Origin: Erodium maritimum
Lineage: Eukaryota; Streptophyta; Magnoliopsida; Geraniales; Geraniaceae
DNA length: 64,000 nucleotides
Assembly: GCA_963921825.1 (NCBI GenBank)
Contig: OY997594.1
Span: 7,135,001-7,199,000, forward strand
Direction: 5' to 3'
A program made the translations under genes and the position numbers. The notes under the pieces were generated by a model. It saw nothing but the letters and a program-made list of their open reading frames with translations, ran no database searches and was not told where the DNA came from. This document shows positions 1 through 64,000 of this stretch, one piece after another. Position 1 is the stretch's first letter. Each line of letters starts with the position of its first letter.

Positions 1-241
1 TTCAGCATTTTTTTAAATGTCTTATCATTTGTCCAATAAGTTATTACATTTTTTATCTATTGCAGTTTTCATAGAAACAACACAAAGGTATTTCTTGCTC
101 GAACTTACAGTAACATTTTATGCTAAAAGCATATATATGAGATGAAATACATTTTTCCTTGGAATATGGATTTGGATATATATCAGCAAATCATGATGCC
201 GGTGATTTGATTCTATTTATTTTCTAAGAGTCACTGTTTTG

Positions 242-545
242 ACATTATTCAGGGATAAATTTAAAGTGGTTGAGATATTAAAAAAAATGCTCCCAGTTTT
301 TGATTAGAATCCTATATTAGAATCATGTGAAATATGTTGGAAAGCATTGTCTAAATATATAGTAGATTTGATTATAGTGACTTTCTAGATGGAGTCTCTG
401 TTTTGACATGACTTACGAATAAGTTTAAAGTAGACCACATAAAAAAAAAAAAAAAAACTCTTTCCTGTTTTTGATTAGAATCCTGTACTAGAATCACGTG
501 AAATATGATTGGAGAGAACTGTCAAAACAAATAGTAGAATTTTTT
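242..545. repeat. Two-unit tandem repeat, period about 171 bp
   Basis: The segment beginning at the TGATTAGAATCCT motif (301) recurs at 472, with similar flanks (sodium-free AT-rich sequence, a GTCAAAACA-type motif and a TTTAAAGT motif). The mirror copy lies in the right arm at about 17108-17411. A related unit, split by a LINE, precedes small-gene copy F (49740-49815 plus 54405-54640). It appears to be part of the distal upstream region of the small-gene unit. Confidence 0.6.
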
Positions 546-674
546 ATTTATATATTTCGAATAATTTATTAAATTTATCTACTAGTTAATCTTTTAGAAG
601 ATTTATCTTCAATCGTTACGGATGGATAAGCTAAGACTTTTATCTGATCATCAAGTGAATATTTACATAGTGAT

Positions 675-1001
675 TGTTAGAATATAATTTAAATGAGCAT
701 TCAACTATCAACTTGAGCTTTTAGTTAAGTTGATCCTCTAATATGGTATCAGAGCTTGGTACCTTACGGACAGAGGTTCAAATCCCACTCTCTACGAAAA
801 TTCTAATTTATTCTCTATTTATCAAATTTACCTAAAATGGGCTAGCCCTTATCAATCTTCTCAATGAGCTCATCTCTCTCTTCTAAATAATTCACCTCCA
901 AACTCGTAAACGGGCTTGTCCGTGAGGACGCGCGTTAGAAATAACTATAATTGGGCATTCAACTATCAACTTGAGCTTTTAGTTGAGTTGGTCCTCTTAC
1001 A
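675..1001 (+). mobile_element. TRIM element (327 bp) with 69-bp LTRs
   Basis: Terminal direct repeats of 69 bp (675-743 and 933-1001) flank a 189-bp interior. A primer-binding site matching initiator tRNA-Met (TGGTATCAGAGC) begins at 744, directly after the 5' repeat. The whole element is bounded by the 5-bp target duplication GTGAT (670-674 and 1002-1006). No coding capacity is present, so it would depend on proteins supplied in trans. A perfect GTCC/GGAC hairpin with a GTGA loop sits just before the 3' repeat (918-929). Confidence 0.9.
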
Positions 1002-1006
1002 GTGAT

Positions 1007-2058
1007 TCTCACTTATTCGATATTATTTGATCCATAGATGATCTCTAAATTCTCATTAACCACAAGCTTATCAAAACTGGTCGTTACTCAATCAGCAACG
1101 ATAACGACTTGATCACTTAGGTGATCCATAGAGTTTGATTGATCAACGTCATCAATTAAAGAAATATCTTTTTTCCCCTTCAGGCATATTAGTTTAAGAT
1201 TGTATAGAGCTCGTAGATAGACTCGAGAATCTACAACTCGAATTCTTCAAACGCATAACGAATTATATTGCCCACTGGCTTGTAAGAGTTGACCGGGGAT
1301 AATATCCTCACCAGTCACCCCACTCCAGTGTATTTTTATTATCAACGATAGATAAATATATTAACGAAGCAAAAAATACAAACGGATAACCCAAAAATCT
1401 TAAACGAGTAAGGAATAAAACAAACATCAAAAGCATCAACAAAAGAAAAAAGCACTCATATGTCCTCAGTGGGGCTAGAAATCCCGCTACTATAATGCGA
1501 ACTCAGTACCACTTCAATCTTCTTGAAGTCCATCTCATCCGAACCCTTGTAGCGGAGGTCCCGCAAACCTTAAATATTACCGGAGTCATGGAGTCATGTG
1601 GCTTTATAAGGGGTCATGGAGGGAGTTAGCTTTGGACCGTGACTCTTCATGTTTTCGTTATCTTTTGTTGTGATTTGTTTTGTCTTCATGTTTCTTAATA
1701 TATGTCCGTTCTTAGTGTTTGGAGGTGAATTCATATTTGTACCATAAAGTATGATTTTTACGCGAAACCTATTTCTGATTCTATATATCCTAATAATTTG
1801 TATCTTCATATTATGACACGGGATAGAAACATTCATATGAAATGTTACTTTTGAATAAAAACAAGCAGATAAGTGCAAATTATTGTATTATTGATTATGA
1901 GAAGAAGAGGTACAAAATACCTCAACTCGATCCACACATCACAGATCGCACCATAGATTGTTACATATTAACTAAAAACGAAGGAAGAGATGAACAACGT
2001 TAGACATATTCCTTATTGTTTATACGTTGCATACTCCAACAACATAGTCGTTGTTTTA
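1007..2058. other. 3' flank of small-gene copy A; no gene seen
   Basis: AT-rich sequence downstream of copy A. The part at about 1600-2058 is shared with the 3' flanks of the other small-gene copies, including a CCATAGATTG motif and a motif resembling GAGGTACAAAATACCTCA. A 94-codon open frame (1594-1878, minus) exists only because the arm is duplicated; it is not conserved in copies E and F and I do not call it coding. Confidence 0.5.
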
Positions 2059-2244
2059 TTAGTGTGTCTCTCCGGGGTGCCTGTCGGTGAGCCAGTTGAG
2101 AACCCCTCGGGACACTCCGTGGATCACGCCGTCAATCGGAGCTAAGGGAAAGAGCACCACATCAGCCACCTGGTGCAGTTGATCGATCCTATGCTCGACT
2201 CTGGTGGTGATCACGTCCTTAACCCGCTCGCTGGTCTTAGTCAT
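2059..2244 (-). CDS. Unrecognised 61-aa protein, copy A of a local family
   Basis: I do not recognise this family. The 61-residue product has no cysteine, signal peptide or membrane segment. Residues 3-30 are charged and look able to form an amphipathic helix (TSERVKDVI, EHRIDQLHQV). Residues 30-58 form the most conserved block (DVVLFPLAPIDGVIHGVSRG, then NWLTDRHPGE). The start is the first ATG after a conserved GGAAGC context found in copies A, C, D, E and F. A TATA box lies about 88 bases upstream. Copy D encodes the same protein. Compared with E and F, the C-terminus lacks four codons through an in-frame 12-base deletion. Synonymous-biased differences among copies support real coding; function is unknown. 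Confidence 0.75.
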   Translation of the reverse strand: MTKTSERVKDVITTRVEHRIDQLHQVADVVLFPLAPIDGVIHGVSRGVLNWLTDRHPGETH

Positions 2245-2560
2245 GCTTCCTAATTTGGCTTAATTAGCAACTACTCTTAATTATGTTGATCAAGTGTGAT
2301 TGTGATGCTTATAAACACACTTCAAGTCCTCTTTATATAGAGCTCTACTATCTAGCATCCTCAAATAGTAATTTCCATATAAACAGCATATACAGAATAA
2401 TAAAATGAGAGGAATATCTAGCAAAACATTGGTGCATGTGCATTTTATTTTAATAATGATGCTTTACTAAAGTGATGAATCCATTCTATATTTCTAGAAT
2501 GCGTTATATTTGTGTCAATCCATCACTCCAATACTTTCCCACATCAAATGTGGATTCTTT
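2245..2560 (-). promoter_or_regulatory. Promoter of small-gene copy A
   Basis: A TATATAAA box on the minus strand (2332-2339) lies about 88 bases from the ATG. The upstream region, with the GGATGCTAGATAGT block and a CATTCTAGAA-type palindrome, is conserved in all full-length family members. The presumed leader runs from about 2305 to 2245. No intron is evident. Confidence 0.65.
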
Positions 2561-2617
2561 CATTTGCATATCATTTCATTATTAAACAATAATGGTTTAG
2601 TACGATAAATCCGTCCA

Positions 2618-2960
2618 ATCTGATTTCCAAGGGTATATCATTCGTGAGGGAACACTTCACCTAAAATTTACAAAGTTTAAAATGACAACTGAAAATTGAT
2701 AAAAAAAGAAGCTTTCAATTGATCAGTATTGTTGGTGTTGGAGGGTTTGTAAGTGTGTCGGGAAGCAAGTTAAACAGTTAAACGTACATGGTTTTGGATG
2801 TTGCTATATCAGACACGACCTTTGTTACGAATTTGTAGAATAGAATGGATCGAGTGCTAGTCCCTCTCTTTGATCCGTCCGCTTAGCCATTCAGGTCAAT
2901 TTTAGTCATGCCCTTCCTCAGCCTAATGTCTATTAACGGTTCTCCTCACCAATGTTGCAT
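2618..2960. repeat. Diverged inner extension of the inverted repeat (left)
   Basis: This still aligns to the reverse complement of about 14705-15035, but with many substitutions and indels. Shared stretches include the segments around 2740-2765 and 2905-2920. It shows that an older inverted duplication existed before the nearly identical outer arms were created or homogenised. Confidence 0.7.
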
Positions 2961-3400
2961 TCGTTAAACGGATTATAGAAACAACTTATGAAAAGAGGTA
3001 AAGAGGGTAACAAAGTTTTATGGTCAACCGACTTTGTCGACACATAGCTCCAAACCATCACCCAAGTCCTCAGCTTGGCTGACGGAAATTCATGCCTCAA
3101 ACAACTAACAAATGCTCTGTTTTGATTTTGTTTTCAACCAATTTTTCTCCAAATAAACATGTTTTCTTAAAATACTTGCATGCAATAATTATTGTAGGGA
3201 AACCTCATGTTAAACATTAAATCATTTTTCTTTTGTCATTTCTTTTTCTAAGGGTTGGCTTCCATACAATATTGTATGGGTAAGTCAACATTTCGAATAG
3301 ACAATACTTAAAAATGTTATAAGACAGTGAACATGACACTTTACTGTTTGTTTCATTATTTTTTGATATATTGTTCTGTAACTTTAAATACTGAACTATA
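2961..3400. other. Intergenic, no gene recognised
   Basis: AT-rich sequence with no supported open frame. It ends in the left copy of the 10-bp target duplication (CTGAACTATA, 3391-3400) of the adjacent Mutator-like element. It is probably the distal 3' flank of small-gene copy B, displaced by insertions. Confidence 0.4.
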
Positions 3401-4740
3401 GAGGTGAAGTTTGATACAAACTATGTCTTAACCTAAACACCGTGAGAACCAATCTAAGTAATCTATTTTAAGAATGGAGGAATGAGATCCAATTGAATTG
3501 TTGACTTGTTGACCGCAAAAAGAACAACATTTTTTAGTAAGTGAGAAGAGTTTTTTAGTAAAGCTATCATTTTTTTTCCAATTCACTAATTTAATTTTTT
3601 CCGCTTCGTTTGAACTCTGATTGGCTTCAAACTTACGCCATTAGTTTTGTTTTTTCAAGGTCTTTCTATCAAGATCACTTATGAATATATTTTGAAGCAC
3701 GAAATTTTTTTTTATTTCAGGACTGATTTAAAAAAAATTATATATGATTATATATGGGTAATTTTTATCAACACTTTGCTCTAGATTTATCAATACTTTT
3801 ACACTGGTTTTATCAACACTTTACATTGGTTTTATCACCTCATTTCCAAAACTAATCATGATTTTATCACATCATCACGTGTTTTTTATGAACATCAAAC
3901 ACCAGGTTTATCATTAAATTACGTGTGTTTTATGACCCTCATCACATGCTTTTTTTGAAGCACGAAAAAAAGAATTATTTCGGGGCTGATTTTAAAAAAA
4001 TTATATCTGGATAATTTTTATCAACACTTTACACTGGTTTTATCAACACTGAACACTAGTTTTATCACCTCATTTTCCAAACCCGAACATGATTTTTATC
4101 ACCTCATCGCGTGCTTTTATGAACACTAGTTTTATCAACACTCAACACTATGTTTATCATTAAATTACATGTGTTTTTATCACCCCATCACATGTATTTT
4201 TTATCAACGCTAAACTCTAGTTTATCACACTTATTATCAAAATTGAACATGGTTTTTATCACCTCATTATTTGTTTCTTATCACCTCATTACATGTTTTT
4301 TATCGGCATTTAGCACTAGTTTGATACCTCTGATATAAAACATTTATTAGTGAAGATTTATGAACACTCAACATTATTTTTATCACCCCGATATACCTTT
4401 TTATTTTCGTGCTTCAAAATATATTCATGATTGATCTTGATTTAAAGCCCTTGTAAAAATAAAAATATTGGCGCAAGTTTGAAGCTAATCGGAGTTCAAA
4501 CGAATCGGGAAAAATTAAATTAGTGAATGAGTGAAGAAAAAAATGGACACTTGTCCACATGACACCATGCTATTACAATTATGCCCTTGCTTGTGTGAGA
4601 AAGGATGAAAGTGGCGTGAATTTGGGTGGAATTGCAGTGGTGATGTGACATCATGGTAAATGTTGGATCTTAGATGTGTGTGGCTAGGATTGGTTCTCAC
4701 GGTTCTTAGGTTAAGAGTGGTTTGTAGCCGATTTCACCTC
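3401..4740. mobile_element. Non-autonomous Mutator-like element with long TIRs
   Basis: The ends are GAGGTGAAGT (3401) and its inverted partner ending ...TTCACCTC (4740). Inverted similarity continues inward for roughly 300 bases, through blocks near 3440/4700, 3590/4520 and 3690/4425. A perfect 10-bp target duplication, CTGAACTATA, flanks it (3391-3400 and 4741-4750). Long TIRs and 9-11 bp duplications are typical of Mutator-like elements. No transposase is encoded. The core (about 3750-4400) is an irregular array of short TTTTATCAACACT-type units. Confidence 0.85.
3750..4400. repeat. Irregular short-unit array inside the Mutator-like element
   Basis: Variants of TTTTATCAACACT and TTTATCACCTCAT recur every 20-35 bases, separated by short variable text. 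The array is centred between the inverted repeats. Spacing and unit sequence are irregular, which excludes a CRISPR or a simple satellite. Internal tandem units are known in some Mutator-like elements; here they could bind transposase or result from slippage. Confidence 0.6.
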
Positions 4741-4789
4741 CTGAACTATATTACTTAAACATACGATTTTTTTTATAACTATTCTACTT

Positions 4790-6784
4790 GTATCCTCTTT
4801 TTATATGATCAACAACCAATATATAAAAATCCATCTTTTAGAGAATGAAAGATGAGAAACAGGGACGGAGCCCAAAGAAAACATAGTACATAACTAGTTT
4901 CGGCTTAAACAAAAAACACCTAAGGACTGAATAACCTCAACCTTAAACCAAACAGATGACCAGTACAATGAAAGCTTTAAGCTCCTAAACAATAAAACAT
5001 AAAGAGAGGTCTAGAACCTGGATTTTACAACTAAAAAGCACACGAAAGAAATACTGGTTTAAAACATGGATTTTCCAACTCTTGTGCGCAAAAGAAACTT
5101 GTAAATGACCGAACCTCTACCAACGATTTTGATTTACCCTAACTCATCAAGGCCGTCGACCCTTAACGAGAGAAGGACGAACACCTTACAAGTCATGGCC
5201 AATACCGCAAACGGAAGAGACAGATCCGATGGGCGATACCCACCAGAACTCGCTGGACCTAAAATTGAAATATGAAGTACTCATTCAAAGGCACTATGGT
5301 TGAACCACTCACCGACGCGCAGCTCTTTCAAACTGGCAAGTCCTAACAACCAAAATGGAATAATACATAAGATAATACTAACATATGGCGATAAAGGAAC
5401 AATAGGGGGTTACAAAACTTAGGCAAAAAATAAGGGGAACAAGTCTTCCTTACCTCGGACAGCCGCACCAAACAAGACTAGGTACTAGGCAAAACCAAAC
5501 ATGCAGTCGAGCAGTCGCAGACATTCAGAACTGTAGCGAAAAATAACCCCTCCAGGGTCGCACCACCACAACGTCCCATTAATACCAACTAATTGACCAA
5601 ACCAACTCACCAGAGTCAAGAGCAGCCTCCGAACACTACTCAGCTCCAAGAGAACTCATCCATGGCCAACAAAACGAAGTAACCCAAGAGGGGAGTCGGG
5701 AGAACTGAAACTTTAACCCGACGCCGGAGACATACAGTGGAAAAGGGGAAGAAGCCCCGAACTCGGAATCACCACTAGCAACCCGGAGAGAGGAGTTAGA
5801 CCAATGAAAGCCTCCCCGAGATATGTTCGTCCTCGCCAGTGGCCAACACACAAACGAACGGAGGTTGAGAAGGCCAGAAGGGAAAAAACTACAACTAGAC
5901 TCAACCACAACCGAAACCCTCAAAACTGACCCCCAACTAGACACTAGCAGTTGTCGGACAACCACCTAACCATTGGAAAACACCAAACGGAGGCGGCCTC
6001 AAATCCAACAAAGAAATGGATGAGGAAACAAGGACTTAAAGAGTCAGTCGGGGAGGCAACCAATCGCGGGGAAGACGAATAGCAAAATGTTGCCGGAGGT
6101 CGAGCGCGCTGGAGCTTCATCGCAACAGGGAGATAAGGCCAAACGAGGGAAGACGAAGAAGATCGGCCACCAATCCAACAACCAAGTTCATGCTTTGGCC
6201 CAAACCACTACGTCCATGAACAGAACAACAACTACCCACTCCGGCTAGGAAGAGACAAACCGGAGGTCGGAGAGCCACCCATACCAGATCCACGACGAAT
6301 TGGAGGGTTCCACAGCGAATCCAAACCAGAAACACTTCCCACGGTGGAACTGAGCAACTGACCACTGCTGGAGCACGACGAAGCTCCGACGAGGGCTTGT
6401 AACTACAACTGTTGAAACCAGATCGAGCAGCATTAAGGAGTAAATAACGAGCAGAAAAGAGAAGGGGAAGGAGGAAGAGGGAAGGCAGGGGGTTCCAAAC
6501 TTCCAAGAGCTACAAGCAGTACCACGCCGTTGACGAAGACACCAACCCGACCAGCACCACGCCCGACCAAAGGTGAGAACCGTAACCGAAAGAAGGAGAG
6601 GGGTAAAAAAGAAAAAAGGGAAGGAGGGTCGTCCTCCGCCGGCCACAACCAAATCCATAACCGACAGAGACGGAAAAGGGGGAACTGTGTGGTGGCGGTT
6701 AGGTTGAGCGGCTTTGAGTTAAGTTGGTTTCAAGTCAAGTTTCACACTAGTCCTCTTCTTTACAAATTTAAGAAAAAAAAATAG
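4790..6784 (-). mobile_element. LINE-derived non-coding retroposon
   Basis: The insertion lies between direct repeats TATTCTACTT (4780-4789 and 6785-6794), in sequence that matches the 3' flank of other small-gene copies. Read on the minus strand, its 4790-4870 end resembles the recurring LINE-type 3' tail of this window (CTCATCT..., AAATTT, GATAAAA-like). Several GC-rich frames occur on the minus strand (for example 5636-5965 and 6117-6658), but they overlap one another and encode no recognisable domain. It resembles the insertion at 45017-46371 in composition. Orientation and exact ends are inferred. Confidence 0.5.
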
Positions 6785-7077
6785 TATTCTACTTATGTCT
6801 TAATTTGTATCCTCTTATTATAACACAAGATCGAAATATCTATACATATAATAATGTTACTCTGTAAATAGAAACAAGTAGGTATATATAGAGGTGCAAG
6901 TTATTGTATTATTTCAGCATAAGAACAAGAGGTACAGAAGAGGTCAGAGCGGTTTACACATGACAGATTGCACCATAGATGGTCACACATAATATTAATT
7001 GAAGGAGGAGAGAAACAACGCAATAAGTTACTAATTTATTGGTGCGTTGTATACTCCGAAATACATATACGGTCGGT

Positions 7078-7263
7078 TCATCTGAAGACTGGTATGCGAG
7101 TGCTACCAGGATGTCCATTTATCTGTGACTGTGGCTGTGGACTAGTGTTCTCTTGAGGTCCATTTGCGGGTGGAGTGGCCTCTCCTGGGTGCCTGTCAGT
7201 GATCCAGTTTATAACTCCTCTTGACACTCCATGGATCACACCCTCAATTATGCCAAAAGTCAT
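7078..7263 (-). CDS. Diverged small-gene copy B (N-terminal half deleted)
   Basis: The 61-residue frame keeps an ATG in the conserved context but lacks about 30 codons that encode the charged N-terminal helix in other copies. It resumes at the conserved block (GVIHGVSRGVINWITDRHPG) and then runs into a proline- and glutamine-rich tail unlike any other copy. The TATA region upstream is weakened (TATACA around 7349-7356). It could be a neofunctionalised variant or a decaying copy that remains open by chance. Its 3' flank is interrupted by the retroposon at 4790-6784 and the Mutator-like element. Confidence 0.45.
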   Translation of the reverse strand: MTFGIIEGVIHGVSRGVINWITDRHPGEATPPANGPQENTSPQPQSQINGHPGSTRIPVFR

Positions 7264-7565
7264 GCTTTCTAATTTGGCTTAGCTACTACTCTTAAATATG
7301 ATGATCTGGTGTGATTGTGATTCTTACAAACATAACTCATCTCCTCTTTATACAAATACAACTCTACTATCTAGCATCCTCCAATAGTAATTTCCACGTA
7401 AACATCATATACATGAATTTCCTTTTTCTAATTTGCTTATGATTAGACGAATATCTAGCAAAACATTGATCCATGTGCATTTTTGTTTTAATAATGATTC
7501 TTTAGTAAAGTGATGAATCCATTCTATTTCTAGAATGCGTTATATTTGTGTTAATCCATCTATCC
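7264..7565 (-). promoter_or_regulatory. Degraded promoter region of copy B
   Basis: This aligns with the upstream regions of copies A, C, D, E and F, including the CTAGATAGTAGAG block and the CATTCTA palindrome region. The TATA box is altered to a TGTATAAAG-like form and is followed by small changes. Confidence 0.5.
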
Positions 7566-7754
7566 AATAGTTTCGAACGTCACACTAACGTGGTTTGGTG
7601 TTCGAGAGAACATGGCCTTATTAAAGAGGAGCACCCAAACCAGAAACTTGTCTCTGTTTCTGGTTTTCAGAATCAGAATGTCGAGCTCGGTTCAGAGTAG
7701 GAGAAAATTGTTGAGGAGGACGAAGGGGTAGATCAGTCCAGGGATTCGCCGGAG

Positions 7755-8030
7755 TTGGTTGTCGTTATCGATGCTGAGATGGATGCGGTTGCTGATGTCG
7801 ATGCAAAGACGGATTCAACTCCTCTGGTTGCCGATGTTCAAGCGGATGTTGCTGGGATTGAACATTCATCTGGGCTGGCTTTGGAGTCAGGTGGGCTTGC
7901 TTCTGGGCTCACTCAAGTCCAGCCCTTAGTCTTGAATCAGGTTATTGGTGCGGCTGGAGGCCAACCTACACAACAGGAATATTCCCCGTGGAAGGACGCT
8001 CTAGTCAAGAAGCGGGTGAGTCGTTCTCCA
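7755..8030 (+). pseudogene. Fragment resembling a LINE ORF1 tail
   Basis: The open frame is acidic and low in complexity (repeated valine, alanine and aspartate) and ends in a short basic patch containing SPWKDALVKKR. This composition resembles the region after the zinc knuckle in plant L1 ORF1 proteins. No domain is complete, no promoter is evident, and the frame is soon followed by a copia remnant on the other strand. The call is tentative. Confidence 0.3.
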
Positions 8031-8218
8031 AAACATCTAACGGAAGTATACACTTTGACGTGTAAACCAATTGTATCTTGCTCTCCACGTGTAAACCATT
8101 GGGCTCTCTTCATCCTATCTGGACCTACCACCATGAGAGGCAACGATCATCATTTCCAAGTGTTCCTAACGCTACGAGATTTACTCCGACCCGCTTCTTA
8201 CGAGAGTCCATAGAACCA

Positions 8219-8418
8219 GGCTCGGATACCACTTGTTGGGGAGAACTAGGTCTTATTAAAGAGGAGCAGACAACAAGAAGCTCACAATATACACATTGGT
8301 CACGTACTTAACCCAAAAGACTTGTCTATCAAATCATGGTCCAAGGTGTATATTAAATATTTCTTTATTTCTTAATATCCGATTTGAAATTCCTGACTCA
8401 CATTGGACACACCTAACA
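8219..8418 (-). mobile_element. Copia LTR with primer-binding site (remnant, minus strand)
   Basis: A block from TGTTGGGG (8234) to ...CCTAACA (8418) has the TG...CA ends of an LTR (185 bp). Directly beside it, on the minus strand, is a match to the initiator tRNA-Met primer-binding site (reverse of GGCTCGGATACCA, 8219-8231). No internal domains or second LTR were identified, so it is an end fragment. Confidence 0.55.
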
Positions 8419-8757
8419 ACACGCGATGTGGACGACCTGGATCTTACCGTTGAGGGTCGAGAGCCAGAAGACAAGGAGGTCTAGAGGACAAAGGAAGAGG
8501 ACGGATACAACGATTTTTTTTTTATCAGAACCGTCTTAGGCCTTGCAGCACTATTAGAGGCAGTGCTTTGATTTCAGCTCCTTCGACCGGTAAATCAGAA
8601 CAACTTACTTGGAACTGTTGTTTGACAATGTGTTTTAAGCCTTTGGTCAAGGCCTCGAGTTGTGAGGAAGGGGCCGAAAGAGTGACCAGAGCTCCGCTTC
8701 ACTTTGATGATGGTCCAGTTTTGGTTCGAGAAGTACAAAAACATGCCTCGTTTTCAG

Positions 8758-9014
8758 TGTTAGAATTAAACTAGTCATGCCACCATTTGTACAGAACATC
8801 AGATGTTCTTCATTTTGTGCGTGTGTGGTAGGTAGTGGTAGGTTAACTTAGTTCCTTGTCAAACTTTTCCTACTTGTTTTCATACTTGTTTGTATGACTA
8901 TAAATACAAGCCAATACCAATGTAAAAGACACAACACTCATATTGCAACTCAGCAAAGTTCAAAGCAATTGTTTTTTATTTCTTTTGTTCCCAATATTAG
9001 CTTGAGAACCAACA
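8758..9014 (+). repeat. 5' LTR of copia element 1
   Basis: This 257-bp LTR has TG...CA ends. A TATA-like TATAAATAC motif at about 8899-8907 would place transcription start inside the LTR. About ten substitutions separate it from the 3' LTR. Confidence 0.9.
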
Positions 9015-9016
9015 AG

Positions 9017-9030
9017 TGGTATCAGAGCCA
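9017..9030 (+). other. Primer-binding site, copia element 1
   Basis: TGGTATCAGAGCC, two bases after the 5' LTR, is complementary to the 3' end of plant initiator tRNA-Met. Confidence 0.9.
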
Positions 9031-9039
9031 CGATTCATC

Positions 9040-10209
9040 ATGGACGATTCCGTCAGTACGATCAAGGCGAGCAACACCGGGAGTACCTCTACCGCAGTCG
9101 GCTATGAGCGCGAGCTGGCGGTGACGAGGTCGTACCCTGCGGTGGTCAGCACGGCCAACTTTCCCATCCTTTCTCGTACCAACTACGGAGAATGGGAAAT
9201 CCTCATGGAGGTCGGGTTACAAGCGAGAGGCTTGTGGACAGCAATCCAAGGCGAGGAAGATCTCACTGACGAAATCGTATATCGCAACGATCGCTCCGCA
9301 ATGGAGGTGATCATGCGCTCGGTTCCGACCGAGATGATCTCAACAATTGGGAAGAAGAAGACGGCACACGAGGCATGGGAGGCTATCAAAACCATCCGCA
9401 TGGGGTCAAGCCGAGTCCGCGACGCGAAGGCTCAAACACTCCGGCGCGAGTTCGAGCGCTTCACACACAAGGACGGCGAAACAGTCGATGAGTTGGCAAT
9501 GTGACTTACTGGCATCGTGGCAAATCTCGGTGTTCTCGGTGATGAGGTACCAGAGAAGCAGGTGATGCAGAAGTTCCTTCGTATAGTTCCAAGGCGTTAT
9601 TCGCAGCTCGCATTATCGATCGATAGTCTCGTCGACCTCGATACAATCAACATGGAGGAATTGACGGGACGCTTCAAAGCAGCGGATGAACGAATGGAGC
9701 TGAACGAAGAAGAGGAGGGGGTCATGAGGCTCCTCCTCACGGAGGAAGAATGGCGTAACCGCATGGGACGACGGGACCATGGCGGCACAAACGCCTTTCC
9801 CAAACCACGGGGAAAACACCGCAACGTTGAAAAAAAGGACGGTGTTGACAACACCAGGAAGCCAAGGAAGTGCCGCTACTGCAACATGGAAGGGCATTGG
9901 GTCCGTGACTGCCGGAAGAAGAAGAGGGATGAGGCTGATGACGAAGCTCACCTTGTTCAGGCAGATGACGAAGAACTTGAACTACTGATGGCTCAGGTGA
10001 CGTCAGTTGCAGCTACACTTGCCAAGGCGGAGAGCGCCAAGCAAGAGCGGGATGTCCAACACGACCGTTCACGAATGAGGACTCAACAAGCTCATGATGA
10101 CATATCAAAGACCCAAGCTGACTCAAGTACAAGTCAGGCCAAGAGCGACGGAGCGACTGAGGTACCGGTCCAAAGGATAGTATGGACGCCTTGTTGGAGG
10201 CGAAATTAG
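9040..10209 (+). pseudogene. copia gag with one in-frame stop
   Basis: The 389-codon gag frame starts shortly after the primer-binding site (MDDSVSTIKASN). It contains a UBN2-type capsid region (about residues 45-240) and a CCHC zinc knuckle at about 9870-9920 (CRYCNMEGHWVRDC), followed by a lysine-rich stretch. A single TGA at 9502-9504 breaks it after residue 154; the frame is otherwise open on both sides, consistent with a CGA-to-TGA change. The product would be the structural protein of virus-like particles. The tail (after about residue 310) is acidic and glutamine-rich. Confidence 0.85.
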
Positions 10210-10299
10210 GATGAAGAAACGTCCGAGGTACTTACCCAAAGATCTAGGTGGACACCAACATGGGCGAAGGAGTGCCCGAAGCGTGGGAAACCTAGTGTC

Positions 10300-11994
10300 A
10301 TGCTAAAGGACAAGAAAGTGCCGGATAAGCATGTCAATATGGGAAGTTCTTCCCTCGATGCAAGGGCAAAGAAGATGGCCAACCACGTCGTGGAGAAGGG
10401 AAGAGTGGAACAAGGAAGGATGGATCCTGCTACTCACGACGAGGAACACACTGAGGTCAACGTTGGGGCGATGGACGACCAGAAGGATCCGGTGTGGTAC
10501 ATGAACACGGGATGAAAGTTTGCTTCCAAATCATCAACTACCCACCTCACTGGAGCATACCAGAAGGTGGCTGAGGCGGACGAGGCAGCGGACTTGGGCG
10601 CAGCCTACGGCATGACGGGACAGTCGTTTTGGACTGAGGGAGCAGGCGCTGCAGAGCAGAAATCGTTCTCAGTCGAGAACACCATGGTGGAGTTCACTCC
10701 AACACCAGTACGAGCTCCATCCTTAGGGGGAGAAGCCTCTGGGACATCCCCAGAGAAAGAAGTACTACCAGAACGAGTTGAAGTAGAATAAATTTCTCCG
10801 GCAACACCACGTGACGTAGGTACGGCGGATCAGCCAAGTCAAGGAGGAGTGGGAGCGGTCTTTGTGTCCTCACCGAAAAACTCCACTCCGGATGCAGAGT
10901 TAGTGGGCGAGGAGGCTCCTTGCCACTATCGCAAGCTTGACGATATCGATTCAACAACAAGAGAGAGCAATGCAGTTGCGATGACGATGACCGTCGATCG
11001 CAACTTACCATCTCGGGCAACCACCGATTCATACCCATTCAGGTTCGATGAGGTGCAGAAACGCCTCAGTTTGATTGAGAAATCCATGGACGTATCCAAG
11101 GCCTTGATGAGTGAAACCCTGGTTATCAAGCCGAAGAACGTGCTTGAGCATCTTTGCTGGACAATGTGCAACCGTGGCCTTGCGATCCATCTCGAGTCTA
11201 TGGCCTTTCATCACAAGGTCTGTGTAGGGGTGAACGGTTGCACCGTTCATGTAGCCGAGTTCTGGGAACGGGAACGAGTTCGGGAAGCTCTGAAGCTTGC
11301 CCCAGACCCTGCGGATCTCGCCTACGAGTCCAGTAATTATGAGGAGGCAGAACCATACAAAGAATGGCGTAAGGAAATCCTCAAAGAATGCATATACAAT
11401 GTAGGTGGGAGGTCCCCACGGAAGAGAAGGAACGATATGGAAGTGGTTGGTCATGCCGGCTACACGAGTCCTACTCTAGCTAGCTACCGAGAGTCTAGGC
11501 TAGATGGGATCATTGGTTTAGCACCACAACCGTTGGTGCACCAATCTATGGTGGCACCCCGTCCGTTAAATGAGGCTAAAACCTACTTGGGATGTCGTGG
11601 TCCCCGAGCAAGGACTAATCATTCCCGTAGTGCTTGTTCGATAGCACGTTTTCGAGTATTCGTCCGAGAGAAGACTCGCCCTCCTCCGCGACCGCCTAAT
11701 GATGGTGAGTGGCTTCTGCTCGGTGACCTACTCGGCAAGGAGGCTGATGTCGTCACACTTTACGTGGACAACAAATCAGCAATTCAGTTATGCAAGAATC
11801 CGGTCTTTTACGACCGGAGAAAGCACATTGGGACACGTTACCATTTCATTAGGGAATGCGTCGACGACGGTAAAATCATCGTTGAGTATATCAAAACCGA
11901 TGATCAGCTGGCGGACATAATGACAAAATCACTTGGTAGAGTGAAATTTCTAGAGCTACGCTCGAAGATCGGTATCGTTAATATACATGCCTAG
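10300..11994 (+). pseudogene. Rearranged copia pol: protease vestige, unknown insert, RNase H
   Basis: The segment near 10485-10515 reads VWYMNTG and then stops, resembling the copia protease start (WYLDTG). The stretch 10567-10791 is the proline/serine-rich linker usually found between integrase and reverse transcriptase. An open frame then runs 10849-11994. Its last 100 residues are a typical copia RNase H tail (VDNKSAIQLCKNPVFYDRRK, DQLADIMTKSLG). The preceding 280 residues, including RFDEVQKRLSLIEKSMDVS and EFWERERVREALKLA, match no copia domain I know. Reverse transcriptase motifs are absent, so the element cannot be autonomous. The unknown part may be captured host sequence. Confidence 0.7.
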
Positions 11995-12008
11995 TTTAAG
12001 GGGGAGAT

Positions 12009-12270
12009 TGTTAGAATTAAACTAGTCATGCCACCATTTGTACAGAACATCACATGTTCTTCATTTTGTGTGTGTGTGGTAGGTAGTGGTAGGTTAACTT
12101 AGTTCCTTGTCAGACTTTTCCTATTTGTTTTCATACTTGTTTATATGGCTATAAATACAAGTCAATACCAATGTAAAAGACACAACACTCATATTACAAC
12201 TCAGCAAAGTTCAAAGCAATTGTCTTTTTATTTCTTTTGTTCCCAATATTAACTTGAGAACCAACCAACA
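12009..12270 (+). repeat. 3' LTR of copia element 1
   Basis: This 262-bp LTR follows a polypurine tract. It ends in a short internal duplication (CCAACCAACA against CCAACA in the 5' copy), which accounts for most of the length difference. Confidence 0.9.
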
Positions 12271-12275
12271 TTCAG

Positions 12276-12469
12276 CTGGCTCTATTTTGCTCTGCTGATG
12301 GTTTCAACCAGTTTATGGGCAGCACTGTGGGTTGTGTATTGTTTCAATGGAGCTTTGTTTTGTTTTTGCCTTTAGTGTGTGCATGACTTTGTTTTGGAAG
12401 CTTTATTTCTACAACAGTGTTGGTTTGATTGGCAGGTTTAGGGTACTTTAGTTTTGCTATTGGACTGAT
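12276..12469. other. Unassigned sequence between copia 1 and copy C promoter
   Basis: T/G-rich text with no open frame of note. It joins directly to sequence left of 8753 once the copia element is removed, so it is one older unit, possibly a LINE 3' region. Confidence 0.35.
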
Positions 12470-12740
12470 GGATTTACACAAATATAACGAATTCTAGAAA
12501 TAGAATAGATGCATCACTTTAGTAAAGCATCATTATTAAAATAAAAATGCACATGCATCAATGTTTTGGTAGATATTCGTCTCATTATTCACATTCTGTG
12601 CAATAAGAAAAAAGAAATCCATGTATATGCTGTTTTCATGGAAATTACTATTGAAGGATGCTAGATAGTAGAGCTCTATATAAAGAGGAGATGAGTTATG
12701 GTTGATCATCATCATAAGAGTAGCAGCCAAATTAGGAAGC
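12470..12740 (+). promoter_or_regulatory. Promoter of small-gene copy C
   Basis: The TATATAAA box (12677-12684) lies 57 bases before the ATG. The leader is shorter than in A, D, E and F. Upstream blocks (CATTATTAAAATAAAAATGCA, GGATGCTAGATAGTAGAG) align with the family. Confidence 0.6.
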
Positions 12741-12941
12741 ATGACCAATACGAGCGAGCGGACGATTATCAACGGAATGGAGTGCAAGATCGACCAGTAC
12801 TTGGACAAGCTGGCTGACGTGGTGCTGTTTCCGTTAGCTCCCATTGACGACGTGATGTATGGAGTGTCTAGAGGAGTCCCCAACTGGCTCACTGATAGGC
12901 ATCCCTGGAGAGACCACACCACATGCACATGCTGTTGGTGA
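12741..12941 (+). CDS. Small-gene copy C with altered C-terminus
   Basis: This 66-residue frame begins at the ATG in the conserved GGAAGC context; an upstream in-frame ATG at 12702 lies in the leader. The middle block is conserved (LADVVLFPLAPIDDV, GVSRGVPNWLTDRHP), while the N-terminal helix is diverged and two residues shorter. A single-base insertion after the HP codons shifts the frame and produces a new cysteine-rich end (TTCTCCW), unlike the cysteine-free family. A partial duplicate of the last codons follows at about 12945-12970. It may be functional, or a recently frameshifted copy. Confidence 0.5.
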   Translation: MTNTSERTIINGMECKIDQYLDKLADVVLFPLAPIDDVMYGVSRGVPNWLTDRHPWRDHTTCTCCW

Positions 12942-13125
12942 CGGCTCACTGACAGACATCCCATCTCAATAAACGTTGTCGTTAGTTTTGGATGGGGAAA
13001 GTCCATAATACCATCAGCAAAAAATGTTAGTCCACAAATAAAACAACTATGTCGGAGTATGCAGGCACATATGTATCCTCAATAAAGAATATATCTTGCG
13101 TTGCTTAGCTCCTCCTTTAATTAAT

Positions 13126-13513
13126 GGGATAACTTTGTTTCCTAACCTTTACAAACGTTTCATTATCAGATCCTAACTAAGGTCAACGTTTGGTCTCAAT
13201 TCCTAACATAATAGGTTTGGAATTTCTCAGAAACTATAACAAGTCGTCTAAACTCATGATTCCGTCAACTCATCCAAGCGTTGTCGTTGTTGGCGTACAT
13301 TACTCATGGTGCCTTCCTCGACGTTGAACTTATCCTCGTTCTCAAGCAACCGAACCCAATGCTCGACGAGTTGACGGAATCGTGAGTTTGGATGGTTTTT
13401 TATAGTTTCTGAGAAATTCCAAACCTATTATGTGAGGAATTGAGACCAAACGTTGGCCTGCGTTAGGATCTTATAATGAAACGTTTGTAAAGGTTAGGAA
13501 ACAAAGTTTTCCC
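13126..13513. mobile_element. MITE, family 1 (copy 1)
   Basis: Terminal inverted repeats begin GGGATAACTTTGTTTCCTAA and pair with the end at 13513; the inverted similarity runs more than 100 bases inward. The 388-bp element has a close relative at 61640-62025, which carries a clear 9-bp duplication. Here no duplication is visible, and the right flank does not match the small-gene flank expected, so the right junction was probably rearranged. Confidence 0.8.
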
Positions 13514-13515
13514 TT

Positions 13516-14109
13516 GTGTTTAATATCCCTTTCAACTCTTCAGTTTTTTGGCCGCAGAACTCATTTGGTGGTCTTTTTGGTTACCGCAAAGTTTTGGTAG
13601 CTCAAAGGCTGAATGTTAGAGGAAGAAGATATGGATTTGACTATTTCTCAGAAAAGAAAAATCTGAAGCTACTTATTCAGAGATTTACTAGAGTTGTTGT
13701 ACAACATCATAAACTATTCACTGAGGCTTAGGATAGGTTTGATCCTAATTTCTCCAAAACAATCACTTCCTTGCCTCCTCAACAAATATGTAGTGACAGT
13801 CTCAAAAATACTAAACTTTTTGAAGATTATCTCAACAAAGGATCTATAGTTATCTCACAAGATCATTTTATGAAGAATTGTGATCTAGCATTGATTCATC
13901 CTCAGATAGCAAAACCAACCTCAATCTATTATTGTACATCAAATTCAAGTAATTCAAATTCTTCAGATCAGTTTGCCTCTCTTGATGATGACTTGAGCAG
14001 TGGAACATCTCCTTCTACTGATAATGATATTATACCCTCTTCTCAAAAGTATGTTGACCCCCTCCTTCCTCGAGCATTAACTCCTTATCCTCATCCTCCA
14101 AGGCATTAA
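13516..14109 (+). pseudogene. Unrecognised 198-codon frame with one stop
   Basis: Two frames in the same phase (13516-13731 and 13771-14109) are separated only by a TAG at 13729-13731 and a short open stretch. The first part is basic (RLNVRGRRYGFDYFSEKKN); the second includes FEDYLNKGSIVISQDHFMKN and a serine/asparagine/aspartate-rich segment, ending in a proline-rich tail. I cannot assign it to a family. The composition and single stop suggest the remnant of a larger polyprotein or host exon. Confidence 0.35.
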
Positions 14110-14259
14110 ATTATGAGTTATTGAATATGCAGAGACATTTGAATGCGTAAAAAAAAACTGAAAAAAAGCAGGGCATAAACCAAAAAACAACAAAACTAGA
14201 GAAACCACAATCATGTGACCTTGTTGTTATTATGAGGACTCAAAATCGCCTTAAGCTAA

Positions 14260-14680
14260 ATGAAGTCCTCCTCAAGCGGACCTTTGTAGTATATTAAAGT
14301 TTGGATTTCTTGTCTGGATGTTTTCCGTGCCTCATGTTTGACAAATTAGGGTTTTTCAGACCTTTGATTACCTTGGGGCTTTATGGTTGGTAAATTTGGG
14401 TTTTTTAAACCTCTGATGTTTTGAGCTTTAAGTTTGTTAAATCTAGATTTTTAGACCTCTTGTTATTTTGTTGCTCCTTTGTTGGGTTATCGAGGTTTCT
14501 TATTCAAAAATGATCTTTATTGTATCAGGTTGTTCCCCTTGCTGGGACCGTCCAGAGGCTAGGCTTTCTTGTCCGTGGTCGTCTTTCAGATCTGTAGCTA
14601 GACCATCATCATCCTGTAATCCTCTTTTACCTCATGAGAGTTTTCTATTTAAATCTTGCTTTGTTGATAAAAAAAAACCT
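14260..14680 (+). mobile_element. LINE-type 3' tail
   Basis: T-rich sequence ending in CTCATGAGAG, TTTAAAT and GTTGATAAAAAAAAA (about 14630-14675). This tail form recurs at 38080, 38340 and 46355 on the plus strand and at 21920 and 44740 on the minus strand. Only the 3' portion is present; its 5' limit is not sharply defined. Confidence 0.5.
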
Positions 14681-14704
14681 TGGCAAAGTATGAATAATAT
14701 TCTA

Positions 14705-15035
14705 ACATGTACACTCCCCGGTTAGTGATAAGGAGAACCCCAAAACATCTAGGTGAGGAAGGGCATCACCCAAGTTGATATGGAAAGGCTGAGGGGACCG
14801 ATCAAAGAGATGGCCAACGTCCGATCTATACCATATAAATCCGTAACAGAGGTGGTGTCTGACTTAGAGGCATTTGAAACCATATCTGCCTACTTGTCTA
14901 ACTTGCTTCCCGACACACAAAGACTCACCAACACCAACGATAATGGTCAACTAAATGGGTATCGTCTCAGTTTTCAATTGTCATTTGAACTTTCCAATCT
15001 TTAACTAACGTGTTCTGAGTGATATACACTTGGAA
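14705..15035. repeat. Diverged inner extension of the inverted repeat (right)
   Basis: Partner of 2618-2960 on the opposite strand; alignable but clearly diverged. A short open frame here (14753-15004) has no recognisable product and its counterpart in the left copy is not open, so I do not call it a gene. Confidence 0.7.
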
Positions 15036-15092
15036 TGGACGGATTTATCGTACTAAACCATTATTGTTTAATAATGAAATGATATGCAAATG

Positions 15093-15408
15093 AAAGAATC
15101 CACATTTGATGTGGGAAAGTATTGGAGTGATGGATTGACACAAATATAACGCATTCTAGAAATATAGAATGGATTCATCACTTTAGTAAAGCATCATTAT
15201 TAAAATAAAATGCACATGCACCAATGTTTTGCTAGATATTCCTCTCATTTTATTATTCTGTATATGCTGTTTATATGGAAATTACTATTTGAGGATGCTA
15301 GATAGTAGAGCTCTATATAAAGAGGACTTGAAGTGTGTTTATAAGCATCACAATCACACTTGATCAACATAATTAAGAGTAGTTGCTAATTAAGCCAAAT
15401 TAGGAAGC
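15093..15408 (+). promoter_or_regulatory. Promoter of small-gene copy D
   Basis: The TATATAAA box is at 15314-15321, 88 bases before the ATG. The sequence equals that of copy A's promoter. The upstream CATTCTAGAA...ATGGATTCATCAC block is shared with E and F. Confidence 0.65.
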
Positions 15409-15594
15409 ATGACTAAGACCAGCGAGCGGGTTAAGGACGTGATCACCACCAGAGTCGAGCATAGGATCGATCAACTGCACCAGGTGGCTGATGTGGTGCT
15501 CTTTCCCTTAGCTCCGATTGACGGCGTGATCCACGGAGTGTCCCGAGGGGTTCTCAACTGGCTCACCGACAGGCACCCCGGAGAGACACACTAA
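15409..15594 (+). CDS. Unrecognised 61-aa protein, copy D
   Basis: The protein is identical to copy A's. Compared with copy E over the shared codons, I count seven synonymous differences and one amino-acid change (V/I at residue 16), plus an in-frame 12-base deletion that shortens the C-terminus from ETTPHAH to ETH. That pattern is expected under purifying selection. The start follows the conserved GGAAGC context, with no upstream ATG in the leader near it. The product is small, soluble-looking and cysteine-free; no known domain is recognised. The neighbours are the TRIM and AT-rich flanks of the same arm; no operon-like partner exists. Confidence 0.75.
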   Translation: MTKTSERVKDVITTRVEHRIDQLHQVADVVLFPLAPIDGVIHGVSRGVLNWLTDRHPGETH

Positions 15595-16651
15595 TAAAAC
15601 AACGACTATGTTGTTGGAGTATGCAACGTATAAACAATAAGGAATATGTCTGACGTTGTTCATCTCTTCCTTCGTTTTTAGTTAATATGTAACAATCTAT
15701 GGTGCGATCTGTGATGTGTGGATCGAGTTGAGGTATTTTGTACCTCTTCTTCTCATAATCAATAATACAATAATTTGCACTTATCTGCTTGTTTTTATTC
15801 AAAAGTAACATTTCATATGAATGTTTCTATCCCGTGTCATAATATGAAGATACAAATTATTAGGATATATAGAATCAGAAATAGGTTTCGCGTAAAAATC
15901 ATACTTTATGGTACAAATATGAATTCACCTCCAAACGCTAAGAACGGACATATATTAAGAAACATGAAGACAAAACAAATCACAACAAAAGATAACGAAA
16001 ACATGAAGAGTCACGGTCCAAAGCTAACTCCCTCCATGACCCCTTATAAAGCCACATGACTCCATGACTCCGGTAATATTTAAGGTTTGCGGGACCTCCG
16101 CTACAAGGGTTCGGATGAGATGGACTTCAAGAAGATTGAAGTGGTACTGAGTTCGCATTATAGTAGCGGGATTTCTAGCCCCACTGAGGACATATGAGTG
16201 CTTTTTTCTTTTGTTGATGCTTTTGATGTTTGTTTTATTCCTTACTCGTTTAAGATTTTTGGGTTATCCGTTTGTATTTTTTGCTTCGTTAATATATTTA
16301 TCTATCGTTGATAATAAAAATACACTGGAGTGGGGTGACTGGTGAGGATATTATCCCCGGTCAACTCTTACAAGCCAGTGGGCAATATAATTCGTTATGC
16401 GTTTGAAGAATTCGAGTTGTAGATTCTCGAGTCTATCTACGAGCTCTATACAATCTTAAACTAATATGCCTGAAGGGGAAAAAAGATATTTCTTTAATTG
16501 ATGACGTTGATCAATCAAACTCTATGGATCACCTAAGTGATCAAGTCGTTATCGTTGCTGATTGAGTAACGACCAGTTTTGATAAGCTTGTGGTTAATGA
16601 GAATTTAGAGATCATCTATGGATCAAATAATATCGAATAAGTGAGAATCAC

Positions 16652-16978
16652 TGTAAGAGGACCAACTCAACTAAAAGCTCAAGTTGATAGTTGAATGCCC
16701 AATTATAGTTATTTCTAACGCGCGTCCTCACGGACAAGCCCGTTTACGAGTTTGGAGGTGAATTATTTAGAAGAGAGAGATGAGCTCATTGAGAAGATTG
16801 ATAAGGGCTAGCCCATTTTAGGTAAATTTGATAAATAGAGAATAAATTAGAATTTTCGTAGAGAGTGGGATTTGAACCTCTGTCCGTAAGGTACCAAGCT
16901 CTGATACCATATTAGAGGATCAACTTAACTAAAAGCTCAAGTTGATAGTTGAATGCTCATTTAAATTATATTCTAACA
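16652..16978 (-). mobile_element. TRIM element, mirror copy in right arm
   Basis: This is the reverse-complement counterpart of the TRIM at 675-1001, duplicated with the arm rather than inserted independently. The primer-binding site reads on the minus strand (end near 16909). The GTGAT target duplication is preserved on both sides. Confidence 0.9.
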
Positions 16979-17885
16979 ATCACTATGTAAATATTCACTT
17001 GATGATCAGATAAAAGTCTTAGCTTATCCATCCGTAACGATTGAAGATAAATCTTCTAAAAGATTAACTAGTAGATAAATTTAATAAATTATTCGAAATA
17101 TATAAATAAAAAATTCTACTATTTGTTTTGACAGTTCTCTCCAATCATATTTCACGTGATTCTAGTACAGGATTCTAATCAAAAACAGGAAAGAGTTTTT
17201 TTTTTTTTTTTTATGTGGTCTACTTTAAACTTATTCGTAAGTCATGTCAAAACAGAGACTCCATCTAGAAAGTCACTATAATCAAATCTACTATATATTT
17301 AGACAATGCTTTCCAACATATTTCACATGATTCTAATATAGGATTCTAATCAAAAACTGGGAGCATTTTTTTTAATATCTCAACCACTTTAAATTTATCC
17401 CTGAATAATGTCAAAACAGTGACTCTTAGAAAATAAATAGAATCAAATCACCGGCATCATGATTTGCTGATATATATCCAAATCCATATTCCAAGGAAAA
17501 ATGTATTTCATCTCATATATATGCTTTTAGCATAAAATGTTACTGTAAGTTCGAGCAAGAAATACCTTTGTGTTGTTTCTATGAAAACTGCAATAGATAA
17601 AAAATGTAATAACTTATTGGACAAATGATAAGACATTTAAAAAAATGCTGAAAAATGTAATTTGAACTAAGGCAAGCTCTCATGTTATGTCGTGTATTTA
17701 TTCTGAGAAAACCCTAGCCTTAATCTTTATGGTGCTCCATACCTATTTCATTATCATCGATATCGTCGACCTATCCTTCGACTTAGTCTCATCGGCATAT
17801 GCTCTTGCCATACAGTTCTCTATATGTCTCTAACAGCCTTACCCCCACGCTCATCTTCTGATGTTCCAAGCCCCTTAAAGGCACG

Positions 17886-19160
17886 ATGAACGAGGAAGCT
17901 AAAGCCACTGAAACCCGGACCAACTCTGACGCCACCACCCTCCACGCCGGTCGTGACCTTCTCTTTAGGGCTCACCACGCTGTTAGTGTCGTCCCCACTG
18001 AAGACTCGACGGGGTCGTCCGATGAAAACCCTAGCTGTTACTTCGGCTCCACGTCACCTATCATCACCGATCATTCCTCCCTCTATTAGAGACAATCTTG
18101 AGTCTCCACCTCTACTGCGGAGGGACCCTAATCGAGGGAAGGCGCCCGTCGACTATGATGACCGGAGGAAGGAGATGGAGGTGCCCCTGCGTTCTTCCCT
18201 TTTGCTCTCGTCCTTGTTGATTGTCCATGTGGGATTGGTTCGAAGAGGGGGCACATTGGAGCCCTTGGAGGAAACCCTAGCACTCGAGATTTTGGTGCCC
18301 CCGAGCCTACTTACCTTCATGGAGAGCCTCCAAGATAGCCTTTTCTCGTGCTCTCTCTAGGAGGAAGAGGAAACGGAGGTGTTGGTTCCTTATACGTCAA
18401 ATAATCGGTCGGTGTTGGAACGACAACAATTCGGTATGGTGGGAAAGATTTAGGCCTCAAAACCTCCCTGAAAGGAGGTCCTGCTACGAATCGTCACCAA
18501 TGCATGGGGAAGATCGGCGTCGGGTTTGGTCATCAAGGACATCGGCGCGGGCCTTTTCGGATTCTACTTTGAATCGGCGGAGGTCTAGGTGTGGGTCAGC
18601 GTGAACGAACCTTGGTGCTTTGATGGTCTTCCTCTCCTCCTTGGGGACATTGACTCGATGGCCAGGGAACTTCCTGCCCTATATCGTGTACAACTAAGGG
18701 TCCATGCTCGTGGTCTCACTCTATTGGTCGGGACGAAGTCGACAGGAGAAACAATTCGTGCGGCTTTTGGTACCTGTGTGAAGTCTCGTGCGATCAATGG
18801 GGCCTATGTTGGGGGTGCGGTAAGGGTTCGATTATGGCATCCCGTGGAACGTCTTCTTTGCCAACATCTGTTGTTGTATTTTTGAGAATTGTCAGATCCC
18901 ATTCGGGTGTCTCTCACCTACACGAAGCTTCCTACATTTTGCTTCAAATGTGTGAGGATCGGTCATGCAGCTCGGGAGTGTGACCGGGAGATGCGGGCTA
19001 TTCCACGTTTCGATGACTCGATCCTGAAGTTTTAGAAGGATCAGAAGGCCAAGCAATACGCAACTGATTGGGAGTTCAAGGAGTCTACGGACATCCCACC
19101 AGGTTCCAGACCCATGTCCCTGACCCCAGCCGGATTAGGTGATCCAAGTTGGAAAAACTT
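17886..19160 (+). pseudogene. LINE ORF1 (gag-like) remnant
   Basis: Frames in several phases together describe a plant L1 ORF1. A central DUF4283-like region (about 18589-18885; FGTCVKSRAINGAY, VRVRLWHPVERLL) is followed by a CCHC knuckle at about 18941-18990 (CFKCVRIGHAAREC). At least three stops or frameshifts separate the pieces. ORF1 proteins bind LINE RNA. No reverse transcriptase follows; instead the sequence meets an oppositely oriented ORF1 remnant near 19165. Confidence 0.65.
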
Positions 19161-19164
19161 GGTA

Positions 19165-20420
19165 ACCGGACAGCTCTCTAGAGGCAAGAAAATCGAAGTT
19201 TCAGGTTCCTCTCTGAATACAGCTGGAGGAATAAAGAGGGAGTCAGTTGGAGAACCCCACGAAGATCAGGCAAAGACATGACTTGTGAGTCAAAGTCTTG
19301 GGTCTGATAATCACTCCTGATGGGAAAAAACATGACTCGATCAGGGGAGGAAGCCTCCTCCTCTACCACATTCCCCTTGCTCTCTTGATTCCCTGTTCTT
19401 CGTGCCACTTGGGTAAAGTTGGGGGTTAGGCGACCAGAAGAGCCACCCAAGTAGAACCAATTAGTACCCGGGGTCATCCTACCATGACGGGCACAAGAGC
19501 CAACCGATCACGAATCAGTTGAGGATGGGAGAGAGGATCTAATATCAGTGTGACCTGAATGACATGCTGATACCAGGTGGCCTACATAGCTATAGCCAAA
19601 ATAGTAGTCCGATAAACGTTCATGGGAGATGTGCCGAAGGATCTGTACCTTAGACTCTGAGAGTCAAAACCTATCTGACTCTGTAAAGGAAGACGGACAT
19701 CCACCCTCACCCTAAGCCTCATGAATCCCACCCCCCACCCCAACTCATGCCATCCACGTCACCATCCACCGCCAGACAAGTACTGAGGGCGCTCCCTAGA
19801 CGAAAACTGGTTCCTCGGTTCTAGGCCCCCACCGTGAGGTTTGAGATACGTGCCCCACCAAGAAGTGGGTGAAGATGATATCATGAGGTTACATCTGAAG
19901 CCTCAAGTCCACGAAGAGTACTACTAACTGATGAAAATCCCTAGGCACCCCGGCTAAAACTCGAACTCTTCCCCTCGCAGATCGAAAGAAGAAGCTGGTT
20001 ACGTAGTCCTCTAAAAAATGGTCCCCTACATCCAGGAGAGGTTAGAGCTCCTCTAGTTAATCAACCAAGGACTGAAAGTAGAAAGTCTTTGTAGTAAGAA
20101 CTCGAGTCATATAGTTGAGTCAGTGTCTGTTTGAAGTTGAGTCCCCGACTATAAATTCCTTTCATCTTGTCCCCTAGATCCTCGAAACCAGCTTGCTCGT
20201 GTCTGTACTTCGTTTTCGGTATGATCCACAACCCGGTGCACCCAACTGACCCCCAACCCGCCTCGGGCCACCAAGGCTTGGTCCGCAAAGACTAGGCCCA
20301 TCAATACTCGGCCCACCAAAACTCGGCCCACCAAGACTTGGCCCGTCAAGGTTCGAACTACTAGAGACCAAGGGCCCACCCAGACGATGGAATCCTAGGG
20401 AACACTTGTTCATAGGTAAT
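19165..20420 (-). pseudogene. Second LINE ORF1-like remnant, opposite orientation
   Basis: On the minus strand, broken frames give an ORF1-like sequence with VRVDVRLPL and a serine/proline-rich region (19178-19477). The abutting of a plus and a minus ORF1 fragment could be a 5' inversion made by twin priming, or two separate insertions. Many stops are present. Confidence 0.4.
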
Positions 20421-20618
20421 TACTCCCAACACTTGTTCTCATGTATCGTGTTTGGTTACGTGACTAATTTAAAAAAAAATCAGTAATGTACGAGATTCAA
20501 GGAAATTTTTCTTATGATATCAGATGAACCAAACCACTTTATTTCTCGGGGAAAAAGAACCAGAGCACGTTTGAATTTTGATCGGTCTGATACCGTTGGA
20601 TTGGCGGTTGTACTCAAA

Positions 20619-20772
20619 CAGTAACCCATTCTACAATGGAATGTATTCGTGACTTTATTAAAGCATTGTTGGTAACACACAAATGAACAAAATCCAAATT
20701 ATTCTTCACATGCATCAATGTTTTTTCTACATATTCGTCTTATTATGTTCGGTGGCCCGTGCTGTTTAAATA
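20619..20772 (+). repeat. Orphan copy of the small-gene promoter
   Basis: The block from AGTAACCCATTCTACAATGG to about 20772 repeats the upstream region of copy E found again at 21036-21125. No coding part follows; it is cut by a MITE-like segment at 20773. Confidence 0.65.
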
Positions 20773-20920
20773 AAGGGATGACTCTGGTTCCTAACCTTCT
20801 TGAACGTTTCGTTTTGACGTCCTAACTCAGACAAACGTTTCGTTACAGTTCCATACACGAAAAGTTGGAACTTTTACAAAACCTTATATGAACCGTTCAA
20901 ATTAACGATTTCGTTAACAT
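20773..20920. mobile_element. Half of a MITE related to family 1
   Basis: It starts GGGATGACTCTGGTTCCTAA and keeps the CAAACGTTTCGTTAC-type inner motif of family 1, but no inverted right terminus is found. Confidence 0.45.
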
Positions 20921-21035
20921 AGGAAGCGAAAAGTCGAAACTACAATTCGATTCACGTTAACCTTTCAGCAAAAACGTGTTAATTCACATATATATATTCA
21001 AATTCACATTTCCAATGCAAGCAAAAACGTGTTAA

Positions 21036-21278
21036 TTAAAGTAACCCATTCTAGAATGGAATGGATTCATGACTTTATTAAAGTATTATCAACTATATAT
21101 ATTCTGTGGCATGTGTTGTTCAAATTAAAAAAAGGTCTGCATGAACATTGCTATTGCAGGATGCTAGATAGTGGCTATATAAAGAGGAGATGAGTTGTGT
21201 TTATAAGCATCACAATCACACTTGATCCTCATAATTAAGAGTAGTAGCTAAGCTTAAGCCTAAGCCAAATTAGGAAGC
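21036..21278 (+). promoter_or_regulatory. Promoter of small-gene copy E
   Basis: The TATATAAA box is at 21176-21183, 95 bases before the ATG. It is nearly identical to copy F's promoter through AGTAACCCATTCTAGAATGG and GGATGCTAGATAGTGGC. Confidence 0.7.
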
Positions 21279-21476
21279 ATGACCAAGACCAGCGAGCGGG
21301 TTAAGGACGTGATCACCACCAGAATCGAGCATAGGATCGACCAGTTGCACCAGGTGGCTGATGTGGTGCTCTTTCCCTTAGCTCCGATCGACGGCGTGAT
21401 CCACGGAGTGTCCCGGGGGGTTCTCAACTGGCTCACCGACAGGCATCCCGGAGAGACCACCCCACATGCACACTAA
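21279..21476 (+). CDS. Unrecognised 65-aa protein, copy E
   Basis: Full-length family member ending ETTPHAH. Compared with copy F, I count nine base differences, eight synonymous and one replacement (T/N at residue 14); the promoter is also nearly identical. The predicted layout is a charged amphipathic helix (residues 3-30), then a hydrophobic, proline-containing block (VVLFPLAPIDGVIHGVSRGV) and a conserved NWLTDRHPGE. The conserved block has no predicted transmembrane length. The function is unknown. Copy E is followed by a tandem duplication of its 3' flank and then by the minus-strand tail of a LINE-like retroposon. Confidence 0.78.
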   Translation: MTKTSERVKDVITTRIEHRIDQLHQVADVVLFPLAPIDGVIHGVSRGVLNWLTDRHPGETTPHAH

Positions 21477-21577
21477 TAAAGCAACTATGTCGGAGTATGC
21501 AGCGTTTATACAATAACGACTATATATGACTTCCGTTGTTTATCTCCTCTTCCTTTAATTAATATGTATCCATCTAT

Positions 21578-21900
21578 GGTGCAATCTATGGTGTGTAAAT
21601 CGAGCTGAGGTATTTTGTACCTCTTGTTCTTATAGTCAATTATACAATAATTTGCACTTATATCTACTTGTTTCTATTTCAAGTAACACTTTTATGTATG
21701 TTTCAATCGTCCCAGATAATATCTACACATTAGGATATAAGTAAAATAGGTTTCGCGTAATAAAATCATCTAAGGTGCAATCTATGGTGTGTAACTCGAG
21801 CTGAGGTATTTTGTACCTTTTGTTCTTATGCTAAAATAATACAATAACTTGCACTTAAATCTACTTGTTTCTGTTTACGGTAACACTTTAAATGCATGTT
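21578..21900. repeat. Tandem duplication of the copy E 3' flank (period 196)
   Basis: The segment starting GGTGCAATCTATGGTGTGTAA at 21578 recurs at 21774 with moderate divergence, including the GAGGTATTTTGTACCT motif and CTACTTGTTTCT. Confidence 0.75.
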
Positions 21901-21914
21901 TGGATCCTGTTATT

Positions 21915-21986
21915 TTTAATCCTCAAAACAAATTTAAATTAAACTTATATTAAGGATGAAAAGGAGCTCCAAAGAAAGGAATACAA
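21915..21986 (-). mobile_element. 3' tail of an outer LINE-like retroposon (minus strand)
   Basis: Read on the minus strand this ends in the AATTTAAATTTGTTTTGAGG type of tail seen elsewhere in this window. It continues on the other side of the nested stack at 32060, making it the host of that stack. Confidence 0.5.
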
Positions 21987-22469
21987 TACATCACAAACTA
22001 TATTTTTTGGTTCTAAAACTCTCTGCTAGGGTTTCGAGAGTTACCGCCATCTACACATATATGGCTATGGCTATAGCTATGGCAGTTGTCATAGCTTATG
22101 CTATGGTTTTTCTTCTCTCTTCTTACCAATCTCCCCTTTGTACTTTTCCCTTGGATCCCGCGAAGTTCTTCTCTGCTAGGGCCTCTTTCAAGCTATCCCC
22201 AGCCACCGCGATGTCGGCCGCCTCCCGCCCCCAACGGAGCATCTCCCGACCTGTTTCGGCCTCTCCTCTGTCACAGGGGTTACCGTCTCTACCGCCGTCG
22301 TCCCTGATGATGTCGTTGTCGTCCTTGAAGTCGTCAGCGCCCCATCTGCTGTCGTCGCCTCGGATGCCGCCGTTAGGGGTGTCCAAAATTGACCCGGAAC
22401 CCAATCCACCCGGTCAACCCGGCTCACCCGGCCCGAGTGGGTTTGTCCCTATGGGTTACGGGGACAGGC

Positions 22470-24157
22470 TGTTAGTCTTAGTGCCCGTAGTTCAATCCTA
22501 AATGTCCAAATGTATATATCATCGTTAGCAATAAAATTAAAGCGGCTTTATATTACTTATGTGTTGGAGTAATATATCGATGTGTGCTCTGATCTATGCC
22601 CACCATGCGAATAGAACCATAGATCGAGATAGATCACACTCGATGGGTCCCTAGTCAACAAAGCTTCACTAGAAGCGACTAGTATGAAAGATGGCTCTTT
22701 ATGGCTTACGTTCTATTAGTCATTGGAATGGGATTCCGGAGTCTGATCATAGATATCATGTGGGACATGATATTGGATGACCCGCCCTGAATATGTGCCA
22801 TAGATTAAGTCATGAACATATTCAGTGTTGTAGCTTGTCATGTATCTTTAGACCAAGGAGTCTTTGTGATCGCTATGTAGTCAACAACTGAGTTTGACCT
22901 GAGCCTAACGTTGTCCGTAACAGGGCTTCCATAACGGCCAGGATTGGCTTAGGAACGGGCTACATGAGTGACACGAAAGGCGGCTAAGGGATTTATCCCT
23001 CATACTGAGGTATGGGAAATATATCGGTTCTCGGCCGCTTGATAGAGAGTGACTGAAAGAATAGCATGGCCATGCACATGATACTGGGTATCATATCTTC
23101 AGTCATCTCACATATCAAGGAACGATGATTGAGAATAATAAGGATGACGGATCTATGCCTTATCTCAATCAGGATATCGGAGATAAAAGGATAATGACAG
23201 GGACGACGGAAAGGTTGAAATCGACAGGGTCGATTCGTTATGTAGTGTCAGGCAATACTAAAGTCTCGTTAGTTTCCATTTAAATAGGATCAAGTAAAAT
23301 GGGATTTTACGTTGATCTATTGACATGCATAAACCTAAGGGTCACACCGGAGGATGAAACTCATTGACACATTTATGGAGAATGGCCAAAAGGGAGTTGT
23401 CTCGGTACATGACCAAAACTGGGTTTTGGGTCATGTGCCCGTAAGTGAATAGGACTTTACGGATCGAGACAAGGCTTGGAGTCTTGGGATTGATCGCGTC
23501 GGATAATGTTGGACATTTCCGGTATGGAAGGCATGGAGGCGATGAGCGAATCACGGGACCTCGTTGGAAATGGCCACGGGCCATGTTCCAAGAGGCCCAT
23601 GAAAGGCCCATGCAACCAAGGCCCATGGAACTAATTAATCAAGTCTTGATTAATTAGTACTAAGTAAGCAAGACAAGGATTAAGGTGTTGGTGATTCACC
23701 ACCTAACCCGATCTTGTCTTGCCATACTTTGTCCTATTTACACCTTACTTGACACCATACTTGTCCCATGCCTTTAGTTGGACAAGTATGGGTTTTGTTA
23801 TGTTTAAGTCATCTTTTTTCAACATAACAAACACAAGACAAGAATAGGAAACACATTTTCTCTCCCTCTTCCATGGCCATTTCGGGTTTGGCTAGTTTCC
23901 ACCTCCATGTTTGTGTTCTTGAGTCCTCAAAGAGAAGAACTATGTGGCTTTGATTCCCATGTGGATACGTAGGCGTCTTGGAGACTCAAGCCAATCATTC
24001 GTTAACCGGTGTTCTTGTTTTGGTAAGAACTAGTGCTGAATTTTTCTCTTGTGAATACATTCTTTGTTAGTTGTTTCATGGTTTTAATCGTCTCTTGGTT
24101 TTCATTGATTTTCCGCTGCGAGTTGGTTCATCTCCAACCCTACCTCGAGACCCAACA
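22470..24157 (+). repeat. 5' LTR of copia element 2
   Basis: TGTTAGTCTT...CCAACA, 1688 bp. It contains short open frames (for example 23342-23626 minus) that are also present in the 3' LTR and look non-coding. About 30 mismatches to the 3' LTR by eye, nearly all in the first 950 bases. Confidence 0.95.
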
Positions 24158-24158
24158 G

Positions 24159-24171
24159 TGGTATCAGAGCC
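24159..24171 (+). other. Primer-binding site, copia element 2
   Basis: TGGTATCAGAGCC one base after the 5' LTR; complementary to initiator tRNA-Met. Confidence 0.9.
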
Positions 24172-25696
24172 GTGCTACCTTCGGGATTCACAAGACGGTG
24201 TTCAAAGTTTCGGTTTTGCTTGAAAGTTTCGTTTTTGGCATGTTGTTTTGCTAAATTGTTTGATAACATGTTTTAAATTCTTGTTTATGGATTTAATGCA
24301 TGTAAAATGAATTTTTGAAAATTATTTCAAATCTGGAAATTTTGAAAAAAATTTGATTTTTCGGGTCTCGGGAGCGGGACTCTCGGGGAGCCGAAACCGG
24401 GACCGAACGGGGCTCCGTTGGACGGAGCTAGGCCAAGCATGACCATTGGATGGTTGATATGCCAAGGCTAAACCGTTTTGTTAGTTATGAAGAGTTTGGA
24501 ACCGTCATGACGAAATCGAAGATCAAATGTTCAAAAGTTTCATTTTTGAACGGTTTCGATAAACCGAGCATCAAAAAAATTCGAAACTTGGCTATTAAAT
24601 AAAACCGAAAAATCACATGATGTTTGATAACACGATGTGTGATGTGATGTTGGCATGGTGTACATAATAGCCCCGAGCTCGATTTAATTATTTATCGCTT
24701 TTCACGGCCTGCGAGCCGTTAGAGTTAGCATGTAATTATTCTTTCAAGATGTGGTCGTCGAACCACTTGTTTGTAATATTTATTTATTCCCGACCTGCGA
24801 GTCGTGTATTAATTTGTAATTTTTACTCAAGACGAAGAAATGGCGAAAAGGTCATTTGGTGGCTTTTCGGGTGTTGGCATCGGCTTGGAGTCGGTGGAGC
24901 TCAAGAAGCTAGTGGGAGTTAGTTTAGGGGGCTATTATGTGCACATTTATCGCTTTATGCTTGGTTTAGTTTATGCATGATTAATTCTATGTGTTTTAGA
25001 ATTGCATGCTTAACTTTATTTACCGAGCATATCACCTCACATGCAAAGATAAAATTGGAATTTTAATCCTTGTGTGTGAACCCTTAGAACCGTCATTGCA
25101 TTGGATGTAGTTGACGGGTTCAAAGGAAGAATTATATTGGATGTAATTTGAGGCATCATTGCATTTGGAATGTAGTTGATGTGCTCATCGCATCTAGGAT
25201 GTGCCAAAGTTTTGAACACAACTGGACAAGTAAAAGCGGGTCATGTCCGATACCTCCCAATCATCAACACCTTACTACCTCCCCGTCCTATGGGTGTCGT
25301 GCGCATTAGCGGAGCATCCATGGGGAAGCGGGGTAGTAGGTTTGGACGACATATGTGGGTGTCATGCGCATTAGCGGAGCACCTACATAGTGACGAACCA
25401 TAGTTGAAAATTGGTGGACCCGACTACGATTCTCGGCCTAAGGTTGAGCTAGGGTAACAGATAGGGTAAGTCGTGTACATAAGTACATACCCTAGCCAAG
25501 AGTCACATTGGATGTGATTGGATGGAGTCCTACCTACATAGCTCGATTAAGTGGTGAGCATTAGTTCAGCTTAATCGAGTGAATCAAGGATCTTGGTTTC
25601 AGATTCTAAAGGTTTAGAATCGATTGTTGGTGTTTAAGCTTGATCTTCATAAAATTTATTCAGTTTACTGATTGAATTTTATCTGTTGTAGATCAA
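24172..25696. other. Long untranslated leader of copia element 2
   Basis: About 1.5 kb between the primer-binding site and gag. It has no credible open frame. It contains local repeats, for example GTGTCATGCGCATTAGCGGAG at about 25294 and 25361 (near match) and the TTGGATGTAGTTGA motif at about 25100, 25135 and 25155. Confidence 0.6.
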
Positions 25697-26340
25697 ATGG
25701 CAAATTCAGCGAACATTAATAGTTTGTCATTAAAAACCATTCTTGACAGGGTCAAGCTAAATGGGACAAACTATTTGGACTGGTACAGAATTTTGAGGAT
25801 AGTCCTCAAGTCTGAACGCAAAGAATATGTCCATGACAAGGCTGTCTCTAAGACCATATCAGAGTTACATGAAGTGTCATTAATTGCTGAGAAGAATATA
25901 TCAGGGATCTGGGATCCAAGGATATTCTGATGGTCAACAAGGGAATTGGAAGTGGCAAGGGCGGGGCCCATGCGCACTTGGCAAGAAAGATGAGACACAT
26001 GAGAATGTCTGCTTCTACTGCCAACAGCCTGGTCATTGGAACCGGGATTACAGGAAGTTCACGGCTGATCTGAAGAAGGGCAGTGGGACTGCGCCTTCAT
26101 CAAATAGCGTGGATGATCTGAAGAAGGGCAGTAGGACTGCGCCTTCATCAGGAAACCTGGATGATCTAAGGAAGGGCGGTGGGACCGTGCCTTCATCCGG
26201 TATTAACTCTATAGAGCTACATCTCTCTACTTCCAAAGATTCATGGGTATTAGATACCAGGACTGAATCTCACACATGCACTTATATATGGTGGCTGAAA
26301 GCAGGAGAGGTCTGGAAAGCACGAAGTGGACCTTAGAGTT
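25697..26340 (+). pseudogene. copia 2 gag and protease, deleted and mutated
   Basis: Gag starts MANSANINSLSLKTILDRVK, a normal copia beginning, but after about 75 residues it frameshifts straight toward the zinc knuckle, so most of the capsid domain is deleted. The knuckle (CFYCQQPGHWNRDY) has tyrosine in place of the last cysteine. The protease motif WVLDTR has arginine where the active site needs glycine (DTG). Between the two lies a 48-bp unit repeated three times (26067-26210). None of these proteins could function. Confidence 0.85.
26067..26210 (+). repeat. Three 48-bp tandem units in gag-protease spacer
   Basis: Units start at 26067, 26115 and 26163, each encoding a variant of DDLKKGSGTAPSS. 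The copies differ at several bases, and the reading frame is kept across all three. Confidence 0.85.
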
Positions 26341-29190
26341 GTGGCAACTGCTGTAGGATCCACGAGTCTTGCTTTGCCAAGAGGCCTTGTCTTAGTATTG
26401 TATAATGTATATTGCATACCTACTTTTAGTAGGAATATTATATCTGTATCCGTGTTTGACAAGGAAGGATATAATGTTAATATTGGAAATGGAGTTTTCA
26501 ATGTTCTATGCAATGATATGTTTTATACCAGTACTGACTTGGTTGGAGGATTGTACATATTAGATATGGGTAACAATGCCTCAAGTTCTATATATTCCGT
26601 TAATACCAAGAGGTCTAAATCCAACAATTTAAACCTAACTCTATTATGGCACTGTCATTTAGGTCGCATAAACAAGAAGCACCTATCAGCACTTCAGAAG
26701 TGCGGACTTTCAGGTTCATTCGAGTTCCATTCGATCGATAGGTGCAAGGTTTGTTTGATGGGCAAAATGACTAAAGTGCCCTTTTATCGATCGTGATGAA
26801 AGGGCGGGTGAATTATTAGGGCTGATACACTCGAATGTGTGTAGACCAATAACTTCACTTGCCAGGAGGGGTTTTAGCTACTTTATCACATTTACTGATG
26901 ATTACAGTAAATATGGTTATATCTATTCGCTGAGACATAAGTCTGAAGCTTTTGATAAATTCAAAGAGTTTAAGACTAAAGTAGAAAACCAGTTGGACAA
27001 AGGTATTAAGGCACTTCGATTGGATCGAGGTGGAAAATACTTGACCACAGAGTTATTAGATCATCTAAAAGAGAATGGGATCCTTTTGGAATGGACTCCT
27101 CTTGGGACACTGTAGATGAAAGGTGTAGCCAAACGGAGAAATCGGACATTGTTAGACAATGGTCCGTTCCATTATTAGTTGGACTGATCTCCAATCTCTT
27201 TCTGGGATTATGCTCTAGAGACGACCGCATTCATAGTGAATCGGGCTTCGACGAAGGGTGTGGAAGGGACACCATTTTAAAATGATATGGGATGATGCCC
27301 GCTTTGTCCTTCCTTAAGATTTGTGGTTGCGAGCCTTATATGAAACATTTGGTTTCGACTAAGCTCGAACCAAGATCTGAGATATGCACCTTCGTGTGGT
27401 GTCCCAAAGCAACAAGGGGATACTATTTCTACAATCCCAGTGAGAACATGGTGTTCGTCGCTTGGGGTGGGGTCTTTATGGAAAAGAAGTTTTGTTTCCA
27501 AAGACGTCATTGGAAGGACTGTGCATCTCGAAGAAATTCAGGATGGTACATATCTGTCTAAACCAATTGACAACCCAGTAGAAAGGAGCCAGAGATTGTC
27601 GTAGAGTGAGAACCAATTCCTGTTACAATTCTGGAAGGTCCAAGGCGATTTGAAAGGGTCAATCTTCCACCTCCAAGATATGGTATCTGGAGGTGACAAT
27701 GAAGTCATGGTGGATCACGATGATCCAGCCACCTTTCAAGAAGTCGTGGATGGGCCCGACTCCGAGTTATGGATGGGAGCCATGAGGGAGGAAATGCAAT
27801 CCATGTCGGACAACCGAGTCTGGGAACCGGTTGATCCCATCAATGGTTTGAGGACCATCGGATGCAAATGGATCTTCAAGGTGAAGATGGACATGGATGA
27901 CATCCCTCTGACCTACAAAGCTCAACTGGTGGCGAAAGGTTATAGGTAGATCCAATGGATTGACTATGAGGAAACCTTCTCCCTAGTGGCTATGGTCAAA
28001 ATCGATCCAAATTCTTCTTGACATAACTGCGTATCATAATTACGAGATATGGCAAGTGGATGTCAAAACCGCTTTCCTAAAAGGAAATTTGACTGAATAT
28101 GTTTGTATGTCTCGGCCCAAAGGTTTTGATGATCCGAAGAATAAGGGAAAGATTTATAAGTTGTTGAAATCCATTTATGGATTGAAACGAACTTCTCGGA
28201 ATTGAATCCTTCGTTTTGATGAAGCTATAATTGGATTTGGCTTAATCAAGAACGAGGATGAATCTTGCGTTTATAAGAAGGCTAGTGGGAGCAAGATTAC
28301 CTTTCTGGTTCTCATTGAAAACGACATCCCAACCTTGCACGAGACTAAAGCTTGGTTGAGGAAGTGTTTTTCAACAAAGGACTTAGGCGATGCTTCTTAT
28401 ATCTTAAGGATTAAGATATGTAGAGATCGCACCAAGAGGGTCTTGGATTTAAGTCAGGGAACCTATGTGAACAATGCATTGAGTAGGTTCTTAATGCTCG
28501 ATTCAAAGAAAGTACTCTTACCCACTAGTCATGGCATTTATCTCAGCAAGACTCGGTGTCCTAAGACAGCTGATGAGCTGAAAAGGATGATGAGAATCCT
28601 ATGAGCCTAAGGGCAGGATCGATCATATATGCCATGACATGTATGAGACCGGACGTCTCGTAAGCCTTATGTTGTACCAGTAGACATCATTCTAACCCGG
28701 GGGAAAGATGATGTTGAACTAGTCGTCGAAGGATGAGTAGACGCTAGTTTTCCAAGACAAATCCAGATGACTTTAGAAGTCAATCAGGATATGTGTTTAC
28801 GCTGAATGGCAGAGCTTTAGCTGGGAGAGCGTAAAGCAAGATATCATTGCCGAATCTACGACAGAGGCCAAGTACATGGATGCTGCAGAGGCAGCTAAGG
28901 AGGCTATGTGGATTTGGAAATTCATGGCAGGGCTGGGTGTAATTAAAAACCCATCCAGCCCGGTGAATCCATCTTGCGACAACACAAGGGCCATTGTGCA
29001 AGCTAAAAGCCTAGATCGTATAACAAATCCAAACATGTACTGCGGCGTATCCACCTCATCAGATAAATACTGAACTGAGGTGAAGTGAAGATAACCGATA
29101 TTGCAACAGATGATAGCATAGCCAACCCTTTGACTAAGGCAGTGTCACTGCCTGAACATGTTAGACATGTAAAGTCGATGGGGACATATT
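26341..29190 (+). pseudogene. copia 2 integrase, reverse transcriptase and RNase H remnants
   Basis: The integrase zinc domain is visible at 26640-26770 (WHCHLGRINKKHLSALQK, then CKVC). The core follows at 26815-27110 (FTDDYSKYGYIYSLRHKSEA); its first catalytic aspartate position reads HSN, and GGKY replaces GGEY. The reverse transcriptase start is at 27760-27960 (VWEPVDPINGLRTIGCKWIF, YKAQLVAKGY) and then fragments. RNase H traces are at 28870-29040. Stops and frameshifts are frequent, so the element cannot supply its own enzymes. Confidence 0.85.
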
Positions 29191-29224
29191 GGAGTTTAGA
29201 TTGAAACTAGGGCAAGTGGGAGAT

Positions 29225-30912
29225 TGTTAGTCTTAGTGCCCGTATTTCAATCCTAAATGTCCAAATGTATATATCATCGTTAGCAATAAAATTAAAGCGG
29301 CTTTATATTACTTATGTGTTGGAGTAATATATCGATGTGTGCTCTGATCTATGCCCACCATGTGAATAGAACCATAGATCGAGATAGATCACACTCGATG
29401 GGTCCCTAGTCAACAAAGCTTCACTAGAAGCGACTAGTATGAAAGATGGCTCTTTATGGCTTACGTTCTGTTAGTCATTGGAATGGGATTCCGGAGTCTG
29501 ATCATAGATATCATGTGGGACATGATATTGGACGACCCGCCCTGAATATGTGCCATAGATTAAGTCATGAACATATTCAGTGTCGTAGCTTGTCATGTAT
29601 CCTTAGACCAAGGAGTCTTTGTGATCGTTATGTAGTCAACAACTGAGTTTGACCTGAGCCTAACGTTGTCCGTAACAGGGCTTCCATAACGGCCAGGATT
29701 GGCTTGGGGACGGGCTGCATGAGTGACACGAAAGGCGGCTAAGGGATTTATCCCTCATACTGAGGTATGGGAAAGATATCGGTTCTCGACCGCTTGATCG
29801 AGAGTGACTGAAAGAATAGCATGGTCATGCACATGATACTGGGTATCATATCTTCAGTCATCTCACATATCAAGGAACAGTGATTGAGAATAATAAGGAT
29901 GACGACTCTATGCCTTATCTCAATCAGGATATCGGAGATAAAAGGATAATGACAGGGATGACGGAAAGGTTAGAATCGACAGGGTCGATTCGTTATGCAG
30001 TGTCAGGCAATACTAAAGTCTCGTTAGTTGCCACTTAAATACGATAAAGTAAAATGGGATTTTACGTTGATCTATTGACATGCATAAACCTAAGGGTCAC
30101 ACCGGAGGATGAAACTCATTGACACATTTATGGAGAATGGACAAAAGGGAGTTGTCTCGGGACATGACCAAAACTGTGTTTTGGGTCATGTGCCCGTAAG
30201 TGAATAGGACTTTACGGATCGAGACAAGGCTTGGAGTCTTGGGATTGATCGCGTCGGATAATGTTGGACATTTCCGGTATGGAAGGCATGGAGGCGATGA
30301 GCGAATCACGGGACCTCGTTGGAAATGGCCACGGGCCATGTTCCAAGAGGCCCATGAAAGGCCCATGCAACCAAGGCCCATGGAACTAATTAATCAAGTC
30401 TTGATTAATTAGTACTAAGTAAGCAAGACAAGGATTAAGGTGTTGGTGATTCACCACCTAACCCGATCTTGTCTTGCCATACTTTGTCCTATTTACACCT
30501 TACTTGACACCATACTTGTCCCATGCCTTTAGTTGGACAAGTATGGGTTTTGTTATGTTTAAGTCATCTTTTTTCAACATAACAAACACAAGACAAGAAT
30601 AGGAAACACATTTTCTCTCCCTCTTCCATGGCCATTTCGGGTTTGGCTAGTTTCCACCTCCATGTTTGTGTTCTTGAGTCCTCAAAGAGAAGAATTATGT
30701 GGCTTTGATTCCCATGTGGATACGTAGGCGTCTTGGAGACTCAAGCCAATCATTCGTTAACCGGTGTTCTTGTTTTGGTAAGAACTAGTGCTGAATTTTT
30801 CTCTTGTGAATACATTCTTTGTTAGTTGTTTCATGGTTTTAATCGTCTCTTGGTTTTCATTGATTTTCCGCTGCGAGTTGGTTCATCTCCAACCCTACCT
30901 CGAGATCCAACA
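29225..30912 (+). repeat. 3' LTR of copia element 2
   Basis: Exactly the same length as the 5' LTR (1688 bp) and about 98% identical by eye. The second half (30190-30912) is almost free of differences, unlike the first half. Confidence 0.95.
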
Positions 30913-32059
30913 CAGGCCCGGGTTCAGAAATACCAAACCCGGAGTGAGCGGTCCGGGTTGCGGATTCGTCACATGCTTTCCTACATAACCCGGATCAGCC
31001 AGATATGGTACAAGTTCAGTGCCTAAAGCTACACTCTTACAATTTTAATTACTTTTACGTATAAAGATGAAGATTGATTGTTTGAGATTTTGAAGATGAT
31101 TACCAATTTTGTAATAGAACATGTCATAGTTTTGTGTTGAGTTGAACTCATCTTTTGTAATCATAATCTATTTTGAGTCAACTTGAACTTCCTGTATGAC
31201 GTTTTTAATCCTTGAACCTTTGATAAAATTTTAATAGGGTAGAGAGTTTTTTCATAATTAAGAAGTGACCAAAGTTGAGATCTTATAAGCACTCTTTGAT
31301 GAATTTTTAAGGGTTTTTGGATAATGAAAAAATATTTGAAAGTACACGTGTTACTACTTACGGTTAATGTGATCAATTGTTAACAAATTCGGATGGGTTG
31401 GTCCAACCCGGTGAACTGGCCCATAATCTGGACGGGCGGGTTCAAAGGAGTGTTTTCGGGTCTGGGGCCGGGAGCGGGTTAAATTTTTTGAACCCGGTCA
31501 CTACGGGTCGGTTCAAAAAATTAGCCACGGGGCGGGGACTCGACCCATGGACACCCCTAGCCGCCGTCGTCCCTAGAGGCGTCCCTGAAGTTGCAGCAAC
31601 CGACTCTGTCGCAGCCGGCGCGTCCTCCTCCTTGGCCTCCACCGCCGCCACCGCCTCATCCCCTTTCACGATTATGGCTCTGGCTAATCGAAAGGGTTTC
31701 GTTTATTTTGGGAGGAACAATTCAACGCGGGGAAACAGCCCTGCCAGGAGGAACGAGTAACATGTTATGCATCAGGGACTGGCCTTGGGAAGGGTCCCTG
31801 TATGATGTGTTGCCTCCCCACCTCACCTTTACCGTTGAGGTCCCCCAGGATCTCCGGTACCCCCTTTCCCCCCCTCCGCTTTCTTTCATGGCCTATAAGG
31901 CGTCAAAATACCGCTTCCGGCGGTTATGCTCTGAAAAGGGTTAGAGAACCTTTGTTCATCTATTCTAATCCTGTATTCGTGGTCGGAGAATTTATTCCTT
32001 GGGCCACATCTATGTAATCTTTCGATATTAATAAAATTGCACCATCGTTCAAAAAAAAG

Positions 32060-33500
32060 GAAAGGAATACAAGATGACCAGAAACAGAAACCAACACCCA
32101 AAAAACAAAAACCAGAACCACACTGTTTCACACAAGAAACCACCACAAAACAACCACTTCACATAGGAAACCACAAAAAAACAACCGCTTCACGTAGGAA
32201 GCTACCACTAAAACAAGGTCTAATAGCTAGATTTAACAACCATTAAGCGCTAAAAGTGAAGAGGATCTGAAGTATCCATATTTAACAAACATGAAGCACG
32301 TGGAGAAAAGACTTCCAACATATGTTAAAGCTCGAACTCAGTCCTCCAAAACCCAATTCCAGACAACACCGAGAAAAGCCCCTGAGGGAAGGACCAGTAT
32401 TTCTACCGAGAACGAACTCAGACCTCCTAGCAGGCAGCAACAAGTCAATCTTCCAGAAATTCGAGGCATGAACTCGAGCTGAGCGTTCTGAACCTGTGAT
32501 TGGTAACCCCTCGCCGCCCAACACCTAGCGAGGACCCAAAAGAGAATGCCTGTAATAATATCGAGCATGATCCAACCCGAATCCGGACATAACTGACACC
32601 AAAGCCAACCGAAAAGTGCAACACCACACCGAAAGCCAAACCAGCAACCCTTCAAAAACTGCACCCCTTAATTGGAAGTGCTGAAGCTCGCACTCGATCC
32701 TCTAAAAATCGATTCTAGCCAACAACAAGAAAAGCCCCAAAGGGGGAGGATCAATATTTCTACCAAGAGCAAGTTCAGACTTCCAAGTTAGCTGAGGAAA
32801 TCATCATTGTCGGGGATCCGATGCTGGAACTCGAGCTGAGCGTTCCGCTACCAAAACAGGTAACCTCTCGCCGGCCAACACCAAATGAGGACCCTAAAGG
32901 GAAGGCCTGTAACTATACCGAGCATGAGCTAACCCGGACCCGGAAAGATCTAACACCTAAGCAAGTAAAGGAAAGCAACCCTTCCTAGCCATGAATCAAG
33001 TTGTTGTCACGTGCATCCACGCACCCCCACTTTCACCGGAGAGTCCCAAAAAATAGGACCCAAACACCCAGAAAGGCTCCCCCCCCCCCAAAAAAAAAAT
33101 CGATCCACCAATCACTAGTCAGCACAGGTTGTACCGCCAACAAACACACCACCAAAACAAGAACAAACAAGGGGGAAACAACCTGAGCAGAGACATCATC
33201 GAGACGTAGCAAGGTTCGTACCTCCACCGCTCCAATCAGCTTCCCCGAAGACTCCATCGGACACCCCCTCTCTGGAGACGCCGTGGACGAGCGCGGATGG
33301 GACGACGCCGGCCAGAAACTCCATCGCCGGCGAACCTTCGCTCCCTCGTCAGATCTAAGTCAGGGAAGGCGTTTGGGTCACGCTACGACCACCAACGCCA
33401 CGGCGACAGGCTCGCCGGAGTCCTGACGCCTCTCCCAGCCCCATCCGCTCTTCCTCCGAGCTTTTCGCCGCCGGCGTCGCCGGAGATTAGGACCAAACCC
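32060..33500 (-). mobile_element. Body of the outer LINE-like retroposon
   Basis: Sequence continuing from the tail at 21915-21986, with the GC-rich, C/A-rich (plus strand) composition shared with 4790-6784. An internal near-duplication occurs (about 32320-32560 compared with 32680-32920; TCCTCTAAAA, CTCGAGCTGAGCGTTC). Open frames overlap on both strands without recognisable domains. The 5' limit near 33500 is uncertain. Confidence 0.4.
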
Positions 33501-33529
33501 TAAACCTTGAGCTTCTCCGTCCTCAGTTC

Positions 33530-35643
33530 ATGGTAGAGTCAACTGGGCCTTGGGCCAGACAGTACGAGGTTGGGCCTTGGGCCAGGGTTGAGCTCGGGCC
33601 AGACCGGACTCAAGACAGGCTGGGCCTCGGCCCAAGCCAGGTTCGGCTCTGATCGGGTTGAGGTCCAGGTCGGGTCTGGACTCGGGTTCGGGCTCGGACC
33701 GGGTCTAGTTTGCGGTTTTGGGTCGGATCCGGGTCAGACCAGTTTTAAAGAATTATTTAATTTAAAATCAGACTAATTAACTATTTAATTAATTTAATTG
33801 GGAGATTTAAAGGATTAAAGAAGAAGGACTCTTCGGAATTAATAAATAAAATTAGAGGACTATTACGGACTGGACTGGGACTGATTACCGTCCCTTTTTG
33901 TTAAAACCAGGCTTGACCTCGATCGTGGAGAAGATCGGAGGTAAGCCCGGACGTCAGCAGCTAGGAGACGTAGCTGTTGGTTCTTCTTGAGTTAGGGAAA
34001 GTAGCAAATACCGGTTTAATTGCGGAAAGTTACTAGTATACATGATTAGGAAAATAATAATAAACGGAAAGGTCTTAGTTGGCATATAGGATGTGATTCA
34101 CTAGAATACTCGCTTTCAATTAGTAACATGTAGGATGTGATTCACTGGATTACCTGCTTTCAATATTTGGGAAATTGTTGTGCTGGTAGATGGGTCATGT
34201 CGAGCCCTAGGATTTCGTGTTGTGTGCTATAACCGCTGTGTGAGAGTCTAAATAAGATTATACTCGGTGTTGCATGTTGTGACTGTGTGTGGGAAAGTGT
34301 GTCGTGTTTGATAAAACGTGAACTCTTGGTTGTGATATGACCGGGTGAGTGATAGACCGGCTGTGTGCTATGTTGAGACGGTCCGGTTGATAGACCGGGA
34401 CCCGCTTGGGCTTTGTGCGGCTTGTTATATCCTTGTTGTGTGTCCCAAGAGAAGGCGTGACCGGAGTGGTACTTACACTGAGGGATAGTTCCGGTGTAGT
34501 GTATCGAGGCCAAGGATGGCGTGATTGATACCTGAGTCTCTGTGACGGGAAGGCGTACGACCGAAATGTGTGCCGGTCCAGTACGTATGACGAGTATTGC
34601 CCCGAGTCTGTGTGACGGGAAGACATCAGACTGAGGGATTTCCGGTCGAGGATGTTACCCTCAGTCTCAGGGAGAGGAAGATATCGGGACTGATGTTGTG
34701 TGGTCCAGTACGATATAAGTGGCTCAGTGCAAATGGCTTAGTGCATTCAATGACGTTGGAACTGTTGTACGCTATCTGTGTGTGTGTCTCGCTGTGTGCT
34801 TTATACCTGTTGGTTGGCTTTGTGCGTATTTCTAAGTATGTTTATAACTTTGTGAAAGTGATCGGTAACTGGGTGTCGGGACCGAGGCTTCGTGTTCCGG
34901 TACGACACAAATGGAACGGGCTGTGATAGCCGGGGAGGTTGGAAATGGTTGTACTAGGTTATGGGTGTTTCTGTTGTGTGTGATGTGCGTGTTGATTGGC
35001 TTTATGCGTCGTTTTAAGTGTGATTTGAGTCTTGTGGGAGTGTTGATGACCCGGGGTGCTGTTATGCCTGACTCCTGTGTTGCCGTGCGAGTTCTCACGT
35101 GTGATCGGTTGTGAGATAGCCATGGGCGTTGTTTGTTGAGAATTGTTAGGTGATGAGTGTCAAGAACTAGTTGCGAAAAGTGGTGGGTTCGGTACATTGT
35201 GAGTTGTTTTATAGGTTGTGCCTGAGTGAAGGTCAAGCGTCGTTTTGGAGTAATTGTTTAATTTGACTTTTAATAGTTGTGCTTTACTAGTATGCCCTAA
35301 TTGGACGGTTACCATGGTGATGAACTGTGGTTCAGAACCTTAACTACTTTTCCTACTGAGCGTAAGCTCACCCCTTACTTTGTTGTATTTCAGGTGTTGA
35401 GCTGGATTTGCACTAGCAGGATTCTCGGAGCTTGGGAGCTGGCGAGGGTTAGCTAGTGTCTAGCGACGTACTATTTCCTGTTATTAAACCTTTTTACTGG
35501 TCGTTTTACCGAGCAGTTGACTCGTGGTTAAATTTCGAAGTTTAAACTTATTATTTGAGACTGATTCGGCTTTATTTTTGTTCTAAATTGTTATTGTTTT
35601 AATTCACGTCTCGAGTCCGGTCAAAACCGGATTTGGGGCGTGA
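33530..35643 (+). mobile_element. Gypsy-like LTR fragment
   Basis: The right end carries TCGAGTCCGGTCAAAACCGG and then GGGGCGTGA. The preceding kilobase has the layout of Ty3-gypsy LTR interiors (TAAGCTCACCCC, then ATTTCAGGTG). The matching inverted end TGTCACGCCCCAAATCCGG is at 56111. The left end has GGGCC/CGGGTC-rich text. No gag-pol is present; a solo LTR or fragment is most likely. Confidence 0.5.
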
Positions 35644-36955
35644 TAAATAAGTCTCAAAGACAAACTGAACCAACACGGATTCAGTCATAGCACCGATAAA
35701 AGTGGAATCAAAGTAACTAGAACATAAAATAAAACCAAAACTAAGACAAAAAGAGAAAGCCATAAGTCCCAATTGCCCGGAACAGCTCGAGGTGGGAATT
35801 AAACGGTGCTTGATCCCTACTTTCCAAGGACTCGTCTCCTCGACCCAAAGGTCGATTGAACCACCGAACTTGAACCAGGAAATATGACGAGGAGGAATAG
35901 CTTTCCTCAAGGACCCCTCCCGGATTCGGCCCCTAGAGCCATGTATGCCTATCATCCATCACGGCGAGGCTGTTTCCCAGCCCTCGCATGATCTCCTAAC
36001 AGGTTCCCTGCGGTGATTCCCTTCCATCCACCCGGTCCCTACCGTATTTTCTCGTGTATAAAGCCAGTGGGCTTATCTCTGAGCACTTAGGGAGGCCTAT
36101 CGTAGATGAATGACCGGTGTCCCAGATGGAAGAGCGTAGACCCAGATTAGGTATTAGGTCTATGACTACGCTGGTTTCCATCGCTCGAGACGATCCAACC
36201 TTAGGTATCGGATTCATGGTCAACGGGAGGGAGTCACATTTTTCCGGTCTCCCTTCCCTTATGAGGGAATCTCCAGCGTTAGCCATAGAAGACCTCTATT
36301 GCAGCCGAGCCGTGAGGGTGATTGAGTCACCCTTCGCCCCAAACGGGGTCGAGGGCCTATTGATGGGGTGCGCCATAGTAGTCCCCGCCGGTACTCCAGA
36401 TGACGATTCTGTAGGTAGCGGCCCCGATTCAGATCCTTGGCTGTCACCCGTGTGGCCTCCTTCTTCCTGTTAATAGGGGTCCTCCGATCATATCCCAGCC
36501 TAGCCCCCATCAAGATTAATGGGGAAGAGATGGGGTATAGTCTCGATCAGGCCTAGAACGAGAGACCGCTCTACCATAATGTGTCGACGATCCCACCTGT
36601 CTCTGAACGCAACCATGGTGGTGGAGAATGGCCATGGAAGAAGCCACCACCGTCCTTTACAGAGACCTAGAACCACCAGGGACACGATGGGTCCTTACTG
36701 ATACCATGGTGATAGTGGAGAAGACCGAGAGCACGGTCTCATCCCTCTGATAATTGTGAAGAGAGGGGTTGATGGTGCATGTCGCTCATCTTTCCCATAA
36801 AAGCTGATGGGTGTTGGGTCATACGCAAGGGAGAAAGGATAAAAACTCATGATGTAAGTCCTGATTGACAAGGCGAAGCACGGTGAACAAGGGTGCATAC
36901 ACGGTGGCAAGTAGAGGCGGGCGGCGCAGAAGAACCCTAATTAAGGTAGAGAGAG
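35644..36955. other. Degenerate sequence, no gene recognised
   Basis: Open frames of about 100 codons occur on both strands (36117-36473 plus; 35996-36286 minus), overlapping each other. Neither has a recognisable domain. The region may derive from a LINE ORF1 on the minus strand, but I cannot show a zinc knuckle. Confidence 0.3.
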
Positions 36956-37951
36956 ACAAGATTCTCAGTTTGTTAGTGTGTTTTGTAAATAATGTCCATT
37001 TTATTTTTCCTATGCTAAAATCAGTTACTTTAAGCGATAATTAGTTAGTTCTTTGTTGATGGTGGTTATCAAAGGTGGGGTTTTGTTGTCTTTGTGGTGC
37101 TTGGGTTAACAACATGAAGTTGGGGGTTTTATTTTGTTTGTGGTGTTTGGGGTATCAAGGTGTAGTTGGGGATTGATGGGAAGCTTAGGGCAGATCTGTG
37201 GGGGCGTGGTTGGTCTTCGATTGACCTTCGTTTTGGTCTCTGTTTGTCGTTGACTCCTTTTCTGCAAGCTCTTATGTTTGATATTGCTTCATATTTAGTC
37301 TTTTTTTTTGTTTTTCAGCTCTTTGTTGGAGAAAATTGGAAGTCAAAGGGGACCTAGCTCTCCTTTTGGATCGTCGATATGTGCTGCATTCAACGGGTTA
37401 CCTCTGATAATTAAGCAGTATATGAAGAGTCATTTTTGGGGTTCCTGCAGAGCCCTTTAGTTCTCTTCCCCCCCGTTTCATTGTCCAGATGGTTTGTTGA
37501 GCTCGTAATTGTAACCCTCCTTGTCTCTCCGACGACGGTTTCAGGGTTTTCAGATCCGACTCCTTTGGGTTCATCGGTGATGTTGCCCTCGGTGGGGATC
37601 TTCTTGTGAGATCTAAGCAGTGTTCAGCATTTTCATTTGGCCTTTGTTGGGATGGTGAGTTCTCTCGGTGTTGTTTTACTAAGTATCAAGTTTTCGGTAA
37701 GCGACAGGACCGAGGTGGAGGTTAGGGTAATGACAGGTGCTCTTCGTTTGTGCTTAACGGTTGGAAAATCCTGTTTTTGACCTTGTTTATTTTGGTGTGC
37801 TTCATGGTAGAAAAATCAGGGTTATAGACCTTTAATACTGTTATGTTCTTAATGTTTGTTAAATTTGGGTATTTAGACCTTTTTTAGTGTATTCTCCCCT
37901 TGTTGGGATTGCTTTGAGACCGAGCCTTCGTGCCACTGCTCGAGTTTGTTC
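36956..37951 (+). mobile_element. LINE-related 3' region
   Basis: T/G-rich text with phrases like GGTTTTCAGATCC and TTCTTGTGAGATCT that recur in LINE-like regions of this window. It leads into the tails at about 38090 and 38350. No complete frame is seen. Confidence 0.35.
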
Positions 37952-38460
37952 TTGGTTTTATGTTATTTTCCATTATAGTTGGTTGCATCTTTTTTTGGGT
38001 TCTTGGGGTCTATAGCTAGACCTTTCTGTACTCCTCTTTCATCTCAAGAGAGATTTTAATTTAAATTTCTTTTGCTGATAAAAAAATTTAGTTAGGTGGT
38101 ATCTCACGACTTCAAATTTTTCCTGATAATAGTTTTGTCCTTTATAGTGTACATGTTTTGCGATTTCAAACTCTCGTGTCTTCTACGATTGATCGTTTTA
38201 TAGTTTACATGTTGTTGGTTTTATGTTATTTTCCATTATAGTTGGTTGCATCTTTTTTTGGGTTCTTGTGGTCTACAGCTAGACCTTTCTATACTCCTTT
38301 TTCATCTCATGAGAGATTTTAATTTAAATTTCCTTTGCTGATAAACAAATTTAGTTAGGTGGCATCTCATGACTTCAAATTTTTCCTGATAATAGTTTTG
38401 TCCTTTATACCTGTTTCGAGATTTCAAACCCTCGTGTCTCCTACGATTGATCGTTTTCTG
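37952..38460. repeat. Tandem duplication, period 263 bp
   Basis: Unit 1 (37952-38214) and unit 2 (38215 onward) share the GTTATTTTCCATTATAGTTG start, the LINE-like tail (TTTAAATTT, TTTGCTGATAAA) and the following TTAGTTAGGTGG and TCCTACGATTGATCG text. Because tail plus flank are both repeated, it is a tandem duplication and not two insertions. Confidence 0.85.
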
Positions 38461-38829
38461 GCCGAAATTCAATAAGTTGTGGGAGGTAATGTCTATGGCA
38501 GCGGAATTCAACGAGGGCAAGTTGTTACAGACAAGCTCTACAAGAAAGAGATCTGGTTCTAAACCACGTACGGGCTCTGAGTCCCACATGTTCAAGTAGT
38601 GGGCCTTTGGATGTAGACATGGTAGCAACACAGTAAGCGAGAGGCGTGAAGCACCCTCACCTATCTATTAGAATGATAACGACAATAGTAGATGATCAGG
38701 TCGATATTGTCTGGTCATCCCATCCAGTGTGAGACCGACACTATCCAGTATCTTATTGGTTCCTATCAAGTCGGTCGGGTTTCAGCACACCCACTCCATA
38801 TACAGCCCTCATATCCTATCAAAGAGCGG

Positions 38830-39115
38830 ACGTCAGACGCTGTCACCAAGGACTGGAGGACAATCTAGTGTCATTTCACCAAATTTTATTCGGAAAGGCA
38901 CGTCAAGGTTCTTTCTGAATCATTAGCGAGTATCGCCAAAGTGGTTGTTACTACCCCTGTAACACTCACATTCAGGTTGATCCCAAAGCCTCTATTTACA
39001 AACAGTCGCGTCCAATCAGTTTAATAAGGAATGGTCAATCAAGCCTATGTTGCAGGTATTCCCAAAGAGAACGTCACTCTCCCAATAACGCTTAGGATCA
39101 GAATGAACTGTGGAC
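38830..39115. repeat. Dispersed repeat, copy 1
   Basis: It aligns with 42820-43095 through blocks such as GGCACGTCAAGGTTC, ACAGTCGCGTCCAA and GGAATGGTCAATCAAGCCT. Direct orientation, moderately diverged. No coding function recognised. Confidence 0.75.
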
Positions 39116-39364
39116 ATATATGTCTCCCCTCTTTACATGCCTATTTGTGTATATGTTACTTAGTCGTACTATTTGCATTTGGTACACAAGACCTGTTCGG
39201 GTCCTGTTATGTTGTAGGAGGAGAATGTAATTATATTCAAATATAACATAATATACTTCATTATATAGAATTTATTTTATATTTCACAATTTCCTTTGAT
39301 CAGTAAAGTACAAATATTATAAATACTATCTTTTTCAAAGATAGCAAAAATACCACATTCCAGT

Positions 39365-39447
39365 TCTTTTTTTTTTTTTGATAAGCTCAAAAATTTATTA
39401 TTAAAACCGAATCCGAAAACGGTAAACTCTGATTCAAGGAGAAACAG
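39365..39447 (-). mobile_element. Short LINE tail insertion
   Basis: A T tract and GATAAGCTCAAAAATTTATT lie between imperfect direct repeats (AGATAGCAAAAATACCACATT and GGATAGCAAAATACCACATT, differing by one A), the likely target duplication. It lies in the 3' flank of defensin-like gene 1. Confidence 0.65.
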
Positions 39448-39490
39448 GATAGCAAAATACCACATTCGAGTTGATCCTAGATCTTTACTC

Positions 39491-40248
39491 CTACGTTTCT
39501 CGTTCGTCCAGACAACGGAATGCTTTATCATAACCCAGACTCATATGATAACAACGGCAAAGTTTTGGGGAGACACACCTTGGTTTGGTTGAGGCGTCTC
39601 GAAACTTGTCATCACAGATTTTACTACATACTTTGTTCTCGACAAAGCCCCACTTCTCCCAGAAGCTAATGTGACACTCGCCTTCTTTGATGGGATAGTC
39701 ATGCACAGTCTGACAAGCATAGGTCAAAGGAACAATATGTGGAGCTGCATAAATATTAGTCAAATGTTATTAACATGATCCTTCAACCCGGTATAACATA
39801 TTTATCGGGTTGAAATTTAAGTATACCAAATTGTATTTCTTGTCTGGGATATACCTCAGCTTTCTAAAATTTTCACTTTATACTTTTTCGTAAGTTTTTG
39901 GATGAAAAAAAAGGTCTTGATCCGTACACAAGACCATATTTTCCCAAAAATGACACATTGCACTTAAACCTTCTATAATGGGTCTTCTGTTCGTATGAGA
40001 AAATCATTTTTAGTTTGGGAAAATAATAATTTTTCAATTTTTATTATTTTACTACCTTTCTGTTAGTTTTTTGGACAGAAAGAGTTTGTGTCATCCACAT
40101 GACAATATTAGGTGAAAATAATGAATAATTAAACCTAAAGATTCACAAAAACTTTTTGTTTGATCACTAATGAAATGGGATAGTGGAAGAACAAACCTGC
40201 AAAGACGAGAACAAGGCAAAGGATAAGAGCGTAAGAAAGCTTAGCCAT
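39491..40248 (-). CDS. Defensin-like (DEFL/LCR) secreted peptide, gene 1
   Basis: Two exons on the minus strand: 40248-40197 (52 nt) and 39744-39491 (254 nt), joined by a 452-nt GT-AG intron in phase 1. The product has 101 residues. Exon 1 encodes a signal peptide (MAKLSYALILCLVLVFA). The mature part begins APHIVPL and has eight cysteines, including KVCSKIC and the terminal CRCY pair, which suits the plant defensin-like fold of disulphide-bonded peptides. An intron near the end of the signal peptide is usual for this family. Such peptides act in defence or pollen-pistil signalling; which applies here is unknown. A TATAAATA box lies about 70 bases upstream (40317-40324). All splice sites and frames are intact. 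Confidence 0.85.
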
Positions 40249-40316
40249 ATTTAACTATATATGATATAAAAATAAAGGAGAGCGATAAAAAGATACATAT
40301 GATATAGTTGAGTGAA

Positions 40317-40324
40317 TATTTATA
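40317..40324 (-). promoter_or_regulatory. TATA box of defensin-like gene 1
   Basis: TATAAATA on the minus strand, about 69 bases before the ATG. The matching position in gene 2 reads TACAAATT. Confidence 0.6.
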
Positions 40325-40599
40325 CAATATGTGATTTGTGGGAAACGGATTATCATAAGTTGTTTTATTATGAGCATTAATTTACTCTATTATTATTCGT
40401 CTGTTTTACAAAAATAGAGAAAAACTTAAAATGATGTATCAATACGTGAATGTTATCCTAAAACTTCAACTGTATTTTTATTTATACTTATAACGGCCTT
40501 CTACTGTCATAAATACAAGAACCAAGTATATTATTTAAGAAAAAAAAATATTTACGTATATTTTAGTTTTTGAATTGTAAATATATAAGAGTATCATAG

Positions 40600-42240
40600 A
40601 TCAAATTTTAGGTCAAAAACTTCTCTACTTTTTCTCGCCCCCTCCCCCTCCAAATCATTCCGCCGCCGTCCTCTATGGAAAACCTCCCATCTTCGTTGCC
40701 CACGATCACGAAACCAATCGTGGCCATGGGCTCTGCTCCTTCCTTGCCATCTATGGGTGCAATGCCTCAAGCTCCTCCGGCAACGGGGACCACGCCACCA
40801 CCGTCCCACGCCACATTGGGAGAACCTTCCCTTTCATCGCTTGTATTTTTTAAAAGGGTTGTGCCTTTTAGCTCCATTGTGGGAGCTCTTTCTTGTAATC
40901 GTTGTCCTAGTCTTTGACCTTTCGATGCTTCCCTTCTCCAGAAGTAGCTTCTTTTTAATAGAAACTCGAGCTGATAAAAGAAAAATCTCCGGATACCCCC
41001 CATCTCTCACGATGATTACGGAGTCGGAGCCCTTATTGGCAGACTGGGAGGATGAAGACGAGATCTTGGAGGTCCTGATTAAATCTATTCCCGCTGTAGC
41101 CGATGGCCGATATTGCTACTCCTTAGCTGAAAAAGTTGCTGGAAAAGGAAGCTGCAACATCACTGCCCTCAGTGGGGTAATGATTCGCAGTTAAAAAATA
41201 TAGGGGTTGGAGGTGGAGCGCCTCAACATGGAAGTGGTGGCGTTCAATTTTCCGTCGAGTGCAATTATGAAGTCCATCCGCCACAGAGGCTCGTGGGATT
41301 CAGTAAGGAAGTTGGGGTACGAGCTACAAACGTCCCTAGACACGCACAGAACGCTCTGGTCAGAGCCATACTCGTCAATGCTTTGGTCACCGAGGTAACT
41401 TTTTCTACTATTCCAACCCCCCGTCGGCTGGATGATTTTATGTGGTTACGTGTTAGCATTGATGAGACTCTTGGGTTTTTTGTGTCCGCTACGGCAGACT
41501 CAACCAATGAATCGAAGCATGCCGGGCTCACTTGCCAGGAGTAGAGCGGGAGGAGGTTTGCTTTGATGATTCCATTAGGGGTCCCGATAGGATTTGATGT
41601 TGACCGTCTCAATAGGATAGAGTGAAGGGCACCCATAACAGCACGGGTGACCTCGGTGGATGAACTTCTCACCTCACTGTCCTTGGACCCGATCAAGGAA
41701 TATATGGGAGGTACCAGGGCGGGAACCAGTAGGGTTCCTCTTCTTCCCCATCTGAATTTCCTAGCACTTGAAGGAGTGGATGAGGTCCGATCCGAGTCCG
41801 ACGGCTTGGCTAAGGAAGGCCCTGAATGGGCAGTCTACAAAATGCAGGGGCCGCATCCCGGATCGTTAACCGGGGACCCGAGAATTACAAATCCCGACGA
41901 CTTGGCTATCGTATCTTAGAGTGAGGACCCACTTTTTTCTACTCTACATGTATGAGCGATAACAACTAGGCTGGGGAAGTAGAAAGAGCCCCAGGATCAG
42001 GTAGGAGGACTAGGCACCATAAGGAAGAAAGCGCTGAAAGCCAAAGACAAAGGGAAGGTGGGACAATGCTATATCCGGACCAACCAGATCAAGAGGGCGT
42101 TGGATCTTTCGGGAATCGTTCCACCTACCCGCCAGTTGAGGGACGAGGAGGATAGCGGTGATCAACATGAGAGGGCTCAAAAGTAGCCTCGTTAGGACCA
42201 ATAATAGGCCCTAGGGAAGAGGGGGAGTCCCGAAGATGGT
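40600..42240 (+). pseudogene. LINE ORF1-like remnant
   Basis: Broken frames include a proline/serine-rich start (40675-40917), an acidic segment (LLADWEDEDEILEVLIKSIP near 41030-41095) and a basic end (GTVP-like, RALDLSGIVPPTRQLRDEED near 42090-42150). The order and composition fit a plant L1 ORF1; the knuckle is not clear. Several stops are present and no reverse transcriptase follows. Confidence 0.45.
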
Positions 42241-42819
42241 CTATCCTCCGAGACCCGCGGCGGCCAGTACTGGGACGCTCGGGAAAGTCAAGGGAGCAGC
42301 GCATTCTTATTTCTTTTTATATGGCTATATCTATTTTGTTTCCGCTCTGAACTGCAGTCTTAATGGTTTTCTAGTTGGATTCCTCGTAATGTGTTTTGTT
42401 TAGTTGTAAGTGTGGTAAGAGTATTTCCTCATTTTGTGTCTACGATCAAAAGTAGACTAGTTCTACGGGTTCATGAGAGTTGGGTCACCCACCGGGGACT
42501 CAGACATTATTCTGGAACACACGACCTTTGCTCTTACCTATGTAACCTTTGACTGCCATTAATGCATTTCCTCATTGCCCGTTTCGATTTTTTTTTTGCC
42601 ACATAAGTGTGATGGCTTGATCGACTACACGCTGATTTAGCCGCTAAAGCCTAGTTTTAGATTTAAAAAATAATAATCACAAAACGTTCAAAACTTGCAT
42701 AAATTGATAGTAATAAGAAAGTATAAAAAATATATAATATTCACATTACAAAATTTGTGCGGTCCAAAATAATCAAACTAATATCTAACAATTCAAATCA
42801 AATTATTTGGCACCCTAAT

Positions 42820-43095
42820 ACCAAATCTTATTCGGAAGGGCACGTCAAGGTTCAATCTGGATTATTAGCAAGTATCGATAGAGTGTTTGTCGCTCTCCTG
42901 ATAAGGCTCGCATTCAGGTTGACCCTAGAGCCTTTGTTTACAATCAGTCGCGTCCAACCAGTTTTATAAGGAATGGTCAATCAAGCCTCCGTGGAAGGTA
43001 TCCTCAGAGTGGAGGTCACTCCCCCGACAACGCTTCGGATCAAGATGAATAGTGAGCATATTTGTCCCCTCTACTTACCTATATATTTGTGTATA
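42820..43095. repeat. Dispersed repeat, copy 2
   Basis: Partner of 38830-39115 in the same orientation. Confidence 0.75.
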
Positions 43096-43202
43096 TGTTA
43101 TGTTAGATTGTGGCTAGTAAAATAAGATATACAAGATCTAAACGGTAATCGAAGATATAATTAAATAAATATAAAATTTAAACGTAAATGAAACAGATTA
43201 AA

Positions 43203-43680
43203 GGGAAAATATCATATTGGTACCCTTAACTATACGTTTTTAACACATTGATACCCTTAACTAATTTAATCACTAAAAAGGTATCTTAAGTTTCCATTCA
43301 GTAACACGTTAGTGTTTATTGTCCATTTTTAGACGGAAAATTGTCATGTGCAATGCACATGACCTTAAACTTTCAAAAAATGACAAAAATACCCCTATAA
43401 GTTCAAACCCTAATTATTCTTTTACCTTATTGCTCCTATGAAAACTTCATCTCCCCCATTTTGTTTCATACATACGCCTCCTTCATTCTGTTTCTCCTTC
43501 ATTTTATTTCTTCCCCAGCCTTCATCTCCACCACCATGACCATTTTCCGTCAAAAAATAGACAGAAAACACTTAAGTGTTACTGATTGGAAACTTAATGT
43601 ACTTTTTTAGTGATTAAATTCGTTAAGGGTACAAATGTGTTAAAAACGTGTACTTAAGGGTATCAATCTAATATTTTCCC
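43203..43680. mobile_element. MITE, family 2
   Basis: Inverted termini GGGAAAATATCATATTGGTA and their partner at 43680 extend through TACCCTTAA and GTTTTTAACACA motifs. Flanks share AGATTAAA (43195-43202 and 43682-43689), within a probable 9-bp duplication with one mismatch. It is non-coding; Mutator-type origin is inferred from duplication length. Confidence 0.8.
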
Positions 43681-43689
43681 TAGATTAAA

Positions 43690-44735
43690 TCGAAATAACA
43701 TTCGGTAATGTTGAAATCAAAATTCGGAATAAATAGAGGTGTGGTGATCCACTTTACTTAAGACCTTTTAACATGGGCCTCTCAGGATACAGCGATTTGA
43801 TAGTCAAACATCAACCGTGCGAGAAATCACCGAGAGCGAGATAAGATTCGAATCGTAAATGGGAGAGGGAACGGAATTTCGTCATGTTTCTTTCCGTATA
43901 TTTTTCCAAGTGCTTAGAAAGACTAGTAAGATGGTTCTTAAATAGGCTATTTGGGGGCGAAAAAAGTCTTTTGGTGGGGTACCTAATCCCATGAAAATCT
44001 CCCCCATGAGTTATGGCCTAACCAATTAGCTTAGTCAACGATCTAGAAAACTGTAAAGACTAAAAACTCATTTTGAATTAAGTTAATAAAACTTCATCAC
44101 ATTTTAATGTCATCTAACAACCTCCCACAAAATGTAATGGGAATGGATAGAAAACAAGGAAGTGGTGATTTCTAAAAGTCGATACTTGCATATGATAGGT
44201 AAATGTTCATCCTTGAACCTTCCCTTGTGAAATTATATTTACTCTGTTAACTGACTCATAGCCACGATGGCCACCGCAGTAACCACAAGGAAGAGGGGGT
44301 TTGAGAGTAGAGAGAGAGGGGAGCGTTTTCTAGAGAGAGAAGAGATTTAGAATATTTGTTAGTCGTTAGTTTTCATATACGTTGAAAGCCTTTTTTGGAA
44401 AATAGGAATTCGTTTAGGAATTATTTCAATTTGTTTCCTTCTCCAAGTTTGAGAAAATCGTTTAGGAATTTTAATTGCAAATTCATTCCTCCATAATTCC
44501 GTATGAATTCAAAATCTGTTCAATTTTTTTTTAATTTCCCTCTACCGTGCCTCTCTAACTGTTTGGGCTCCTTACTTGTTTTGGGGCTTTTTTTTTTCTA
44601 TCTGTTGTTTGTTTATACGATACACAATGATAACACTTGGGCTAAACATACAAAGCCCAAATAAACGAAGATACAACCCAAAACAAACCTTGCAACACAA
44701 AAGTCAGCCTCGACTTCAAATATTTTTTTTCCTTT
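43690..44735. other. No gene recognised
   Basis: A block near 43990-44050 (CCCCCATGAGTTATGG, TTAGCTTAGTCAACGATCTA) recurs at 46395-46440. A purine-rich GAGAGAGAG stretch occurs at 44310-44350. No supported open frame. Confidence 0.4.
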
Positions 44736-44940
44736 TTTTGATCGGTAAAACAAATTTAAATTAAGTGCTCTATGAGGTATAGAGCAAATGATGAAGTACA
44801 AGAACTGAGCATTATAGAGGAACCTCAAACCAGAACCCTCAACAGGCTGAGCTACAACTAACAAGCTTACACAGAGAAACCAACCAGTACAACCAACAAG
44901 ACGTTCTCTACCTTCGTGTTCTGCTCCCACATCCATCAAA
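44736..44940 (-). mobile_element. LINE-type 3' tail (minus strand)
   Basis: On the minus strand it ends AATTTAAATTTG, then TTACCGATCAAAAAAAGG. The 5' portion is missing or not recognisable. Confidence 0.5.
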
Positions 44941-45016
44941 ATTATGCAGCTTCTTCCATGGCCGAAATAGAGAACCCAGCTCCTCTTCTTAGCTTCAGAG
45001 ACACGTACGCAGCAAG

Positions 45017-46371
45017 AAAACTCAGTCGAGAGCTTCTCTCACTAAAAAACCCTCGCTCTTCTTCTCCCGCCGCCGCCCTTGCTCGCTCCTCCGCCGGTGG
45101 CCCTCGTGTCCTTCTGACCGAGGAGCCACCGGCGGTGGCCTCTCCCTTCCTCTTTCCTTCACGGTTCTTTCTTTCCCCTTCACTTATCTTCAGTTTCGAC
45201 CCCAGATCTATTCTTATCCCTCAGATCTACTGGCTCGACCCTCTTCTTCCTTGTTGCTCCTCCGTCCCTGGCCGGAAGACGTTGTGTCGGGTGTTGGCCC
45301 GCCTCGTTTAGGCGGAATGGAGGGGATCTACCTACCAGAAATGGTGTTATCCCTCGTCGAGGCTCCGTGTCCATCAGATCTAGGGTTTCTACCTGGGGTT
45401 TCCTCTCTCCTCACCTCCGCCGGTGTCTCTCGCGGCCTTGGTCGTGGAAGCTACGGATGAGTTTCTTCTCTCATGTGCCTCTCCGACCCTTTTCCTTCTC
45501 CTTTGTTTTTTCCATCCCCTTTTCCTCCTTCGTTGCTTGACCGTGGAGAGGCTCAGATCTACAGTGGGAGCTCCTTCCTCACTTTTTTTGGGTGAAGTTG
45601 AGCGTAGATCTGAGTTCTTTTGTTGTCTCCTTCTCCTGAACCTTTTGATTTCTTCTCGATTTCTTTGTCCTCCTTGGTTCTCCGTCTGTTTCCTCGGTGT
45701 GGGGACTCGCCGATGTGTTTCCGGCGAGAGTTTTGGTCTTTTGACCTGGTTACGAAGTTTTGTGGGTTGGCTCTGGGGTTCTGGAGTTTCTGGGGTTTTG
45801 ATCGTTGGTCCGGTTCTTCCTCGGCGTGTGACCCTTGTGCGATCTCCGATTCCGTGCTACAGAGGTGGTGTCGTCTTTCCCTTCGAGGTCGTCGTTTGGT
45901 GCTGGCCAGCGGTGAGATTGGTTCTTCACTGATCGGAGGCGACGGAGTTGGGATCTACACCTTGGATCGAGAAGGGTAGACTCGTTTCTGCTTTTATCGG
46001 AGGGCATTGGGCGCGCTTCTGCTTGCTTTTGGAGGTGCTTGGTAAGGTTGTTCGTTGATTTCAGGTTGTGTTGTTTCTGTTGTTTAATTTTAGTTTTAGT
46101 TTGGTTTTCGTCTCTGTTTTGTGCCCTTGGTGGTACTTAGTTTGCTTCAAGGTTGTAATCTACTTGGGAGAGAGTCCTACCCCTGCGTGGGTAATGGTTG
46201 TGCTACTAGTTTCAATTTAGGGTTTGAAGACCTTTGTTCACCCATTTGTTGGGTTGTTTGGTTAGAGGTACTAGTGAAGTATTCTCAGGTTGTAATGGAG
46301 GGTTAATCCCTTGGGTCTGTTTTTAGTTTGAAAACCTTCCTCTTCAATAAAACATTTGCTGATAAAAAATA
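45017..46371 (+). mobile_element. LINE-derived retroposon with 14-bp target duplication
   Basis: Perfect direct repeats ACGTACGCAGCAAG (45003-45016 and 46372-46385) bracket a 1355-bp insertion ending in CAATAAAACATTTGCTGATA and an A-rich tail. The body is C/T-rich at the 5' end and T/G-rich later, with a 169-codon frame (45423-45932) and another overlapping one, neither with a known domain. It matches the composition of the insertion at 4790-6784. The combination of a long duplication and 3' A tail indicates target-primed reverse transcription by a LINE enzyme. Confidence 0.85.
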
Positions 46372-46689
46372 ACGTACGCAGCAAGCAAAAAATCTTCCCC
46401 ATGAGTCATGGTCTAACCATTTAGCTTAGTCAACAATCTAAAAAAGTAAAGACATGAACCGTTTCCTTGCTTCCATTTTCACATTCGAACTGTCCGTTAT
46501 TTTCATTTCACTTCCTACCTAAATAGTAACGTAAGTTTTACACAAAACAACGTTAAAATGCGTTAAAACAATGTTGGTTTCTACAAATTGTTGAGCAAGC
46601 TACAGATAGAAAGTAAAACGACAGACAGTTAGGATGTGAAAATGTAAATCCAGAAACAATTCTTTTCCGCAGTTCTCCCTTATTAGTAT

Positions 46690-47525
46690 TTGGTAAACAA
46701 GGGCCGTTTGGATCATGTTATTTTGTAGGAAGAGAATGTAACTATATTCGAATTATAACATAATATATTCACTGTTTAGAATTTATATACGTATAATCGT
46801 TGATTTTTTTTCATATATTTTACAATTACAGAAGAGCAATTCTACCATAATTCGACCTCACAGTCGACATGTATACAACGGCAGCGTTTTGGGATCCATT
46901 CGGCACAACTCGCTGTGGTATCGATTGCGTTTTTAAATTTACTAGCACACAATTCTAAGCATTCGTTTTTGCCAAAGCCAAATTTCTCCCAGAACTCAAT
47001 GCGACACTCGTCTTTGGTGGTATATTCATGCACAGTCTTACAACCATCGGTCAAAGGAACAATATGTGGAGCTACATAAATATTAGTCAAATGTCAGTAA
47101 CATGATCCAACTCATGTAATATATGTAATTAGGTGAAAATCGTAGATAATAAGACGTAAAGATTCGTTAAACACTTTTTGCTTAAACCTCTAATGAAACG
47201 GGATAGTGAAAGAACAAACCCGCAAAGACGAGAACAAGGCAAAAGATAAGAACGGACGAAAGCTTAACCATATTTAGCTGTAGATAATAAAAAAAAATAG
47301 AGCGATAAGAATACGCATATGATAGTCGAGCGAAGTAATTTGTACAACATGTGAATTGTAGAAAAACGAATTATAATAAGTTATTTTCATTATGAACATT
47401 AATTTACTTGATTATTACTCGTCCGTTTTACAAAAAAAAGTTAAAATAGTGGATCAAAACTTGAATGTTATCCTAAACTTTAATTCGTTTTTATTTATTT
47501 ATAACGGCGTTCTGCAATCATAATT
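46690..47525. repeat. Duplicated segment carrying defensin-like gene 2
   Basis: Partner of 39160-40520 in the same orientation, 7 kb away. Confidence 0.85.
46842..47271 (-). CDS. Defensin-like (DEFL/LCR) secreted peptide, gene 2
   Basis: Two exons on the minus strand: 47271-47220 (52 nt) and 47071-46842 (230 nt), with a 148-nt GT-AG phase-1 intron. The product has 93 residues. The signal peptide (MVKLSSVLIFCLVLVFA) and the start of the mature region (APHIVPLT) match gene 1 closely. Beyond that the mature peptide has diverged strongly while keeping eight cysteines (GCK, DEC, NECLELC, ASC, RCRC, VDC). Conserved leader and diverged mature part are typical of this family. The TATA position of gene 1 is degraded here (TACAAATT), so expression may differ. 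Both splice sites are intact. Confidence 0.83.
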
Positions 47526-47537
47526 CTTAAAAAGAAG

Positions 47538-47790
47538 GGGAAATCTCAAAAACTTACCCGCTAATGTCCTTTCGTCCCATATACTTACCCGCTTTCACCT
47601 TCGTTACCACGTCCATACCCGCATATTACATGTTTCCGTTACAAACCCAAACGGAATCTGTTAACCACTGCACATGACTATCATATGCGGGTTGTTGACC
47701 TTTTACCGGATATGTATGTGGTATCGAAGGTGAAAGCGGGTAAGTATATGGGACGAAAGGTCATTAGCGGATAAGTTTTTGGGGTTTCCC
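47538..47790. mobile_element. MITE, family 3
   Basis: Long inverted termini (GGGAAATCTCAAAAACTTA and its partner ending 47790) pair for about 65 bases through ACCCGCTTTCACCTTCG. The 253-bp element is non-coding. A target duplication is not clear. Confidence 0.8.
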
Positions 47791-47799
47791 AAGACGAGT

Positions 47800-48192
47800 T
47801 AGACAAACAAGGCGTTTAGGATAGAAAATTAAGGAGTGGTCATTATTTGTGTGGACCATGAGTTCGAGTAGAGAAGGATAGAGATTAGGTGGAGTTGTTG
47901 TCCATATGGGTCATCATTGATCCTGGCAAGGAAGACTTTTTGAAGAGAGGTGGTATTTTTCGTTGGATCAAAATCCAAGGACTCCTTATACAAGGGTGGG
48001 ACATTGAAAATATCCAAAGTGTGGCCAGAACCTTGGATTTGTAGTTATGGTTCATCCTGAATCTGTTTCAGGACATAATTTTAAAAAATTGACTAATAAA
48101 TAAATTTTTATAACTGATCTAACATATTATATTTCTTTACTATTTTTTTTTGTAATGTTTTCATTCTTATTTCACAAGATTTTAATATAAGA
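47800..48192. other. No gene recognised
   Basis: One 62-codon minus-strand frame (47829-48017; NVPPLYKESLDFDPTKNTTS) has a protein-like composition but no recognisable family, promoter or splice partner. Confidence 0.35.
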
Positions 48193-49470
48193 TGTAAATT
48201 TCTATTAAAACAGGCTACTTATATCGGATCGGACTTTCACAACTAAAAGGTCAACCTTATTAGTTGGGTGTAGTCCTAGCCTTTATAAGTAGGCTCTTTA
48301 TTCTTATATTTAGTCGATGTGAGTTCATACTTCAATACTCCCCCTCACGTGTAAGACTAGACATCTGCATATGGATCGGAGGCCACATGGTGGAGGTGAC
48401 AAACGGGCCGTGGGCCGAACCAGCTCTGATATCATGTAAATTTCTATTAAAACGGGTTACTTATATCGGGTCGGGCTTCCACAACTAAAAGGTCAACCTT
48501 ATTAGTTGGGTGTAGTCCTAGCCTTTATAAGTAGCTCTTTATTCTTATATTTAGTCGATGTTGATTAGGGATGGCAAAACACCCCATTCCCCACGGGGAT
48601 CCCCGTCCCCGCCCCGCGCGAGACGGATTTGGGACGGAGATTTTTTAAACGGGACGGGATACGGGGAATTAAATGGGGATTTTGACGGGGACGGGGCGGG
48701 ACGGGGTAAGCAGTCCCCATCCCGCGGGGAACCCCGCCCCGCGCCCCGCACTATTAGTTTTAGAATAAATTTTTAATAATATACACATAACACATTTGTT
48801 TTTGTTTTTTTGTTAAAGATTTGACTTCTATGCATGTAAAAAAGTTTGATGGATACACCATTCTTGTTTTTACATTTGATATTTTCTTATTTATATTTTA
48901 TATCTACAATATAGAAAATTTAGTTGGAATATGTCAAATAGTGATTGTTGCTTATTTCACCAATTTGAATATGTTATTTGTTTACCGATTGCTTACTTCA
49001 AGTTCAACGTGTTGATTCTATTTATATCATTACGAAGTCAAGTTGGGAACTTTAAGTTATGTTATAAGATATTTTGTTTAGACACTTTTTTATTATGGGT
49101 AAACTATTATGAGACATGGATGTCATCATCATGATGTTTATTTTATATGTATGTTGTTTTAAATTATGGGTTGACTACGCTTGTTATTTAAAATTATGGA
49201 TTGAGAGTTGTCATTTAAAATGTGCACTTTTCGGGTAATGAGGATGGGGTAGGAACGGAGTAGGGAATAAAATCCTCCGCGGGACGAGAATGAGACGGGG
49301 AATAAAATCCATGTTCCCCGCCCCATCCCCGCGGGGTCCTCGCGGGACGGGGTCAACGTGGGATCAACGCGGGGATGGGGCGGGGATGGGGAGAGTAGCG
49401 GGAACGCGGGACGGGGACAGGGACTGGGGTCCCCGCCCCATTGCCATCCCTAATGTGGGTTCATACTCCA
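48193..49470 (-). mobile_element. TRIM element split by a hAT element
   Basis: Direct repeats begin TGTAAATTTCTATT at 48193 (142 bp to 48334) and at 48435. Between them on the minus strand are a primer-binding site (reverse of GCTCTGATATCA, 48423-48434) and a CCCCCTCACGTG block where the polypurine tract should be. The second repeat is interrupted at 48566 and resumes after 49452. No coding capacity. Confidence 0.8.
48566..49452. mobile_element. hAT-type non-autonomous element (887 bp)
   Basis: The ends are TAGGGATGGCAA and TTGCCATCCCTA, inverted repeats characteristic of plant hAT elements. The subterminal sequence is rich in GGGGAC/CCCCG motifs (48590-48740 and 49270-49440) around an AT-rich core. 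The flanking octamers ATGTTGAT and ATGTGGGT match at six of eight positions, a decayed 8-bp duplication. No transposase. Confidence 0.9.
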
Positions 49471-49737
49471 CCCATGAGTTAGAGCTTTTGGGTTGGATAA
49501 GGCTTTAACATGGTATCAGAGCTCGTTCGGCCCATGGCCCATTTGTCACTCCACCATGTGGTCTCCGGTCCATATGCAGATGTCCAGTCCTGCTATGACC
49601 CACGTGTAGATGTCCAGTCCTACACGTGAGGGGGGTGTTGAAATATAAGTCAGTGTATGGACAAATTGAACACTTGATAAACATATTAGTGTCTCCACCC
49701 ATCAGTTCGAGTTTTTGGGTTGGATAAGGCTTTAACA
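49468..49737 (+). mobile_element. Second TRIM element, opposite orientation
   Basis: A truncated 5' repeat ends CTTTAACA at 49510, followed by the primer-binding site TGGTATCAGAGC (49511-49522), an interior, a CACGTGAGGGGGG tract, and a 102-bp 3' repeat (49636-49737). The interior matches the reverse complement of the interior of the TRIM at 48193-49470, so both belong to one family. Confidence 0.8.
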
Positions 49738-49770
49738 TAAGATCCTAATCAAAAAACACGGAACATTATT

Positions 49771-49803
49771 ATTATTATTATTATTATTATCATCATCATC
49801 ATC
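49771..49803. repeat. Trinucleotide microsatellite (ATT then ATC)
   Basis: About seven ATT units followed by five ATC units, immediately left of the L1 target duplication. Confidence 0.85.
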
Positions 49804-50303
49804 TAGTCGATCTATACTTGAATTATTCAGATTATACGAAAAGGCAGCCGGCCCTAGGCGTAGCGGGGACTTCGGCAGCGGCGCGTGAGGTCAACCGGCG
49901 ACGACGGCGAGTTCTGCGTTGGCGGCCGGTCGTGCGAACAGGCCGGTGAAGGTACGTTTTTGCACCCTTTTGTGATTCCTGGGTCTTTTGGGATCGGTAG
50001 CCGGAGTGGGGAGTGAGATCCCGTCCGAATTTGTGCCCCACGGTGGTTCTACCGGCGTGGTAGGTGGTGTACTGGTCGGCGTTGGGTTTGGCAGCCGAGG
50101 CAGGGGTGGACGGGACGGCCGTTTGGGATTTCGGCGGACCGTGACGACGTTAGGGGGTGTTGCAAGTTGAAGGTGACTGTTTTCCGGTCTTGTGGATCCG
50201 AGGACGAGCAGCTCTGGGCGGAGGAGTTGGACGAGTCCGGCTGTTGTGAATCCACGTTTCGTCGATACAGGTACCGGGGCCAGACGGCAGGTCGGAGCAT
50301 TGG

Positions 50304-51125
50304 GGGATTAAATTCCTATCTTGGAATTGTAGGGGTTTGGGCAAACTAGCCACCGTGGAGTACCTGAAGGGGGTGATACGGCGCAGGAAACCGCAGGTGA
50401 TCTTCCTCAGTGAGACGTTAGCTCGGAAGGGGGAAGTAGATATCCTGAAATTGAAGACGGGATTCCCGGGCGGTTGTGAAGTTCCGACGGTTGGACAGAA
50501 AGGGGGGCTGATTCTGCTTTGGACGGCGGAGATGAGGGTAACGCCGTACCCTAGTGAGGAGCGTTTTATTGACGTGGAGATTGTAGGGCCGAATGGTGAG
50601 GGCTTCCGTTTTACGGGAGTGTATGGGGAGGCGAACAGAGAACTACGGTGGTAGACGTGGGATATGATTCGCTTCCTGGGTGCGAGGACAGGGGCCTCGA
50701 GAAAATGGATTTTAATGGGAGACTTCAATGGCATCCTACGCAATAAGGAGAAGCGGGGTGGTCGCCGGTATCCGGAGCGCCTGATCGCAAAATTCCGGAC
50801 TGCAATGCGGAACGTGGGAGTCTCCGACGTTCCAATCCAAGGGTACGGGTTCACGTGGCATAGTGGCAGTGAACCGGAGACACGAATGGCAGTCCAGCTG
50901 GACAGGGCCTTAATGTCGCGGGAGATGAGGACGTTATGGCCGGAGGCCCACCTGGCCAATCTGGGAATCTCGACGTCGGACCATCTGCCAATCTTACTGG
51001 ACTCGGAGAGGCGTGTGGAACCTGTGGGGTCGCGCCAGTTCCGTTTTGAGAATATCTGGGCAGAGGACCTGGAATGTGGCTTGTTGATTCAATCTAGTTG
51101 GGGTGCCCCGGGAGATCGGATGTAA
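50304..51125 (+). pseudogene. L1 endonuclease domain (one stop)
   Basis: An apurinic-endonuclease-like domain that nicks target DNA for LINE insertion. Visible motifs in order are LSWNCRGLG (about 50316-50342), the catalytic-region LSETL (about 50405), GDFNGIL (about 50720) and SDHLPIL (about 50980). One in-frame TAG at 50652-50654 (after NRELRW) interrupts the frame, which continues in the same phase. Near 51115-51125 the frame ends through a one-base shift into the reverse transcriptase frame. Confidence 0.9.
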
Positions 51126-54100
51126 GATTCAGGAGACAGGCTTGGCATTGGATAACTGGGGAAAGGAGGTGTATAATGCACTTGCCCGGAAGATAGCACG
51201 GTATGAAAAGGATATGCTGTGGTTGAATGGTAAGGAAGACCGGCCGAGTATTCGGCGGCAAAGAGCTTTGCAGAAACTTTATGTCAAAGCCCTAGAGCAG
51301 AAGGGGGAGTTCTGGAGGCAGCGGGCCAAGCAACACTGGTTTACGGATAGCGATCAGAACACGAAGTTCTTCCAAGCCTCGGCGTCACAGAGGAAGAACC
51401 TAAACAAGGTATCGGAATTGCGTGATGGGGATGGTAACGTCCTTACCTGGGACTCGGGATTGGGGGATCATATACTGGACTTCTATAAGGTGCTGTCTAG
51501 GAGGACGAGGGGGGATGGAGTGAACTTCCCGAAATTCCGTCAGCAGGTGACTGAGGGGCAAAACAGAGCCCTAATGGGGGAGGTGACGTCCGAGGAGGTT
51601 CGGGATGCGACTTTCTCTATGGGCCCGAATAAATCACCAGGGCCGGACGGTCTCAATCCGTTCTTTTATCAAAAGTACTGGGGGACGGTTGGGGAGGACG
51701 TCACCAGGTGCGTGAGACGGATCTTCGTAGGGGAGGACATCCCACGGGAGCTGAACAAGACTATACTGGTTCTGATCCCGAAAGTGGAGTGCCCAATGTC
51801 GCTCAAGGATCTTCGCCCTATAGCTCTGTGTAATGTGGTCTTCAAGGTGGTGTCTAAGGTGGCAGCAAATAGACTGAAAGGGGTGTTGGGTGGACTCATT
51901 TCTGACACTCAGGGAGCGTTCGTCCCGGGGAGATCTATCCAAGACAACATAATCCTGTCATACGAGACGCTACATCATCTACGTAACAAAAGTCAGGGTA
52001 AGGAAGGCTGGGTGGCTTTGAAGCTAGACATGAGCAAGGCCTATGACAGGGTAGAATGGGGTTTCTTATGGGACATTATGAGAGGCTTTGGGATGAGTGA
52101 GGAATGGATCCATCTGGTCCGACGTTGCACATACTCAGTTACGTACAATATTGTGGCGGGTGGTCAGCAGGCAGGTTTTGTGCAGCCAGAAAGGGGGATA
52201 CGGCAGGGAGACCCGCTCTCTCCATATCTCTTCCTATTTTGCATGGAGGGTTTCTCCCGCCTGCTCCAGGGAGCGGAGAGTAGGGGGGACATCCACGGGG
52301 TTAGGATAGCTAATGGAGCCCCGGCATTGACCCATTTGTTCTTTGCGGACGACTGCTATGTGTATTGTAAGGCGGTCCCAAAAGAGATGACAAAAGTGCG
52401 TACTTACCTGGGAATGTTTGAGGAGGCTTCGGGGCAGGTGGTGAACCAGACAAAGTCGTCCCTCTTCTTCAGTCACAATACTCCGGAACATCGGCGGTTG
52501 AGCGGTGTGCAGATTTTGGGGATTCCGGAGGTAAACTCCCCGTCCTCCTACTTGGGAATACCGAATATGATGGGTAGGAGCCGGAAGCAGAGTCTACAGT
52601 TTGTTATGGATAAGGTCCTCCGGAGAATCAGAAGATGGGATGGTAAATTGCTAAATGGGGCAGGTAAAGAAGTGCTAGTCAAGTCGGTCTTGCAGGCGAT
52701 TCCTACTTATACGATGTGTGTAATGCGGATCCAAAAGGGGATGCTGGAAAAGATGAATGTGGCTCTGGCTAAATTCTGGTGGAAGTCGGGGGGGCCGGAA
52801 GGAAAATGGGTGATCTGGCAGTCATGGGCGAATATGTCACGGCCAAAGGAGGAAGGGGGTATGGGGTTTAAGAATCTGTACGACTTCAACTCGGCCTTAT
52901 TGGGGAAGCAATTGTGGAAACTCGTCACGGACGAGTCGAGTCTTGTGGCTAAGGTTCTCAAGGCCAAATGCTACCCGGGGAACTCGGTGTTGGAGGCAGT
53001 GGGGAAACCGAATCAGAGTTATATATGGCAGAGTTTGCTGTCAGTACAGGAGTTGGTCCGCCGCGGAGTGCGACGGTCTATTGGGCCAGGTACGGAGACT
53101 TCAATTCTGGGACACCCCTGGTTGACGGGTGTGGAAGCAAGGGTGCACCTAGGAGCTCCAGGTCTTGAAGGTAAGTTCGTGTCGGAACTGATGCTGTCAC
53201 ACGGTAGAGCGTGAGACGAGGGGAAAATCCGTTCCCTGGTTGGAGGGGAGGACCAGCAGGCGATCTTGGCAGTCCCGATTAGTCGGACAGCGATCCGGGA
53301 TTCCTGGTACTGGTCGGGAGACTACTTGGGTCAATACACGGTGAAATCGGCGTACGCCTTGAACCAACAGGACCAGGCCTCTGCCCAGGCACACCAGGAA
53401 ATAGGGCCGGCGATATGGAAGCTGGAGGTGATGCCAAAGGTTAAATCGTTCCTATGGCGTACGTGTTCGGGCTGTCTTCCGGTAGCGGAGAACCTGAGAC
53501 GACGACGGGTGGACATAGTGGCAACATGTCCGGTATGCCAGGGTGGAAACGAGTCGGCTTTTCACCTACTGGTCCATTGTCCAGTGGCTGCCGAATGTTG
53601 GGCGAAGTCGGGGCTGTCCCTGCCTCAGGGAACCCAGACGATCACAGAGTGGTTGCTCCGAACGATTAGTATTAACCCACCGGCGAAAGGGGGTCTGATT
53701 GGGTGCCTGTTATGGGAAGTGTGGAAGGCACGAAACAAGGTAGTATGGGAGAGTAAGGCACAACCAGCAGCTGGTATCTTCCAGACAGCGTCCCACCTCC
53801 AGCTAGGGTGGCTGGAAGCAAGACGAAGGAAGCAACAGGCCCAGGCCTGCCCGCGACAACATCAGGCTAGGGGAGCGGAGGCCTGGATCCGGCCGGGTGC
53901 AGGCTCTTGGGCGATTAACACAGACGGAGCTCTCTTCGCAGCAGCAAATAAAGTGGGAACAGGATGGATCTGTAGAGACGACAGGGGGTTTCTCAGGGGA
54001 GCTCGCTCTACGTCCTTCCACGGGGCCCAGAATCCGGGCCTGGTGGAAGCCTTTGCGATTCGGGAAGCGTTGTTGTGGCTACAACAATTCCCGCTCCAAC

Positions 54101-54363
54101 GAACGGTGGTTCGAAGTGATTGTAAGGTCATAGTGGATATGATCAAAAGGGGTGGGGGATTACCCTCACCTCTCGGGACAATCGTTACTGATTGTTTTTC
54201 CCGTTTATCTAAACTCGAGTGCGTGCAGCTCGAATTTGTGAAGCGGACAACGAACAAAGCGGCCCACTGGCTTGCCAGAGCGGCTTGTTCTAACCCTGTC
54301 TGGGAGTGGCAAGGGGGTCATGTCCCCGAGCCTCTTCAACATATCATTGTTGCCAAAAATTAA
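51103..54363 (+). pseudogene. L1 reverse transcriptase, zf-RVT and RNase H (one stop)
   Basis: A long frame (51103-53214, 703 codons) carries the reverse transcriptase: GPNKSPGPDGLNPFFYQKYW, LRPIALCNVVFKVVSK, KLDMSKAYDRVEW, QGDPLSPYLFLF and the catalytic FADD. A single TGA at 53212-53214 precedes a same-phase 365-codon stretch with the zf-RVT motif (VKSFLWR, CPVCQ, FHLLVHC) and a C-terminal RNase H (INTDGALF, EAFAIREALLW, RSDCKVIVDMI). It normally copies LINE RNA at the nicked target. With the stop, the RNase H would be lost. Confidence 0.92.
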
Positions 54364-54404
54364 TAAATTTGCATTTCTCTCAAAAAAAAATCTAGTCGAT
54401 CTAT

Positions 54405-54953
54405 TTTAAATTTATTCCTACAACTGTCAAAATATGAACATCTTCATCTAGAAAAAACTTGAATAATTTCAAACCTACTATTTGTTTTGACAATGCTTTC
54501 AATCATATTTCACATGATATTCTAAAATAGGATTCTAATCAAAAACGGGATCATTTTTTTTATAGTATCCGGTCTACTTTATATTTATCTCTAAATAATG
54601 TAAGAACAAGGATTCCATCTAGAAAGGCACTACAATCAGATTACTAAATTGGCATCGTGATTTGCTGATACATATATATTCAAATTCACATTTCCAATGC
54701 AAGCAAAAATGTGTTAATTAAAGTAACCCATTCTAGAATGGAATGGATTCATGACTTTATTAAAGTATTATCAACTATATATATTCTGTGGCATGTGTTG
54801 TTCAAATTAAAAAAAGGTCTGCATGAACATTACTATTGCAGGATGCTAGATAGTGGCTATATAAAGAGGAGATGAGTTGTGTTCTATAATAATCACAATC
54901 ACACTTGATCATCGTAATAAAGAGTAGTAGCTTGTTAAGCCAAATTAGGAAGC
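54405..54953 (+). promoter_or_regulatory. Upstream region and promoter of small-gene copy F
   Basis: The TATATAAA box is at 54858-54865, about 95 bases before the ATG. The proximal 250 bases are nearly identical to copy E's promoter. The distal part (54405-54640) is the family's AATCAAAAAC-containing repeat, which the L1 element split. Confidence 0.7.
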
Positions 54954-55151
54954 ATGACCAAGACCAGCGAGCGGGTTAAGGACGTGATTACCAACAGAAT
55001 CGAGCACAGGATCGACCAGTTGCACCAGGTGGCTGATGTGGTGCTCTTTCCGTTAGCTCCGATCGACGGAGTGATCCATGGAGTGTCCCGAGGAGTTCTC
55101 AACTGGCTCACCGACAGGCACCCCGGAGAGACCACCCCACATGCACACTAA
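54954..55151 (+). CDS. Unrecognised 65-aa protein, copy F
   Basis: Full-length, cysteine-free member ending ETTPHAH. It differs from copy E by one residue (N for T at position 14) despite nine nucleotide differences. The same start context (GGAAGC before ATG), TATA distance and 3' flank are kept. The conserved block VVLFPLAPIDGVIHGVSRGV and NWLTDRHPGE are unchanged. Its upstream region was hit by an L1 insertion more than 500 bases away and its 3' flank by a LINE-like tail, but the proximal promoter is intact. Function unknown. Confidence 0.78.
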   Translation: MTKTSERVKDVITNRIEHRIDQLHQVADVVLFPLAPIDGVIHGVSRGVLNWLTDRHPGETTPHAH

Positions 55152-55447
55152 CAAAGCAACTATGTCAGAGTATGCAACGTTTATACAATAACGTCTATAT
55201 AACGTACGTTGTTTATCTCCTCCTCCTTTTATTAATATGCATCCATCTATGGTGCAATCTATGGTGTGTAAATTGAGCTGAGGTATTTTGTACCTCTTGT
55301 TCTGATAATCAATAATACATTAATTTGCACTTATATCTACTTGTTTCTATTTCAAGTAACACTTTTATGTATGTTTCAATCGTCCTAGATAATATCCAGA
55401 TGCAGATTAGGATATAAGTAAAATAGGTTTTGCGTAATAAAATCATA

Positions 55448-56105
55448 CATTTTTTTATAAGCGGAAATTTATTAAGCTATTCTCCTGAGATGGAAAAACA
55501 AGACAAATAGAGACACCGAAAAAACGGCCTCATTATCAAGACAAAAAAGAAGCTCAGAAGAAGTAACAAACAAATCTTACAAGAACCAACATCTCCCACA
55601 CGGAGGAAACGAACAAAACACAACCAGAAACCTCCAAAAACAACACAACAAAAGCACAATCCAAACCGCACTAAAGGGAAACAACCCCGGCCACCACAAG
55701 GCAACAAAAATTTGAAACGAGCTTAACTGAACTAATCAAACCAAATCTGGACCATCACCAAGGACAAACAATCTAGTCTCATCTTGAACCCCAACCTAAG
55801 AACTCAAGGACTTATCCATGGGAGTAAAACCCATGGCCAAGCAAGAGTCCAAGGCACGATGAACAAACTTACCATCCGAAATGATCGAAACCACATCGCC
55901 TTTATCCTTGCTCATAGACCTGGGTTGAATCTCATAAAAAAAATATGTGACCTTCTTCTTCTCTTGACCTTTAAGCCTCCTCTTCTTCTTCCGACCCTGA
56001 TCCTTAACTGAGAAATCATCCTCAATAAAAGTGTTGTCAGTAGATGGGCGAGGGTCGTAAACCTCAACAAACGGTGTTGTCACACACTGATGAACTGTTG
56101 GAGGG
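55448..56105 (-). mobile_element. LINE-like retroposon fragment (minus strand)
   Basis: It begins with a T tract and AAGCGGAAATTTATTAAGC on the plus strand (tail of a minus-strand insertion) inside the 3' flank of copy F. A/C-rich on the plus strand. A 106-codon minus frame (55796-56116) is lysine-rich and unrecognised. Confidence 0.5.
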
Positions 56106-56110
56106 ACAAA

Positions 56111-56440
56111 TGTCACGCCCCAAATCCGGTTTTGACCGGACTCGAGACACGAACTAAGAACATTAATTAAATGATAAGAAAAAAAGATTTAATAAAGCAA
56201 GTTCCATGAAAACTTAATTGAAATCCAAAATCAAGAGTCAACAGCTCTACAAACAGAAAACAGAACATATAGTTGATACAAAGGCAGTACGTCTCTAGAA
56301 TAAAAATTCCCAAGACCTCAAGGAGCTCCCGAGCCTTGAGACCACATCTAGATCTACTCATCAAGGAAACCTGTACAAACGGTAAACAAGAAAGGGAGTT
56401 GTAAGTGGTTGTGGTCCCCAATAAATAGACGTTATTCTCT
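56111..56440 (-). mobile_element. Gypsy-like LTR end (minus strand)
   Basis: It starts TGTCACGCCCCAAATCCGG and continues with text that is the reverse complement of the end of 33530-35643 (ACCGGACTCGAGAC). Only one end is recognisable. Confidence 0.5.
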
Positions 56441-57009
56441 TATTCTGCCTCACCCCCCATCTGAGAGAATAACCAAATAGAGAGCGTCTATTTTATTGGA
56501 AGACCAAAACTACGGTTGAGGAGATTCATCGTTCATCGTTCATCAATGGCATCAAGTAAGTAACTATTCCGCTCTTATTTATTTGTGTATTCCTTTTAAT
56601 TCAACAAAACTTTTATAGAAATATGATTTAGGGTTTATAAATCGTTATTGGGTTTCGTCTATATAATTCCTAAATCATAACGCAGATGACCGAGAGGCTC
56701 TAGATGACCAGTGCAGCACGCCCTTCGATGAAGAACCCAAACTCCAAAGCCACACATGCACTATCGTCGAGAACCAACGCCGACCAAAACCATTGAGTCT
56801 CTTCACACCGATAACAGGAAAATGGACGAGAACACGAACGGAAAAGGGAAAAAGGGGGAGGGGAAGGGAAGGAGGGGGAGGTCACCACAGACAACGTCCA
56901 GGCCATGACGTCGACGACGAAGGAAGAGATAGGCGGGTAGGGTTATAAAAGAGGCTTCAGAGCTTTTGGTTTGATTGTTTCCTTTGAGGAAAGTCCTATG
57001 GCCGCCATC
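56441..57009. other. No gene recognised
   Basis: Contains a short ATG-containing stretch near 56546 (CATCAATGGCATCAAGTAAG, then GT-rich text) that could be a first exon, but no continuation was found. C/T-rich open frame on the minus strand at 56700-56906 without a domain. Confidence 0.3.
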
Positions 57010-57171
57010 AGTGTGTGGGATGGTCTTTTCTTGATCCCTTCAGTTACCCAGTTCAGATCTCCTATGGACACTCGATGGATCATGCCGGCCATTAGAGCTA
57101 ACGAAAAAAACACTAGGTCTACAATCGGTCGATCCTACCTTTTATTCTATTGGCAATCGTGGCTTTCATGA
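57010..57171 (-). pseudogene. Decayed small-gene copy G
   Basis: On the minus strand, TIANRIKGRIDRL aligns with the family's ITNRIEHRIDQL. After a frameshift, VDLVFFSLALMAGMIHRVSI and DLNWVTE align with the conserved block. The N-terminal codons before residue 10 are altered, and the upstream region (57172-57245) still resembles the family leader (GTTTATAAGCACCACAA). It lies 470 bases downstream of the TenA_E gene. It is clearly non-functional and shows that the family is older than the near-identical copies. Confidence 0.7.
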
Positions 57172-57249
57172 CTCCCGATTTAGTTTAGCCAGTATTCACA
57201 CGATTAAGTTGTTAGTATAGTTGTGGTGCTTATAAACAAACACATTATA

Positions 57250-57644
57250 TACGTATAATGCAACCTGTCTTGCAATGAATTTAGCCCGCGCTGGACTAAA
57301 AGCAAACCCATCTTGGAGCCGCTTCGATTTGTTTTTCACGAGTATCTACGGGTCTTTCTTTTTGGAGGGTGATGATATACTTCACCTCGTTTTGGAGATC
57401 ATCTTGCATAGAGGCTTCAATCTTGAACATGTAATTCACAAGTGAAAAACTTATCGTACATAAGCTCTAATGTTATGCTGTTTCGAGAACTCAACAGCTG
57501 ATAGCTCTGATACCATTTGACTAAACACAGGGAGCATAAAACATCACTTGCTCAGCAAATGCACTGCTAAGAAAAGATACACAAACAAACCAAAACACTA
57601 TATATAACAGATAAAAGCTTCCAAAGCATTTTAGCAAGCAACCT
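57250..57644. other. TenA_E 3' region with a copia primer-binding remnant
   Basis: AGCTCTGATACCA at 57504-57516 is a minus-strand copia primer-binding site, followed by a TG start of a possible LTR remnant. The bases nearest 57645 are presumably the TenA_E 3' untranslated region; its end is not determined. Confidence 0.4.
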
Positions 57645-59164
57645 CTAACCACGGCTCATGTTCCAGAACTCAACCTCATGTTGCAGGACACTTAACAGTG
57701 TGACTTCCGCTTTGGCTATCACTTCATCCGAAGCCTTCTCCAGATGCCTGTTTGTAATTTCCTCCAAGGAACGGCAGTACTGACCGAACCCATCGTTACC
57801 CCATCTTTGGCAAGTCTCCCTGAGTTCTGATGGGGTCTTGCACCCATCTTCTAGGCAACCCGCAAAGCTCTCTTGGTACACAACTTCAATGGCCCAGAAA
57901 GCTGTCATGGCCACTGTGTACTCCACTTCTGATCCCATCAAGCTCTCCAAAAACCTGAAACATGGCCCATTAGGATTTCAAAGATGAACCTAAAAACCAC
58001 TTGTTAACTTGACCACAAGTATTTGAATACCACACTTCAAGAAGTATTGTCCCCTAAGATCAGAACACTATTGCCAGAATATACCTCATAAAAGTTGAGT
58101 AAGCATTTGAGCATAATTGAAACTCTTATTTGCAAGAAGGAAACTCAAAGCTTAGTTGTCCACTTGGGTTGCCCGGCCGGTGGTCAGAGAGCTCTCTCAC
58201 CTCCTTGAGATCAAAGATTAGAAGTGGATACATCTGCTTAGGGGCAGGTATGGGTAAGGCTAACATAAGATTTCCCCACATTCTTGTTGATCCACGACCG
58301 TTCACAATAGTGATGCTATGCTATGTATTAGAGTTTTGTTCTAACTTTCTAACTTCATATGAATCATACAATATCTACTTCTCAATCAGGAAAGGCTAAA
58401 TTGGCAATGTAAAAGCATGATACATCAAAATATCGAAACATTATATAAGGATCGACACAAAAGCGATACCTGCAGTATTTCTGGTTTGTCTTCTGGGGAA
58501 GAGTATCAGACAGCTGAACATCCCACTTGGCGGCTTCCTTCTTGAACCATGAAATCTCATCGTTCAGAGAAGCCATTCCCCCCAATAAGACATCCATATC
58601 AGCACTATCATCCGATTCCTTCCACGCTTTCACCAAAACACTTGCAACAAAGGGAACAAATGCTCTAACAAATATGTAGTCTTGCCCCTGCACTTCACCA
58701 TATTAATTCAATACAGACTCCACAAAGAGACTCATAAACTTTAGAATCAGATACAGAGGAAAAGCCTCATCTTCCTTACTTAATTTGGGTTTAATTTGCT
58801 CAAAGAATATGTATGAGTTACTAATTTGACTTCATAAACTTCACACAAAACCCTCTTGAGACTCCAAAACATCATATGCAAATTCATAAGGAGAGGGAAT
58901 AATCATGATTTGGGCACTTCACTATAAAGACCCACAAGAAAATTCACATGATTTTTGTCAAATTGACCGTGAAACAATGAAAATGCTTGTACAGAAGAAA
59001 ATTACCAGCCAGCGCTTGAAGGAGGAGAAGTCGACGGTGCCGTCGCGGATGCTGAGGATGAAAGGGTGGCGGGTGGCTCCGGCGAAGAGATTAGTATGCT
59101 TCTTCCGCCACGTGTCAATCACGCCGCCGTAGTCCGTTCCTTTGACCTTCTCGTGCCGCTCCAT
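57645..59164 (-). CDS. TENA_E: TenA_E-type aminopyrimidine aminohydrolase (thiamin salvage)
   Basis: Three exons on the minus strand: 59164-59006 (159 nt), 58687-58470 (218 nt) and 57954-57645 (310 nt), with GT-AG introns. The 228-residue product closely follows the Arabidopsis TenA_E protein (At3g16990) in length and motifs: [78 protein letters not shown] and [11 protein letters not shown]. Plant TenA_E enzymes lack the active-site cysteine of bacterial TenA and salvage the pyrimidine part of degraded thiamin (formylamino- and amino-HMP). No transit peptide is obvious. An alternative ATG two codons upstream (59170) is possible. This is the clearest conserved host gene in the window. Confidence 0.95.
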
Positions 59165-59300
59165 TTTCACTCTCTTTCGTCGCTGCTGCTTCTACTACTT
59201 CTGATTTCTGAAAGTCACGGGAAGACGATGAATAGAGAATGGGCCTATTATGTTGGGTCGGCGCAAAAGCCCAAACCGCTACTTTTGTCTTATGGATCAA
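59165..59300 (-). promoter_or_regulatory. Promoter-proximal region of TenA_E
   Basis: Contains ATGGGCCTATT (about 59238-59248) and AAGCCCAAACC (about 59267-59277). TGGGCC/GCCCA motifs are site II-type elements bound by TCP factors and are common in plant housekeeping promoters. No TATA box is evident. Confidence 0.5.
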
Positions 59301-59393
59301 CGCGTAGCAACACCACATGCAGGTAGTGCTTTCACACGTGTTTTAACTTCGTGGCCACGTGTGCTTCTGCATGCAATTCTTATTATACCAATT

Positions 59394-59570
59394 AGGGGTG
59401 TGTATGGTCGGATATTAGGTCCGACCCGTACATATCTAGGTCTAACCGTATATTCGGATGCCATTTCCTTATGACCCGCCCATCGAATCATAAATCTGAG
59501 TGAAATCTGATCATTTTGGGTTTTGATCGGATCGGGTCAAACCAAACGGATATTCGAAAATGTGAAATTT
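59394..59570. mobile_element. Fragment of a hAT-like element
   Basis: It starts TAGGGGTGTGTATGGTCGG, then shows GTCCGACCCG and GATCGGATCGGGTC motifs as in hAT subterminal regions. The second terminus is not found. Confidence 0.35.
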
Positions 59571-60362
59571 TATAGGCTTTTATATGCAAGCCAATGCATG
59601 TATACACATACAACTTGCTATTTCATTTCAAAAGCAAAAAACTTAGACATTCACATTACATACATTGAAATAAAAATATAACCTTGTCCGCAAGTTATCC
59701 ATAAGGCATTATAAGTCCATCCTACTAATTTTATGAATTTTTCAATTCATCAAAAAAATACACCTTCAGCAAAATGTCATCAACTAGATGACTACACCAC
59801 CAACACTGAACAGTGAATGAACCAGATCCAAAAAATGCATAACTATACAACACAGAATGTTCTAAGTACAAAATGAATTTTAAAACTTTCATTCTTTGTC
59901 GAAGTTGAGTGTTGTTCCATCAAAAAAAACTTTGTAACAGAGCACTCATGAAGCTAATCGACTTCTAATTCTACAAAGAAAACACCGGATTATATAATTA
60001 AATCAACAATAACCACAAATCAATAATATTTGATGAGAAGACTTAAAAACAGCAGATTATGATTTATGGAAATGGTACCAGCTTCATTCTTCTCAAGTTC
60101 TTCGTTATCTTCTACACATGTGATAATTGCTTGTTGATTTTCTTATCCAATCTTGACAACATACTAATCCTTCCACAATTGTTGGTGTCAATGAGCTCCT
60201 AAACTTATTTACTATCCTTTCACCAATAGGAAAAGCTAACTTAAATGACACACTTGAGATGAGGATTGCTAAAATATCTCTAGTCATAATAAAGAGTATT
60301 GAAAACCAAGGGGAACTGTACTTCCACCAATCTAATAGGTTAATCTTTGCCACATCTTCCAC
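59571..60362. other. No gene recognised
   Basis: AT-rich. A minus-strand 85-codon frame (60105-60362; RDILAILISSVSFKLAFPIG) includes a segment resembling the C-terminal dimerisation region of hAT transposases, but the match is too short to call. Confidence 0.35.
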
Positions 60363-60930
60363 TACCTCTTATGTTTATTACTTATATTTTCTTTTTTATT
60401 TTATTTTCATTGTATTTTCTATATATATTTGTCTACTTTTTTCATCGTTTTCTAACACTGTACTACATTTGCTTACCCTTCACCTCGCTATCGTTTTGAA
60501 AATTTTCGTTTGCTCCTCTTCTTCTTCTTCACTACTATAGGAAGCCACTTGACGGAGGAACAGACATCTTTAGTTAGGATTGCATCTCATCGGTCAGGTT
60601 TTTCCCGACGAAATCAGACGACAGATTTTTTGACCAAGCTTCTTTGGCGCTAAATGACTTATTTCTTTCAACACGGAGGAAAAATATGCACCATTTTTTA
60701 CTCCCGCGATAGATACTTACTTGGCCGGTGAATTTTGCATTTCTTGGTGACGAAAATTCATGGCCGAGGAAAATTGACCTTCAGCCATAAATTTTAAATA
60801 TCAAGGAAAAAAGATTCTCGGCCATGAGTTTCATTCTAAGAATTAAGAATCCTCGTTGATGAATGTACAAGATTTCATTACCGAGAAAAATGAATCCTTG
60901 GTGTTGAAATATAGAAAAAAAAAATTACTA
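60363..60930. mobile_element. CACTA-like terminal region, copy 1
   Basis: CACTACTATAGGAAGCC at 60530 resembles a CACTA terminus, followed by repeated GGCCG and CGACGAAA-type subterminal motifs. The same order occurs at 63512-64000, but there the similarity also covers about 170 bases before the CACTAC, so the repeat unit is larger than the CACTA end. Confidence 0.5.
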
Positions 60931-61639
60931 AGTCTAGAAACCAGAAATTGGCAAATGCATCAGTTACAGAGATTGAAAAGTGAAAATAAAAAAAGTAGGG
61001 GTGTGGGTGGTGAGAGTAGGCATTAAGAAGATGATACGGAAGCGAACGAACGAGTTAATTAATGGAGAGGTGAATGGAAGAAGTTACAAGCGAATGGATG
61101 GAGCGTACCCCATCATCCCACAACCCGGTGAACAAAGTGCACAAGATTAGAGTATATAATCTCATAGTTTAATCTCTTATTTACCGATGTGGGACATTCA
61201 AGTTGATTCTGTGAGAGTTCAGCCATGGATTATTAAAAACCGCCCCGGAGACAACTTCTGCATTGTTTTGCTTGCGCTTTGTCTTCATTTTGTATTGCCA
61301 TTTTTTTTTATAATCATTTTTGTTCTTGTCTCGGCTCTGTGAACTTTCAGGATACTTTTTCTTATTTATCGAACCTTGTAGAGAACAATAAATGAAACGA
61401 ACCGAATTCGAGACCGGGTATTTTTAAAACGCATTAGTTTAAATCTCAATGTTAAGACAATCGTGGAAAGAGTGTTTTCTATTATGTATATCATCAACAC
61501 TTGATTTAAAAGTCAAATGAGAAGGCAATGTATCAATAATAACATGACCGTATATATCGAGAGATATTTTGTTGGGTCGACGATATAATTTTTCAACTTT
61601 AGACGTTGTTATTTGTACTAAGTGGTCATTTATCTTTTT
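60931..61639. other. No gene recognised
   Basis: AT-rich, without a supported frame. The minus-strand frame 61439-61780 crosses into the adjacent MITE and is not credible as a gene. Confidence 0.35.
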
Positions 61640-62025
61640 GGGATAACTTTGTTTCCTAACCTTTACAAACGTTTCATTATCAGATCCTAACTCAGGCCAT
61701 CGTTTGGTCACAATTCCTGACAAAATAGGTTTGGAATTTCTCAGAAAATATAAAAAGTCGTCTAAACTCATATCCGTCAACTCATCCTAGTGTTGTCGTT
61801 GTTCGCGTACATTACCCATGGTGCCTTCCTCGACGTTGAACTTATCCTCGTTCTCAAGCAATCGAACCCAATGCTTGACGTGTTGACGGAATCGTTAGTT
61901 TGGACGGCTTTTTATAGTTTCTGAGAAATTCCAAACCTATTTTGTCAGGAATTGTGACCAAACGTTGGCCTGGGTTAGGATCTGATAATGAAACGTTTGT
62001 AAAGGTTAGGAAACAAAGTTATCCC
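61640..62025. mobile_element. MITE, family 1 (copy 2)
   Basis: 386 bp with inverted termini GGGATAACTTTGTTTCCTAA. A perfect 9-bp target duplication TATCTTTTT (61631-61639 and 62026-62034) supports a Mutator-type origin. Close relative of 13126-13513. Confidence 0.92.
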
Positions 62026-63511
62026 TATCTTTTTTTTATGTTCCTAATTTGGCCGTTTAATTTATTTAATGTATGAATAGTACAGTCATTGACTTTTGCT
62101 CACTGAACTTCTCCCGCCTTTCCGTACATTAGTGTTTCATGTTTCTAACTTCTTTTTGAACATAAATACGAAACTTTATTAAATCGAGAATTGAAATAAA
62201 AAAGATCATACAATCGTAGAAATAATTGTATAGAACGATTTTGGATTCTGATGACTTCAGGAATATTAATCCCATATTAAAATACACAGCAATACGAGGG
62301 AAAATAGTTGGGGTGATTTTATTATTCAAACGATGGTTGGCGCAAATGATTTAAGTCTTTCCTCGTCTCGACTTGATCAAGCATGTGGTGTCTGGACAGT
62401 CACCCAAGGATTATGTCAAGGAAAAGAGGAGGCTATAGGACGTGTGGTACCCGTCCCCTAAGGGTCGGGGTGTGGCTCCTTTAGGACACCCCGTGGCGCT
62501 CAAATGTTCTTATGGTAACCAGCGAGGATGCTTGGCAGACCTCGCTTCTACCTGTCTGGTCCATTTTCCCTGGTTCGGGTACGGGCATTGCTGCTCATTC
62601 CTCGTTGTTTGTCGTGATGATCGTTATACCCCGGAACGACCCTTCAAACCCTGAAAGGTCTCGACGTTCCCGGACTTCATGTGGTGGGTACGTACGAGGA
62701 CGTACGACCGATTTTATATGGATGCGGAACAACAACATCCAGGGCTTTGGTACCTCCCGGATATTTGAGGCTAATCCTCCATCATCAAATTCCTCCTCGG
62801 TCACCTTCTCATCTTGATGAATCCTCCTACATGGATGCATCTTCATCGAAGGTGGGTCACAAGTTATCCTTGAGTAGTCTATCGGGTTTACTCCATTTGA
62901 TCCAGATGATGGGTCCCCGTGGGCAGCACGCGGCTACGAGGCCATGGATGATATCGGCTTCCTCCTTGATGGTCGTACAACGCTGAGGTAGGCGGTTAAG
63001 GCTGTCTCGAGGGGTTATCCTACAGTGGCAAGATCAAATCCGATGGAAACCATTGAAGAATTGGGACGGTGTCCTCCCTCTCGTGAGATCTCCTAATCGG
63101 CGCCATCTTCCGTGGAGAGGTCATGGGCAGAAGTTTCCTTACCAGATCGTAGTCCAGTTCGATAGGGAGGTCGGGACGTCGTGATGTCAGTATGGTGGCA
63201 TCTTAAATACTCGACGTCCAAATCCATAGTCCTCATTGCGTTGGACGCGACATAAAAGAGTGGCACATGATGATGCGAGGGGCCAAATGGGCACATGGTG
63301 GTGACGAAGGTGAGGCCATGATGGCTTGATCGACTTGTGAGCAAGGCGGAAATAAGGGCAGAGGTGGAAATGGGAGGTAAATGAGGGAGGAAATAGAGGA
63401 AACAAAAAATCCTAAAAGCGATAAAAAAAATGTCTTTTTATCTCCTTGTCTTTATGTTCCAAATATTCATATTCCTAACTTTACCTTTCAAAACTATAAT
63501 AAGTTAAATCT
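62026..63511. other. No gene recognised
   Basis: Frames of about 100 codons at 62512-62817 and 62681-62986 overlap each other and antisense frames. None has a recognisable domain. GC content rises between 62360 and 63380, as in LINE-derived segments elsewhere in the window. Confidence 0.3.
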
Positions 63512-64000
63512 TATGTTTATTACTTACTTTTTCTTTTTTATTTTCTATTTTATGGTATTTCTTTTTAAAATATCTATTTTTTATTTGTCGTTGCTGACCC
63601 AACCTCAACATCGTACTACGCTTGCTCACCCTTCACCTCATCATCGTTTTGAACTTTTTCGTTTTCTCTTCTTCTTCATCTTCACTACTGCAAGGAGCCA
63701 CTTGGTTGAGGAATAGACATCCTCGGCCAAGAAATGTATTTCATCGATTAGGTTTTTACGACGAAATCAAACGACAAATTCTACGGCCAAGTTTTGTCGG
63801 CGTTGAATGACTTAATTCTTTCAACACTAAGGAAAAATGTGCACCATCTTGGGCTCTCTCGGTAATTACTTTCTTGGCCGGTGAAATTTTCATTCCTCAG
63901 TGATAAAAATTGATCTTCAGCCATGAGTTTTCACTATTTTCAACATCGAAGAAAATGAATTCTCGGCCATGAACTTCATTACAGAGAATTATGAATCCTC
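63512..64000. mobile_element. CACTA-like terminal region, copy 2 (cut by window end)
   Basis: It starts CTTATGTTTATTACTTAC, has CACTACTGCAAGGAGCC near 63683, and continues with TCGGCCA and GACGAAATC motifs to the window end. Direct repeat of 60363-60930. Confidence 0.5.

Follow-up and report, generated by a model that had tools for sequence, protein, structure and literature searches.

Does a stretch of repeated DNA in Erodium maritimum hold a family of functional, very small genes, or does it hold copies of some other unit in which a short frame is open? We examined a 64,000-nt window (contig OY997594.1 of assembly GCA_963921825.1; positions 7,135,001 to 7,199,000 of the forward strand), for which a first-pass annotation had proposed a young, locally amplified, seven-locus family of cysteine-free proteins of 61 to 65 amino acids. 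The locus is probably a local cluster of putative nuclear plant genes that lack introns and encode a lineage-restricted microprotein of 61 to 65 residues.

Seven loci in different states of preservation

Self-comparison and a profile search within the window found homologous DNA at all seven loci (nhmmer E values of 2e-20 to 4e-263), in units of about 0.8 kb each. Since six of the loci (all but copy G) had served to build the profile, only G (2e-20) and two further fragments represent matches from outside the training set. The loci and fragments are as follows.

2059..2244, minus strand: copy A, intact 61-aa frame with DNA identical to that of D
7078..7263, minus strand: copy B, probable pseudogene with a 29-codon core kept at 7162-7248
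12741..12941, plus strand: copy C, diverged, with cysteines and a frame that shifts near its end
15409..15594, plus strand: copy D, intact 61-aa frame with a 12-base in-frame deletion near its end
21279..21476, plus strand: copy E, intact 65-aa frame
54954..55151, plus strand: copy F, intact 65-aa frame
about 57240-57007, minus strand: copy G, decayed and frameshifted
20586..20747, plus strand: upstream-region fragment of an additional copy, upstream of E (nhmmer E, 6e-17)
21766..21910, plus strand: partial second copy of the 3' flank of E (nhmmer E, 4e-29)

The two fragments had been overlooked by the first-pass annotation. The seven copies lie inside 57 kb of the window, as the proposed local clustering implied, and their orientation is mixed (A, B, and G on the minus strand; C, D, E, and F on the plus strand). 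Homology therefore extends to the whole proposed family, while a complete, cysteine-free frame of 61 to 65 codons is present at only four of the loci (A, D, E, and F); because A and D are one sequence, these encode three distinct intact proteins. None of the four displays the conserved cysteine pattern of cysteine-rich plant peptides. We rejected a description as seven equal copies, given the identity of A and D and the damage to B, C, and G.

The damaged copies differ in what they retain. In B, codons 3 to 36 of the family frame are replaced by three other codons and a different tail follows, so its length of 61 aa is coincidental. Its 29-codon remnant differs from F at 10 of 21.7 silent sites and 6 of 65.3 replacement sites (dS, 0.72; dN, 0.098) and is more distant from E (dS, 1.48; dN, 0.098). 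Copy C encodes 66 aa, including a cysteine in its body and three more in the frameshifted tail, and the label "cysteine-free" thus fails there; two of its indels keep the frame (9 bases deleted, 3 inserted), and a single base added after codon 55 shifts it near the end. The repeat at 13125-13514, whose start lies within the 3' flank of C, has a partner of about 390 bases at 61639-62026 (93% identical in direct comparison and 80% in inverted comparison); since it is alike in both comparisons, the repeat itself is palindromic (i.e., foldback-like). For G, the decay reported near 57010 was confirmed, on the minus strand; the plus-strand open reading frame (ORF) at 56998-57171 is accidental. Over 29 codons, G is separated from D, E, and F by dS of 0.68 to 1.06 and dN of 0.28 to 0.29. 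The term "young" accordingly suits D, E, and F, and above all the identical A and D, and does not suit the family as a whole, because B, C, and G lie at high silent distances (0.40 to 1.48) from D, E, and F. Silent distances within the family reach about 1 (1.48 for B versus E), and, at typical plant rates, a silent distance of about 1 would mean tens of millions of years.

Copies A and D sit inside a near-identical inverted tract.

1..2616, minus strand: left arm, holding A and cut by the left edge of the window
15037..17655, plus strand: right arm, holding D, of the same tract

The arms show 2 substitutions in 2,616 aligned bases, which accounts for the identical coding DNA of A and D and means that the two copies are not independent. 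Outside the near-identical tract the arms still match, at 76% over 314 bases. This step in identity is best read as a recent conversion between older duplicates or as a recent duplication; the tract could also be an assembly error. An ORF of 74 aa lies beside D (14780-15004, plus strand), and a relative with stops lies beside A (2870-2745, minus strand); the two are 52% alike over 44 positions and form an older duplicated coding-like stretch for which Pfam returned no match.

Constraint on the frame, and the signals upstream of it

We counted silent and replacement changes by the Nei-Gojobori method and assessed significance by the Fisher test. Copies E and F differ by 8 silent changes and 1 replacement (dN/dS, 0.034; P = 4.3e-5), the same count as originally reported, and D and F differ by 12 silent changes and 2 replacements (dN/dS, 0.042; P = 4.7e-7). 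For D and E we obtained 8 silent changes and 1 replacement (dN/dS, 0.034; P = 4.9e-5), a count that assumes that the 12-base gap falls on a codon border and that includes one gap-dependent silent change (codon 60). The gap placement of MAFFT gives 8 differences, in agreement with the 7 silent changes and 1 replacement, plus an in-frame 12-base deletion, reported previously. As these pairs share sequences, the three comparisons carry the weight of roughly two independent contrasts. When neutral evolution of E-F and D-F was simulated under four mutation models, all eight runs of 20,000 yielded P ≤ 0.00045. Indel events point in the same direction: the coding region and the 3' flank hold 1 (in frame) versus 11 between D and E, 1 versus 9 between D and F, and 0 versus 2 between E and F. 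By simple arithmetic, the silent differences between E and F (8 of 46 sites) are in modest excess over those in the 3' flank (35 of 315). We dropped the idea that the silent sites of E were converted from D, because the informative sites interleave and that excess is modest. The low dN/dS, the Fisher tests, and the simulations agree on purifying selection at the protein level, as had been proposed, and the constraint on the protein sequence is real. On extension to more copies, the low ratio held for all three pairs among D, E, and F (0.034 to 0.042) and was higher for C, whose dN/dS of 0.18 to 0.36 against D, E, and F over 54 codons marks it as less constrained or decaying.

The frame is accompanied by a recurrent upstream arrangement. 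The TATA-box motif TATATAAA precedes the ATG in A (-95), D (-95), E (-103), F (-96), and C (-64), while B has TATAAA at -89 and G has no TATAAA within 160 bases of its ATG.

15314..15321, plus strand: TATATAAA of D, 95 bases before the ATG

The start context AAATTAGGAAGCATGAC is likewise found in A, C, D, E, and F, with one mismatch in B and several in G, so that the shared promoter and start context described in the first-pass annotation stand for all copies but G, with B as a near match. In five of the six copies examined (A, B, D, E, and F), the frame is closed upstream by an in-frame stop at -18, and the 70 bases before the start contain no ATG; in C the in-frame stop is at -60 and two upstream ATGs are present. 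The G+C content is 0.57 to 0.59 in the coding regions of D, E, and F and 0.53 in that of C, and 0.31 to 0.33 in the flanks of E and F. Over the 140 alignment columns before the ATG, divergence is 7 to 15% in all 10 pairs among copies B to F, below the silent-site divergence in the deeper pairs; promoter constraint or a mosaic history by recombination may explain this.

Relatives, neighboring elements, and alternative explanations

The protein encoded by F found no match in a set of 5.8 billion predicted proteins that includes NCBI and UniRef plant proteins, in a search that required shared 5-residue words and covered lengths of 0.55 to 1.75 times the query; near records may be missing from the set. 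A six-row family alignment, run against the same set with E values up to 10, gave 240 candidates, none of which scored. No recognizable domain had been noted previously, and Pfam assigned no family (best E, 0.24); we took its matches to PHAT (E = 0.24) and Mim2 (E = 0.3) as chance. There was no convincing match in NCBIfam or PDB, where NF038086 (E = 0.16; one of six members only) and three PDB matches (E = 0.16 to 1.5) were likewise taken as chance. None of 24 pattern matches in viral contigs or of 6 in genome contigs was confirmed, plasmids gave no match to the family, and the peptide strings of the family were not found in the literature. The structure model consists of one long helix, predicted at low confidence (pLDDT, 64; pTM, 0.32), and its hydrophobic moment did not exceed that of shuffled sequences (P = 0.19 to 0.55 over four segments), i.e., gave no indication of an amphipathic helix. 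By eye, the protein has no hydrophobic N-terminal signal.

The window is rich in retroelements, and a LINE and LTR elements separate the family copies.

49801..54404, plus strand: LINE upstream of F, with matches to RVT_1, zf-RVT, and RVT_3
8758-12270: LTR retrotransposon with a TTCAG target-site duplication, LTRs 96% identical, and a copia-type gag match
22470-30912: LTR retrotransposon with a CAGGC target-site duplication and LTRs 98% identical
17219..17507, plus strand: spacer segment, 1.8 kb downstream of D and 74% similar to 54400-54715

Because the LINE has its own exact target-site duplication of 15 bases (49801-49815 and 54390-54404), it is an independent insertion and not the carrier of F; the named sources of its relatives among the 120 matches listed are plants (e.g., Cannabis, Humulus, and Apium). 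Carriage by the two LTR elements was rejected, since they lie between copies and have target-site duplications of their own. The partner of the spacer segment lies 238 to 553 bases before the ATG of F, and the match is a possible trace of an older tandem arrangement; given an internal repeat in the segment (about 180 bases) and the lack of a clear continuation on the far side of the LINE, it may instead be a dispersed repeat. Two ORFs related to TENA/THI-4 lie beside G (57645-57938 and 58382-58597, minus strand; Pfam E of 1.8e-16, above the cut-off, and 0.031, below it) and are likely exons of a host gene. A further local duplication links 39170-40512 and 46681-47523 in three pieces of 79 to 85% identity.

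These surroundings bear on the alternative already raised in the first-pass annotation, namely that the unit is a nonautonomous or cargo-bearing mobile element whose frame serves the element, with selection acting on a master copy. The retroelement-rich region, the copies in both orientations, and the similar outer limits of several pairs (near -300 and between +450 and +499 relative to the ATG) would fit such an element. However, no terminal inverted repeats of at least 10 bases were detected in the two of seven units scanned (D and F), where the scan returned one internal 14-base palindrome in F and none in D. The 5' limits are uneven, and beyond about -137 E and F share only a block of 49 to 51 bases with A, B, and D; the homology between A and D extends far beyond the unit; target-site duplications of their own flank the adjacent LINE and LTR elements; and the copies found within the window are clustered. 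Since the unit ends differ between pairs, no target site is definable for the family. We consider this explanation disfavored and unlikely.

It is quite improbable that part of a larger gene was captured and duplicated to form the unit, leaving dead copies whose selection signal was inherited from the parent. Constraint between paralogues can be inherited in this way and many copies (B, C, and G) are damaged, but the intact frames are closed on both sides by stops, including that at -18, a TATA box is present and the start context kept, E and F are both intact at a dS of 0.2, and no larger relative emerged from Pfam, NCBIfam, or PDB, although the protein search reached only to 1.75 times the query length. 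A conserved noncoding RNA, or a stretch of regulatory DNA, in which the frame is open by accident would account for the conservation of the proximal upstream region, and one antisense frame is indeed partly silent-biased (7:2, 5:4, and 8:6 silent to replacement). Yet the bias is strongest in the sole open forward frame (8:1, 8:1, and 12:2; terminal stop only), whereas the same changes give 0 to 1 silent in the remaining two forward frames; the antisense frame contains one or two stops and was rejected as coding; and Rfam returned no match at the gathering score. We regard this possibility as very remote.

A candidate family of constrained microproteins

For the preferred reading as a cluster of microprotein genes, the copies would have arisen through local duplication, retrotransposon insertions would later have pushed them apart, and a recent event, either inverted duplication or gene conversion, would have rendered A and D identical. 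The mixed orientation counts against plain tandem duplication. Transcription would start about 30 bases past the TATA box, and translation would begin at the first ATG. Least certain is the role of the product: it may be an intracellular, mostly helical small protein that acts by binding a partner, with copy number setting the dose, although we find this doubtful.

By analogy, the nearest studied kind that we can name is QQS (Qua-Quine Starch) of Arabidopsis thaliana, which is described as a 59-aa protein without significant similarity to other sequences, encoded amid transposable elements; its origin is given as recent and de novo, and purifying selection is reported (dN/dS, 0.5868) (PMC3623765). 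As so described, QQS and the Erodium family are alike in being short, in having no significant match (for the Erodium family, in the searches described above), in lying among transposable elements, and in being under purifying selection; in contrast to the recent, de novo QQS, the Erodium family is multicopy and more strongly constrained: its intact copies show a dN/dS of about 0.04, and it includes relatives that are much older. According to the work on SPADA, many small plant genes escape gene prediction (PMC3924332). The small-peptide families treated there (one or two exons) are likewise short, with few exons, multimembered, and easily missed, whereas SPADA was tested mainly on cysteine-rich families and the intact Erodium copies have no cysteine (PMC3924332). 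If expressed, the Erodium family would belong with the lineage-restricted plant microprotein genes.

More broadly, and tentatively, the window may hold a one-lineage protein family of undescribed fold and function that has stayed near invariant over the long term, in a cluster repeatedly duplicated, broken, and rehomogenized amid retrotransposons. The usual view is that orphan genes are under weak constraint; QQS, with a dN/dS of 0.59, is an example. If our reading is true, the Erodium protein would be an orphan microprotein under strong constraint, and since intact, damaged, and relic copies adjoin one another, the cluster would make it possible to study directly how genes of very small size persist or disappear. 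It would also contribute a protein from a size class that is often missed by gene prediction (PMC3924332).
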